From positions 1 through 39,917 of IMG/VR virus record IMGVR_UViG_3300042892_000806: a DNA stretch of 39,917 bases. One strand, given 5' to 3'. The position numbers were made by a program, and so were the translations under genes. Below, one piece after another: positions 1-39,917 of this stretch. The stretch comes from a virus. The notes beneath the pieces were generated by a model that was not told where the DNA came from, did no database searches, and worked only from the letters and a program-made list of their open reading frames with translations. How positions within the stretch are numbered: the first letter of the stretch is position 1; each line of letters opens with the position of its first letter.

Positions 1-57
1 ATCTTGCGAATTTCGATAATAACAAAAACTATCGCCGCCAATATAAACTTGTGTCAC
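1..57 (-). CDS. Partial 5' end of a possible SGNH/GDSL-type hydrolase
   Basis: An open frame starts with GTG at 57-55 and runs off the left edge. Its GTG overlaps the TGA stop of the carbamoyltransferase as GTGA, the same four-base coupling used throughout this operon. The 19 visible residues read MTQVYIGGDSFCYYRNSQD. A short beta-strand followed by GDSF is what block I of SGNH hydrolases looks like, with Ser as nucleophile; such enzymes often remove or add acyl groups on glycans, which would fit the neighbours. With only 19 codons visible, both the start codon and the family are tentative. Confidence 0.4.
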   Translation of the reverse strand, partial: MTQVYIGGDSFCYYRNSQD

Positions 58-1538
58 GAACACACCTTAACACCATATAGCTGTTCAAATCTATCAGCGT
101 CTGCGCGGTCGTTTACCATGGGCTCACCGCGTATGTTGAGACTGGTATTTAACAGCATAGGACATCCAGTCTCGGCATACCATGCTTCCAATAGTTTTCT
201 TATGCCTGATCCATCTCTAGGCACAGTCTGTACCCGACTGGTACCGTCAACGTGAATGATTGCTGGATACTGCTCCGGGAATCTACAGTGTGCAACTACC
301 TGCATGTATCTGCTGTCACTCCAACACTTTGGCATGATAAAATAACGATCAGCTAACTCTTGCAGTATCACCGGAGCAAATGGTCTAAACTTTTGTCTGC
401 GTTTGATTGAATTCACTTGGTCTTTTATGTCACTGCCACGAGGGTCAGCCAGCAATGATCTATTGCCTAGGGCTCGCGGTCCGAATTCCGCTCGGCCAGA
501 TGCCACGCCCACAATACGATCACTGAGAAGAGCAGCCATGGCACGCTCAACAGGGTAATCACCAGGTATATCATGCCCAAGACCAGCACTAGTCCACTGA
601 ACACGACCACCGTAAGCAAGAGCGGCGGCGCCCAGGCTACTGCCAGCATCACCAGGGCAAGGCATAATCCATATGTTATTAAAGTATTCACCTAACCTCC
701 TATTGGCCAGGCAGTTTAGTGCTACCCCGCCCATGTAAACCAAGTTGTCACTCCAGCCAAAGTTTCTAGCTCGAGTCATAACTTGATGTATTAGATACTC
801 TGTGAGTTGTTGTGCTGATGCTGCAATGTCTTCATTGGTTGCACAGCCCAGGAACTCAGAGTCAAGCCCTGTGTGTAAGTTTAATTTGAATCGTAGTTCT
901 TCAGGATTGTCTAGCAGTACGTCACGCATGACTTCAGTGTACTTGGGTGTGCCCCAGCCACTCATACCCATAGTAATATATTCTTCGTCTAGTGGGTGTA
1001 GGCCAATGCGCTGAGTAATAGCAGAATAGAATAATCCAATTGAATGTGGATAACTTTGCGACCAAAGTTTTTTATATGTTGCGCGATAATTTTTATCATA
1101 CATTGCTCCCCAGATTGACACAGTATCCCATTCGCCCACAGCATCTATCACCACAACTGTGGCTATGGGATAAGGGCTTGTTTGAAACCCAGCAGCCGCA
1201 TGACACAGGTGATGATTGTAGTTTTTTATGCGTTTGCCATTGACTTGGTCGGCGCCAATCTGCTGCTCTAGTATTTGTTGTGTGGTTATTTTGTTCCACT
1301 CAATACCCTGTCCTGCATACCATTGACGCAGTTGTTTCAGCCATGGACGCTCGTAGTACGCAACAGTATCTACTCGGTTCATGTCAATTTCGTTCAGCAT
1401 GGCTGATGAAATATCAGCATCATTTTTCTTTTTTGAGTAACGTTCTGAATGGCCGGCAAACACAATCTTGCCATGCTGGTCTAGCAAGGTCAAGGCAGCG
1501 TCATGAAAACCTGCGGATATGCCTAGAGTGTATTTCAT
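54..1538 (-). CDS. NodU/CmcH-family carbamoyltransferase
   Basis: 494 residues, close to the usual length of the NodU/CmcH/TobZ family. These enzymes transfer a carbamoyl group from carbamoyl phosphate, through a carbamoyl-adenylate, to a hydroxyl of a sugar or other small molecule. The N-terminal Kae1-like domain shows GISAGFHDAA at residues 6-15, HHLCHA at 109-114 (metal-binding histidines), VIDAVGEWDT near 130-139 and GGVALNC near 270. The C-terminal YrdC-like part shows GRAEFGPRALGNRSLLADPR at 348-367 and RQKFRPFAPV at 381-390. The ATG overlaps the stop of the 33-residue gene as ATGA. Its likely acceptor is a product of the glycosyltransferases or radical SAM enzymes encoded upstream. The family call is firm; the acceptor is unknown. 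Confidence 0.93.
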   Translation of the reverse strand: MKYTLGISAGFHDAALTLLDQHGKIVFAGHSERYSKKKNDADISSAMLNEIDMNRVDTVAYYERPWLKQLRQWYAGQGIEWNKITTQQILEQQIGADQVNGKRIKNYNHHLCHAAAGFQTSPYPIATVVVIDAVGEWDTVSIWGAMYDKNYRATYKKLWSQSYPHSIGLFYSAITQRIGLHPLDEEYITMGMSGWGTPKYTEVMRDVLLDNPEELRFKLNLHTGLDSEFLGCATNEDIAASAQQLTEYLIHQVMTRARNFGWSDNLVYMGGVALNCLANRRLGEYFNNIWIMPCPGDAGSSLGAAALAYGGRVQWTSAGLGHDIPGDYPVERAMAALLSDRIVGVASGRAEFGPRALGNRSLLADPRGSDIKDQVNSIKRRQKFRPFAPVILQELADRYFIMPKCWSDSRYMQVVAHCRFPEQYPAIIHVDGTSRVQTVPRDGSGIRKLLEAWYAETGCPMLLNTSLNIRGEPMVNDRADADRFEQLYGVKVCS

Positions 1539-1636
1539 TTGTAAATGAACGGATCTCTTTTGCGTAACTCTTTTAATTTTTTACGATAACGAATCTCTAG
1601 TGTGATTCTATCCCATATGCGTTTAATCCATGTCAT
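1535..1636 (-). CDS. 33-residue basic microprotein, doubly coupled
   Basis: ATG at 1636-1634 and TGA at 1537-1535 give 33 residues beginning MTWIKRIWDRITLEIRYRKK and ending in RDPFIYK. Its ATG overlaps the TGA of the 353-residue gene, and its own TGA overlaps the ATG of the carbamoyltransferase, so it exactly fills the only gap in this part of the operon. The composition is strongly basic and amphipathic (many K/R, regularly spaced I/L/W), suggesting a single helix. It has no signal peptide and no Cys. My recollection, not checked, is that short proteins with a KRDPFIY-like ending occur in other marine T4-like phages. Its function is unknown. It could be a scaffold or nucleic-acid-binding peptide, or less likely a substrate of the radical SAM enzymes. 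Confidence 0.72.
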   Translation of the reverse strand: MTWIKRIWDRITLEIRYRKKLKELRKRDPFIYK

Positions 1637-2694
1637 TTCAGTTTCCTTATTTGCTGTTCAGCATAATCTGGATCACTCCAGCGGTATTCATATGTAGCTT
1701 CGCCCCAACTGGTGCGTATACTGTACACATCAAGATGTGCAGCCAACTGCGCCCAGACACGTTGGTAATCTTCTGTTCTAAATGTTCGCATTAGGTCAAC
1801 TTGTGCCACCTTTGGGTGACCAATGGTGAGATTTTTGTCCTCTGGATCAAACCCATTGTCCAATAACCAGGTGCGGAACTCTTGTAATTTTTTGATTTGC
1901 CAATGATATGCTCCGGGATCACGGGCCCATTCGATATCAAAGTCGCCAGCGGCTTCAGTTTGTGTACGCAGTCCTGTAGTAACAAGTTCATTAACACGCG
2001 AATCCCTACCTTCATCATTGAACACCTCCCAGTGATGTTTGCCAACTGCTTTATTTACACCCAAATAAACACCACCTAGAGTTCGGTTAATGGTTTCAAT
2101 GCCAAACAATTCGTGGTCTTCGGGCTCTAGTGCAAAACGCGGCGCATTAAGCCAGCACATGAGTTGACTGGGTCTGCGCCACTCTGGGGCATGCACAGCC
2201 TTACGCATGCTCAATACCAGGCTTTCGTACTCGTGACACAGGAGATTTAACTGACGTATGTGCCAGCGTGTGGCAGGGTCTGCACGAGTGTAGTAATTTG
2301 AAATGCCACCAGACCACCCTTGCAGGTCTTCGAAGTATCTATGTAGATTATTCATCTTTTCATGCACTACATCACCAGCTGTTAAACTGGAACCAATGAT
2401 TCCTGGCTCAATGGTATTGTCTACTGTGTAAGCATCACAATCAATACAATAACCCAAGTTGCTTCCATTAATATGACCAATACTGGCATTAATTTGCCCA
2501 CAAAGGTATTCGGCATTTCTTTCATGTTCTGTCCATCCCATCCAACAGTAATTCTTTTCTAAATGCAAATCAGTTCTAATGATATCATTTAGCGCAGCCA
2601 GCCAACGACGACTTAGATTGTTGTCTGCTACATCTATATATACAGTCAGCATACTATTGGCGCCGCGCAGGTCTATTTCAATGTGATCAAGCAA
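1633..2694 (-). CDS. Unrecognised 353-residue protein of the radical SAM operon
   Basis: I do not recognise this family. The frame opens with TTG at 2694-2692, overlapping the preceding stop, with GGTGG about ten bases upstream. The first ATG is at 2652 (MLTVYIDVADNN) but has no clear ribosome binding site, so the start is uncertain. The protein looks soluble, rich in Trp, His, Asp and Arg, with no membrane segment. A CIDCD motif lies near residue 84, and the middle is rich in Arg, Trp and His (HIRQLNLLCHEYESL, APEWRRPSQLMCW). It lacks the CX3CX2C of radical SAM enzymes. Tight coupling to the radical SAM genes upstream and the carbamoyltransferase downstream suggests a partner enzyme or accessory protein of the same pathway. 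Confidence 0.8.
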   Translation of the reverse strand: MLDHIEIDLRGANSMLTVYIDVADNNLSRRWLAALNDIIRTDLHLEKNYCWMGWTEHERNAEYLCGQINASIGHINGSNLGYCIDCDAYTVDNTIEPGIIGSSLTAGDVVHEKMNNLHRYFEDLQGWSGGISNYYTRADPATRWHIRQLNLLCHEYESLVLSMRKAVHAPEWRRPSQLMCWLNAPRFALEPEDHELFGIETINRTLGGVYLGVNKAVGKHHWEVFNDEGRDSRVNELVTTGLRTQTEAAGDFDIEWARDPGAYHWQIKKLQEFRTWLLDNGFDPEDKNLTIGHPKVAQVDLMRTFRTEDYQRVWAQLAAHLDVYSIRTSWGEATYEYRWSDPDYAEQQIRKLK

Positions 2695-3976
2695 TTTTAT
2701 TCCACCATTCTAGCACCGCTGGTCTTTGGGCAAGTATTTCTGCCATGGTGATCTTCTGTGTGCGGATGCTTTCTAATTGTAACACACGAGCCCGGCCTTT
2801 TGCAAGCCCTGCTCGATATGTATCCGGCCATTGTTCTTCAAACGTAGGACGGGTTTTTAATTGTAGCAGTACATCACGCATGGCACCTGCGGAGCGGCCT
2901 GCTAGTTCATCTATCCAAGGATCCAACAAGTGTCTAGGTAGCGCAAGTGGACTCATAATAATATCCGGTGAGAAACTGAATATCACTTTGGCTAACAGTT
3001 GTACCCCATACGTCTGTGATAACTTTTCCATTGCGCCGGTCTCGAACATGCCGGGGAGTGTGAGGGTAAAATCAAGACGCATTTGTCTGGGGTGGGTAGC
3101 ATAACGGAGTCCGTGTTCAAAATTACGACAGAACTGTTCATAATCCAATCCTGTACGAATATATTCCCCGATCTGTTCAGTTCCATCCAACGAAGCACAT
3201 ATTTGCCAATCGCGAATGTGCGCCAGGATATCATCAAATAGATCCACACCGCCGTAGCGCACACGGCTGAGATTAGTATTATATCTAGCATAAACACGTG
3301 GACCATCTCCTAATTCAATGATTCGTCGCATGTAGCGCCAGTGCTGTTCGTACATTAACGGTTCGCCACCCACCCAGTATATTTCTTCTACTCTGTGTTG
3401 TTCCACTGCTGAACTGAATTCTTCTTCGATTTGTGTGTCTTGAAATTGAGTGATCTCTCTACGCACATCCGGCTGCATCCAGGTGTTTTTGGCATTAGAC
3501 CAGTCTACCATTTGATGCTGGCGCTGTTCTGTTTCCCAACTGGAACTCAGCATGTCGCCACAGGTTCTACATTTAAAATTGCACAGGTTTGAAAAGCGAT
3601 AATCCCAGCTTACAGGCAGCATTGAGGTACGCCCATTTAGATCTGTTTTTCCAATTACATCATCATATTTGTGCTGAAAAAGATGCCAAAAGTATGTGCG
3701 ATAAACATCTGTGTTTAGCAGCTTGTCATTGCATACTTGGCATTCGGGTAAGGTTTCTCCGGCCATCATGCGTCTGCGCACACTCTGCATGTGTGGTGAA
3801 TTCCAGTGTTCTTCAAGTGTGACAGGAATGTACTCACCAGTGCCCGATTCAGTATCTATGTACTGTTTGAAGTTCTGCGCAGGTTCTCGTGATGCACAAC
3901 ACATTCGTCTTTCTGTTTGCGGACTCAGGTATGTGTGAGTCCAGGGGGCCATACACAATGTGTCAGGCTTGGTCAT
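2687..3976 (-). CDS. Radical SAM protein with N-terminal twitch/SPASM-like domain
   Basis: 429 residues. The radical SAM CX3CX2C motif is at C132, C136 and C139 in NLCNFKCRTCG and should bind the [4Fe-4S] cluster that cleaves S-adenosylmethionine. GGEP at 203-206 is the usual SAM-binding motif after the second strand. Ahead of the barrel is a cysteine domain (C8, a CC pair at 26-27, CQVC at 79-82) that looks like a SPASM or twitch auxiliary-cluster domain placed N-terminally, as in the N-twitch radical SAM family. The ATG overlaps the preceding gene by 14 bases and the stop overlaps the next gene by 8. The closest relatives in the window are the 406- and 562-residue proteins. The substrate is unknown. 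Confidence 0.9.
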   Translation of the reverse strand: MTKPDTLCMAPWTHTYLSPQTERRMCCASREPAQNFKQYIDTESGTGEYIPVTLEEHWNSPHMQSVRRRMMAGETLPECQVCNDKLLNTDVYRTYFWHLFQHKYDDVIGKTDLNGRTSMLPVSWDYRFSNLCNFKCRTCGDMLSSSWETEQRQHQMVDWSNAKNTWMQPDVRREITQFQDTQIEEEFSSAVEQHRVEEIYWVGGEPLMYEQHWRYMRRIIELGDGPRVYARYNTNLSRVRYGGVDLFDDILAHIRDWQICASLDGTEQIGEYIRTGLDYEQFCRNFEHGLRYATHPRQMRLDFTLTLPGMFETGAMEKLSQTYGVQLLAKVIFSFSPDIIMSPLALPRHLLDPWIDELAGRSAGAMRDVLLQLKTRPTFEEQWPDTYRAGLAKGRARVLQLESIRTQKITMAEILAQRPAVLEWWNKIA

Positions 3977-5183
3977 TGTTATAATTCAAAATGTCAGCTA
4001 TTTCGGGGGCTACTGTGCGTAGATTTTGTTCTCGTTTGCGATCTAAATCACGTATCTTCATGCGAGTCATGAATCCATCTGTACTTGCACCGTTATTCAT
4101 AAAGTCAATAATTCTATCAAATTCCCCACGATATTGCAACGGCACATCGGCTGTGCGTAAATGTTCAGTAATCACGACTTTAGCTGTGATAGGTAATGTG
4201 GCAATTGAAAAGTACCATGCGTCATGCATCATGTTCCAGTACACAAAGTCAAAGCGTTGTAGTGCTATCCAATTAGCCAGTTCGTCAATGTAACGCACGT
4301 TGAATATGTTTACAGTACTACAGCACTGCAAACGCAGGTTAGGCAGCTGAGTCTGCAGATATTGAAAACTTGTGATTGTGTCCAGTACCACTGCCCAGTC
4401 TGCATTGGTGCGTTGATATTCAAATCTTGCACCCACATCGTCTATTGAGAATGCCACTTCTACTGTTTTGAAATGACGCCAAATCTCTGGGCCGCGTGTG
4501 GGCCATTGTGTACCATTTGTGTTGTAGTGTATTTCAACTTGATGTGCAATGCCACGATCCACGATGCCTTGCAACATGTCAAAGTGTTCAGCAATCATAA
4601 ATGGCTCACCACCAGTGAATTCAATGTAGCGTATGTGATTCAAACACTGATCAATTTCTGCCCAAAATGATTGATTTTCTCTGGGCCATGCTCCGGCTCG
4701 TAGCATTTGATAGGGAAATGATTTCTTTTTATCCTCATCCGGATGCATGTCATTTAATTCTTCTGTGGCGAATTGACTGCTAGACCATGAACCGCAAATA
4801 CGGCATTTTAAGTTGCAGATGTTGCCCAGCTTTAAATCCAGGAACATCAAAGATTTGGCATCTTGAGTCCATTCACCCGAAATGCCCATGTGTTTCATTC
4901 TGTCTAGTGTGTGCATGCGTTTGCTGGTGCGTCCAGACCGTTCTTCCATCCAGCATTTTCTACAGGTTTGTGGTTTCTTTCCTGCCAAAAACTCTTCACG
5001 CAGTTGAGTCATTGCCTGTGAGTTTTGTATGCTTGCAAAGTCAGCTGTCAACATTGAGAACTTGTTGCCTGCGTCATCTACCAGTTCATCGTCTGCTAGA
5101 CAGCATGGGCGCACTGTGCCAATGGGCGAGGCTTCTAAAGAGACCCAGGGCAACACACAGAATTTAGGGTGCGGTATATTCAT
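3963..5183 (-). CDS. Radical SAM protein with N-terminal twitch/SPASM-like domain
   Basis: 406 residues. The CX3CX2C is C123, C127, C130 in NICNLKCRICG, and FTGGEP is at 189-194. The N-terminal auxiliary cysteines are C9 (FCVLPW), a CC pair at 27-28 and CRKC at 74-77, followed by WMEERSGRTSKR. These are the same landmarks, at nearly the same spacing, as in the 429- and 562-residue proteins, so the three form one subgroup. The ATG overlaps the upstream stop as ATGA, implying coupled translation. SPASM/twitch enzymes commonly modify peptides or sugars by hydrogen abstraction; which applies here cannot be read from the sequence. Confidence 0.9.
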   Translation of the reverse strand: MNIPHPKFCVLPWVSLEASPIGTVRPCCLADDELVDDAGNKFSMLTADFASIQNSQAMTQLREEFLAGKKPQTCRKCWMEERSGRTSKRMHTLDRMKHMGISGEWTQDAKSLMFLDLKLGNICNLKCRICGSWSSSQFATEELNDMHPDEDKKKSFPYQMLRAGAWPRENQSFWAEIDQCLNHIRYIEFTGGEPFMIAEHFDMLQGIVDRGIAHQVEIHYNTNGTQWPTRGPEIWRHFKTVEVAFSIDDVGARFEYQRTNADWAVVLDTITSFQYLQTQLPNLRLQCCSTVNIFNVRYIDELANWIALQRFDFVYWNMMHDAWYFSIATLPITAKVVITEHLRTADVPLQYRGEFDRIIDFMNNGASTDGFMTRMKIRDLDRKREQNLRTVAPEIADILNYNNDQA

Positions 5184-6868
5184 TTTAATGCTGCCAATTC
5201 TGGAATAATATCCAATATGTTTTCATTTCGTATTACGTCTAGTTTGTGAGTCTTGATCCAGAACTGATTTATTAGCTGTGTGTTGTCTATGGCCATCATA
5301 AAATTAATAGCTGATTCAAATCCCACTGTGGCTCTGTGCAAATGATCACGCGAGCGCAACCATTCTAAATGGTCCATGAATTTTTGTTTAATTTGTTGTT
5401 TGTATTTGTCCGGCGCAATGTCTATGCGATAACACACAGGATCTTGCAGGATGTTTACATTTAAATCCTGTGGTTGTAATAGGCCTTTTTCCACCCAGTC
5501 GCGATGAAAATCTGGCAGGTGCATGGCATTCATTATGCTCAAGGTAGGAGAGATATAAAAATCCACTTGGGGACATGTGGCTATCATGTCCCTGCGGTTT
5601 TGTTCTACCACAGCCCAGTCTGTACCTTTGCGTATGTATTCACCACGTGCGCCCGAATCGTCTAGACTGGCACCCACAGCCACACTCTTAAACTGTTTCC
5701 AGTATTCAAATACGCTTTTGCCTTTGAGCTCAGTGTGCGTGAAGTTTGTGTTGTATATCAATCGCACATCAAATCGTTTTCTTTTAACAAGCTCTTCTAA
5801 GATGTTGTAGTGTTCTTCCATTAAGAGTGGTTCGCCGCCTGCAAAGTAGATCTGTTCTACATAGTCCAAATGGGGTTCTAGCTGTTCCCACATGTCTGTT
5901 TCTGTGCGCCCTGCATAGTTTAGCACTGTGTTTTTTTGTTTCCAATCGCCCCCGGCCAATTTGGCTTGATCTTGATACCATTGTGAACTAAAGATATGTC
6001 CGCATGATCTACAACGCAGGTTGCATAAGTTTGAAAAACGAATATCCCAGTAAGTCATTTCAAACTGTTCTAGTGTGCCATCTTCTTGTGTGTTGTGTAC
6101 ACGATTGATTTGATGTCCATGATGTTTGTTGGCACTTTGTCTTCCGCTGAAAAATCCTGAACTTTCTTGTTCATGGCATTTGCGGCAGGTTTCATTGGCA
6201 GTACCATTCAGCATGTCCAAGCGCAATTGTCGCATGGGCGAGCCATTCCATATTTCAGCCAGTGTTTGTTGACGTGCATCGCCATATTTGGGGTGCTGTG
6301 TTGCATGACAGCAAGGATATGCTTCGCCGGTGGGCCAGGCATGCATGTGAATCCAAGGATAAATGCAAAAGTTTTTGCTTTCACTCAATAAAAATTTATC
6401 ATGCTCGCTAACGTCTTTAAGATTGATTTTGATAGGATTTGCTGATCCATATTGATATTGTTCGCTTCTGCTGTAGGGATGTTGGGCTAAATTTATACGT
6501 TCGAACGAACCCGGCACTGCTGAATGCTTTATAGGCACCGGGTCCGAGCTTTGTGAATTAATAAATTCTATTTCTTTTTCAATGTCAGGACAAGTGCTCA
6601 AAATCACAGCAAAAAAGTTGCTGATATCTTCTTCATTCAATGCAATTTGCAGATTACGCAAGATCAATCCCACAGGCCCTGTGATCTGCACATAATAATC
6701 TTTTGTGTGTAAGAACACTATGCGTTGATTTTCTGTGTATTCACTTTGATATATTGCACGAAGTTTGTGGCGCAACCATTTTGTGCTGGCGTCATAATCA
6801 TCGGTCCAGTCTGACAGATCAATTGTGGCCACAACATCGTGTTGCTGTTTTAGTTCTTCTAGGGTCAT
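5180..6868 (-). CDS. Radical SAM protein with about 160-residue N-terminal extension
   Basis: 562 residues from the ATG at 6868. I chose this over the longer frame beginning at 6883 because 6868 overlaps the previous stop as ATGA, the operon's usual arrangement. Counted from that start, the CX3CX2C is C282, C286, C289 in NLCNLRCRSCG and GGEP is at 344-347. The auxiliary cysteines are FCIYPW near 168, a CC pair near 186 and CRKC near 228-231. Residues 1-160 have no counterpart in the four sister proteins. They look like an independent alpha/beta domain (a DLSDW segment, then repeated hydrophobic helices), ending in a Ser/Gln/Tyr-rich linker. This could be a recognition domain such as a RiPP-recognition-like element, but that is only an idea. 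Confidence 0.9.
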   Translation of the reverse strand: MTLEELKQQHDVVATIDLSDWTDDYDASTKWLRHKLRAIYQSEYTENQRIVFLHTKDYYVQITGPVGLILRNLQIALNEEDISNFFAVILSTCPDIEKEIEFINSQSSDPVPIKHSAVPGSFERINLAQHPYSRSEQYQYGSANPIKINLKDVSEHDKFLLSESKNFCIYPWIHMHAWPTGEAYPCCHATQHPKYGDARQQTLAEIWNGSPMRQLRLDMLNGTANETCRKCHEQESSGFFSGRQSANKHHGHQINRVHNTQEDGTLEQFEMTYWDIRFSNLCNLRCRSCGHIFSSQWYQDQAKLAGGDWKQKNTVLNYAGRTETDMWEQLEPHLDYVEQIYFAGGEPLLMEEHYNILEELVKRKRFDVRLIYNTNFTHTELKGKSVFEYWKQFKSVAVGASLDDSGARGEYIRKGTDWAVVEQNRRDMIATCPQVDFYISPTLSIMNAMHLPDFHRDWVEKGLLQPQDLNVNILQDPVCYRIDIAPDKYKQQIKQKFMDHLEWLRSRDHLHRATVGFESAINFMMAIDNTQLINQFWIKTHKLDVIRNENILDIIPELAALK

Positions 6869-8196
6869 AATGAGTTGTACCATTCTTTTAATTCAGGAAA
6901 TGCTTGACCAAAATCTTTTGATCGGCGCTGATCGTACTGTGAGAAGAACTGTTTAAAGTCATTTAACAACTTGGGCATTTCAAATGCATCTGAGTGCGGG
7001 GTCTTTACCACATCTAAGTAATCTACCAGTCGCTGTAAATGATTACGTTCGTGTTCGTGCAAGAATTCACTTTGGCTATTTTGTGACAGCCAATTTTCTA
7101 ACACAGTTTTGTAGTGTTTTTTTAATGCTGTGGGCAGTATCAGCGGGCTTTGAAAGCTGGGAAAACGCAAGATATTTAATGTGAAACTTATGGCATCACG
7201 TCCGTATTTGATTTTCCATTGCAGTATGCATTCTAGCAATTGATCCAGTGAATCCAAGCATAGTGCATTAATGGTACACATCACATGTATGCCGCGGAAT
7301 TGCATGGAGCTCAACAAGCGTTCTACATTGTGCATCCAGTCCGCCCAGACCAACCCATCGCGTATGTATTCTGCTTGAGTGCCCACAGCTTCGTTTGAAG
7401 TGTATATGTCAATTGCCATGCCTTTTGTGCTGGCCAGCAGTCGGTCAATATCTACGTCTGTGCCTAGGTTACTGTTGATAGCCAAGCGTGTTGAACTCTT
7501 GCCTGAATTTGTTTTAAACCAGTCAATAAGTTTCCAAGTGTGCCCAGACATGAGAGGCTCGCCACCGGTAATTCTGAGCTCTTGCAGGGTACGATGCAGA
7601 TCCGACTCCCACCACTTAAAAAATGCATCAATGTATGGATTGCTTTCTCCATAATCGTAAAGCTGTGCAGAGTCATGACTATGGGTAAAGTGATTACGAC
7701 CATCGGATACCAATTGGGTATATGGTCCATTCCGTTTGATATCGCGTACCCAAGTACTGCTAAAAGCGGGATTGCAATAGCTACAAGCAAACTGACAAGT
7801 ACGGTCAAAAGCAATCTCAAGTGTACGGAGGTTGACGTCTTCAGTGAATGGCGTATTTCTAGCGTCATTTAGTGCCTCTATAGGATATATCTTACTCTTG
7901 TACACACGATCTGAAATAGCATCACGGCCCATGTCTTCAATTTTCCAGCAGTACTCGCAGCCAGTGGGACGCTCCCCTGCAATCATCTTACGACGATCTT
8001 CTTTCTTTTGTTCAGTATTGTGCAGTAGCCTAGGGTTGATGCTGACTTTATCACGGTCGATCAAATGGGCAGGCGGGTGATGACAACTTGTGGTCTGTCC
8101 ACTTCCTAACCAAATGGTTGCGTTATACCATTTTGCCGCACAAAAACTGGCCGAGAGAGGGTCTAGTACTGTGTGTTTAAATTCTAAATCATTCAT
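6865..8196 (-). CDS. Radical SAM protein, second subgroup
   Basis: 443 residues from the ATG at 8196 (MNDLEFKHTVL); the frame stays open to 8241, but 8196 gives a short 8-base overlap with the preceding gene. The CX3CX2C is C134, C138, C141 in CQFACSYCNP, with ITGGEP at 209-214. The N-terminal signature differs from the three proteins downstream: CAAKW, then a TSCHHPPAHLI block, then HNTEQKKEDRRKM and CEYCW. The same blocks occur in the 464-residue protein. The two also share a C-terminal block of the type DxRRxxDFxxxFPExKxW, so they are paralogues. The stop overlaps the next gene as ATGA. The substrate is unknown. Confidence 0.9.
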   Translation of the reverse strand: MNDLEFKHTVLDPLSASFCAAKWYNATIWLGSGQTTSCHHPPAHLIDRDKVSINPRLLHNTEQKKEDRRKMIAGERPTGCEYCWKIEDMGRDAISDRVYKSKIYPIEALNDARNTPFTEDVNLRTLEIAFDRTCQFACSYCNPAFSSTWVRDIKRNGPYTQLVSDGRNHFTHSHDSAQLYDYGESNPYIDAFFKWWESDLHRTLQELRITGGEPLMSGHTWKLIDWFKTNSGKSSTRLAINSNLGTDVDIDRLLASTKGMAIDIYTSNEAVGTQAEYIRDGLVWADWMHNVERLLSSMQFRGIHVMCTINALCLDSLDQLLECILQWKIKYGRDAISFTLNILRFPSFQSPLILPTALKKHYKTVLENWLSQNSQSEFLHEHERNHLQRLVDYLDVVKTPHSDAFEMPKLLNDFKQFFSQYDQRRSKDFGQAFPELKEWYNSL

Positions 8197-9286
8197 TGAA
8201 TAAATTATTAACTTTATAGTGTTGTTCGTCAGCCCAAGCATACCAACGTTGTCTGTTGTGTAACAAATCCGGTAGCATGCGATTATATAGATCCAGCAAC
8301 TCAGTTGGGCTTAACACAGACAATTGTTTTATTGCACCTATTAGGGCCAAGTGTAGCGTGTCATTGTGCTCCCACGTCGGCCCTGAACGAAGTTTAAGAC
8401 CCGGAAAATAGTGATCAAATGTGCGAAATCCATTGTCCTCCCAAAATTTATAATTTTGTGATTGCCCGTTAATTAAAAAAGGACGTAGGCCAATGATAGG
8501 TTTAAAATCAATTTGATTTATAAATGTATCATGTGGGTTGTTACTTGTGCCACCTACAATGTGTAGGAAATGATGTTTCCAATAATGCATGTTGTGCAAA
8601 CTGAACAAATCATGTGGAATATCGTGTGGGGTGGAGTCTGGATGGTCAGTGTACCAGTGCCCGTATTTGACATAATCTTGATTTTTTTCACCAATGGAGA
8701 AATATAGTTCACTGTCCGGTCCAGTGTCACCCGGAAAAGCCCTTCCTAGGGTTACCACTCCAAGATCTTTCACATCATGTTCGATTAATTTTTTTACAAA
8801 ATTTAATCGATGTACATATGGTTTGCGATTGTAACTCATAAACAAGTACTTGGGATCAGTCAATATCAACTCTTCAGTTTGATAAGTTTCAAAATGATCT
8901 CTACATGCAACAGCAAACAAGTTAAAATAATGAGTTGTGCTATCAACTGGCGCCCATTTTGGTCTAGGAGTGTCAAAATTTCCCAAGAAGTATGTGTGTT
9001 TGATCCCTAACTTTTTGACTAATTCTAATACTACTGGTCGATGGTGTGGTTCAAAAAAATCCACAGTGGCTACCACAAATAAATTGTCAAATGATTCGCC
9101 GGTATTCAACCATTCGTGTAGTTTTACATCATTGTCTGGAGTAGGGCGCCAGGTGGTGTTAAACAAAAAATTGCGTTGGTCGGGAAATGCCTGATCAATT
9201 TGTTCCTGAATACTGGCTAGGATTGACTGTTCGTACTTGCCGTAAGTCCAGGTGTCCGGAAAAGAAATAATTAAACTAGTGATCAT
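8189..9286 (-). CDS. Glycosyltransferase-like protein, paralogue of its upstream neighbour
   Basis: 365 residues, no membrane segments. A strand-rich N-terminal half is followed by PKYLFMSYNRKPYVHRLNFV at about 145-164, which matches YKFLFLNGRTRPHRKYMIES in the next gene upstream at the same relative position. The C-terminal half has FKPIIGLRPFLINGQSQNYK followed by FWEDNGFRTFDHYFPG. This parallels the nucleotide-sugar-binding half of GT-B-like enzymes in exostosin- or fucosyltransferase-like families, where the chain reads roughly K.i..G.p.i......y...i...Gf.tf. The ATG overlaps the upstream stop as ATGA. I infer a transferase; the catalytic residues and donor are unknown. Confidence 0.72.
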   Translation of the reverse strand: MITSLIISFPDTWTYGKYEQSILASIQEQIDQAFPDQRNFLFNTTWRPTPDNDVKLHEWLNTGESFDNLFVVATVDFFEPHHRPVVLELVKKLGIKHTYFLGNFDTPRPKWAPVDSTTHYFNLFAVACRDHFETYQTEELILTDPKYLFMSYNRKPYVHRLNFVKKLIEHDVKDLGVVTLGRAFPGDTGPDSELYFSIGEKNQDYVKYGHWYTDHPDSTPHDIPHDLFSLHNMHYWKHHFLHIVGGTSNNPHDTFINQIDFKPIIGLRPFLINGQSQNYKFWEDNGFRTFDHYFPGLKLRSGPTWEHNDTLHLALIGAIKQLSVLSPTELLDLYNRMLPDLLHNRQRWYAWADEQHYKVNNLFNE

Positions 9287-10392
9287 TTGAGATTGAAAGT
9301 CTGTTCAACAAAACGTAGAAACTGCTGAGGAAATTCAGCGCGAATTCTAGGGCCAAGATCAGCCATATGCTGTTGATTATACTTACTTGTTTGTTCAGCC
9401 GCGACCAGGAATTCTGCCAGATCTTGTTGACACAAGTCTTTGATGACTGCTACAATCCTGTCCAATCTGTCTTGATTGTTGTCTATTGAGTCAAATGATT
9501 CGTCAATTAAATTGCTGTATGTTTGAAACCCTTGATTGCGTATATCCCGATAAAAGCCACGATTGGCCGTCGCGATCCAAGGATGACCCATTGCTATGGG
9601 CTTGTATATCTTTTCCGAGCGCAGACTATAGGGATAGTCGCACACAGTTTCTGTTACCACACTGAAATAGGTATCAATGTACGGCTCGGCTTGTATGTAG
9701 ATTTCGCCCCACAAGTTGTTGAATAATTCATTTTTCACAAAAGGCATTTGATAGGATTGCTTTATTCCATTATGAAATTGCGGAACTTCGTATTCGGCTG
9801 GTAGCAATCGTATTTCACCAGCGCCAGTCAATAGATCAGTCTGATATATGTGATTGTATACCGAGCTTGAGTCTAGGTTGGTCCATAGTGCTTGATCTAG
9901 TATGGGTCGCAGGCTTTCGATCATGTATTTTCTATGCGGGCGTGTGCGGCCATTCAAGAACAAAAACTTGTAGGGTTTGATTAATTTGGAATATATTTCA
10001 TCCACCCTAGCACACTGATCAAGATTTTCTTTGTATTCATAAGGCTTGCACAGGTAGATGTCGTAGAACAAGTGCGGCAGATCAGGTTCCATATCACCAC
10101 AGCCTACTAGTGCCAGTTTGTGTTGCTTCAGTAAATCAATCAGCCCCAGGCGTTCGCATTGATGTTTTAACACAATGCTTCCTTCTGTGGGATTGGCCAG
10201 CACAGGATAAAAGAATCCCGACTCTGCCAATTGTTTAATCCGTTCGTAATGCTGATTGAATGTCTGCCGGCTGAACACTGTAACACTATGAGCCACAGGT
10301 TCATGCTGACCAAAGTCCCAGAAACTGTCATCACAATAAGTTTCTATTTGCGAATAGATTTCACAAAAGGTATCACAAATGAGCTTGTGCAT
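9283..10392 (-). CDS. Glycosyltransferase-like protein (GT-B/exostosin-like)
   Basis: 369 residues from the ATG at 10392 (MHKLICDTFCEIYSQ). A GTG six codons earlier is open, but AGG lies a suitable distance before this ATG. YKFLFLNGRTRPHR is at about 141-154. FSVVTETVCDYPYSLRSEK followed by IYKPIAMGHPWIA is at about 243-275. The E...SEK..KPI..G.P.I pattern is typical of the donor-binding region in exostosin- and GT10-like transferases. The pair with the 365-residue protein probably arose by duplication. It sits between two radical SAM genes, which ties glycosyl transfer to the radical chemistry. The family is inferred from motif shape only. Confidence 0.72.
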   Translation of the reverse strand: MHKLICDTFCEIYSQIETYCDDSFWDFGQHEPVAHSVTVFSRQTFNQHYERIKQLAESGFFYPVLANPTEGSIVLKHQCERLGLIDLLKQHKLALVGCGDMEPDLPHLFYDIYLCKPYEYKENLDQCARVDEIYSKLIKPYKFLFLNGRTRPHRKYMIESLRPILDQALWTNLDSSSVYNHIYQTDLLTGAGEIRLLPAEYEVPQFHNGIKQSYQMPFVKNELFNNLWGEIYIQAEPYIDTYFSVVTETVCDYPYSLRSEKIYKPIAMGHPWIATANRGFYRDIRNQGFQTYSNLIDESFDSIDNNQDRLDRIVAVIKDLCQQDLAEFLVAAEQTSKYNQQHMADLGPRIRAEFPQQFLRFVEQTFNLK

Positions 10393-11767
10393 TTCGGGCC
10401 TGGTACGCACATTCTGCCCACCATGACTTCATTTCGGGAAAGGTCTTCAAAAAGTCAGTGCCTCTGCGGCGATCGTGTTCTTGAAAGAATCTATAAAAGT
10501 CTGCCTTGGCTTGGGAATGATCTTGATTTTGGCCAGCTCGCATCCACGCAATGTCTCTGTCCAGGCGAGCAATCTCATAATCTTTAAATCCGTGAAATGG
10601 ATCTTCGGGTGTTTCGCTTTGGCGTATCATCCAAGCCCACAAGTGTTCTAGCCGGTCAACGTAGGCTTCGGGTAAGATTTGCAAGCTCTGCCATGCAGGT
10701 TCACGCAGTACAGGTGTATCAAACCACACTCGTTGATAGGTCTGTGAGTATGTGTTGCGCAAGCCCAAGATGCCAGCAAACAAGTTTTCTAGAGAGGGCA
10801 CACTCAAGTTATTCATTGTTACAATAAAGGTCAGACTATTGTAGCTGGGCACTTCGGTTAGGAATTGATTCACTCTATCCCACAGCAGATCAAAGTCCAG
10901 CCCGTGGCGCATGTATTCTGCTTGTGTGCCCCAGCCGTCTAGGCTCACATACTGCATGAAGTGTTCTATACGGCCGTCGCACAATTGCTTAACATAGCCC
11001 AAGTACTTTTGCCAGGACTTCTCATCCACACTAAAGTTTGATGTAACATTCAAATGCAGTTTGGCACTGGGATTGGCCAGCACATGATCAAACACTCTGT
11101 ATGTGTTCTTATCTAATAGCGGTTCACCGCCGGTCATGCGGAAGTGTATGAGTTCTGGATATAACTTAGGCCACCACTCCCAGAATGCTTCTACATAAGG
11201 GTTATGCTCTCTAGCCGGTATAACCCTGCGATCTCCACCAAAATGCCCAGGATCATTGTGAACACGAGCAGTAGGGTAGCCGCCCGATCGGTCCACTTCT
11301 TGTTGCCAGCTGCTAGAGAATTGCGGACTGCAATAACTGCACATGAGATTACACACATTATTAAAATTGACTTCAACGTAGCTAGGGATAACGTCACTTT
11401 CTTCTCCTGTTGAATTCCGTATCTGTTCAAAGTCCACGGCAGCCCAGGGCTCTCCAGACCGATAATGCCTGTCACTCAGTTTGTTTTCCGCTTCCATGTT
11501 CCAGCAGTACTGACACTCTGCGGGTTTTTCGTTTTGCAACATCATCACACGCTGAGCTTTTTTGTGCGGCGTGTTGTGCAAGGATCCGGGGTCATTGACC
11601 AAGTTTTCCACGGGTATCTTGTGTAGTGGAGGGTGGTAACAGGAGTTGTTGAGTCCTGTGGGCAAGTGCAAACTGACCTGCTTCCATTTGGCCAAGCACA
11701 ATGCTGGACCAAGTTTGGCCTTCATTTCCTCTGCACTATTGTAGAAAGCACTTTTATTTGCAGTCAT
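10373..11767 (-). CDS. Radical SAM protein, second subgroup
   Basis: 464 residues. CX3CX2C at C139, C143, C146 in NVCNLMCSYCSP; MTGGEP at 211-216. The N-terminal cysteine block reads CLAKW at 24-28, then NNSCYHPPLHKIP, HNTPHKKAQRVMM and CQYCWNME at 85-92. The C-terminus has EHDRRRGTDFLKTFPEMKSW. These blocks match the 443-residue protein and separate both from the CC-type trio. It is the first radical SAM gene of the operon, overlapping the sulfotransferase-like gene by 14 bases upstream and the glycosyltransferase-like gene by 20 downstream. A further ATG 14 codons in is possible but leaves less overlap. Confidence 0.91.
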   Translation of the reverse strand: MTANKSAFYNSAEEMKAKLGPALCLAKWKQVSLHLPTGLNNSCYHPPLHKIPVENLVNDPGSLHNTPHKKAQRVMMLQNEKPAECQYCWNMEAENKLSDRHYRSGEPWAAVDFEQIRNSTGEESDVIPSYVEVNFNNVCNLMCSYCSPQFSSSWQQEVDRSGGYPTARVHNDPGHFGGDRRVIPAREHNPYVEAFWEWWPKLYPELIHFRMTGGEPLLDKNTYRVFDHVLANPSAKLHLNVTSNFSVDEKSWQKYLGYVKQLCDGRIEHFMQYVSLDGWGTQAEYMRHGLDFDLLWDRVNQFLTEVPSYNSLTFIVTMNNLSVPSLENLFAGILGLRNTYSQTYQRVWFDTPVLREPAWQSLQILPEAYVDRLEHLWAWMIRQSETPEDPFHGFKDYEIARLDRDIAWMRAGQNQDHSQAKADFYRFFQEHDRRRGTDFLKTFPEMKSWWAECAYQARNAQAHL

Positions 11768-12425
11768 TGGTTTCTTCTAATATGGCTTTGACTTCTTGGT
11801 AGTTCACAATGAGATCATCAAAACCAATACCATAATTGTTTTTTTCATACATTGATTTGGCAACGTCCGGCCAGGTCACTAGGTCTTCGTAGACAACAGT
11901 TTCATCACAGTCAAATCTGGCCAGCAATTGTTTTTCAGCCAAAAATTGAAACACTGTGTCAGCAGACACAGTTAACTTTTGATCTTTCAAACTGTCAAAA
12001 TTTCCAACTTTATAAGTGAACAGTTCTTTCTTAAAACTATGTACTGGCACAGTGGCATGAAAGTTTTCTAGGATTTGTTTGCTGAAAAAATGTTGTATAT
12101 TGTCATTTCTTTTTAACACAATAATGTGATAATCTTTCAGCCAACTAGAATTTGTTGACAACAGCCAAACTTTGATTTGAAAGTCTTGTATTTGACTGAT
12201 CAGATACTTAGAATTACCAGCCATGAGGTCAACTTGCTTTTTGTAAAAGGCACTGACTTTTTCAACACTTTGATCGTAATAGTGAAAGTTTTCTGTGAGC
12301 GACCTATGACTGACATTGGCCAATTTCAATTTATTAGAAATAATATCTCCCAGCAAATGGGATCCTGATCGACCAACTGTTATAATGATGGTTCCTTTTT
12401 TGTTGGGATCATAAAGTTTTACCAT
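11754..12425 (-). CDS. Sulfotransferase-like P-loop protein
   Basis: 223 residues. GTIIITVGRSGSHLLGDIIS at 11-30 matches the 5'-phosphosulfate-binding loop of PAPS-dependent sulfotransferases (a strand, then GRSGS in the P-loop position). HIIVLKRNDNIQHFFSKQ at 100-117 fits the strand with the 3'-phosphate-binding Arg and Ser (R106, S115). VVYEDLV near 178-184 is also usual in this family. It is somewhat shorter than most members. The expected role is transfer of sulfate from PAPS to a hydroxyl of a sugar or peptide. The overlaps with its neighbours (7 and 14 bases) place it in the same pathway as the glycosyltransferases and radical SAM enzymes. Confidence 0.8.
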   Translation of the reverse strand: MVKLYDPNKKGTIIITVGRSGSHLLGDIISNKLKLANVSHRSLTENFHYYDQSVEKVSAFYKKQVDLMAGNSKYLISQIQDFQIKVWLLSTNSSWLKDYHIIVLKRNDNIQHFFSKQILENFHATVPVHSFKKELFTYKVGNFDSLKDQKLTVSADTVFQFLAEKQLLARFDCDETVVYEDLVTWPDVAKSMYEKNNYGIGFDDLIVNYQEVKAILEETNDCK

Positions 12426-13351
12426 CCTTCTTGCTCCCGGATCACATCAATCTCGCGGGTCATTATGCCTTGGTTGTGCCAGTTAGATCTGTAGTGCCGT
12501 TTAAAGAATTCACTTTGTTCTGCTTCCATCACAATCATGGGCAGGCCCAGTTGTGTGTTGAGATCTTCTGCCAATCGCCCGGCCAATAGCCTGGGTTCTG
12601 AGGTTTCAACTGTTCGCCATAATTCAGCCAGTGCTTCAAAGTTCTGTACTAGAGTATGATCCCAGGCAGTAAGCATGGTCATGTATGTGCCTTGTCGTGC
12701 ACCGGCCATGGCCCAGTATCCGTGGTCAGCATCAGCACCCACATTGTGCCAAATGGTCAAATGATCCAGGTTGCGTTGATGCACACGATCTTGAAACTCT
12801 GCTGTGGTGGGTTTGCGTCCACGGTCCAGGCACATTTTGACGCCTTCGCGGAAGCCTGCACGCCAAGCATGGAATGGGGAACCGTTGGGGTAGGTGGTTG
12901 AATAACAGTCGTACATGGGCCAGTACAAGGGATCAAAACAAAATTCCACTTGTGTTTCTACTGTGCCGTCTGTGGCTTCATGAGTACGCATGTTTTCCAC
13001 AAAGTCTTTTGTCCATGAACTCAAGCCGCCGTTGCCATACATCAGTCCATTAATATGATTACGTGCCCGCCACCGGAACACAGCACTCTCATATTCTTTG
13101 CCAGGAAAAACAAGTGTTTGATTAAAAAACGCCGGGTTGGGGAGATTGTCGCCATCGATGAGAATGAATCGATCCGTACTACTCGCCCGGGCTGCCGCTT
13201 TGTGAGCCGCATCGCTCCCCAGAATACCGTCCACCCTTCGTGCCCAAGGCACCATATTCCTAATCTTGATCCAAAATTCTTCTCGTTGTGGTTCATCATA
13301 TGTCAAGTATATGCAGTCCAAGTCTGCTATGTCAATTTGATTCAAGGCCAT
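12419..13351 (-). CDS. GT-A-like glycosyltransferase with DGDN motif
   Basis: 310 residues. The N-terminal strand IYLTYDEP (14-21) and the segment VPWARRVDGILGSDAAH (34-50) lead to RFILIDGDNLPNPAFF at 61-76. The DGD after a hydrophobic strand is the DxD metal- and nucleotide-sugar-binding motif of GT-A glycosyltransferases. The middle is rich in Tyr, Trp and His (FDPLYWPMYDCYSTTYPNG), as expected of an acceptor pocket. No membrane segment is seen, so it is probably cytoplasmic. It overlaps the 111-residue gene upstream by 20 bases and the sulfotransferase-like gene by 7. The GT-A class is likely; the donor and acceptor are unknown. Confidence 0.78.
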   Translation of the reverse strand: MALNQIDIADLDCIYLTYDEPQREEFWIKIRNMVPWARRVDGILGSDAAHKAAARASSTDRFILIDGDNLPNPAFFNQTLVFPGKEYESAVFRWRARNHINGLMYGNGGLSSWTKDFVENMRTHEATDGTVETQVEFCFDPLYWPMYDCYSTTYPNGSPFHAWRAGFREGVKMCLDRGRKPTTAEFQDRVHQRNLDHLTIWHNVGADADHGYWAMAGARQGTYMTMLTAWDHTLVQNFEALAELWRTVETSEPRLLAGRLAEDLNTQLGLPMIVMEAEQSEFFKRHYRSNWHNQGIMTREIDVIREQEGW

Positions 13352-13667
13352 ATGTTTGTTTGCTCCATGGTGTTCCGTTTTGAGTGACTACAACCGCAAC
13401 CGATTGCGGATGACACAGTGTACCTGTGTTGCCGGGCACAAGTTTGTCTGATGTGCGAGTAGTAATGTATTTGAGTTGACCATCAACCACACGCACATTG
13501 GCAGGTGCCAGGCCAAATGTTTCAGCATCAATGTTAATGTAATTACCTGGCAGATCTTCCATGCTATAACAAACAGGCAGCCCTGCATCATTGTAGTACA
13601 AACGATAGAACACAGGTTGGGGTTCAGGCATGCTGTGTAAAATATCCCAAAACTCTTCAGGTGTCAT
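13332..13667 (-). CDS. Small conserved-type phage protein, 111 residues
   Basis: 111 residues from the ATG at 13667, chosen because AAGGA at 13680-13676 lies 8 bases upstream; the frame is open to 13700 through a GTG and an ATG. The protein has a run of beta-strand-like segments: VFYRLYYNDAGLPVCYSMED, NYINIDAETFGL, VRVVDGQLKYI and CHPQSVAVVV. I recall similar proteins with a YSMEDLPGNYIxID core in marine T4-like phages, but no function is known to me. It sits between two glycosyltransferase genes, overlapping both (11 and 20 bases). Confidence 0.78.
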   Translation of the reverse strand: MTPEEFWDILHSMPEPQPVFYRLYYNDAGLPVCYSMEDLPGNYINIDAETFGLAPANVRVVDGQLKYITTRTSDKLVPGNTGTLCHPQSVAVVVTQNGTPWSKQTYGLESN

Positions 13668-14433
13668 AACGCCAGTCCTTAACATGATAGTGAAACGCAC
13701 CCCATTGTGCTTGAGTCTGTATACGCATGGGATTGAATTCCCACACTAACTCATTAGTCCATTGAGATGTCTTTGTGCCAGAGTGTGCTTGTTTCATGTG
13801 TACAATCCGTGGGTATGTTGTAAATGGCATGGTCACTAGTTCTCTGCCAATTATGTCTGCTGCCATTGCGTACACAAGGTCAGTACTGGGCACATCTTCA
13901 GGAAACTTAATTAACTTCCGAAACTCTGACCAATTGGCAAATATATCACGCACCAGTACAAAAAAATCTCTAGCTGTTTCACTCAATCGCCAGTAGGTTA
14001 TAGCATTGTACACATCTGGTAAATTGTTAGCATCAAACACTTTTCTATAGTGCCTGGCTGTGCTGACCTGATCCTGCCATGTTCTGCAACTCGTAGATAT
14101 CACAACATCTCTGTGTCTAAACATAGTCCACCAGTGATCAATTGAACTGGCAATCATCATGTCTGCTTCTAGCTTGATGGTTTCTCTATAGGGAGATTGG
14201 AAAAATACTTGCCAGTCGTTTGCATACAAGTTATCGCGATTGACATTGTCAATCACACGATAGTGATTGTAAAGTGGGTCGTTGGCATGAGTCTTGTCCG
14301 TGATCAAGCAAACACTGGCATGAGGATTCCATTGTTTGATTGTTTTTGTCAGTGTTCTAGCACAATCCAAGTAGTCAACTTGGGGCGTGTTCAAGGCTAA
14401 TATCACATAGCCTTGTTCTTCTATGGATTTCAA
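13657..14433 (-). CDS. GT-A-like glycosyltransferase, TTG start
   Basis: 258 residues starting with TTG at 14433-14431. The start is supported by AGGAG at 14444-14440, six bases upstream; no ATG occurs until residue 91. GYVILALNTPQVDYLDCA at 8-25 parallels ALIFAFDTEHTRYLDMAA of the next protein upstream. RETIKLEADMMI at 83-94 occupies the place of the DxD motif, with EAD replacing DAD. The downstream part has an AITYWR segment near 145-150, a W-rich helix and PSTDLVYAMA. The gene overlaps the 281-residue gene by 59 bases, unusually long for this operon, so the start deserves caution. The two proteins are paralogues. Likely a GT8-like or related GT-A enzyme. Confidence 0.78.
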   Translation of the reverse strand: MKSIEEQGYVILALNTPQVDYLDCARTLTKTIKQWNPHASVCLITDKTHANDPLYNHYRVIDNVNRDNLYANDWQVFFQSPYRETIKLEADMMIASSIDHWWTMFRHRDVVISTSCRTWQDQVSTARHYRKVFDANNLPDVYNAITYWRLSETARDFFVLVRDIFANWSEFRKLIKFPEDVPSTDLVYAMAADIIGRELVTMPFTTYPRIVHMKQAHSGTKTSQWTNELVWEFNPMRIQTQAQWGAFHYHVKDWRYDT

Positions 14434-15220
14434 CTATTGCTCCTAAATCTCTTTTGCCCATGGCATGAAAGTCCAGCCCAACAATTGAGACTGTTTTACA
14501 TTTGCCCTGTGCATCTTCATACTCAATATTCCAGAACGTTTCATTATCAAGCGTTAGTTTGTTTTCGGGCACCACACTGGGCATGCCCCAGGGTATGGCA
14601 TCTACTTTTAGTGTCTGGCCACTCACAATACCTAATGCTATACTCAGTGCATAGTCGTTTCTGTATGTGGGTTGTGAGATGTGATAGAGATCTCTGTAGT
14701 GCTTCCAGTTCTCACGAATCATCTGCATGGCATCAAATATGTATTGCGCTGTGTTGGTTTTACGAAACATCATCACAGTGGCCCAGTACATGGGAAATTT
14801 ATATGTACCAAAAGTGTTTAAAAATTCTTCCTCTGGCCTAGCAAGATTGTATGCTGATCTAAAGCACATGAAATCTTGTGGGCTGTCAAGCAACATTTTT
14901 AAATCTTCACTATTGACCACAAAGTCAGCGTCTAACACTAGAGTCTGATCCCAGGGCGACAGATTGTATGCATCTACTCTATTGTTGTTGTGCCAAGGTA
15001 CATGTTGTTTTATGTCTCCAAACCAGCGTGAGTTCTCACCTAGTGGATCAGCATATATTACCCGATCAAACACATCTTCGTGCTCAGCGGCAGGATTGTT
15101 TGTGACCACTGCTACAGGAATGTGTAAGAAGTGTTTGACTCGTTCGGCACACCATGCTGCCATATCCAAGTAGCGTGTGTGTTCTGTGTCAAAAGCAAAT
15201 ATTAGTGCGCCGGTAGTCAT
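14375..15220 (-). CDS. GT-A-like glycosyltransferase with LDAD motif
   Basis: 281 residues from the ATG at 15220, which overlaps the upstream stop as ATGA. The frame stays open a further 19 codons upstream, but those would overlap the preceding gene with no reason. ALIFAFDTEHTRYLDMA at 5-21 and a VAVVTNNP strand at 36-43 lead to TLVLDADFVV at 93-102, the DxD-type motif of GT-A enzymes acting on nucleotide sugars. YWATVMMFRK near 140-150 and NDYALSIAL further on fit the acceptor side. It is a paralogue of the 258-residue neighbour. Donor and acceptor unknown. Confidence 0.8.
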   Translation of the reverse strand: MTTGALIFAFDTEHTRYLDMAAWCAERVKHFLHIPVAVVTNNPAAEHEDVFDRVIYADPLGENSRWFGDIKQHVPWHNNNRVDAYNLSPWDQTLVLDADFVVNSEDLKMLLDSPQDFMCFRSAYNLARPEEEFLNTFGTYKFPMYWATVMMFRKTNTAQYIFDAMQMIRENWKHYRDLYHISQPTYRNDYALSIALGIVSGQTLKVDAIPWGMPSVVPENKLTLDNETFWNIEYEDAQGKCKTVSIVGLDFHAMGKRDLGAIVEIHRRTRLCDISLEHAPS

Positions 15221-15522
15221 CGTTTGGTGCTGAGTTCGTTGTGTTCTGTCAGCCAGGCATTCATTTGCTCTTGCCAACGTTGCATGGCCAAGCCGCGCAG
15301 TTCTTCAGGCCGTATTTGAACAGGAGTTTCATACAAGTCTAGCAGCACTGCATCACCTGGTGGCACAGTGGCCAAGATGTTTAGGAGTTCAGGACCAGCA
15401 CGCCACATACCTCCGTCGTGGGCAAATATCATTCGAGCTTCGTATTTTTCTCGGAGTATGCGCTTGGCAGCCACGTGATCAAAACGAGCACGGCTGTGCG
15501 AAATTAAATCGTCAGTGTTCAT
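15217..15522 (-). CDS. Small conserved-type phage protein, first gene of accessory operon
   Basis: 101 residues from the ATG at 15522 (MNTDDLISHSRARFDHVAAK); a start at 15564 would lie inside the terminator hairpin and is rejected. The sequence looks helical at both ends, with EKYEARMIFAHDGGMWRAGP and VLLDLYETPVQI in the middle. I recall similar proteins near the tail genes of marine T4-like phages, but with no assigned role. It is the first gene after the terminator that closes the virion module. Its TGA overlaps the next ATG as ATGA, so it may be the entry point for translation of the whole accessory run. I saw no clear Shine-Dalgarno sequence before its ATG. Confidence 0.8.
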   Translation of the reverse strand: MNTDDLISHSRARFDHVAAKRILREKYEARMIFAHDGGMWRAGPELLNILATVPPGDAVLLDLYETPVQIRPEELRGLAMQRWQEQMNAWLTEHNELSTKR

Positions 15523-15553
15523 GTTGTGATTGTACAGGATGTACAGGGAAAAG

Positions 15554-15575
15554 TAAAGGGGCAACAGCCCCTTTT
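15554..15575 (-). terminator. Hairpin terminator after the virion module
   Basis: On the minus strand AAAGGGGC pairs with GCCCCTTT around a TGTT loop (arms 15574-15567 and 15562-15555), followed by ACTTTT. The hairpin starts three bases after the TAA at 15580-15578, the expected place for a factor-independent terminator. Because the arms carry A and T runs, it might also work on the plus strand. It separates fibre genes from the radical SAM/glycosyltransferase run. Confidence 0.8.
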
Positions 15576-15577
15576 GG

Positions 15578-16576
15578 TTAGACGCAGGTGCTGGATATAG
15601 TGGGTGTGCCCCAGCTATTGGTTAGATAAGTTGTGGATGGCGGAGCATATCTACATATCACGGCCGGCGCTGTGCCAAATGCACTATACGGTGAAGTGGT
15701 GTCAGTTCCGCCAGAAATGTTTGTGCTTTGACCTGCACCTGCTCTGGAATTACTATTCCAAGTTGTAACAAGTGTTAATGTGGTTGCGCCGGCATTTTTG
15801 GCAGCAGTTACAATAACAGTATCGCTTGTGTATGGACTCACAGTGTCGTTAAGTTGGAATATGGTAGTTGCAGCAGCGCCAGCAGTTAATGAATACCATC
15901 CTGTGGTTGTGGCCAGGGTGGTTTGAGTGCCACCTGTACCACCTGTTCTTGTGGTACCTGTGAACACAGTGCCAGCAAGACTTTGAGATGCACTGTTAAC
16001 ACGACCGGTAAAACTTAGATCACCGACCTTGCCTATAAATGTATTCCAGTCTGCATCATTGTCTGTGCCAGTGGATGATTTGTTCATGTTTAAAATAACT
16101 CTGCCGCCTGCATTCCAAAAATATCTAGCTTGATCAGCTGATGGGAAAGTTACTGTTGATGTCCAGGTAATAGTCCAGGCATTAGTGCCGGATCCAGTTG
16201 CTGAAGTTTTTGCAGCGGCACCAGTCCAGGTTGCGTAGGTACTTCCAACGGCTGCACAATTGCCACGATTGGTATTACAACTGGTAATATCAGCTGCCAC
16301 AGCAGACAGCACACTAATTGTAGTACCAGCGGTAGGTGCTGATCTACTGGTAATAGTTGTGCCAGTTTGACTGCCCATGCTGGCCAGTGTATTAACCAAA
16401 CTGGCCCATTGCGTAGCAGTAACAGTATTGGTAGCAGCCACAGTAGAAACTGCTGTTTGCCCCCAGCCACTATCTGTTGATCCTGTTCCCCAAACTGTGT
16501 TTATGTTTGTGGCACCAGTACTTACAAACCCGTTGTAGTCTGTTGCTTGAATTAATCCGCCTACTGAATATGTCAT
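15578..16576 (-). CDS. Fibre or adhesin-like virion protein
   Basis: 332 residues, very rich in Thr, Ser, Gly and Ala with few charges, as in phage fibre and adhesin proteins. It begins MTYSVGGLIQATDYNGFV and continues with VWGTGSTDSGWGQTAVST near 29-46 and VTATQWASLVNTLASMG near 52-68, a layout I associate with structural proteins of marine T4-like phages. The C-terminus forms beta-rich segments and ends with a Cys-containing strand. There is no signal peptide or membrane segment. GGAA lies just upstream of the ATG. As the last gene of the virion module before the terminator, it probably belongs to the tail tip or fibres, but no known family can be named. Confidence 0.75.
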   Translation of the reverse strand: MTYSVGGLIQATDYNGFVSTGATNINTVWGTGSTDSGWGQTAVSTVAATNTVTATQWASLVNTLASMGSQTGTTITSRSAPTAGTTISVLSAVAADITSCNTNRGNCAAVGSTYATWTGAAAKTSATGSGTNAWTITWTSTVTFPSADQARYFWNAGGRVILNMNKSSTGTDNDADWNTFIGKVGDLSFTGRVNSASQSLAGTVFTGTTRTGGTGGTQTTLATTTGWYSLTAGAAATTIFQLNDTVSPYTSDTVIVTAAKNAGATTLTLVTTWNSNSRAGAGQSTNISGGTDTTSPYSAFGTAPAVICRYAPPSTTYLTNSWGTPTISSTCV

Positions 16577-16588
16577 TTTTTGTTCCGA

Positions 16589-18370
16589 TTACTTGATGGT
16601 CACAATTGCTTCTATTGTACCCGGACCAGGGGTAAGTTTGTCAACCAAGGCTCGTCCAATTACGTTGAATGCTGTGGCTTCGCCTGGTTGCGCAGCTCTG
16701 GCAACGCCCGAACCTGCTGATACCAATCTGTCACCTTTTCGCACTACTCCAATTATTTGCACCGGAACACGTCCAGTCATTGCAACTGGTGGATGCGTGT
16801 TGTCTTCTCCGGCGCCGCCATTCATTAGGTAGGCTGCTCTTGTACTTATAACGCCAAACACATTTTCACTCAAATCTTGTTGAGATCTAGTAATTTCAGC
16901 AGTACCGCCCAGTTCAACCACTGTGCCTGGGGCTAGTTCTTCGTCAGCTGCAAAACGTTCTGCAACGTCAGCATACAAGGCTGTGGTTGCTGTGGCAAAC
17001 AATCGATTAAAGTAACTACTTTCCGAACCAATATTTCCCACTGCATTTGTGCCAGTCTTTTCAATACTGGGTGTGCTTAATCCTGTCACAACAATACCAG
17101 TGGTAGCTGCAACCATTACATTGGATGTGCCACCAATGCTAATGGTCAAATTTCCACCTGATGATCCTATATTTGCTCCAGATGTGCCGTTTTCAATCTT
17201 GGTCACAGATACCGCTGCACTGACGTTAGATAGCGTGCCGCCATCGCCAAAGAAAAAGCCGCCACTGATATTGCCTGTGCCCGAAACTCTTCCAGACCCA
17301 AATAACACATTGCCGCCAGTGATATTTCCAGTGCCGGACACAACACCAGACCCAAATAACACATTGCCGCCAGTGATATTCCCAGTAGCACTAATTAAGC
17401 CAGCAGTTCGTAAATTGCCGCCCTGGATGTTACCAGTTACAGTTAATAAGCCAGCAGTGATTAAGTTTCCTGCTGTTGCATTGCCAGTTGCTGACATTAT
17501 TCCACTGGTCAAAAGATTTCCACCAGTAATATTACCTGTTGTGCTGACTGACCCGCCTGCTGGCGGAATTACATTGCCAATAAAGTTAGGGGCAGTAATG
17601 TTGCCGCCAGCACTTACTATACCAGCTGTAAATATGTTTGCGCCAATCACGTTACCCGAAGCAGTGACCAATCCTGTAACATACACACCTGTGCTGGCCA
17701 CTGTTTCAATAACGCTACCGGCAACTGCTAATGTAACGTTACCCGGATTGCTGATGTTGCCGCTGGCGTTACCAGTGTTCCAAACTGTAAAACCTTTGTA
17801 AATTGTGGGAAATGCTGTTGCATAACCTGAACTGTTGCCAGCTGGCACAAAGTCTGTAGCACCGCTGATAATACCAACCAAGTTGTTGTTGGCATACAAG
17901 CCTGTCACAATGTATCCTGTTGATCCATCACTAATGGTAATTGGCACAGCGCCAGATGTCCCTTGTGCGCTGGAATATGCAGGACCAACCACAATAAATG
18001 TACTAGGTGCTACTGAACAAACTTTAAGCTGTTGGTTAACCGTGTCATACCATAAATCTCCTTGCACAGCAGGACTTGGTGCTGACGCTGACGCAGTAGC
18101 ACCACCAACAACTGTCCAGCCCACACCTGAATAAACTTTTAACAAAGTGTTGGTGCTGTCCCACCATAGTTGTCCTGTAAGTGGTGCAGGTGGTGCTGTC
18201 GGGTTGGCTGAATTTTCCAACATACGAATAAAGTTGTCATCTAAAAACTGGCCGTACCCAGCATAATTTTTGCCAATTAACGTTAATGTTGGTGCAAGCG
18301 CAGTGTTTACGGTACCATCTGTAATGGTAGCAAACGTTGTGCCGTTTGTTAGATTAATTGTATATGCCAT
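16589..18370 (-). CDS. Tail fibre protein with TGNITGGN repeats
   Basis: 593 residues. The N-terminal ~140 residues look like a particle-attachment region (MAYTINLTNGTTFATITDG, then two related GQLWWDSTNTLLKVYSG and GDLWYDTVNQQLKVCS segments). The middle is a low-charge shaft with 17- to 18-residue repeats beginning TGNITGGN. From about residue 450 a C-terminal domain begins with YADVAERFAADEELAPGTVV, then FGVISTRAAYLMN and VAMTGRVPVQIIG. This C-terminal module is familiar from marine phage fibres and may act in trimer folding or capping. A TATAAATA late-promoter word lies 30 bases before the ATG. Probable role: host recognition. Confidence 0.85.
   Translation of the reverse strand: MAYTINLTNGTTFATITDGTVNTALAPTLTLIGKNYAGYGQFLDDNFIRMLENSANPTAPPAPLTGQLWWDSTNTLLKVYSGVGWTVVGGATASASAPSPAVQGDLWYDTVNQQLKVCSVAPSTFIVVGPAYSSAQGTSGAVPITISDGSTGYIVTGLYANNNLVGIISGATDFVPAGNSSGYATAFPTIYKGFTVWNTGNASGNISNPGNVTLAVAGSVIETVASTGVYVTGLVTASGNVIGANIFTAGIVSAGGNITAPNFIGNVIPPAGGSVSTTGNITGGNLLTSGIMSATGNATAGNLITAGLLTVTGNIQGGNLRTAGLISATGNITGGNVLFGSGVVSGTGNITGGNVLFGSGRVSGTGNISGGFFFGDGGTLSNVSAAVSVTKIENGTSGANIGSSGGNLTISIGGTSNVMVAATTGIVVTGLSTPSIEKTGTNAVGNIGSESSYFNRLFATATTALYADVAERFAADEELAPGTVVELGGTAEITRSQQDLSENVFGVISTRAAYLMNGGAGEDNTHPPVAMTGRVPVQIIGVVRKGDRLVSAGSGVARAAQPGEATAFNVIGRALVDKLTPGPGTIEAIVTIK
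17292..17380 (-). repeat. Tandem 54-base repeat in the fibre shaft
   Basis: A 35-base word occurs at 17292-17326 and again, exact as far as I can see, at 17346-17380, a period of 54 bases (18 codons). It encodes TGNITGGNVLFGSG in each copy. These are the two most alike of at least five shaft units in the fibre protein; the other units are 17 residues long and more diverged, which suggests recent duplication of this one. Confidence 0.85.
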
Positions 18371-18399
18371 GCTGGTTGCCTTGTTCCTATATCTTTCTA

Positions 18400-18407
18400 T
18401 ATTTATA
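18400..18407 (-). promoter_or_regulatory. T4-type late promoter, perfect TATAAATA
   Basis: The minus strand reads TATAAATA from 18407 to 18400, the full T4 late-promoter word recognised by the gp55-type sigma factor. It lies 30 bases before the fibre ATG at 18370, leaving room for a leader with AAGG before the start codon, and overlaps the stop codon of the 207-residue gene. It should give the fibre genes their own late transcript. Confidence 0.7.
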
Positions 18408-19026
18408 CAGCATTTATGTTGCTCAGCGTCTGTATACGTAAGGTGTAATCAATTTGAATTTGTCGATTCAAACTTTTTTGTACCGGGTGAAAAATTACAT
18501 GGGTGATCAAACGTAAATCTGTTGAACTGCCGTTCCAGGATTGTAATCCTAATTCATCAAAAACATATTCGCCATTGAAGTTGGTTGAATTATCAAACGC
18601 TTGTTGTTCTGGTGGCTCACCGTAATCCAATAAACAAGTTACCAAAATATCTGTGTACACAGTACCAGACGTATGCAGTACTGACATATAATTGGTTGCA
18701 GGATCTGTATCGGCAGCAGAATTATCGTCTACAACTTTGGCGTAGGTTTCATTGTACAGTCCGGCGTTTTGTCCCACAGTGTTTGGGGGCAAATATGTGA
18801 TCACACCTGTGGGATCCACAGAACTTCCACCGTTACCAAACGCCATAGAATAGATAATTCCTAATCTTGCACCATTTGCATCCAACCGGTTGCTTAGGGC
18901 TTGAGCCATTGCAATTGATATATTTTCGTAATGGATTGCATTTTTTTTGTCTACAAATATTTCGCCGTTGTTGGGATCGTAAACTTTTACAAATCCTTGA
19001 ATCTGCGCTAAACCTGGTTCTATCAT
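18403..19026 (-). CDS. Virion-type protein, 207 residues
   Basis: 207 residues; the ATG overlaps the stop of the 52-residue gene as ATGA. The N-terminus reads IQGFVKVYDPNNGEIFVDKK (9-28) followed by NAIHYENIS and a helix. It then has MAFGNGGSSVDPTGVITYLP near 61-80 and a beta-rich C-terminus (RLITHVIFHPVQKSLNRQIQ). This pattern, with a non-polar helix and a GNGGSSVD-like turn, is what I recall from baseplate or tail proteins of marine T4-like phages. No membrane segment or catalytic motif was seen. Placed between the giant wedge-position protein and the fibre, it may link fibre to baseplate. Confidence 0.8.
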   Translation of the reverse strand: MIEPGLAQIQGFVKVYDPNNGEIFVDKKNAIHYENISIAMAQALSNRLDANGARLGIIYSMAFGNGGSSVDPTGVITYLPPNTVGQNAGLYNETYAKVVDDNSAADTDPATNYMSVLHTSGTVYTDILVTCLLDYGEPPEQQAFDNSTNFNGEYVFDELGLQSWNGSSTDLRLITHVIFHPVQKSLNRQIQIDYTLRIQTLSNINAV

Positions 19027-19181
19027 GCTCTGCCCTCCATGTAAACTTCGCGTGTTTTTGGATCAAAAATACGCACATGAGCTTCAACGGAAAATGATCC
19101 TTGCTCGTTGGGACGTTTGGGCTGAGGCTGTTTTGGCTCAGGATTTGCAGTTACTGGCTGTTTTGGCATAGTAGTTGACAT
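19023..19181 (-). CDS. 52-residue protein related to the start of its neighbour
   Basis: ATG at 19181-19179, TGA at 19025-19023, 52 residues, with AAGG upstream (19 bases after the giant gene ends) and an ATGA overlap with the 207-residue gene. The first half is Pro/Gln/Lys-rich and probably disordered. The second half, SVEAHVRIFDPKTREVYMEG, resembles FVKVYDPNNGEIFVDKK at the start of the 207-residue protein. The two may be a duplicated structural motif, or one may be a shortened paralogue. The coupled start makes it a convincing gene despite its size. Function unknown, probably structural. Confidence 0.75.
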   Translation of the reverse strand: MSTTMPKQPVTANPEPKQPQPKRPNEQGSFSVEAHVRIFDPKTREVYMEGRA

Positions 19182-19199
19182 GATCTTTTATTTACCTTG

Positions 19200-22100
19200 T
19201 TATATTCCACGTAAAAACCTTGCGGCATTTGTATCTGTAAGTTGCAGTGGTTCGCCGTTGCTGGGTTCGTTGATACCTGGAGCATACCAAGTTACTCCTT
19301 TACGCTGTATAATAACCACATCAACGCCGGCACCAGGGGCAGGCAAATCGTTAGCGGTAAGGAACTGTATTGCCAGTGGGTCATAGTCAGTTTCTTGATA
19401 GTAGTTGCTGGCCAAACTGTCGCCTGCCACTCCTGTTCCTGATCCCGCGCCTGTGGCTGTAAAAACCACGCCCGGTGCAGGGTAAACATCACTTGGCAAT
19501 CCAATAGCATGCCAGTTAGTACTACCAACACTTGCAATAGTATAAGTTTCGTCAATTACAAACTGGCCAGCATAATAACCGTTTCTAGCACGATTGCCGC
19601 CTACATAAACTTCAATACTGTTGGGTTCAAAAGAACTGTCTTCTAAATTTATATATGCAATATTTGGTGCATAGAATATTGTAGTAGATCCATCACCTGT
19701 AGATGTGTCGCTTACAATGTAATTTTGGTCTTCCTGTGGTTGTCTATTACCAAGGCCCATATCGTATACTTCAGCATTGACTGAGTGAGTAGTTGCGCCA
19801 GTGCCGGCGGTACCACGTTGTAAACCAGTAATTGAATTTGTAGCAATATCTCTTACGCGATACAAAATACGTTCGCCATCAATTGTGACCACACCAAAAA
19901 TGCCAGCACTCAAGTTGGGTTCACTAAGTGCAGCAGCATCAGTAACATATATTATGTCAGCAGTTGCAGACACTGCCTGGGTCACTGTTGTTGTAGTGGC
20001 AGCAGTGATGCGGAATGTAGTTTGAACTCCTCGCATGTCTTGGAACAATCTAAATGCCATAGCGTCTGGTACAATACTTTGAGTAAACTCAGTCACTGCC
20101 AATACTTGTGCGGATCCAATAATTCCTGATCCCAATATCAAGTATTGTCCTTGAACAGAATAGTCTACTCCAGCATATAATCTGTTGCCATCAAGTGTAA
20201 CCCACAGTCTGTCAGCAATTATTTCTTCACGTCCAAGATTAAAATCATTATCTGGAATAGAAATGCCCAAGCTAAAATCAAAACTTCCAGCAGTATTATT
20301 ATCATCGCTGGTGTCGGGATCTCTGACAGTCTTAGTTCCTGATGCAGTACCATTTCCTTGCACAGCAGTTCCTGTTCCTAACCCAGTTCCTGTTGCATTT
20401 GCAGTAAATGTTGTATTAAAAGTACTACTTGCTGCTCCTAACAACGTCCAGTCGGTGGTGCCCACGTATTTGATTGTATATGATTGTCCAGAAACTAATC
20501 CGTTGGCACCAAAACTACCGCTTCCAGTTGCAACAAATACAGTACCTAGATTATTGTTGGCAGCTCCCAACGCAACAAAGTTAGTGGTTCCAGCAGTTAA
20601 AATAGTGTAACTATTGCCTACTATAAATTGTCCAGATGGGTATGTGCTAGTGATAGGGCATGCTGTTCCTGTACCAGACCCCACACCAGTTGCAACAAAT
20701 ACAGTACCTGGATTATTGTCAGCAGCTCCAATAGCAATAAAGTCAGTAGTTCCAGCAGTTAAAATAGTGTAAGTGTCGCCAATTACAAATGTTCCAGCTG
20801 TAGATGTTCCACTAATGATGTCATCGATGAATAGCGGGTCATACACTGTGCTATCATACGGCTCAACAAGTGTAAGGCCAGTAACCACCGGACCGACAAA
20901 TATCAAAGTCAACGGATCTTGTTGAGATGTGTCGTTCCAACTGGTAACTGCAAGCTGATCTCCCTCATTCAACAAAGGAACTACCAGCAATCTGTTTGGC
21001 GATCCTGTCACAACTGTGTATTGAGCATTAGTGCTGACTGATATTAAAATTTGTGCGCCGTCGGCAGGTGCTGTAAAGAACACAACTTGCCGGCCAGGAG
21101 TATTGCTACCAGACCAGTTGGTAACGTAATAGTTACCAGTTACACTACCATAATTTTGTACCTGTAAAACATTGTCAACCCACACTTGAATATCCGTGTA
21201 TGCATTAATAACTGATTGTGAATATCCACTGCGTTGTGGCAATCCAAAACTGCTACTAGTACCATCGCCGGTCCATTCAATACCAGCTGCCGGTTGTAAA
21301 CGTTTGCCATTTACTGTGACTACTAAGTTGGCCACATTGGTACCTTGCATGCTGTTGTCAAGGTTAACACTGTTGGTTAACGTGTTAGACTCAGTAACAA
21401 CGTGATACTGTGTGACTGCTGTGCTCCAACTATATTGAGGATTTTGAGTTCCCAATGCAGTAATAGATATTCCGTCACCTGCTCCGTATGGAGATTGTCC
21501 TGATCCAAAAAATTGAATCCAGGTAATCTGAGTGGTTCCAACTGAAACCAATGCATTTGATGTACATACCCAACGTGTATTAATATTACTGGACCCCGAG
21601 GTGGCCAAAGTAATTGCACTAGGAATTTCAGCAGGCGCAGTAAAATCTGTTGCACGAGTCAGCGTCCAGGCAACAGAACTGCTACCAACTGTGGTTACAA
21701 TATAAATGCCATTGAACACTGCACTTTGAGTTGTGTCATCAACATAAGCACCTGTTTCATTTTTAACTAGAATGCGATCACCAACTGACGGAGTTGATCC
21801 ATCAATGCTTAAAGTGGAATAGAATACAGTTTTAGTTATTGTTGCGCCAACACCATCAACACCATTGACATATTCATACCCAGCAGTACCGCCTGTGCCA
21901 AATAATGATTCAGTAGTTGCATATTTTACATTTGCCATTGGATATGGAAATGTAACTAACGATTCAGTCACTGGCACAAATTCTACCCAATACAATGGAT
22001 TATCAATTAAAATTCCCGGAATAACAGTTTGCAAAGATCTGTAATAAGATCCATTGTCATTAACAATGGTATTTCGAGCATAAGTGTTTTGATAACTCCA

Positions 22101-25100
22101 TGCAACACTGTCAGCGTAAGGAGTCCAAGTTGCTCCTGCAACGTTCATACCATTTGCAAACAATGCCAATTCATAAATTTCTTCAGAATTTACAGGAATT
22201 ACTACCGACTCACTTACTTCTGATCCGGTATAATTACCACGGAACAATTGATTACCACCACCCATTTCGTAAACAGCAATATTGATAACATCACCGTTGG
22301 AGATGCCACTGTCTATGACAGCAGTAATTGTTTGATTAGCCCAATCTACAACATAATCTACATCTGGTGTGAGATCAGTGTCTGTGGTAATGTTAGAAAC
22401 TTCAATGTTCACAGGATTTTGTACTAAATTGCCCCAATATATCTCTGGACTAGAATCTAAGTAAATGTAATTATAAGATCCTATGCTAAACCCATGCCCG
22501 CGGCCAGTCCAGTCTGCACCTGGACGAGTATACACACGGAAGTCCAATGTATCGTATTCTGATCCATTGACTAATTCTTCAGGAGCGTATCCTTCATATG
22601 GTCCAATGAATTCGCCACCATCAACGTTGATATCTGTTGGGCGTAATCCAAGATATTGATCAGTAAAACTGCTGGCGTAGGTAGCATCTATTGGTTCAGG
22701 TACATCTGCAATCATGGTACCAGTAGCAGTGGTTAAATTAACTGTTAATCCGTCAGGCGCTAGGGCAATTGTAAAATGTGTTTGGTCAATGACACTGTTT
22801 ATATAATATACTGTACCTGCTACAATACCTCCAAACACAGTGCCGTAGAATCTAATAGGGTCATTGATTGTCAATCTCACTGTTTGAACACATGTAATTT
22901 CATTGGTTGTTGCGTTGGTAGCAGTACACACCAACGTAGGACTTACTGGTGCGCTGCCTAAGAAGTAATCTCCCCAAACTTGTACGCCAGGATAGCTAGT
23001 ACCATCAACTAATAAATTCAAATCTAATCCAAGTTCGTTGACTCCGGGAACATAAAAACCCATGGTACGATTCACACCACTTAGTGTAGCAGCATCAATT
23101 TCAATCCAATCTTCAAGATTGAAGTCTGGACCAACTACGGCACTGCTACCATCGGCGCTATCGGCCTGCCACACACGATTGTCATAGCGAACTAGTGTGC
23201 CATTTTCATAATAGCCGTTAGTATTCCAAGTTAACACAGATGTTTGATATTGGTAGCGGTCATATTTGAGCACTGTGCGGAAACTACGAACCAAATTGTA
23301 AAATTCAGAGTTGTCTGTTGTTAGATTAACAGCATTTCCTAATCCAGACATTACAGGATAAGCTGTAGCGCCTGTACCATTGCCACCATCAAATACCACT
23401 GTTGGGGTTGATTGATATCCAGATCCTGAATTAGTTACTGTTATAGATACAAGGTTACCTGATGAATTAAGCACAGCAACAGCTTCTGCTCCAGACCCAG
23501 TATCTCCGTCAACAGGTACAATTAACACTGTGGGCGCAATAGTGTATCCTGTACCTTGATTGGTCACTGTAATTGTTCCTACTTGCAACAAATAGTTGGC
23601 AAACCATTGGTTGTATGGCCAATCGGCCCAGAGTGTATTATTAGAAGCAGTGTCACTAAGCGTGTTAAATGCTTGTGCAGTAGCATGTTGATAAGGCAAC
23701 AAAATTGGACTTACATATTGTGGAATGGTTAGATCTGTATTGTAGTATGCTGGCAAATCAAAGTCTGATAGGCTACCCAAATAATCATCAGCACCATCAT
23801 ATGTTAAGTTAAACTCTCGAACTTGTACGTGATAAGGTTTGACTTCTTGAAGGTACTCACTCACAAAATTTTGATTGTCGCGAATGTAATTTTGATAAGG
23901 CACAAGATCTCTAACTTTGTGTTGCACATCAATCAAACTGGTTTTTATCAACCATTCTGGTGCCAGCAACTCGCTTAGAATAAAATTAAACATTAATGTA
24001 AGTGATTTATTTCTTTCAATCCTTAACTCGTTAATAAACAATTCTGCGTTAATAGCTTGTATGATTTTGCGAGTTTCAATCACTGGTTCTTGATCATAAT
24101 ACTGTGCATCAAATACTTCAACGTCAAACCCAAATCTACCCAGTGCATAATCATATATTTCTGCAGAAATTTCAATGGTGCCATCTTCGAGCGCCACACG
24201 ATCCCATCCAGTATCTGTACGTAGATAGATTTCAAATTTACCTTGTGCGTTCGCAGTGACTTTGACACTAGATCCAATTGCCACACTAAGGGTGGCCAGA
24301 GTAGCGTAGTTTGGTACTTCTGCTACGATAGTTGAACTAGAGTTGTATCCTGGTTTATACCAATTTACATAACTCCAATATTGACGTGTGTCGTAATTTT
24401 GCACACGAGTCAACACTATTTCTCTAATAGACGGATCAGTAGCGGTAGCTTGTACCTCATTGATAGTCCATAATCCTCGATTCAAACTGTTAGTGACCAC
24501 AAGATATTTGTAACCCAATGGTACAGCATAGATATTTTGAAATCCCAAGATTTCCACTGTGGCCACACGCAAATTCCATTCACTGCTGGCTGCACTAGGT
24601 TCTGGTTCTGCACTGTTAAGCAAAACAAAACTTCTGCTTTCTGTAATTGGATATAATGCAAACACATCATTTGCACGTTGAATGTAATTTTTTAACGCCA
24701 AGAATCGATCCACAAACATACTTTGACGTGGACGGAATTGAACGCCATAACGTTGTGCATAATTAAGATTTGGATCTGGTACTATGTTACCATATGTATC
24801 TACTCCACAAAAACTGTCTTGTAACTTGCGATATAAATTATCACTCAAGAATGCGTCTGGTTGGCCTTGTGCAATTAATTCATACTCAGTATGGACATTG
24901 GCATCTGTTAGTGATTGATCAAATTCAATGCTGATAATAGTGTCTGATGCTACAATGTAATCAAGTGCATTGTAAATTGCAATGGTACTAGAGTTAATTG
25001 GTGCAATGTAACTGATGCCACTGGCTTTGGGTTCTTGAATGTACGAAGCAACTGTAGCAACACTGAGAGTTTTGCCCAACTGTGATGCAGTGTCAGTTAT

Positions 25101-28100
25101 GCCCCGTACCCAGAAATAATATTCAGTTACAAATGTTCCAGATTGATTCAATCGAGTGTTTACTACATAACTAATAGTGCTGCTTGGTGTACCGACTCCT
25201 GTATAACTTGCAGGCGGCACTGAACTAGAAATCCATTGATAAACATCAACTCTACTGCCCGGAAACACCTGTCCCCATCGTCGGCTGGCATAAGTTGGAT
25301 TGTCTTGATTAGGGTTAATAAATCTTACTGTGCTAATATCCCACCAAACTTCTCCAACGTGTGCAGTGCTCCAAGTGTCTCCACGATTGTTTACAGGACC
25401 AACATTGTAAGAAGCAGGATCAATTGCACTGATAAAATCTATATTTTCTTGAGCAGCCCCCAGCACTTTTCCTTGCAATGGATCAAAGAAATCAAAGAAT
25501 TGGCTCTTGGCAGAAGAGATTCTGTCATACATGTACACGCTAGTCAACAGTCGTATATCAACAACTGGTTGTTGAATAGCAATTGGTTCCCAGGCCAGGC
25601 GTCTTGTAGAATTTTCAAATAAGTAGGCAGCACCAAAATTACCAAGTGTACTGTCTTCATAGTCTTCTCCAGGTGCTGTTGCGACTAATACCCCAGAATT
25701 GTAACTCACTGCATATCCAAATTGATCCAAATAAGTTACTGCATCAGTCTCGACTTGTTGACCAAACACAAACTTACCAGGATTGGCTACACTAAGACTG
25801 TTGCTAGGCAAATAATCATACGTGTAAACTGCACCCGATTGCACTAATGATCGAGTGACATACAAGCCATTAACTAGCACCATGGCTACTGTGCTAAAGA
25901 AAGAAGTAGAGTTGCCATCAAATGTGGTACCTGCTTTTTCTGTTGTGGTGTTATAGTCAAATACCATTGGCGAGTACAATGTACCCTTTGGCGAACCAAC
26001 CACAAGATTCAATGCAGTGTCGTTCACAGCTACTGAATACCCAAATTGTGCAAACTCTATCGGACGCGGGCTGGAAATAGTTTGTGTATATTCAAAAGTT
26101 TCAAAGCCAAGCGCAGAGAACACTGTGCCAACAGAACCTGGAGCAACTTGCAATTTATTACCTTCAGGTGCAGCATCAGTGTTGGTCACAAAAATAGTCA
26201 AGTAGCCATCTGTAGAAACTGCTGCTGTAGCATTAGGAGCACCTGAGTTGGTACCTGCTTCACCACCATTGATAGCAGCAGCAAGGCCTGCTATGTTGTT
26301 GTTTGGACTGGCAGGAACCACAATGTCCATGTTGTTTACTCGTAAGGTGTGGCCAGCAGTCAAACTAGGGTTAGCAATGGTAGAAGTAATTGTACCATAG
26401 CTTCTGGCTTGATTTACACTGCGTTCAACTACTCCGCCTTTCCAAACAATGCTAGAATCTTGCGGCGCACCCACATACAAACTACAGTTGTATGGACACA
26501 AGTCTAGACTTTGGCCGTAGTTTGTGAAGTCAGCCACAGTGTTTTCGTTGATCAACTGTTGTTCAACAAACTGATTGATTTCAATTTCAATTACATCGCC
26601 TACATACAAATCTTTGTTGATGGTAATGTTGTTGCCTGACACTGAGAATGTGTTGTCAGCATTAACAATACCGTCAGTTTGATTGGTTAAGAATACATTG
26701 TTGACCAGTACACTAACTGGAGCTGACACAGTTCCTAACACAGTGTAAGTGTTAGAACTGTCATCTTGACGAATGAATTTTTGTACGTTTCTGTCAACCA
26801 CATATACTGAGCCTGCTTCAGTCAATGTGTTAACTGTGGCGTTAGGACAGCCAATTATAACTTGCCGGCCGTCGGTGCTGCACTGAACACTTGCACCAAA
26901 TCTTGCGCCGGCTATAACGCCTACTGTTGGTGTAATTGTTCCAGCAAGTTCATAATAGTATTGAGAGGTCACACCAATGGCTGCGCCGCCACTGGGCACA
27001 TTATAGAAGGTTAGTGTGCCAGCAGAGTATGTGTAATCAATGTTAGGACGTTGTAGTACACTATCAACAGTGACTGAGAACGAGTAAATGTTGTCGACTG
27101 TGAACAGGTATGGCGACAACGAATATGTCGCGCCACTAGCAGTAAATGCTTTGAAGAAGTTTCTACTAATATTAACAACATCTCCACTGGCAGGCATTGC
27201 GGTAAACGTCACTGTGGTAAAACTGGCATTTACAGTGTAATCTGTTGTTAGAGTTAGTACTGCGCCATTTTTTGTTATAATAATTTGGTTGGCGTTATTA
27301 ATTTGTATGCTACTGCTAATGTCAGCAGTGTTACTGGTGCCAGTAGCTTTGTATTGTAAAAATTGATTATTCCACTGTACTTGTCCGTACGCATACACTG
27401 TGTTTAATCCAGGTGCACCAACATACAACCAGCGCTCGTCAAGGCTCATGGCTACACTGTAACCAAATTCTCCAGCTCCCGGAGTTGTGGTAGTGGTGGT
27501 GCCTGGCAAGGTCAATAACTGTGATTGCACCCAAGGACTGGTATTCACTGCACCCGATGATGGGTCGCGCCACAGAACTACAGCATAACCATTGTCAGCT
27601 TGTGCGCCCGGACCAAGGCTGGCACTGGCTCCGCCAATAGCAAATGTTTGAGAACCAGCATCCACAGCATTACCATACCCACGTAGTCCTGTAGTGCTCA
27701 ATGTAAGAACAGTGTCTTGTTCATTGATAGGACTGATAGGTGTGTATTGATCACTGTAATTTTTTACATACAAATAGATGCCGCCTTTGGCAGTACCTGT
27801 GCTGAATCCATAACGTGGACTGCCAACAAACAATGCTGAACGATCTGTGGCCTGTGTGACTGATGCTCCGTACTGCTCTGTAGCATCTAATAATACCGGT
27901 GCCAATACCGATTGATCAGTAAAGGGATTTTGTTTTTCTAATACTTCCCACAATCCGCTGCCATTGTCGTCTACCCAAACTTTTGCACCAGGTACAATTT
28001 GTTGGGCATATGGTAAATTTAAAATATTGCTGGCCTGATCTACACGCATGGTTGTTAAAGTAAACCCAATACCTGTGCCGTCAACCACAGTGCGATCACC

Positions 28101-31100
28101 TTCAAGATCCAACGCAATGTTTACTGTGTTTAAGTTTACAACGTTTAAGACAGTGTATACTCCATTAACTTCGGTATCAAAAAATCTTATGATCAATCGA
28201 TCACCAGTGATCAATCCATGTTGGCCACTGAATATAACTCTGCTGGTGCCATTGAGATTGTCACAAACATGTTGTATAGTGCCAGGCACAGCTTTGGCAC
28301 GATAAATGTTCCAATCATAATTGTTTACTTTAGCAACCCAGATGCTAGTGCCAACTATGATAGAATTAATGTTGGCACTGAGGCTTGCGGGATCATTAAG
28401 ATCAAACACTGTGATATCAACGTCATCAATGTTGACATATCCAGCCGACGGTAAAGCAATATCGGTTGGCAATGCAGTAGTAGTCGGCAATAACGCCGGA
28501 GTAGTCAACGGAAAACTGTTTTTCCATACATCACTAAGGAAAATTTGCTGGTCAGCAGTACTTGTTTCATTTGGCACTACAATTTGTACCAAACTAGGAT
28601 TACTAGACAACAATGCACGATCTAATCTTAAGTCAAAGAAACTACGATTGGCATTTGCACCATAAACTCCGCGCTGTACTGCCCAATTTTCGTAAATTTT
28701 ATAGTCAGCAACTTCTTTGTTAAACCTAGCTTGTCCAAATAAATCAGTGCTGTTTTTAGTTCCTTTGGTTCCGAGGAATTCTCTATAAACATTCAGTTGA
28801 CTAACATCGTCAAGATTAAGCGCGGCCATGTATTGTCTAGGTCTAAATCCTATTAACCCATAGCTTAACAAATCATTATCAGCAATTAAATTTGCCGAGT
28901 TGATGTCATAACTGTTGCTGAGTTGATCGGCTTTGTTTGCAAGATTTTCTAATAAACCTTGTTCAACGAATGTGTAATCGCTTTGATTCCAATCATTGTA
29001 ATTGAACGTGGTACTGGGTTGCACAATGGTGACTGCGCTCCAGTAGGCTCCTTTGTGCGTTACTATTTCACCTTTGGCATAGATTTTCAATCCAGTCCAA
29101 GCAGCAATATTATTTTGATTTAGTATAAAACCTTGTGCATTAACACTACCATCCCATTCTGTGGTGGTAGTACCGGAAATATATAATCTGCTTTGTCTAG
29201 CACCAGTGATTGGTTCAAAAATTAAATCTCCAAACAAACTGGCGTTGTCCAACACAATCATACTTTCAAAGCTGGTGTAACGCATGTCAATGAAACTTAA
29301 ACTTTGATTGTTCAATGGCTCAACGCGAAAATTATTGTCAATGCGCACAATATTAAGATCTCGAACAGGAAAGTCTTTACGATTTTGATCTAAAATAAAA
29401 TGTTCCGCAGTTTGTGAGGTTATGGTATCAACCACTGCTTGTTCTTTAAATACTGAAAGTCCTGTAGCCAACGGATTTAAATTAATCAAACTGCTGTTGC
29501 CCCAACCTTGTTGACTCCAATATATAAACTCATACACCATTTGTGACCAAGTCATCAGATATCCATTGATTTGATTGTTAAATTCAAATCCTTGTGATTC
29601 TAAAAATTTTCCGTAGCTCAACAAGAAATTGGCCACAGCCGATTCGGTAGTAAACACAAACCCATAGGGAATTTGAGTAAGAACAGTTGTGTAATTGGCA
29701 GGCACCTGAATGGTTTTGCCTGCCACGCTGTATGTTTGAAACTGCCCAACTGGAATGCTGGTAAACGTGTTAAAATATGGTCTGGCTGTGCCGTAACCAA
29801 ATACAGCATAACCGCCATCTACAATTTGAATCACAACTGAACTGTAGGTCAGCCTGTCAAATGGTTGATTTTTATAAACCAATAGTTGATAACTTTCGGG
29901 CGGAATCTGCAAAGAAGAATTAGTTGATTTAGGGCTAGATTTTTCAGTGTAAATTTTTAAGTACTGTTTGTCTGAGAATGAAGCCATTCTGTAACACAAA
30001 CGTACATCTAAATTTTGTAAATCTGTTTCTAATGCCACAGTGCTATTGGTACCTGTGATGCGATTGTAATCCACAATCCAATTGATGTAACTGGCTTTGC
30101 TGGTGCCGTCACCATACACTTGCACGCCATTGGCATCTAGTCTATAACGACCGTTATACAAATACTGGTCAAATTCTGTACTGTATTTGTACAAGTCTCT
30201 GTCGGCAAACAATGCAAAGAATTTTGCCGGACGGGTTAGTGCCAGCAACCGCATGGCAGCAAACGGATAATCGCTTGAATTCCACCAGGAAGCTTCTACT
30301 GGACCGCCATCACCGGGTATCCAACTCTTTTGGAAAGCCTGTGAATTATATCCACCTACTACTGATTCTAATGGTGCTAATAACTCGCCAGCAGTGCCAG
30401 TTGGTAGGACTGATGTTAATTCTGGTCTAGCATATGCTGGCAATGTATATGCGCCCACAGGATCTCTCACAAGACCAAGTTCTAAATCATCCCACAAGTT
30501 CATGTTGTCAGATGTGTATGGCGCAGGACCGTAAGTGATTTCCCACCAGGTGGGAATCACAGTAAAACCAAGCATTTCCCAAGGTGTCAATTCAGGCTGC
30601 TGAGTGTCGTAGAAAAAACGATTGATACCGCGCCAAGCGCCTAGCAAGTTGTCGCCGTTGAGTTTGTTGGTAGCAGAACTATAGTTATAAGTAAACGGAT
30701 TATTGACACTGTAGTTTTGTGCAGTATAATCTAACTTGTTCCACCCTACATAAGTTAAGAAACTGGTTTCTAGTATAGTGTTGATTTCAGGAACACTGTA
30801 ACCAGTATCTCTAAATTGTCCAGGCAGCACGTCTACAATATCAAGCGGCACAGGATTGTCATCTAATTTTATATTGTTATAAATTCTAGTTTCAAATTCC
30901 AACAACACTTCATCACGTATGTCATCAAAGATGGGAGTTTGACTGCCATCGTGACCTAGTATAACCAGTTGTTCACCTGCACTGGTCTTGACTGTCAAAA
31001 TTTCTGGACGCCATGCGGGATACAATCCCATCTTGCTTGGAGTGTTAGGCACATAGGTACCATAGGTAGCACTATATTCTTGAATGAGAACTGTATCTCC

Positions 31101-34100
31101 AATGGCCAAGTCAATCAAGATGTCAATACGCGGACCATCAATTGCCACTGTGTATTCTAAGTCTCTAGTTAAAATTTCATTATTAACATACACGTTCATG
31201 CCAAGGTAGTTGGCTGATGTGTAGTTGTAAATTTGAACAGTGTCAAACACCTGAGTAGTAGTGTAACCTACGGTGTATGTTGTTGACGTAAACACTGCAC
31301 TAGCCGGCAGCATGTCGCTCCAATAGAATGGATTGCTAGATGTACGACCTAATGTGATTTCAGCTATCACAGTGTCAAGAACTTGCGATGCAGTTTCATA
31401 TTGTATAGTCTGTCTAGTCACTGCCTCCAGCAGTTGATTTTTGTATTTTTGATATTCTCTGCTGTTGTATTCTAATGCACCAAAAATGTTGTACTGCTGA
31501 GATCTCATAAAGTATCCAGCAAGAGTCAGTGGCGAGCTTTGTTGTAAAATTATCTGACCATAGGGTATAATATCACCAAGATCTCTTGTATTGTTAGCAC
31601 CATTGATTGAGCCAGAGAATGTGGTTAAATTTTGGCAAATGCTATTGTAATGAGTACGTAATGTGCCTAGTGTAAAACTTGAGCTGTTGGCATTTAATGG
31701 ATTGTTGTTGAGATTAAGTGGAACTTGATAAAACGCCACTTGACTGATTTGGTCGCTCAGCACTTCAACTTCAATAACATCTCCGACTACAGGCACAGTA
31801 CTTAAAGTAATAGTTGTGGTATTTGCGGTAGTAGTCACCGTGTACGTGCCTGGATCTTGAAATACCGATCCCACAAATACTTTTACACTAGGTACTGTTG
31901 TTACTGTGTTTGACTGAACTGCTACATCAAGTCTCAGTGGAGTTGTATCATATACAAATTTAAATTGCTGGCGCATCAATGTAGGCACCACAGCAGTTTG
32001 CCATCCAATCAATCGTTCATACACAGTTCTTGATGCATATTCATAAACAAATCCTGAACTAATTGGTGCTGTGGTGCTAACATTGTCAATCACATACACA
32101 AATGAGTCTGAGTATAAATTATTATCAAATACAATGTCTCCTACATTGGTCAATGAAAGATATTTGAGCACTAGTTGTAGCACTGGGTCAGCAGTTCCCG
32201 AGCCAGTGGCATAACTAAACAATTTTGTGCCTACAAAAGTAGAACTAGGATATGTTGTTAGATTTGCTAAACTTACTCCATTGGTATCATAAACGTTAAA
32301 CAATGGTGCTTGTTGCACTGCAATTTTTTGTTGAGCTTCTATCCAGTTAACCCCATCATACCAGTAGGACATACCAACTTGTGTGCCACTCAAGCAAACT
32401 GTATTTTGATCAATTAAAATTACACCGTCTGGTGCTTCTACCAGATTGATAATCGGTTGTGAAAAATTTGCGGTGCCTGTACCAGTGCCAACTACTTCAA
32501 CTCGGATCGAATTACCCACTGTATAAGTTTGCCCAGTGGTACCTGCCACTGTGTTCCAATTTGTATTGCCAAGACTAACAATAGTGTAAGTTAATCCAAC
32601 TTGCAAATCTGCAGCATTAGTTAATATTACAGTATCGGGCACAACAAAATTTACCACATAGATTTTACTACGCACCAATGGATCTTCATCTGCTGCAAAT
32701 ACCACACGACTGCCATTTATTAGGGTGTATCCATTGGTCGAATACCCTGTACTACCTTCGACATTACTGAATGCATCTGTTTCTTCAAAATCAATTACAT
32801 TTACTGGTTGTTTAGCATCTGTGCCCATGTTGTACAATCTGATGCCACCACGGAATTGTATAACGGGACGCTTGGCTTTTTGATTATTATCAATTACAGC
32901 AGGAGTATCATTATATACACTTGTGGCATTTAGTACATCAATGTGGAACCAACGATTGCTACGACTCCAAGCGTTTAAATCTGGACTGTCTCGGCTGATG
33001 GTAAAGTAATCAATATTATTTTCATCTGCATATTCTTCTGGAGTAATGTAATTTGACACTAACAATAGTTCAATTGCTGATCCAACTCCACTTACATAAT
33101 ATTGAGGATTTTGACTAGCAGTGGCAGTCATAGTACCATTGGCCGAAGTTAGTGTCAATGCTGGGCCATTCTCAGTTACACTTACTTTGAATTGACTGCT
33201 GCTAAAAATTGTGTGAACATAATAAGTTACACCTGCGCTTACGCCACCAAATGGTGTGCCAGTGAAAATAACTTCTTGTCCTACATTCATTCCTGTTGTA
33301 GATTCTGTGGTAATAAGATTAATACCTGCCGCAGTGTTTGTACAAATAAAAGCAGTAGACCCTGTGGCGTAACTAACTGGAGATACATTGCCTAAAAACT
33401 GAACTTTTAGTCCATTGGTAAACACTACACCATTTGGACTGGTGTAATTAGTTTTTCCCAAAATATTTTCAATGTAAATTGTACTATCATTGATCTGTTC
33501 AACCAGTCGTATGGTGCCAAAAATTTCTGGATCGGTGCCATCTTGATAATACAAGGTATCTAACTTGGCAGTGAGCACTGGCATTTCAATAATATAGCCA
33601 GCTTGGTTTTTATACCACTGTGTGCTGGAATACTCAGTACCATATCGTATGGTCCATTTTTCTAAATTGGCTATGTTTTGAATGCTGCCCAATGATAGAT
33701 AGGTGTAAGGCTCAACCCCTGTTATCATTGTTGACGTTTGTGAAACACTTGTGTTAATGGTATATGTACCTATGCCACCAGTTGTACCTGTCAGTTGATT
33801 CACAATACGTGTGCCAGATGGAATTGTCCCGCCAGTTATACTCATTCCAGCAGTGATAGTTCCACTTGGAGCTGTTGTTACTGTTAGTGTTATTCCTGCA
33901 CAACTACCTTGAAATGTTGCAGTAGGAGTAACATAACTTATTCGCCATATGCTGTAATAATTGGTAGCAGGATTGCCCACACTGTTTGCAAATACCAATG
34001 TTCGTGTGTTAAGATCAGTAATGCCATCAATACCACCATACGTGTTGTTGAACTGGTCAAGTCGGGCGCCGTCGATATCTTCAAAATTCAAATCAGTCAC

Positions 34101-35201
34101 AAGATCCACAGACCCAATGCTCACAAGATTGTAGAAGAAATCTTGTGCTGTTTTTTGTGGTACATTAAAATTAATTGTACCAAGGTCAGTGCCATTGTCA
34201 GTGACACCATATACGGATCTAGAACTTATGTTCGGAGTGATAGAATTTTCACCATTAATCCCTGGGTCGGTCTGAATCCAAAATCCAGGGCCAGTGCCGG
34301 GCTGGGCATCAATAACATTGATAGTGCCGCGCATGAGACTTTGAGTTTGGCAAGAATAGTATAACGTGTCAGGTGCATCTTGTGGCACAGTAAAAGTAAC
34401 TGAACCTGTAATTGATCCGTTTCGGGAGACCCCTGAACTATACGCATCACCTGTGCCTGTAGTAGGAGCAGTTTTGATCCAGAATGGAAAATCTCCTTGC
34501 ACAAACAAGTTAAATGTGTATGTGTTGCCGCGAGTTAAAATAATGTTGGCATTAGGAGAATTGTCAATGTTATAGCTAGTGACATTGGTGCGTGTCACTC
34601 GATAATCCACAGATTCTTTGTTGTTTTGTGCTACTTGAAAAGTATAGTTACCCCCGCGAACCAAACTCACTACGGGATTGTTACCAGCCAGGCTCGAAAA
34701 TGTATATACGCCATTGGCTCTGTTCACAACAAAATTTTGGCTTAGTGCAATGCCCGGAGACTGCACAGTTACTACATCTGGACCATTGGGTATCCAATAA
34801 TATTGGCTGAAGTTCACAAATGTATCAAAATCAATAAACGGATCAAATGTATAATAATCACTGGTGTATAGTCTACTTGGTTGTGAACTAGGACTACCTT
34901 GATACACTAATGTATCAGTTATGCCCGGGTAGGTAATAGCATCTATAATCTTAGCGTTATCTGTGGGATCAACACTGATCACACCTGGTTCAAGTTGATA
35001 ATTTGTGCGAGTTGTGCTAGGTTCAAGTACATATTTGTCGTTAGGGTTAACGCCAGGACCAACTGTGCGACCAACATAGCCTTGAGTCTTTTTAAACTTT
35101 GGCTCTTGAATCAACTGATCCAACGTAGCAGCCAAGAACTGCTTGTTGGCGTCAGTCTGAAAAATCTCAGGAAGAAAATCTACACTGCGTACTCGTGCCA
35201 T
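19200..35201 (-). CDS. Giant mosaic baseplate/tail structural protein (gp7 position)
   Basis: 5333 residues, about 16 kb in one uninterrupted frame. The ATG overlaps the gp6-type stop as TAATG, with GGAG upstream. The order gp25, gp6, then this gene matches the T4 wedge cluster, where gp7 follows gp6; T4 gp7 has only about 1030 residues. In order: a start block VRSVDFLPEIF and a YYTFDPFIDFDTFVNFSQYY segment (to ~140); cupredoxin-like sandwiches (~177-360); short beta modules; a large Trp/Tyr-rich region (~1450-2100); seven FG-GAP-like repeats (~2440-3180); a helix-rich block around 3730-3800 with SELLAPEWLIKTSLIDVQHK; paired GxGYxxxPTV modules (~3870-3950); several GTTDW/F modules (~4797-4957, 5214-5257); and GVTWYAPGINEPSNG with RFLRGI at the end. 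Probably a virion component contacting the host surface. Confidence 0.87.
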   Translation of the reverse strand: MARVRSVDFLPEIFQTDANKQFLAATLDQLIQEPKFKKTQGYVGRTVGPGVNPNDKYVLEPSTTRTNYQLEPGVISVDPTDNAKIIDAITYPGITDTLVYQGSPSSQPSRLYTSDYYTFDPFIDFDTFVNFSQYYWIPNGPDVVTVQSPGIALSQNFVVNRANGVYTFSSLAGNNPVVSLVRGGNYTFQVAQNNKESVDYRVTRTNVTSYNIDNSPNANIILTRGNTYTFNLFVQGDFPFWIKTAPTTGTGDAYSSGVSRNGSITGSVTFTVPQDAPDTLYYSCQTQSLMRGTINVIDAQPGTGPGFWIQTDPGINGENSITPNISSRSVYGVTDNGTDLGTINFNVPQKTAQDFFYNLVSIGSVDLVTDLNFEDIDGARLDQFNNTYGGIDGITDLNTRTLVFANSVGNPATNYYSIWRISYVTPTATFQGSCAGITLTVTTAPSGTITAGMSITGGTIPSGTRIVNQLTGTTGGIGTYTINTSVSQTSTMITGVEPYTYLSLGSIQNIANLEKWTIRYGTEYSSTQWYKNQAGYIIEMPVLTAKLDTLYYQDGTDPEIFGTIRLVEQINDSTIYIENILGKTNYTSPNGVVFTNGLKVQFLGNVSPVSYATGSTAFICTNTAAGINLITTESTTGMNVGQEVIFTGTPFGGVSAGVTYYVHTIFSSSQFKVSVTENGPALTLTSANGTMTATASQNPQYYVSGVGSAIELLLVSNYITPEEYADENNIDYFTISRDSPDLNAWSRSNRWFHIDVLNATSVYNDTPAVIDNNQKAKRPVIQFRGGIRLYNMGTDAKQPVNVIDFEETDAFSNVEGSTGYSTNGYTLINGSRVVFAADEDPLVRSKIYVVNFVVPDTVILTNAADLQVGLTYTIVSLGNTNWNTVAGTTGQTYTVGNSIRVEVVGTGTGTANFSQPIINLVEAPDGVILIDQNTVCLSGTQVGMSYWYDGVNWIEAQQKIAVQQAPLFNVYDTNGVSLANLTTYPSSTFVGTKLFSYATGSGTADPVLQLVLKYLSLTNVGDIVFDNNLYSDSFVYVIDNVSTTAPISSGFVYEYASRTVYERLIGWQTAVVPTLMRQQFKFVYDTTPLRLDVAVQSNTVTTVPSVKVFVGSVFQDPGTYTVTTTANTTTITLSTVPVVGDVIEVEVLSDQISQVAFYQVPLNLNNNPLNANSSSFTLGTLRTHYNSICQNLTTFSGSINGANNTRDLGDIIPYGQIILQQSSPLTLAGYFMRSQQYNIFGALEYNSREYQKYKNQLLEAVTRQTIQYETASQVLDTVIAEITLGRTSSNPFYWSDMLPASAVFTSTTYTVGYTTTQVFDTVQIYNYTSANYLGMNVYVNNEILTRDLEYTVAIDGPRIDILIDLAIGDTVLIQEYSATYGTYVPNTPSKMGLYPAWRPEILTVKTSAGEQLVILGHDGSQTPIFDDIRDEVLLEFETRIYNNIKLDDNPVPLDIVDVLPGQFRDTGYSVPEINTILETSFLTYVGWNKLDYTAQNYSVNNPFTYNYSSATNKLNGDNLLGAWRGINRFFYDTQQPELTPWEMLGFTVIPTWWEITYGPAPYTSDNMNLWDDLELGLVRDPVGAYTLPAYARPELTSVLPTGTAGELLAPLESVVGGYNSQAFQKSWIPGDGGPVEASWWNSSDYPFAAMRLLALTRPAKFFALFADRDLYKYSTEFDQYLYNGRYRLDANGVQVYGDGTSKASYINWIVDYNRITGTNSTVALETDLQNLDVRLCYRMASFSDKQYLKIYTEKSSPKSTNSSLQIPPESYQLLVYKNQPFDRLTYSSVVIQIVDGGYAVFGYGTARPYFNTFTSIPVGQFQTYSVAGKTIQVPANYTTVLTQIPYGFVFTTESAVANFLLSYGKFLESQGFEFNNQINGYLMTWSQMVYEFIYWSQQGWGNSSLINLNPLATGLSVFKEQAVVDTITSQTAEHFILDQNRKDFPVRDLNIVRIDNNFRVEPLNNQSLSFIDMRYTSFESMIVLDNASLFGDLIFEPITGARQSRLYISGTTTTEWDGSVNAQGFILNQNNIAAWTGLKIYAKGEIVTHKGAYWSAVTIVQPSTTFNYNDWNQSDYTFVEQGLLENLANKADQLSNSYDINSANLIADNDLLSYGLIGFRPRQYMAALNLDDVSQLNVYREFLGTKGTKNSTDLFGQARFNKEVADYKIYENWAVQRGVYGANANRSFFDLRLDRALLSSNPSLVQIVVPNETSTADQQIFLSDVWKNSFPLTTPALLPTTTALPTDIALPSAGYVNIDDVDITVFDLNDPASLSANINSIIVGTSIWVAKVNNYDWNIYRAKAVPGTIQHVCDNLNGTSRVIFSGQHGLITGDRLIIRFFDTEVNGVYTVLNVVNLNTVNIALDLEGDRTVVDGTGIGFTLTTMRVDQASNILNLPYAQQIVPGAKVWVDDNGSGLWEVLEKQNPFTDQSVLAPVLLDATEQYGASVTQATDRSALFVGSPRYGFSTGTAKGGIYLYVKNYSDQYTPISPINEQDTVLTLSTTGLRGYGNAVDAGSQTFAIGGASASLGPGAQADNGYAVVLWRDPSSGAVNTSPWVQSQLLTLPGTTTTTTPGAGEFGYSVAMSLDERWLYVGAPGLNTVYAYGQVQWNNQFLQYKATGTSNTADISSSIQINNANQIIITKNGAVLTLTTDYTVNASFTTVTFTAMPASGDVVNISRNFFKAFTASGATYSLSPYLFTVDNIYSFSVTVDSVLQRPNIDYTYSAGTLTFYNVPSGGAAIGVTSQYYYELAGTITPTVGVIAGARFGASVQCSTDGRQVIIGCPNATVNTLTEAGSVYVVDRNVQKFIRQDDSSNTYTVLGTVSAPVSVLVNNVFLTNQTDGIVNADNTFSVSGNNITINKDLYVGDVIEIEINQFVEQQLINENTVADFTNYGQSLDLCPYNCSLYVGAPQDSSIVWKGGVVERSVNQARSYGTITSTIANPSLTAGHTLRVNNMDIVVPASPNNNIAGLAAAINGGEAGTNSGAPNATAAVSTDGYLTIFVTNTDAAPEGNKLQVAPGSVGTVFSALGFETFEYTQTISSPRPIEFAQFGYSVAVNDTALNLVVGSPKGTLYSPMVFDYNTTTEKAGTTFDGNSTSFFSTVAMVLVNGLYVTRSLVQSGAVYTYDYLPSNSLSVANPGKFVFGQQVETDAVTYLDQFGYAVSYNSGVLVATAPGEDYEDSTLGNFGAAYLFENSTRRLAWEPIAIQQPVVDIRLLTSVYMYDRISSAKSQFFDFFDPLQGKVLGAAQENIDFISAIDPASYNVGPVNNRGDTWSTAHVGEVWWDISTVRFINPNQDNPTYASRRWGQVFPGSRVDVYQWISSSVPPASYTGVGTPSSTISYVVNTRLNQSGTFVTEYYFWVRGITDTASQLGKTLSVATVASYIQEPKASGISYIAPINSSTIAIYNALDYIVASDTIISIEFDQSLTDANVHTEYELIAQGQPDAFLSDNLYRKLQDSFCGVDTYGNIVPDPNLNYAQRYGVQFRPRQSMFVDRFLALKNYIQRANDVFALYPITESRSFVLLNSAEPEPSAASSEWNLRVATVEILGFQNIYAVPLGYKYLVVTNSLNRGLWTINEVQATATDPSIREIVLTRVQNYDTRQYWSYVNWYKPGYNSSSTIVAEVPNYATLATLSVAIGSSVKVTANAQGKFEIYLRTDTGWDRVALEDGTIEISAEIYDYALGRFGFDVEVFDAQYYDQEPVIETRKIIQAINAELFINELRIERNKSLTLMFNFILSELLAPEWLIKTSLIDVQHKVRDLVPYQNYIRDNQNFVSEYLQEVKPYHVQVREFNLTYDGADDYLGSLSDFDLPAYYNTDLTIPQYVSPILLPYQHATAQAFNTLSDTASNNTLWADWPYNQWFANYLLQVGTITVTNQGTGYTIAPTVLIVPVDGDTGSGAEAVAVLNSSGNLVSITVTNSGSGYQSTPTVVFDGGNGTGATAYPVMSGLGNAVNLTTDNSEFYNLVRSFRTVLKYDRYQYQTSVLTWNTNGYYENGTLVRYDNRVWQADSADGSSAVVGPDFNLEDWIEIDAATLSGVNRTMGFYVPGVNELGLDLNLLVDGTSYPGVQVWGDYFLGSAPVSPTLVCTATNATTNEITCVQTVRLTINDPIRFYGTVFGGIVAGTVYYINSVIDQTHFTIALAPDGLTVNLTTATGTMIADVPEPIDATYASSFTDQYLGLRPTDINVDGGEFIGPYEGYAPEELVNGSEYDTLDFRVYTRPGADWTGRGHGFSIGSYNYIYLDSSPEIYWGNLVQNPVNIEVSNITTDTDLTPDVDYVVDWANQTITAVIDSGISNGDVINIAVYEMGGGNQLFRGNYTGSEVSESVVIPVNSEEIYELALFANGMNVAGATWTPYADSVAWSYQNTYARNTIVNDNGSYYRSLQTVIPGILIDNPLYWVEFVPVTESLVTFPYPMANVKYATTESLFGTGGTAGYEYVNGVDGVGATITKTVFYSTLSIDGSTPSVGDRILVKNETGAYVDDTTQSAVFNGIYIVTTVGSSSVAWTLTRATDFTAPAEIPSAITLATSGSSNINTRWVCTSNALVSVGTTQITWIQFFGSGQSPYGAGDGISITALGTQNPQYSWSTAVTQYHVVTESNTLTNSVNLDNSMQGTNVANLVVTVNGKRLQPAAGIEWTGDGTSSSFGLPQRSGYSQSVINAYTDIQVWVDNVLQVQNYGSVTGNYYVTNWSGSNTPGRQVVFFTAPADGAQILISVSTNAQYTVVTGSPNRLLVVPLLNEGDQLAVTSWNDTSQQDPLTLIFVGPVVTGLTLVEPYDSTVYDPLFIDDIISGTSTAGTFVIGDTYTILTAGTTDFIAIGAADNNPGTVFVATGVGSGTGTACPITSTYPSGQFIVGNSYTILTAGTTNFVALGAANNNLGTVFVATGSGSFGANGLVSGQSYTIKYVGTTDWTLLGAASSTFNTTFTANATGTGLGTGTAVQGNGTASGTKTVRDPDTSDDNNTAGSFDFSLGISIPDNDFNLGREEIIADRLWVTLDGNRLYAGVDYSVQGQYLILGSGIIGSAQVLAVTEFTQSIVPDAMAFRLFQDMRGVQTTFRITAATTTTVTQAVSATADIIYVTDAAALSEPNLSAGIFGVVTIDGERILYRVRDIATNSITGLQRGTAGTGATTHSVNAEVYDMGLGNRQPQEDQNYIVSDTSTGDGSTTIFYAPNIAYINLEDSSFEPNSIEVYVGGNRARNGYYAGQFVIDETYTIASVGSTNWHAIGLPSDVYPAPGVVFTATGAGSGTGVAGDSLASNYYQETDYDPLAIQFLTANDLPAPGAGVDVVIIQRKGVTWYAPGINEPSNGEPLQLTDTNAARFLRGI
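20526..20797 (-). repeat. Direct repeat of a GTTDF/GTTNF module
   Basis: Two stretches of about 108 bases, starting near 20526 and 20688 (offset 162 bases, 54 codons), are nearly alike. Both carry the plus-strand word AGTTGCAACAAATACAGTAC and both end in a shared word TTCCAGCAGTTAAAATAGTG. Translated, each gives YTILTAGTT(N/D)F(V/I)A(L/I)GAA.NN, then (L/P)GTVFVATG. A third, more diverged unit with YTIKYVGTTDWTLLGA precedes the C-terminal end of this block. Confidence 0.8.
25660..27880 (-). repeat. Seven FG-GAP-like repeats (probable beta-propeller) in the giant protein
   Basis: Seven segments share an FG.S/AV core followed by a strand ending in VG(A/S)P or similar. In coding order: QYGASV with LFVGSP, GYGNAV with FAIGGA, EFGYSV with LYVGAP, RFGASV with VIIGCP, NYGQSL with LYVGAP, QFGYSV with LVVGSP, and QFGYAV with VATAPG. 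They lie near 27870, 27680, 27470, 26905, 26525, 26055 and 25725. Seven is the blade count of integrin-alpha-type FG-GAP propellers. Spacing is uneven because other modules are inserted between blades. Confidence 0.72.
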
Positions 35202-38200
35202 TAAATTACTCCGCTACCAGGTGCAGTACGCAAATTGGTACTGGTCAATGCATCAATCACAACAATATTGTCAATAGTAGCGCCATTGACAAAAAGTTCA
35301 CTGGGTTCTGCTCTTACTTCGTACATGTCGCCAAAGTATTTTTGTGTATCCAGCGGCACTAATACCACTGAACTAATTATGGTCCCAAGGTATCTGTGTA
35401 GATATGCTGCAAGCTCTGAGAAATAAAAGGTATCTCCAAAACTCCATTTATCAATACTGAAATATGCATTCATGGCTGCCAACACAGAACTTTGTATCTC
35501 GCTGGTGCTGGTTGTGGAATTTTGCGCACGAATAACTTTGATTGTGGCTTGTAAGGTCTTGGCAGCTTTAGGCCCAAACAATGGTTTGAACACTACAGAA
35601 TTCAAAATAATGTTGTCACTCAACATTTTGTATTCGTTAAGCCCTTGATACTCTGTACTAAGTTCATCAATAGTTGGTATATCAGGTTCTGTTACTGTTC
35701 CGGTAGTATCGGTAATCCAATTTTGATAAGCAGTATAATATGACTGTGTTACAACATACAAGTCAATGATATTGGAAGTTCCTGGATCAATTCTATTGGT
35801 CAATGGTGAGTTGTGACGATATTGAAAGTACAATGCCTGGCGACCAGTTCTAGCAATCCATTCTCCTTCGGTAGTTTGAGTAATAACTCTTGTGCCCACA
35901 GTGTTAACTGTCAGTGTAAAAAATAGTTCATCGCTGTAGGCATAAAACACTTGTCCTGGTGAGTACTGGAACTTTACTAGTTCAATAGAATCATATGTAG
36001 GATAGTCTGAATTTACTATTCCTGGTTCTGCCAGTAAGTATCTTTGTAAATTGTCAAAGTCCACAGTTTGTTGTAAGAATACTAATTTGAGATTGGGATT
36101 AACTGTTGGTGCAACAATCTCATTAAAAAAATCTGGATTGTCTGGCACGCCATCGCTGTCAGAATCTCTATAACTGATCAACACTTGAAAGTCATCAACA
36201 TAACCGTCTGACTCTACTGGCTGACCAATGATTGTGGTGTAGATGTCTCCAGGCAGTGGAGATGAACTGTCTGGTTTGGTGTTCACGGCCAACACGTTGA
36301 CAAAGTCTTTTATTGTGGTGCCGCTGCGGCTGTCATAGATCTTTTGATTGCCGTAGAAGAAAAATCTTGTTTGCAATACTGAACCAAAGTAATATGCAAG
36401 TCCGCGATATGTTATTGTGTATTTGTTATCTACAGCTACAAATTCTACCATCCATGAAGCATCTAAATTTTGTCCAGATGTATTACCTGCATATGTTTGA
36501 CTCCAGGTGGCGCCAGCATTCAAATTGGTACTGGTGATAACATACCAAGTGCCAGCGGTGCCTGTGATTGAACCGTTGTTGTCATATCCAAGACCAAAAT
36601 TTCTATACAACAAAATTTGTTGTGTCATTTCGTCACGAATAGTAGTACTTAGGTCAGTAAGAAACACAGGAATGATACTGTCTACAACGGCACCAGTAGG
36701 CACAAAGTTGTTAAGCGCCACAGGTCCTTGGCCATTGGTTAAATTACCAATGCCACTATTGCTGCCATCGCCCACAACTGTAAGTGGACTGGCCCAAATT
36801 TCTAAATGGTCTTCGGGTCTGGTGGGTAGGCCAGCTTTCAATCTGTTGTTGGCATCAAAATAATATGGTTGCCCGTTGATTACTGGAGGTATAAATTTAA
36901 TTAAACTTTTTTGCACCACATACTTAAATGCAGTGCTGCTTGAAGTTCCAACCATAACTGGCGTGCCTAATGCATTTTGAAAATAGCCTGTGGTTTCATT
37001 AGCCAGTGTTGTGCTCTGATGCCAGGTGCTAAGTGCAGTAGCACCAGTGTTCACAGTTATTCTTGGAAAGTTGGCATAGTAAAATTGTTTGAATGTGGCC
37101 TCGGCAATTGCAGGCTGGACTGTGTTGGTAATGAGATCAGCAATCTCATTGCGATTGGTCCAAGAAAATAGTGTAGAAGGCAAAATATTATTTTTCCACA
37201 TGGCACCATCACTTGAAAATGTATTAGTTGATGAGTATTTGCCTGTGTTATCTACTAAGTCTAAATAGCGACTGGTACCAATTGAAGCACGATTCACTGC
37301 TTTTGATTTAATTATAGAATTGTAAAGAGTGAACGGAAATAGATTATAGTCTTCTCCGTTGACCATGCGGTTTTGTGTGTAGTATCTTGCTGGAGCACGT
37401 TGTTTAATATCAGCAATACTTTCGCGACTTTGTGCATTGCTTACTGGTTGCGTGATGCCACAAGTAAATGTCATAGTTTGAATATTACCGTTGCGATCAA
37501 TATAACTGATTGGTAATACTACATTTTGCATCTCAGAAGGATTGATGATGTATTGAAGACCATTGCTTGCGCGAACATACGCACGAAAATTGCCTACAGG
37601 AATTTCTGAAAACACTCCATCGCCAAACACCATGGTAATTTGATCGTTAGTTCTACTGGTAGTAGAGAAGATAGGTCTTAATATTGCAGTTTGTTCGGCA
37701 GCTGACGAATAAATGTTTTCAACAAATGCCCACTCTCTGCTGATACTGCCCACATTGTCCAACTGGAACAACCAGCGGTCTTCATTATTAATACCTTCAA
37801 TATTGATGTTTACTGTGCGGTTAGCAATGCGCTCGGCCAAGTTAAAGTCTTGATTTTGCAATGTGCCTTGCTTAAAGAAAAAGAAGAATCCGTTGTTGGC
37901 AGATTGATACCCCAACTGGTCATTGCGATACAACACATTAAATGTGCTATTAGGTATTGGACTTGGTTCGTAAATATAATCCTGTCCGGCTGTGGTTGAG
38001 GTAGTAGCTTCAAATGGCATGTTTACGCCATCCACAGTGGAAGTGTAAGGAATTACTGGCAAAAATCCTGGCACTAAATTAATGCTATATTCGTTAGTGT
38101 CCACACCCAAAATAGTTTGGCGGTTTGCCGGCCGACCAATTTTTTGACTGCTGACCAATGATGAGTTTACAATAGCATTCCATTGTTCTAACCAGTCAAA

Positions 38201-38647
38201 GTTTGTGGGGTCGGCCCAGTTGATTGTGATATTGGCCAAGTTAACGCCATTGTAATCCACAATATTTTCTGTTGTGGTCACGCTAAACGCTTTGAGCAGG
38301 CCCTGTGCGGCTGTGTTGCGTTTGGCAGTGTAGCTCACAAGATTAGCTAGGCGTGTGACTGAATCTCTGCGTTCGGCCGTGTCTATGTAATTTTCACGGG
38401 TATTTAGGTCAGTACGGAAGGCCAGGGCCTGGCCCATAAACGCAATTACGTCTAATAGAGCAATGTATTCTGATGATTCAATGTAGTCATTGAATGTTTC
38501 TGGATAGTACAAACGCAGATAATCAGTAAAACTCTTGCGTAGAGTTTCAAAGTCATAACTTTGGAAGTCTGCTTCGCGATAGGTTTGATAGATTTGTTTC
38601 CAATCTTCTACACCGAATATCGCTGTTTGTCTAGTGGTTTTTGCCAT
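35201..38647 (-). CDS. 6: gp6-like baseplate wedge protein
   Basis: 1148 residues, compared with about 660 in T4 gp6. The N-terminal ~130 residues contain DFETLRKSFTDYLRLYYPET, YIALLDVIAFMGQALAFRTD and NYIDTAERRDSVTRLANLVS, the helical block typical of gp6/Baseplate_J-like wedge proteins in marine T4-like phages. The middle carries EDRWLFQLDNVG, FGDGVFSEIPVGNFRAYVRA and ARYYTQNRMVNGEDYNLFPF, also usual for the family. The C-terminal third has a dimerisation-type region ending in the SFGDTFYFSELAAYLHRYLG segment and a final LFVNGATIDN strand. Its position next to the gp25-like gene agrees. It should form the inner ring of the baseplate wedges. A late-promoter-like word precedes it. Confidence 0.9.
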   Translation of the reverse strand: MAKTTRQTAIFGVEDWKQIYQTYREADFQSYDFETLRKSFTDYLRLYYPETFNDYIESSEYIALLDVIAFMGQALAFRTDLNTRENYIDTAERRDSVTRLANLVSYTAKRNTAAQGLLKAFSVTTTENIVDYNGVNLANITINWADPTNFDWLEQWNAIVNSSLVSSQKIGRPANRQTILGVDTNEYSINLVPGFLPVIPYTSTVDGVNMPFEATTSTTAGQDYIYEPSPIPNSTFNVLYRNDQLGYQSANNGFFFFFKQGTLQNQDFNLAERIANRTVNINIEGINNEDRWLFQLDNVGSISREWAFVENIYSSAAEQTAILRPIFSTTSRTNDQITMVFGDGVFSEIPVGNFRAYVRASNGLQYIINPSEMQNVVLPISYIDRNGNIQTMTFTCGITQPVSNAQSRESIADIKQRAPARYYTQNRMVNGEDYNLFPFTLYNSIIKSKAVNRASIGTSRYLDLVDNTGKYSSTNTFSSDGAMWKNNILPSTLFSWTNRNEIADLITNTVQPAIAEATFKQFYYANFPRITVNTGATALSTWHQSTTLANETTGYFQNALGTPVMVGTSSSTAFKYVVQKSLIKFIPPVINGQPYYFDANNRLKAGLPTRPEDHLEIWASPLTVVGDGSNSGIGNLTNGQGPVALNNFVPTGAVVDSIIPVFLTDLSTTIRDEMTQQILLYRNFGLGYDNNGSITGTAGTWYVITSTNLNAGATWSQTYAGNTSGQNLDASWMVEFVAVDNKYTITYRGLAYYFGSVLQTRFFFYGNQKIYDSRSGTTIKDFVNVLAVNTKPDSSSPLPGDIYTTIIGQPVESDGYVDDFQVLISYRDSDSDGVPDNPDFFNEIVAPTVNPNLKLVFLQQTVDFDNLQRYLLAEPGIVNSDYPTYDSIELVKFQYSPGQVFYAYSDELFFTLTVNTVGTRVITQTTEGEWIARTGRQALYFQYRHNSPLTNRIDPGTSNIIDLYVVTQSYYTAYQNWITDTTGTVTEPDIPTIDELSTEYQGLNEYKMLSDNIILNSVVFKPLFGPKAAKTLQATIKVIRAQNSTTSTSEIQSSVLAAMNAYFSIDKWSFGDTFYFSELAAYLHRYLGTIISSVVLVPLDTQKYFGDMYEVRAEPSELFVNGATIDNIVVIDALTSTNLRTAPGSGVI

Positions 38648-38676
38648 TGCGTCTGGGCCTTGTATTCTTTATCTGT

Positions 38677-38684
38677 TATTTATG
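38677..38684 (-). promoter_or_regulatory. Late-promoter-like CATAAATA before gene 6
   Basis: The minus strand reads CATAAATA from 38684 to 38677, seven of eight bases of the T4 late word. It lies in the 56-base gap between the gp25-like and gp6-like genes, about 30 bases before the ATG, with AAGG between it and the start codon. The position is right for late transcription of gene 6 and the giant gene downstream. Confidence 0.55.
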
Positions 38685-38703
38685 TAGATAAAAAACGGCG
38701 TAG

Positions 38704-39078
38704 TTATACGTAGCTGGCCGAACGAGTGGTCTGGTTAAAGAATACACTTAAAATTTCAGCGTTTACACCGGCTACAGTTTGTATTTCTAACTCAATCAGC
38801 ATGCCATTTTCTTGAGGGTACACATTAATATTGCTGATGAATACTCTAGGGTCGCCGCCAGCCACTCTTTGAATTTCGTTAATAATACCTTGCTGCACTG
38901 CATCAACTTGATTTTCAAACAAGTAGTCCCATAGTATTGTACCATACGCAGGGCGACCGGGCAGTTGACCTTGACGAATGTTAAACGCATTCAAGAGATC
39001 GCGTTTGACCAATTCAAAATCTACAAGTGTAAATTTTTTATATTGATTCTGTGTGTTAAAGCCAACAAAGGTAGTCAT
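38704..39078 (-). CDS. 25: gp25-like baseplate wedge protein
   Basis: 124 residues, near the length of T4 gp25 (132). This is the GPW/gp25 family, which joins gp6 in the wedge and helps nucleate the sheath. Visible landmarks: a VGFNTQ start with FTLVDFELVKRDLLNAFNIR at 17-36, a GxRPxYGTxLWDYLFE block at 41-56 (GRPAYGTILWDYLFE), and VQQGIINEIQRVAGGDPRVF at 61-80. GDPR sits where T4 relatives have an EPR core motif, so the Glu is replaced. A beta hairpin (MLIELEIQTVAGVNAEILSV) closes the protein. The gene lies directly upstream of gene 6, as in T4-like phages. Confidence 0.92.
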   Translation of the reverse strand: MTTFVGFNTQNQYKKFTLVDFELVKRDLLNAFNIRQGQLPGRPAYGTILWDYLFENQVDAVQQGIINEIQRVAGGDPRVFISNINVYPQENGMLIELEIQTVAGVNAEILSVFFNQTTRSASYV

Positions 39079-39083
39079 GGCAA

Positions 39084-39091
39084 TATTTATC
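39084..39091 (-). promoter_or_regulatory. Possible late-promoter word GATAAATA before gene 25
   Basis: The minus strand reads GATAAATA from 39091 to 39084, seven of eight bases of TATAAATA, overlapping the TAA stop of the preceding gene. It lies only 5 bases before the ATG of gene 25, so a transcript starting the usual distance downstream would have almost no leader. Functional status is doubtful. Confidence 0.3.
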
Positions 39092-39917
39092 CGCCTTGAG
39101 ATGTGCTATCATTAGGAGACGGATCAGGCCTTGGATAACCAATTGCAGTCAAACTTGGAAGTCCACGACGCAATCTTTCATCATTTATATTGTCCCATAC
39201 TATGTCATCATTTCCAGTGTATATTAATTTGTCGTCTGGTGTTTTAGAATACAGGCTAGATCCTATGTTTGCTGGCAAGATACTAGGTACCTTGGCATTG
39301 CCTACAATTCGTTTTGCGGCTGCTTCAAGTGTGTCTGTGTTTACAGTATCAATGGCAGCCAAAGGCGTATATTCTTGAAGCATGGAAAAGTCTACTTTGG
39401 TCTGAGCTAGGTTCACAGCAAATGCACCATTGACTGCTGCGGCATCAAAATTTGATTTAATGTCAGCCGGTAGTCCTGGGATATTTTTAGCCCAATCTAG
39501 TGTGTTTGACACACTTTTGGCAGCATTGGTTGCTAGGCCGCTGAGTGCTTGTGGTGTTAATTTGTCTGTGGGAATACCTAATGATTTTAAATCAACTACT
39601 CCTGCCGTCATCAATCCTTGCTGAATTTTGTTTTGAAGTCCTTCATTGCCCAGCAACCCATCAAGACTTTTTACACCATCTTTGCCAGTCCATACTGTAG
39701 GACTTTTTAATACACCAACAAGATCACTACCGGCTTGTGCTAAAAATGTAGCAGCAGTTCCTGGTTTGACGAGCCCCCATTTTTCAAGTTGACTAGTGTT
39801 AAAACCAAATTTGCCTGCGCCCAATGCATTACTAATTGTGTCTGCACCTTGTCCTACCAATTTGCTGGCCTGGGCCAATGTTCCAGTTACATCAGGTAAA
39901 CTCATGCTACCAAGTCC
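39087..39917 (-). CDS. Partial virion-type protein upstream of gene 25
   Basis: The frame is open from the right edge to the TAA at 39089-39087; the first ATG is at 39905 (272 residues), but the codons before it (GLGS) are also open, so the gene most likely extends beyond the window. It is Ala/Gly/Leu-rich, with GAGKFGFNTSQLEKWGLVKP (29-48) followed by GTAATFLAQ, then SPTVWTGKDGVKSLDGLLGN (68-87) and GLQNKIQQGLM. I recall similar blocks at the end of large virion proteins next to gene 25 in marine T4-like phages. The C-terminus has IVWDNINDERLRRGLPSLTA and a Pro/Ser-rich tail. The exact role is unknown; baseplate hub or tail component is likely from position. Confidence 0.72.
   Translation of the reverse strand, partial: GLGSMSLPDVTGTLAQASKLVGQGADTISNALGAGKFGFNTSQLEKWGLVKPGTAATFLAQAGSDLVGVLKSPTVWTGKDGVKSLDGLLGNEGLQNKIQQGLMTAGVVDLKSLGIPTDKLTPQALSGLATNAAKSVSNTLDWAKNIPGLPADIKSNFDAAAVNGAFAVNLAQTKVDFSMLQEYTPLAAIDTVNTDTLEAAAKRIVGNAKVPSILPANIGSSLYSKTPDDKLIYTGNDDIVWDNINDERLRRGLPSLTAIGYPRPDPSPNDSTSQGG

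Follow-up and report, generated by a model that had tools for sequence, protein, structure and literature searches.

In the T4-like pelagimyophages, a tail-fibre-proximal host recognition cluster, located between VrlC and gp14, carries glycosyltransferase and radical-SAM cassettes (Zaragoza-Solas 2020, PMC7029224), and 12 radical-SAM genes as well as a Fe-S carrier of the A type have been described in a marine T4-like virus (Nishimura 2017, PMC5332604). In mycobacteriophages, subunits of the capsid and the tail tube are glycosylated (Freeman 2023, cited in PMC12619734), a system in which, as cited there, radical-SAM enzymes and carbamoylation have no part.

The window analyzed here, the 39,917 nt of viral record IMGVR_UViG_3300042892_000806, contains an overlapping run of minus-strand genes whose glycosyltransferase and radical-SAM members adjoin tail-fibre genes (43/43 and 37/37 loci), as they do in pelagimyophages. 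However, the pelagimyophage cluster is described as hypervariable and non-syntenic (PMC7029224), whereas the operon described here has a fixed core order in both freshwater and marine phages and a predicted promoter of its own. Multiple radical-SAM genes and an Fe-S carrier are equally true of these phages and of the marine T4-like virus, for which the passages of PMC5332604 cited here describe no operon, carbamoyltransferase or partner peptide.

Results

Operon architecture

The gene run extends from 15522 down to 54, as an earlier note on this DNA had held for the region leftward of 15522 (Table 1). The fifteen genes listed in that note leave 94 bases bare between g02, which stops at 1633, and the carbamoyltransferase, which starts at 1538; an unlisted 33-codon ORF (1535-1636), orf33, closes this sole gap with an ATGA overlap at each end and brings the operon to 16 genes. 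Overlaps of 4-59 bases between successive genes were borne out, but the supposed seven ATGA or GTGA junctions came to five ATGA with the best-supported starts, several starts being uncertain. Because the contig ends 53 bases past the last operon gene, the operon may continue. Wherever computable, dN/dS was 0.03-0.22 in every operon gene, and these values, together with a gene order common to more than 100 contigs, exclude chance as the source of the predicted operon.

Table 1 Features of the operon and of its fibre-side flank
Feature	Position	Strand	Remarks
CT, NodU/TobZ-type O-carbamoyltransferase, 494 aa	54..1538	-	PF16861 1e-47, PF02543 7e-37; last operon gene
orf33, 33-aa microprotein MTWIKRIWDRITLEIRYRKKLKELRKRDPFIYK	1535..1636	-	ATGA-coupled to both neighbour genes
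g02, conserved 353-aa protein	1633..2694	-	AF2 pLDDT 85; at least 538 viral stretches
rS5, N-terminal-twitch radical-SAM	2687..3976	-	NF033640 280 bits; CNFKCRTC and 4-Cys twitch
rS4, N-terminal-twitch radical-SAM	3963..5183	-	NF033640 324 bits; CNLKCRIC
rS3, N-terminal-twitch radical-SAM, ~165-aa N-terminal extension	5180..6883	-	NF033640 406 bits
rS2, N-terminal-twitch radical-SAM	6865..8241	-	NF033640 295 bits
GTB2, accessory, putatively glycosyltransferase-like	8189..9286	-	7/80 relatives
GTB1, GT-B-like, core, fast evolving	9283..10410 (start may be 10392)	-	79/80 loci, ~40-50% identity
rS1, N-terminal-twitch radical-SAM	10373..11767	-	NF033640 316 bits
Accessory P-loop (sulfotransferase-like?) protein	11754..12425	-	1/80 loci, essentially private to window
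GT11, GT-A-like by motif, conserved DGDN	12419..13351	-	72/80 loci, ~76% identity
g12, conserved 122-aa protein	13332..13700 (start may be 13685)	-	69/80 loci
GTA13, GT-A-like, E-A-D	13657..14433	-	phrog_1903 5e-12; homolog of GTA14
GTA14, GT-A-like, conserved DxD	14375..15220	-	ATG at 15220; hhalign to GTA13
g15, conserved 101-aa protein, first operon gene	15217..15522	-	upstream of GTA14 in 43/43 loci
Sigma-70-type promoter (predicted) TTTACT-17-TACAAT	15529..15557	-	operon head; scores 9/12 here
Intrinsic terminator (predicted) AAAGGGGCTGTTGCCCCTTT + ACTTTT	15555..15574	-	between g16 and g15
g16, Ser/Thr-rich (33%), charge-poor, fibre region, candidate acceptor	15578..16576	-	composition and linkage
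fib17, tail-fibre/virion-type protein	16589..18370	-	phrog_14394 virion structural 3e-9

Conservation and variable slots

Across 80 freshwater viral contigs the genes stand in an essentially fixed order. Marine loci lack two of the genes and have two others in exchanged positions, but otherwise keep this order in 41/41 fully flanked cases, and a second search seeded by a different gene returned co-occurrence of 65/65 and 60/60. Rather than being scattered among related phages, a pattern that by the earlier note would have refuted its idea, the homologs thus co-occur near-perfectly and in order in freshwater and marine phages, and the predicted operon is real and strongly conserved in large phages of both kinds. 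A tblastn search of 50,697 phage records detected no relative of g02, GT11, GTB1, g16 or orf33; hence, the search turned up no sequenced isolate that carries the operon.

Around this core, methyltransferases, an epimerase, AMP-ligases, a halogenase and SGNH-like genes swap in and out of relatives at set positions, or slots, with Pfam support for slot enzymes. An SGNH hydrolase had been suggested as a possibility for the window itself, where none was found. No multi-pass membrane protein was recognized in the core, and 0/166 slot ORFs have two or more TM-like segments; the membrane flippase and bactoprenol glucosyltransferase of Gtr-type seroconversion cassettes were, in contrast to those cassettes, not found in the core. 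Likewise, PF00483, PF02397 and PF00953 are absent from 16 large contigs, and no lipid-carrier or nucleotidyltransferase enzymes were found.

Radical-SAM proteins

All five radical-SAM proteins that had been claimed exceed the curated cut-off of the NCBIfam model NF033640 (N_Twi_rSAM), which is 170 bits, with scores of 280-406. As is typical of this family, for which we know of no activity, each has an N-terminal twitch followed by a radical-SAM core, whereas the conservation of five distinct paralogs in one operon is a feature of the phages described here. The CxxxCxxC motif is kept in every intact ortholog of each paralog (73-81 orthologs each), and the four cysteines of the twitch cluster N-terminal to the core (C173, C192, C233 and C236) are invariant in a 12-sequence alignment; rS1-rS5 retain the residues predicted to hold both iron-sulfur clusters. 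The N-terminal extension of rS3 was found in about 20 orthologs. Each paralog forms its own clade uniting freshwater and marine orthologs, with support of 0.97-1.0 for rS1, rS2, rS4 and rS5 and a less clear result for rS3, and the phylogeny places the origin of the five paralogs before the marine/freshwater split. Copies of the NF033640 family number 6-19 per large phage contig, and the Fe-S carrier PF01521 is present in 14/16 of these contigs. The cultured Vibrio phage K566/K567 has six N_Twi_rSAM genes but lacks the complete operon.

Carbamoyltransferase and orf33

The carbamoyltransferase (CT) of the earlier note carries both Carbam_trans_N and Carbam_trans_C domains and the GRAEFGPRALGNRS/HHLxHA motifs, as do NodU, TobZ and GdmN, and also resembles the phage Nol-like family phrog_1601. 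Its nearest solved relatives are antibiotic O-carbamoyltransferases (9s2t at 7e-47, also GdmN and TobZ). It differs from NodU, TobZ and GdmN in its shorter length of 494 aa, in its coupling to a 33-aa partner, and in scoring 131 bits against the NodU equivalog cut-off of 1000, which marks it as a superfamily member and not NodU proper.

Of the loci in the first set, 69 contain the partner, orf33, at 70-97% identity, with conservation residing at the C-terminus. An HMM test of the pairing in viral loci placed the family before a CT in 82/92 testable independent loci; N_Twi-like radical-SAM matches accompanied 22/84 of the pairs in loci of at least 6 kb. We considered orf33 as a RiPP precursor and rejected the idea, since it tracks the CT rather than radical-SAM genes and has a conserved C-terminus without a variable core. 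No NCBIfam model matched the family, and no orf33-like motif lies beside the CT in S-CAM1, S-CAM8, HTVC008M or C48C1. The family is easily overlooked by gene calling.

Glycosyltransferase-like and other proteins

Three GT-A-like and two GT-B-like glycosyltransferases had been proposed. GTA13 and GTA14 are homologs (hhalign 98.6%), with DxD conserved in GTA14 and E-A-D in GTA13, whereas GT11 joins them by its DGDN motif and has no detectable kinship to the pair. The AF2 model of GTB1 (pLDDT 90) weakly matches GT-B enzymes, namely GT10 fucosyltransferase and GumK (E >= 0.012, the best PDB value; TM about 0.3-0.4), and GTB2 may belong to the same class. Profiles of the glycosyltransferases and of g02 gave nothing useful against PDB sequences, and the glycosyltransferase assignments, drawn from motifs and weak fold matches, are tentative. 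The g02 model found no PDB fold match, and BFVD returned phage relatives only. The sulfotransferase-like assignment at 11754-12425 lost ground: it derives from an N-terminal GRSGSH motif, and the protein matches nothing in Pfam, NCBIfam or PDB.

Operon head

Promoter-orthologous sites score at least 10/12 in 25/45 freshwater and 32/45 marine loci, and the terminator is kept in 42/44 distinct freshwater loci versus 0/35 at a control junction. If the predicted terminator and promoter function, the operon is transcribed apart from the virion genes in freshwater phages; its assignment to a late structural transcription unit was dropped after this analysis. The earlier statement that the operon directly follows the fibre genes holds as a map position, after fibre and baseplate genes, but does not imply co-transcription. 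Both ends of fib17 are homologous to Atu_ph07 gp176, and fib17 lies upstream of g16 in 37/37 loci, the fib17-g16 linkage on this side amounting to 37/37 and 43/43. The Ser+Thr content of g16 is 26.9-34.1%, and is lower in marine g16 (median 25.6%). As its cysteines are not conserved, g16 was rejected as a Cys-crosslinked radical-SAM substrate.

Discussion

Taken together, our findings partly confirm the observation made in the earlier note and partly support its interpretation, the core idea of a tailoring pathway in a phage being upheld. Leaving the acceptor aside, gene content and conservation make a cytosolic, phage-borne glycoconjugate-tailoring pathway the probable role of the operon; that it acts upon the phage's own fibre-region protein is a reading that we put forward tentatively. 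Under such a scheme, expression would start from the operon's own sigma-70-type promoter, and GTA14, GTA13 and GT11, with GTB1 in freshwater phages, would use nucleotide sugars of the host to build or lengthen a short glycan. The five non-redundant twitch radical-SAM enzymes could then take the sugars, or the residue to which they are attached, through successive radical steps, with oxidation, epimerisation, deoxygenation or C-H functionalisation as candidates, before CT puts on a carbamate cap with orf33 as a possible adaptor or regulatory subunit. Swappable slot enzymes (methyl-, AMP-ligase, epimerase, halogenase, SGNH-like and possibly sulfo-) may add phage-specific end-decoration, and the likeliest acceptor would be a fibre-region protein, with Ser/Thr-rich g16 as lead candidate, yielding a virion with variable decoration.

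The principal competitor is remodelling of the host surface, in which early enzymes would alter cytosolic lipid-linked O-antigen or capsule precursors and so exclude competing phages. Modification of the host O-chain has been proposed for the GT-rich clusters near the tail fibres of pelagimyophages (Zaragoza-Solas et al., PMC7029224), and exchangeable decorating enzymes recall O-antigen diversity. Indeed, the operon's own promoter and, in freshwater phages, the terminator cutting it off from the structural genes favor an early host take-over, which the predicted separate transcription suits as well as or better than it does a fibre acceptor; the Ser/Thr richness of g16 may, moreover, just reflect a beta-structured fibre component. 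Remodelling nevertheless leaves the invariant fib17-g16 linkage unexplained and finds in the operon neither a Gtr-type flippase nor a lipid-carrier transferase. This linkage, alongside the lack of membrane, lipid-carrier and nucleotidyltransferase enzymes, favors a fibre or other soluble acceptor. We tentatively regard host-surface remodelling as rather unlikely and fibre-region proteins as the likelier acceptor.

Another possibility is the synthesis of a small-molecule or peptide natural product (a toxin, signal or cofactor-like compound) released during infection, since the sets of radical-SAM, O-carbamoyltransferase, AMP-ligase, Trp-halogenase and methyltransferase genes seen here recall antibiotic clusters. 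However, we noticed no genes for NRPS, PKS, export or immunity in the loci, whose conserved neighbours are fibre genes, and orf33, the only conserved small ORF noticed, is often paired with CT where radical-SAM genes are lacking and has a conserved C-terminus unlike a RiPP core; we judge this explanation to be clearly unlikely. Radical-SAM proteins take part in thymidine hypermodification, which brings to mind glycosyl, radical-SAM and carbamoyl steps on phage bases as a defense against restriction. Some phages also glycosylate modified cytosine (PMC6024577). However, this operon sits with fibre genes and a thymidylate-synthase/hydroxymethylase family occurs in 2/16 contigs, so that DNA hypermodification appears very improbable; a Tet/JBP search gave no match, but its control likewise matched nowhere. 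T4-like tail-fibre-proximal regions do gather cassettes (PMC7029224), and the slots vary here, as would be expected if auxiliary genes with no relation to one another had come together by coincidence where host recognition is hypervariable. Such an origin is scarcely credible against a fixed core order, complete co-occurrence in two lineages, five separately conserved paralogs, a single head promoter and purifying selection.

Returning to the tailoring of a glycoconjugate, the product looks like an unusual and probably sugar-based decoration. Radical-SAM enzymes are sensitive to oxygen and demand much iron, and yet phages that are widespread in lakes and oceans maintain five different ones in a fixed operon. 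A conserved viral pathway of this size would be a source of new enzyme chemistry, perhaps of a novel type of virion or host decoration, and of a testable handle on aquatic phage competition; because the core is fixed and the slots are swappable, comparison is a practical way to infer substrates. It is tempting to speculate, doubtful as the idea must be, that the five twitch enzymes form a conserved relay whose product, a glycan or glycosylated residue both radical-modified and carbamoylated, would be novel and sit on the particles, and that the 33-aa LRKRDPFIYK peptide serves phage CT as a dedicated subunit; this would be viral post-translational decoration of a new chemical kind. A fusion of CT with a twitch radical-SAM protein, adjoining a DegT aminotransferase, occurs in a Bacteriovoracaceae MAG.

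Operon architecture and the radical-SAM genes

The operon comprises 16 genes overlapping by 4-59 bases. The earlier note had listed 15 genes in an overlapping run; the run holds, and the list lacked a sixteenth gene, a 33-codon ORF (orf33) that fills the lone apparent gap, between the conserved gene g02 and the O-carbamoyltransferase gene (CT), with ATGA junctions on both sides.

Positions and transcription order of the features discussed
Feature	Position	Strand	Remarks
gp25-like baseplate gene		minus	First in transcription order
gp6-type baseplate wedge gene		minus	After gp25-like gene; relatives in Phosso/Atu_ph07/121Q jumbo phages
Single 5,333-codon gene (5,333 aa)	19200-35201	minus	Distant relative of Atu_ph07 gp180
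g18		minus	After 5,333-aa gene; 49% identity to Atu_ph07 gp177
fib17		minus	After g18; homology to Atu_ph07 gp176 at both ends
g16		minus	After fib17
Operon	15522-54	minus	After g16
rS3	5180-6883	minus	Radical-SAM gene of operon
orf33	1535-1636	minus	33 codons
TctC-like gene (stretch L030)	2502-3422
Atu_ph07 gp170 (stretch L216)	21119-22009

All five radical-SAM proteins (rS1-rS5) belong to NF033640. CxxxCxxC is retained by every intact ortholog (73-81 per gene), and four twitch cysteines are kept throughout a 12-sequence alignment. Across all operon genes that allowed the calculation, not just these five, dN/dS against close relatives is 0.03-0.22. rS3 carries an N-terminal extension of about 165 aa, shared with about 20 orthologs. 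Its identity to the rS3 of relatives falls to 71-74%, against 87-94% for rS1, rS4 and rS5 of the same relatives, a drop that we read as an allele swap inside the operon.

CT contains two Pfam carbamoyltransferase domains and can be aligned with the novobiocin, GdmN and TobZ O-carbamoyltransferases across the HHLxHA and GRAEFGPRALGNRS motifs. The glycosyltransferase assignments are weaker than those of the radical-SAM proteins and CT: GTA13 and GTA14 are mutually homologous, with EAD and DxD, respectively, GT11 carries DGDN, and GTB1 matches GT-B folds weakly. The structure of g02 is confidently predicted; a comparison of the model with the PDB found no relative, and its relatives in BFVD are from phages only.

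Conservation in freshwater and marine phages

Searching with rS3 returned 129 viral stretches, and across the 80 loci retained gene order was near-invariant, additional genes being confined to set slots. A g02 search returned at least 538 stretches; rS2-rS5 were present in 65/65 kept loci having at least 9 kb upstream, and orf33 and CT in 60/60 having at least 3.5 kb downstream. The two samples share many contigs and are thus independent by query, not fully by records. Slot inserts include FkbM and Methyltransf_11 methyltransferases, NAD epimerase, AMP-binding ligases, Trp halogenase, an SGNH-like protein (under the curated cut-off) and extra radical-SAM genes. The window's own inserts, a 223-aa P-loop protein and GTB2, occur in 1/80 and 7/80 relatives. 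A TctC-like protein (assigned by eye; 9 members) lies within the operon of stretch L030 among cytosolic enzymes; its apparent signal peptide is odd for this locus.

A marine version came to light on contigs assigned to bacterial MAGs, and 64 viral loci carrying it were found afterwards. Its order, (fib, g16, g15,) GTA14, GTA13, g12, GT11, rS1, rS2, rS3, rS5, rS4, SGNH-like, CT, held in all 41 fully flanked loci, one of them with the freshwater rS4-rS5 order; g02 and GTB1 were absent from these 41. Each radical-SAM group forms a separate clade, and those of rS1, rS2, rS4 and rS5 unite freshwater and marine orthologs, so the paralogs are older than the marine/freshwater split. Contigs from Pelagibacter, Betaproteobacteria and Rickettsiales MAGs (L168, L169, L170) look like mis-binned phage contigs because they bear the phage operon with fibre genes.

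Bacterial relatives are mostly Bdellovibrionota, Flavobacteriales and Elusimicrobia MAGs, in one of which CT is fused to a twitch radical-SAM protein. Stretches L175 and L194 comprise an Elusimicrobia MAG contig with six N_Twi_rSAM ORFs in a row (277-1128 aa) and a contig labelled Rickettsiales with 12 radical-SAM ORFs within 21 kb.

A microprotein associated with the carbamoyltransferase

A pattern search for the C-terminal motif of orf33 across the whole collection found its family in at least 120 viral stretches. CT lies downstream on the same strand, mostly adjacent, in 82 of the 92 loci with downstream room. Since an N_Twi-like radical-SAM gene occurs in only 22/84 family loci of at least 6 kb, the peptide belongs with CT and not with the radical-SAM enzymes. 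An NCBIfam search with orf33 gave no match. Three family members (L221, L231, L279) come from loci containing no CT; they combine the DPFIYK tail with an N-terminal CGHxSHCxxKC segment that is rich in Cys.

Transcription

A hairpin with a T-rich tail separates g16 from g15, the operon head, in 42/44 distinct freshwater loci, and stem variants keep pairing; it was found at 0/35 fib17-g16 junctions, at 3-9 of 50-61 loci for three intra-operon junctions, and is missing from marine loci (3/44). At the operon head, 25 of 45 freshwater loci and 32 of 45 marine ones have a sigma-70-type promoter (17-base spacer) scoring 10/12 or more, a score reached at 0-25% of control gene starts and in 1-6% of shuffles; the window's site, TTTACT-17-TACAAT, scores 9. 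Upstream of fib17 lies a T4-type late motif, TATAAATA, in 8/11 freshwater and 0/40 marine loci. This pattern of hairpin, promoter and late motif suggests that the operon is an independent transcription unit, probably early or middle.

Substrate and acceptor

The case is strong that the operon encodes one coordinated tailoring pathway. Its substrate would be a glycan, judging from the glycosyltransferase-like genes and the CT family. We favor a protein of the virion fibre region as acceptor, because fib17-g16 linkage is invariant (37/37 and 43/43), g16 is Ser/Thr-rich and charge-poor, and membrane enzymes are lacking: no core protein has TM-like segments, each of the 166 slot ORFs has at most one, and PF00483, PF02397 and PF00953 were not found in sixteen large relatives, whose contigs may be incomplete. 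The promoter evidence at the operon head leaves modification of the host surface by these enzymes as a live alternative, and PMC7029224 interprets related clusters in that way.

Radical-SAM/GT cassettes adjoining tail fibres are already known (PMC7029224), as are phages with multiple radical-SAM genes and Fe-S carriers (PMC5332604). Phage contigs here carry 6-19 NF033640 genes, and the Fe-S carrier PF01521 occurs in 14/16 large relatives (contigs perhaps incomplete). Within the collections and the largely open-access literature searched, we came across no account of the present five-radical-SAM operon with its fixed order, nor of the CT partner peptide.

Tail region and related clusters

The window is a linear fragment of 39,917 bases, one entire IMG/VR viral record, and homology identifies its minus-strand structural genes as the tail region of a T4-like jumbo phage; gp180 of Agrobacterium phage Atu_ph07 is a virion structural protein of 4,449 aa. 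Marine virus AG-345-D19 (L083, 7,955 b) appears to bear a second, distinct decoration cluster: next to CT, a radical-SAM gene and an orf33-like peptide it has two SGNH-like genes and genes resembling methyltransferases, sulfotransferases and amidinotransferases (some assigned by eye). Atu_ph07 is a cultured phage; its gp170, a published structural cluster member ending in FCHSSCHASCHNSRSRR, adjoins the canonical radical-SAM gene gp171 and may be a virion protein matured by a radical-SAM enzyme.
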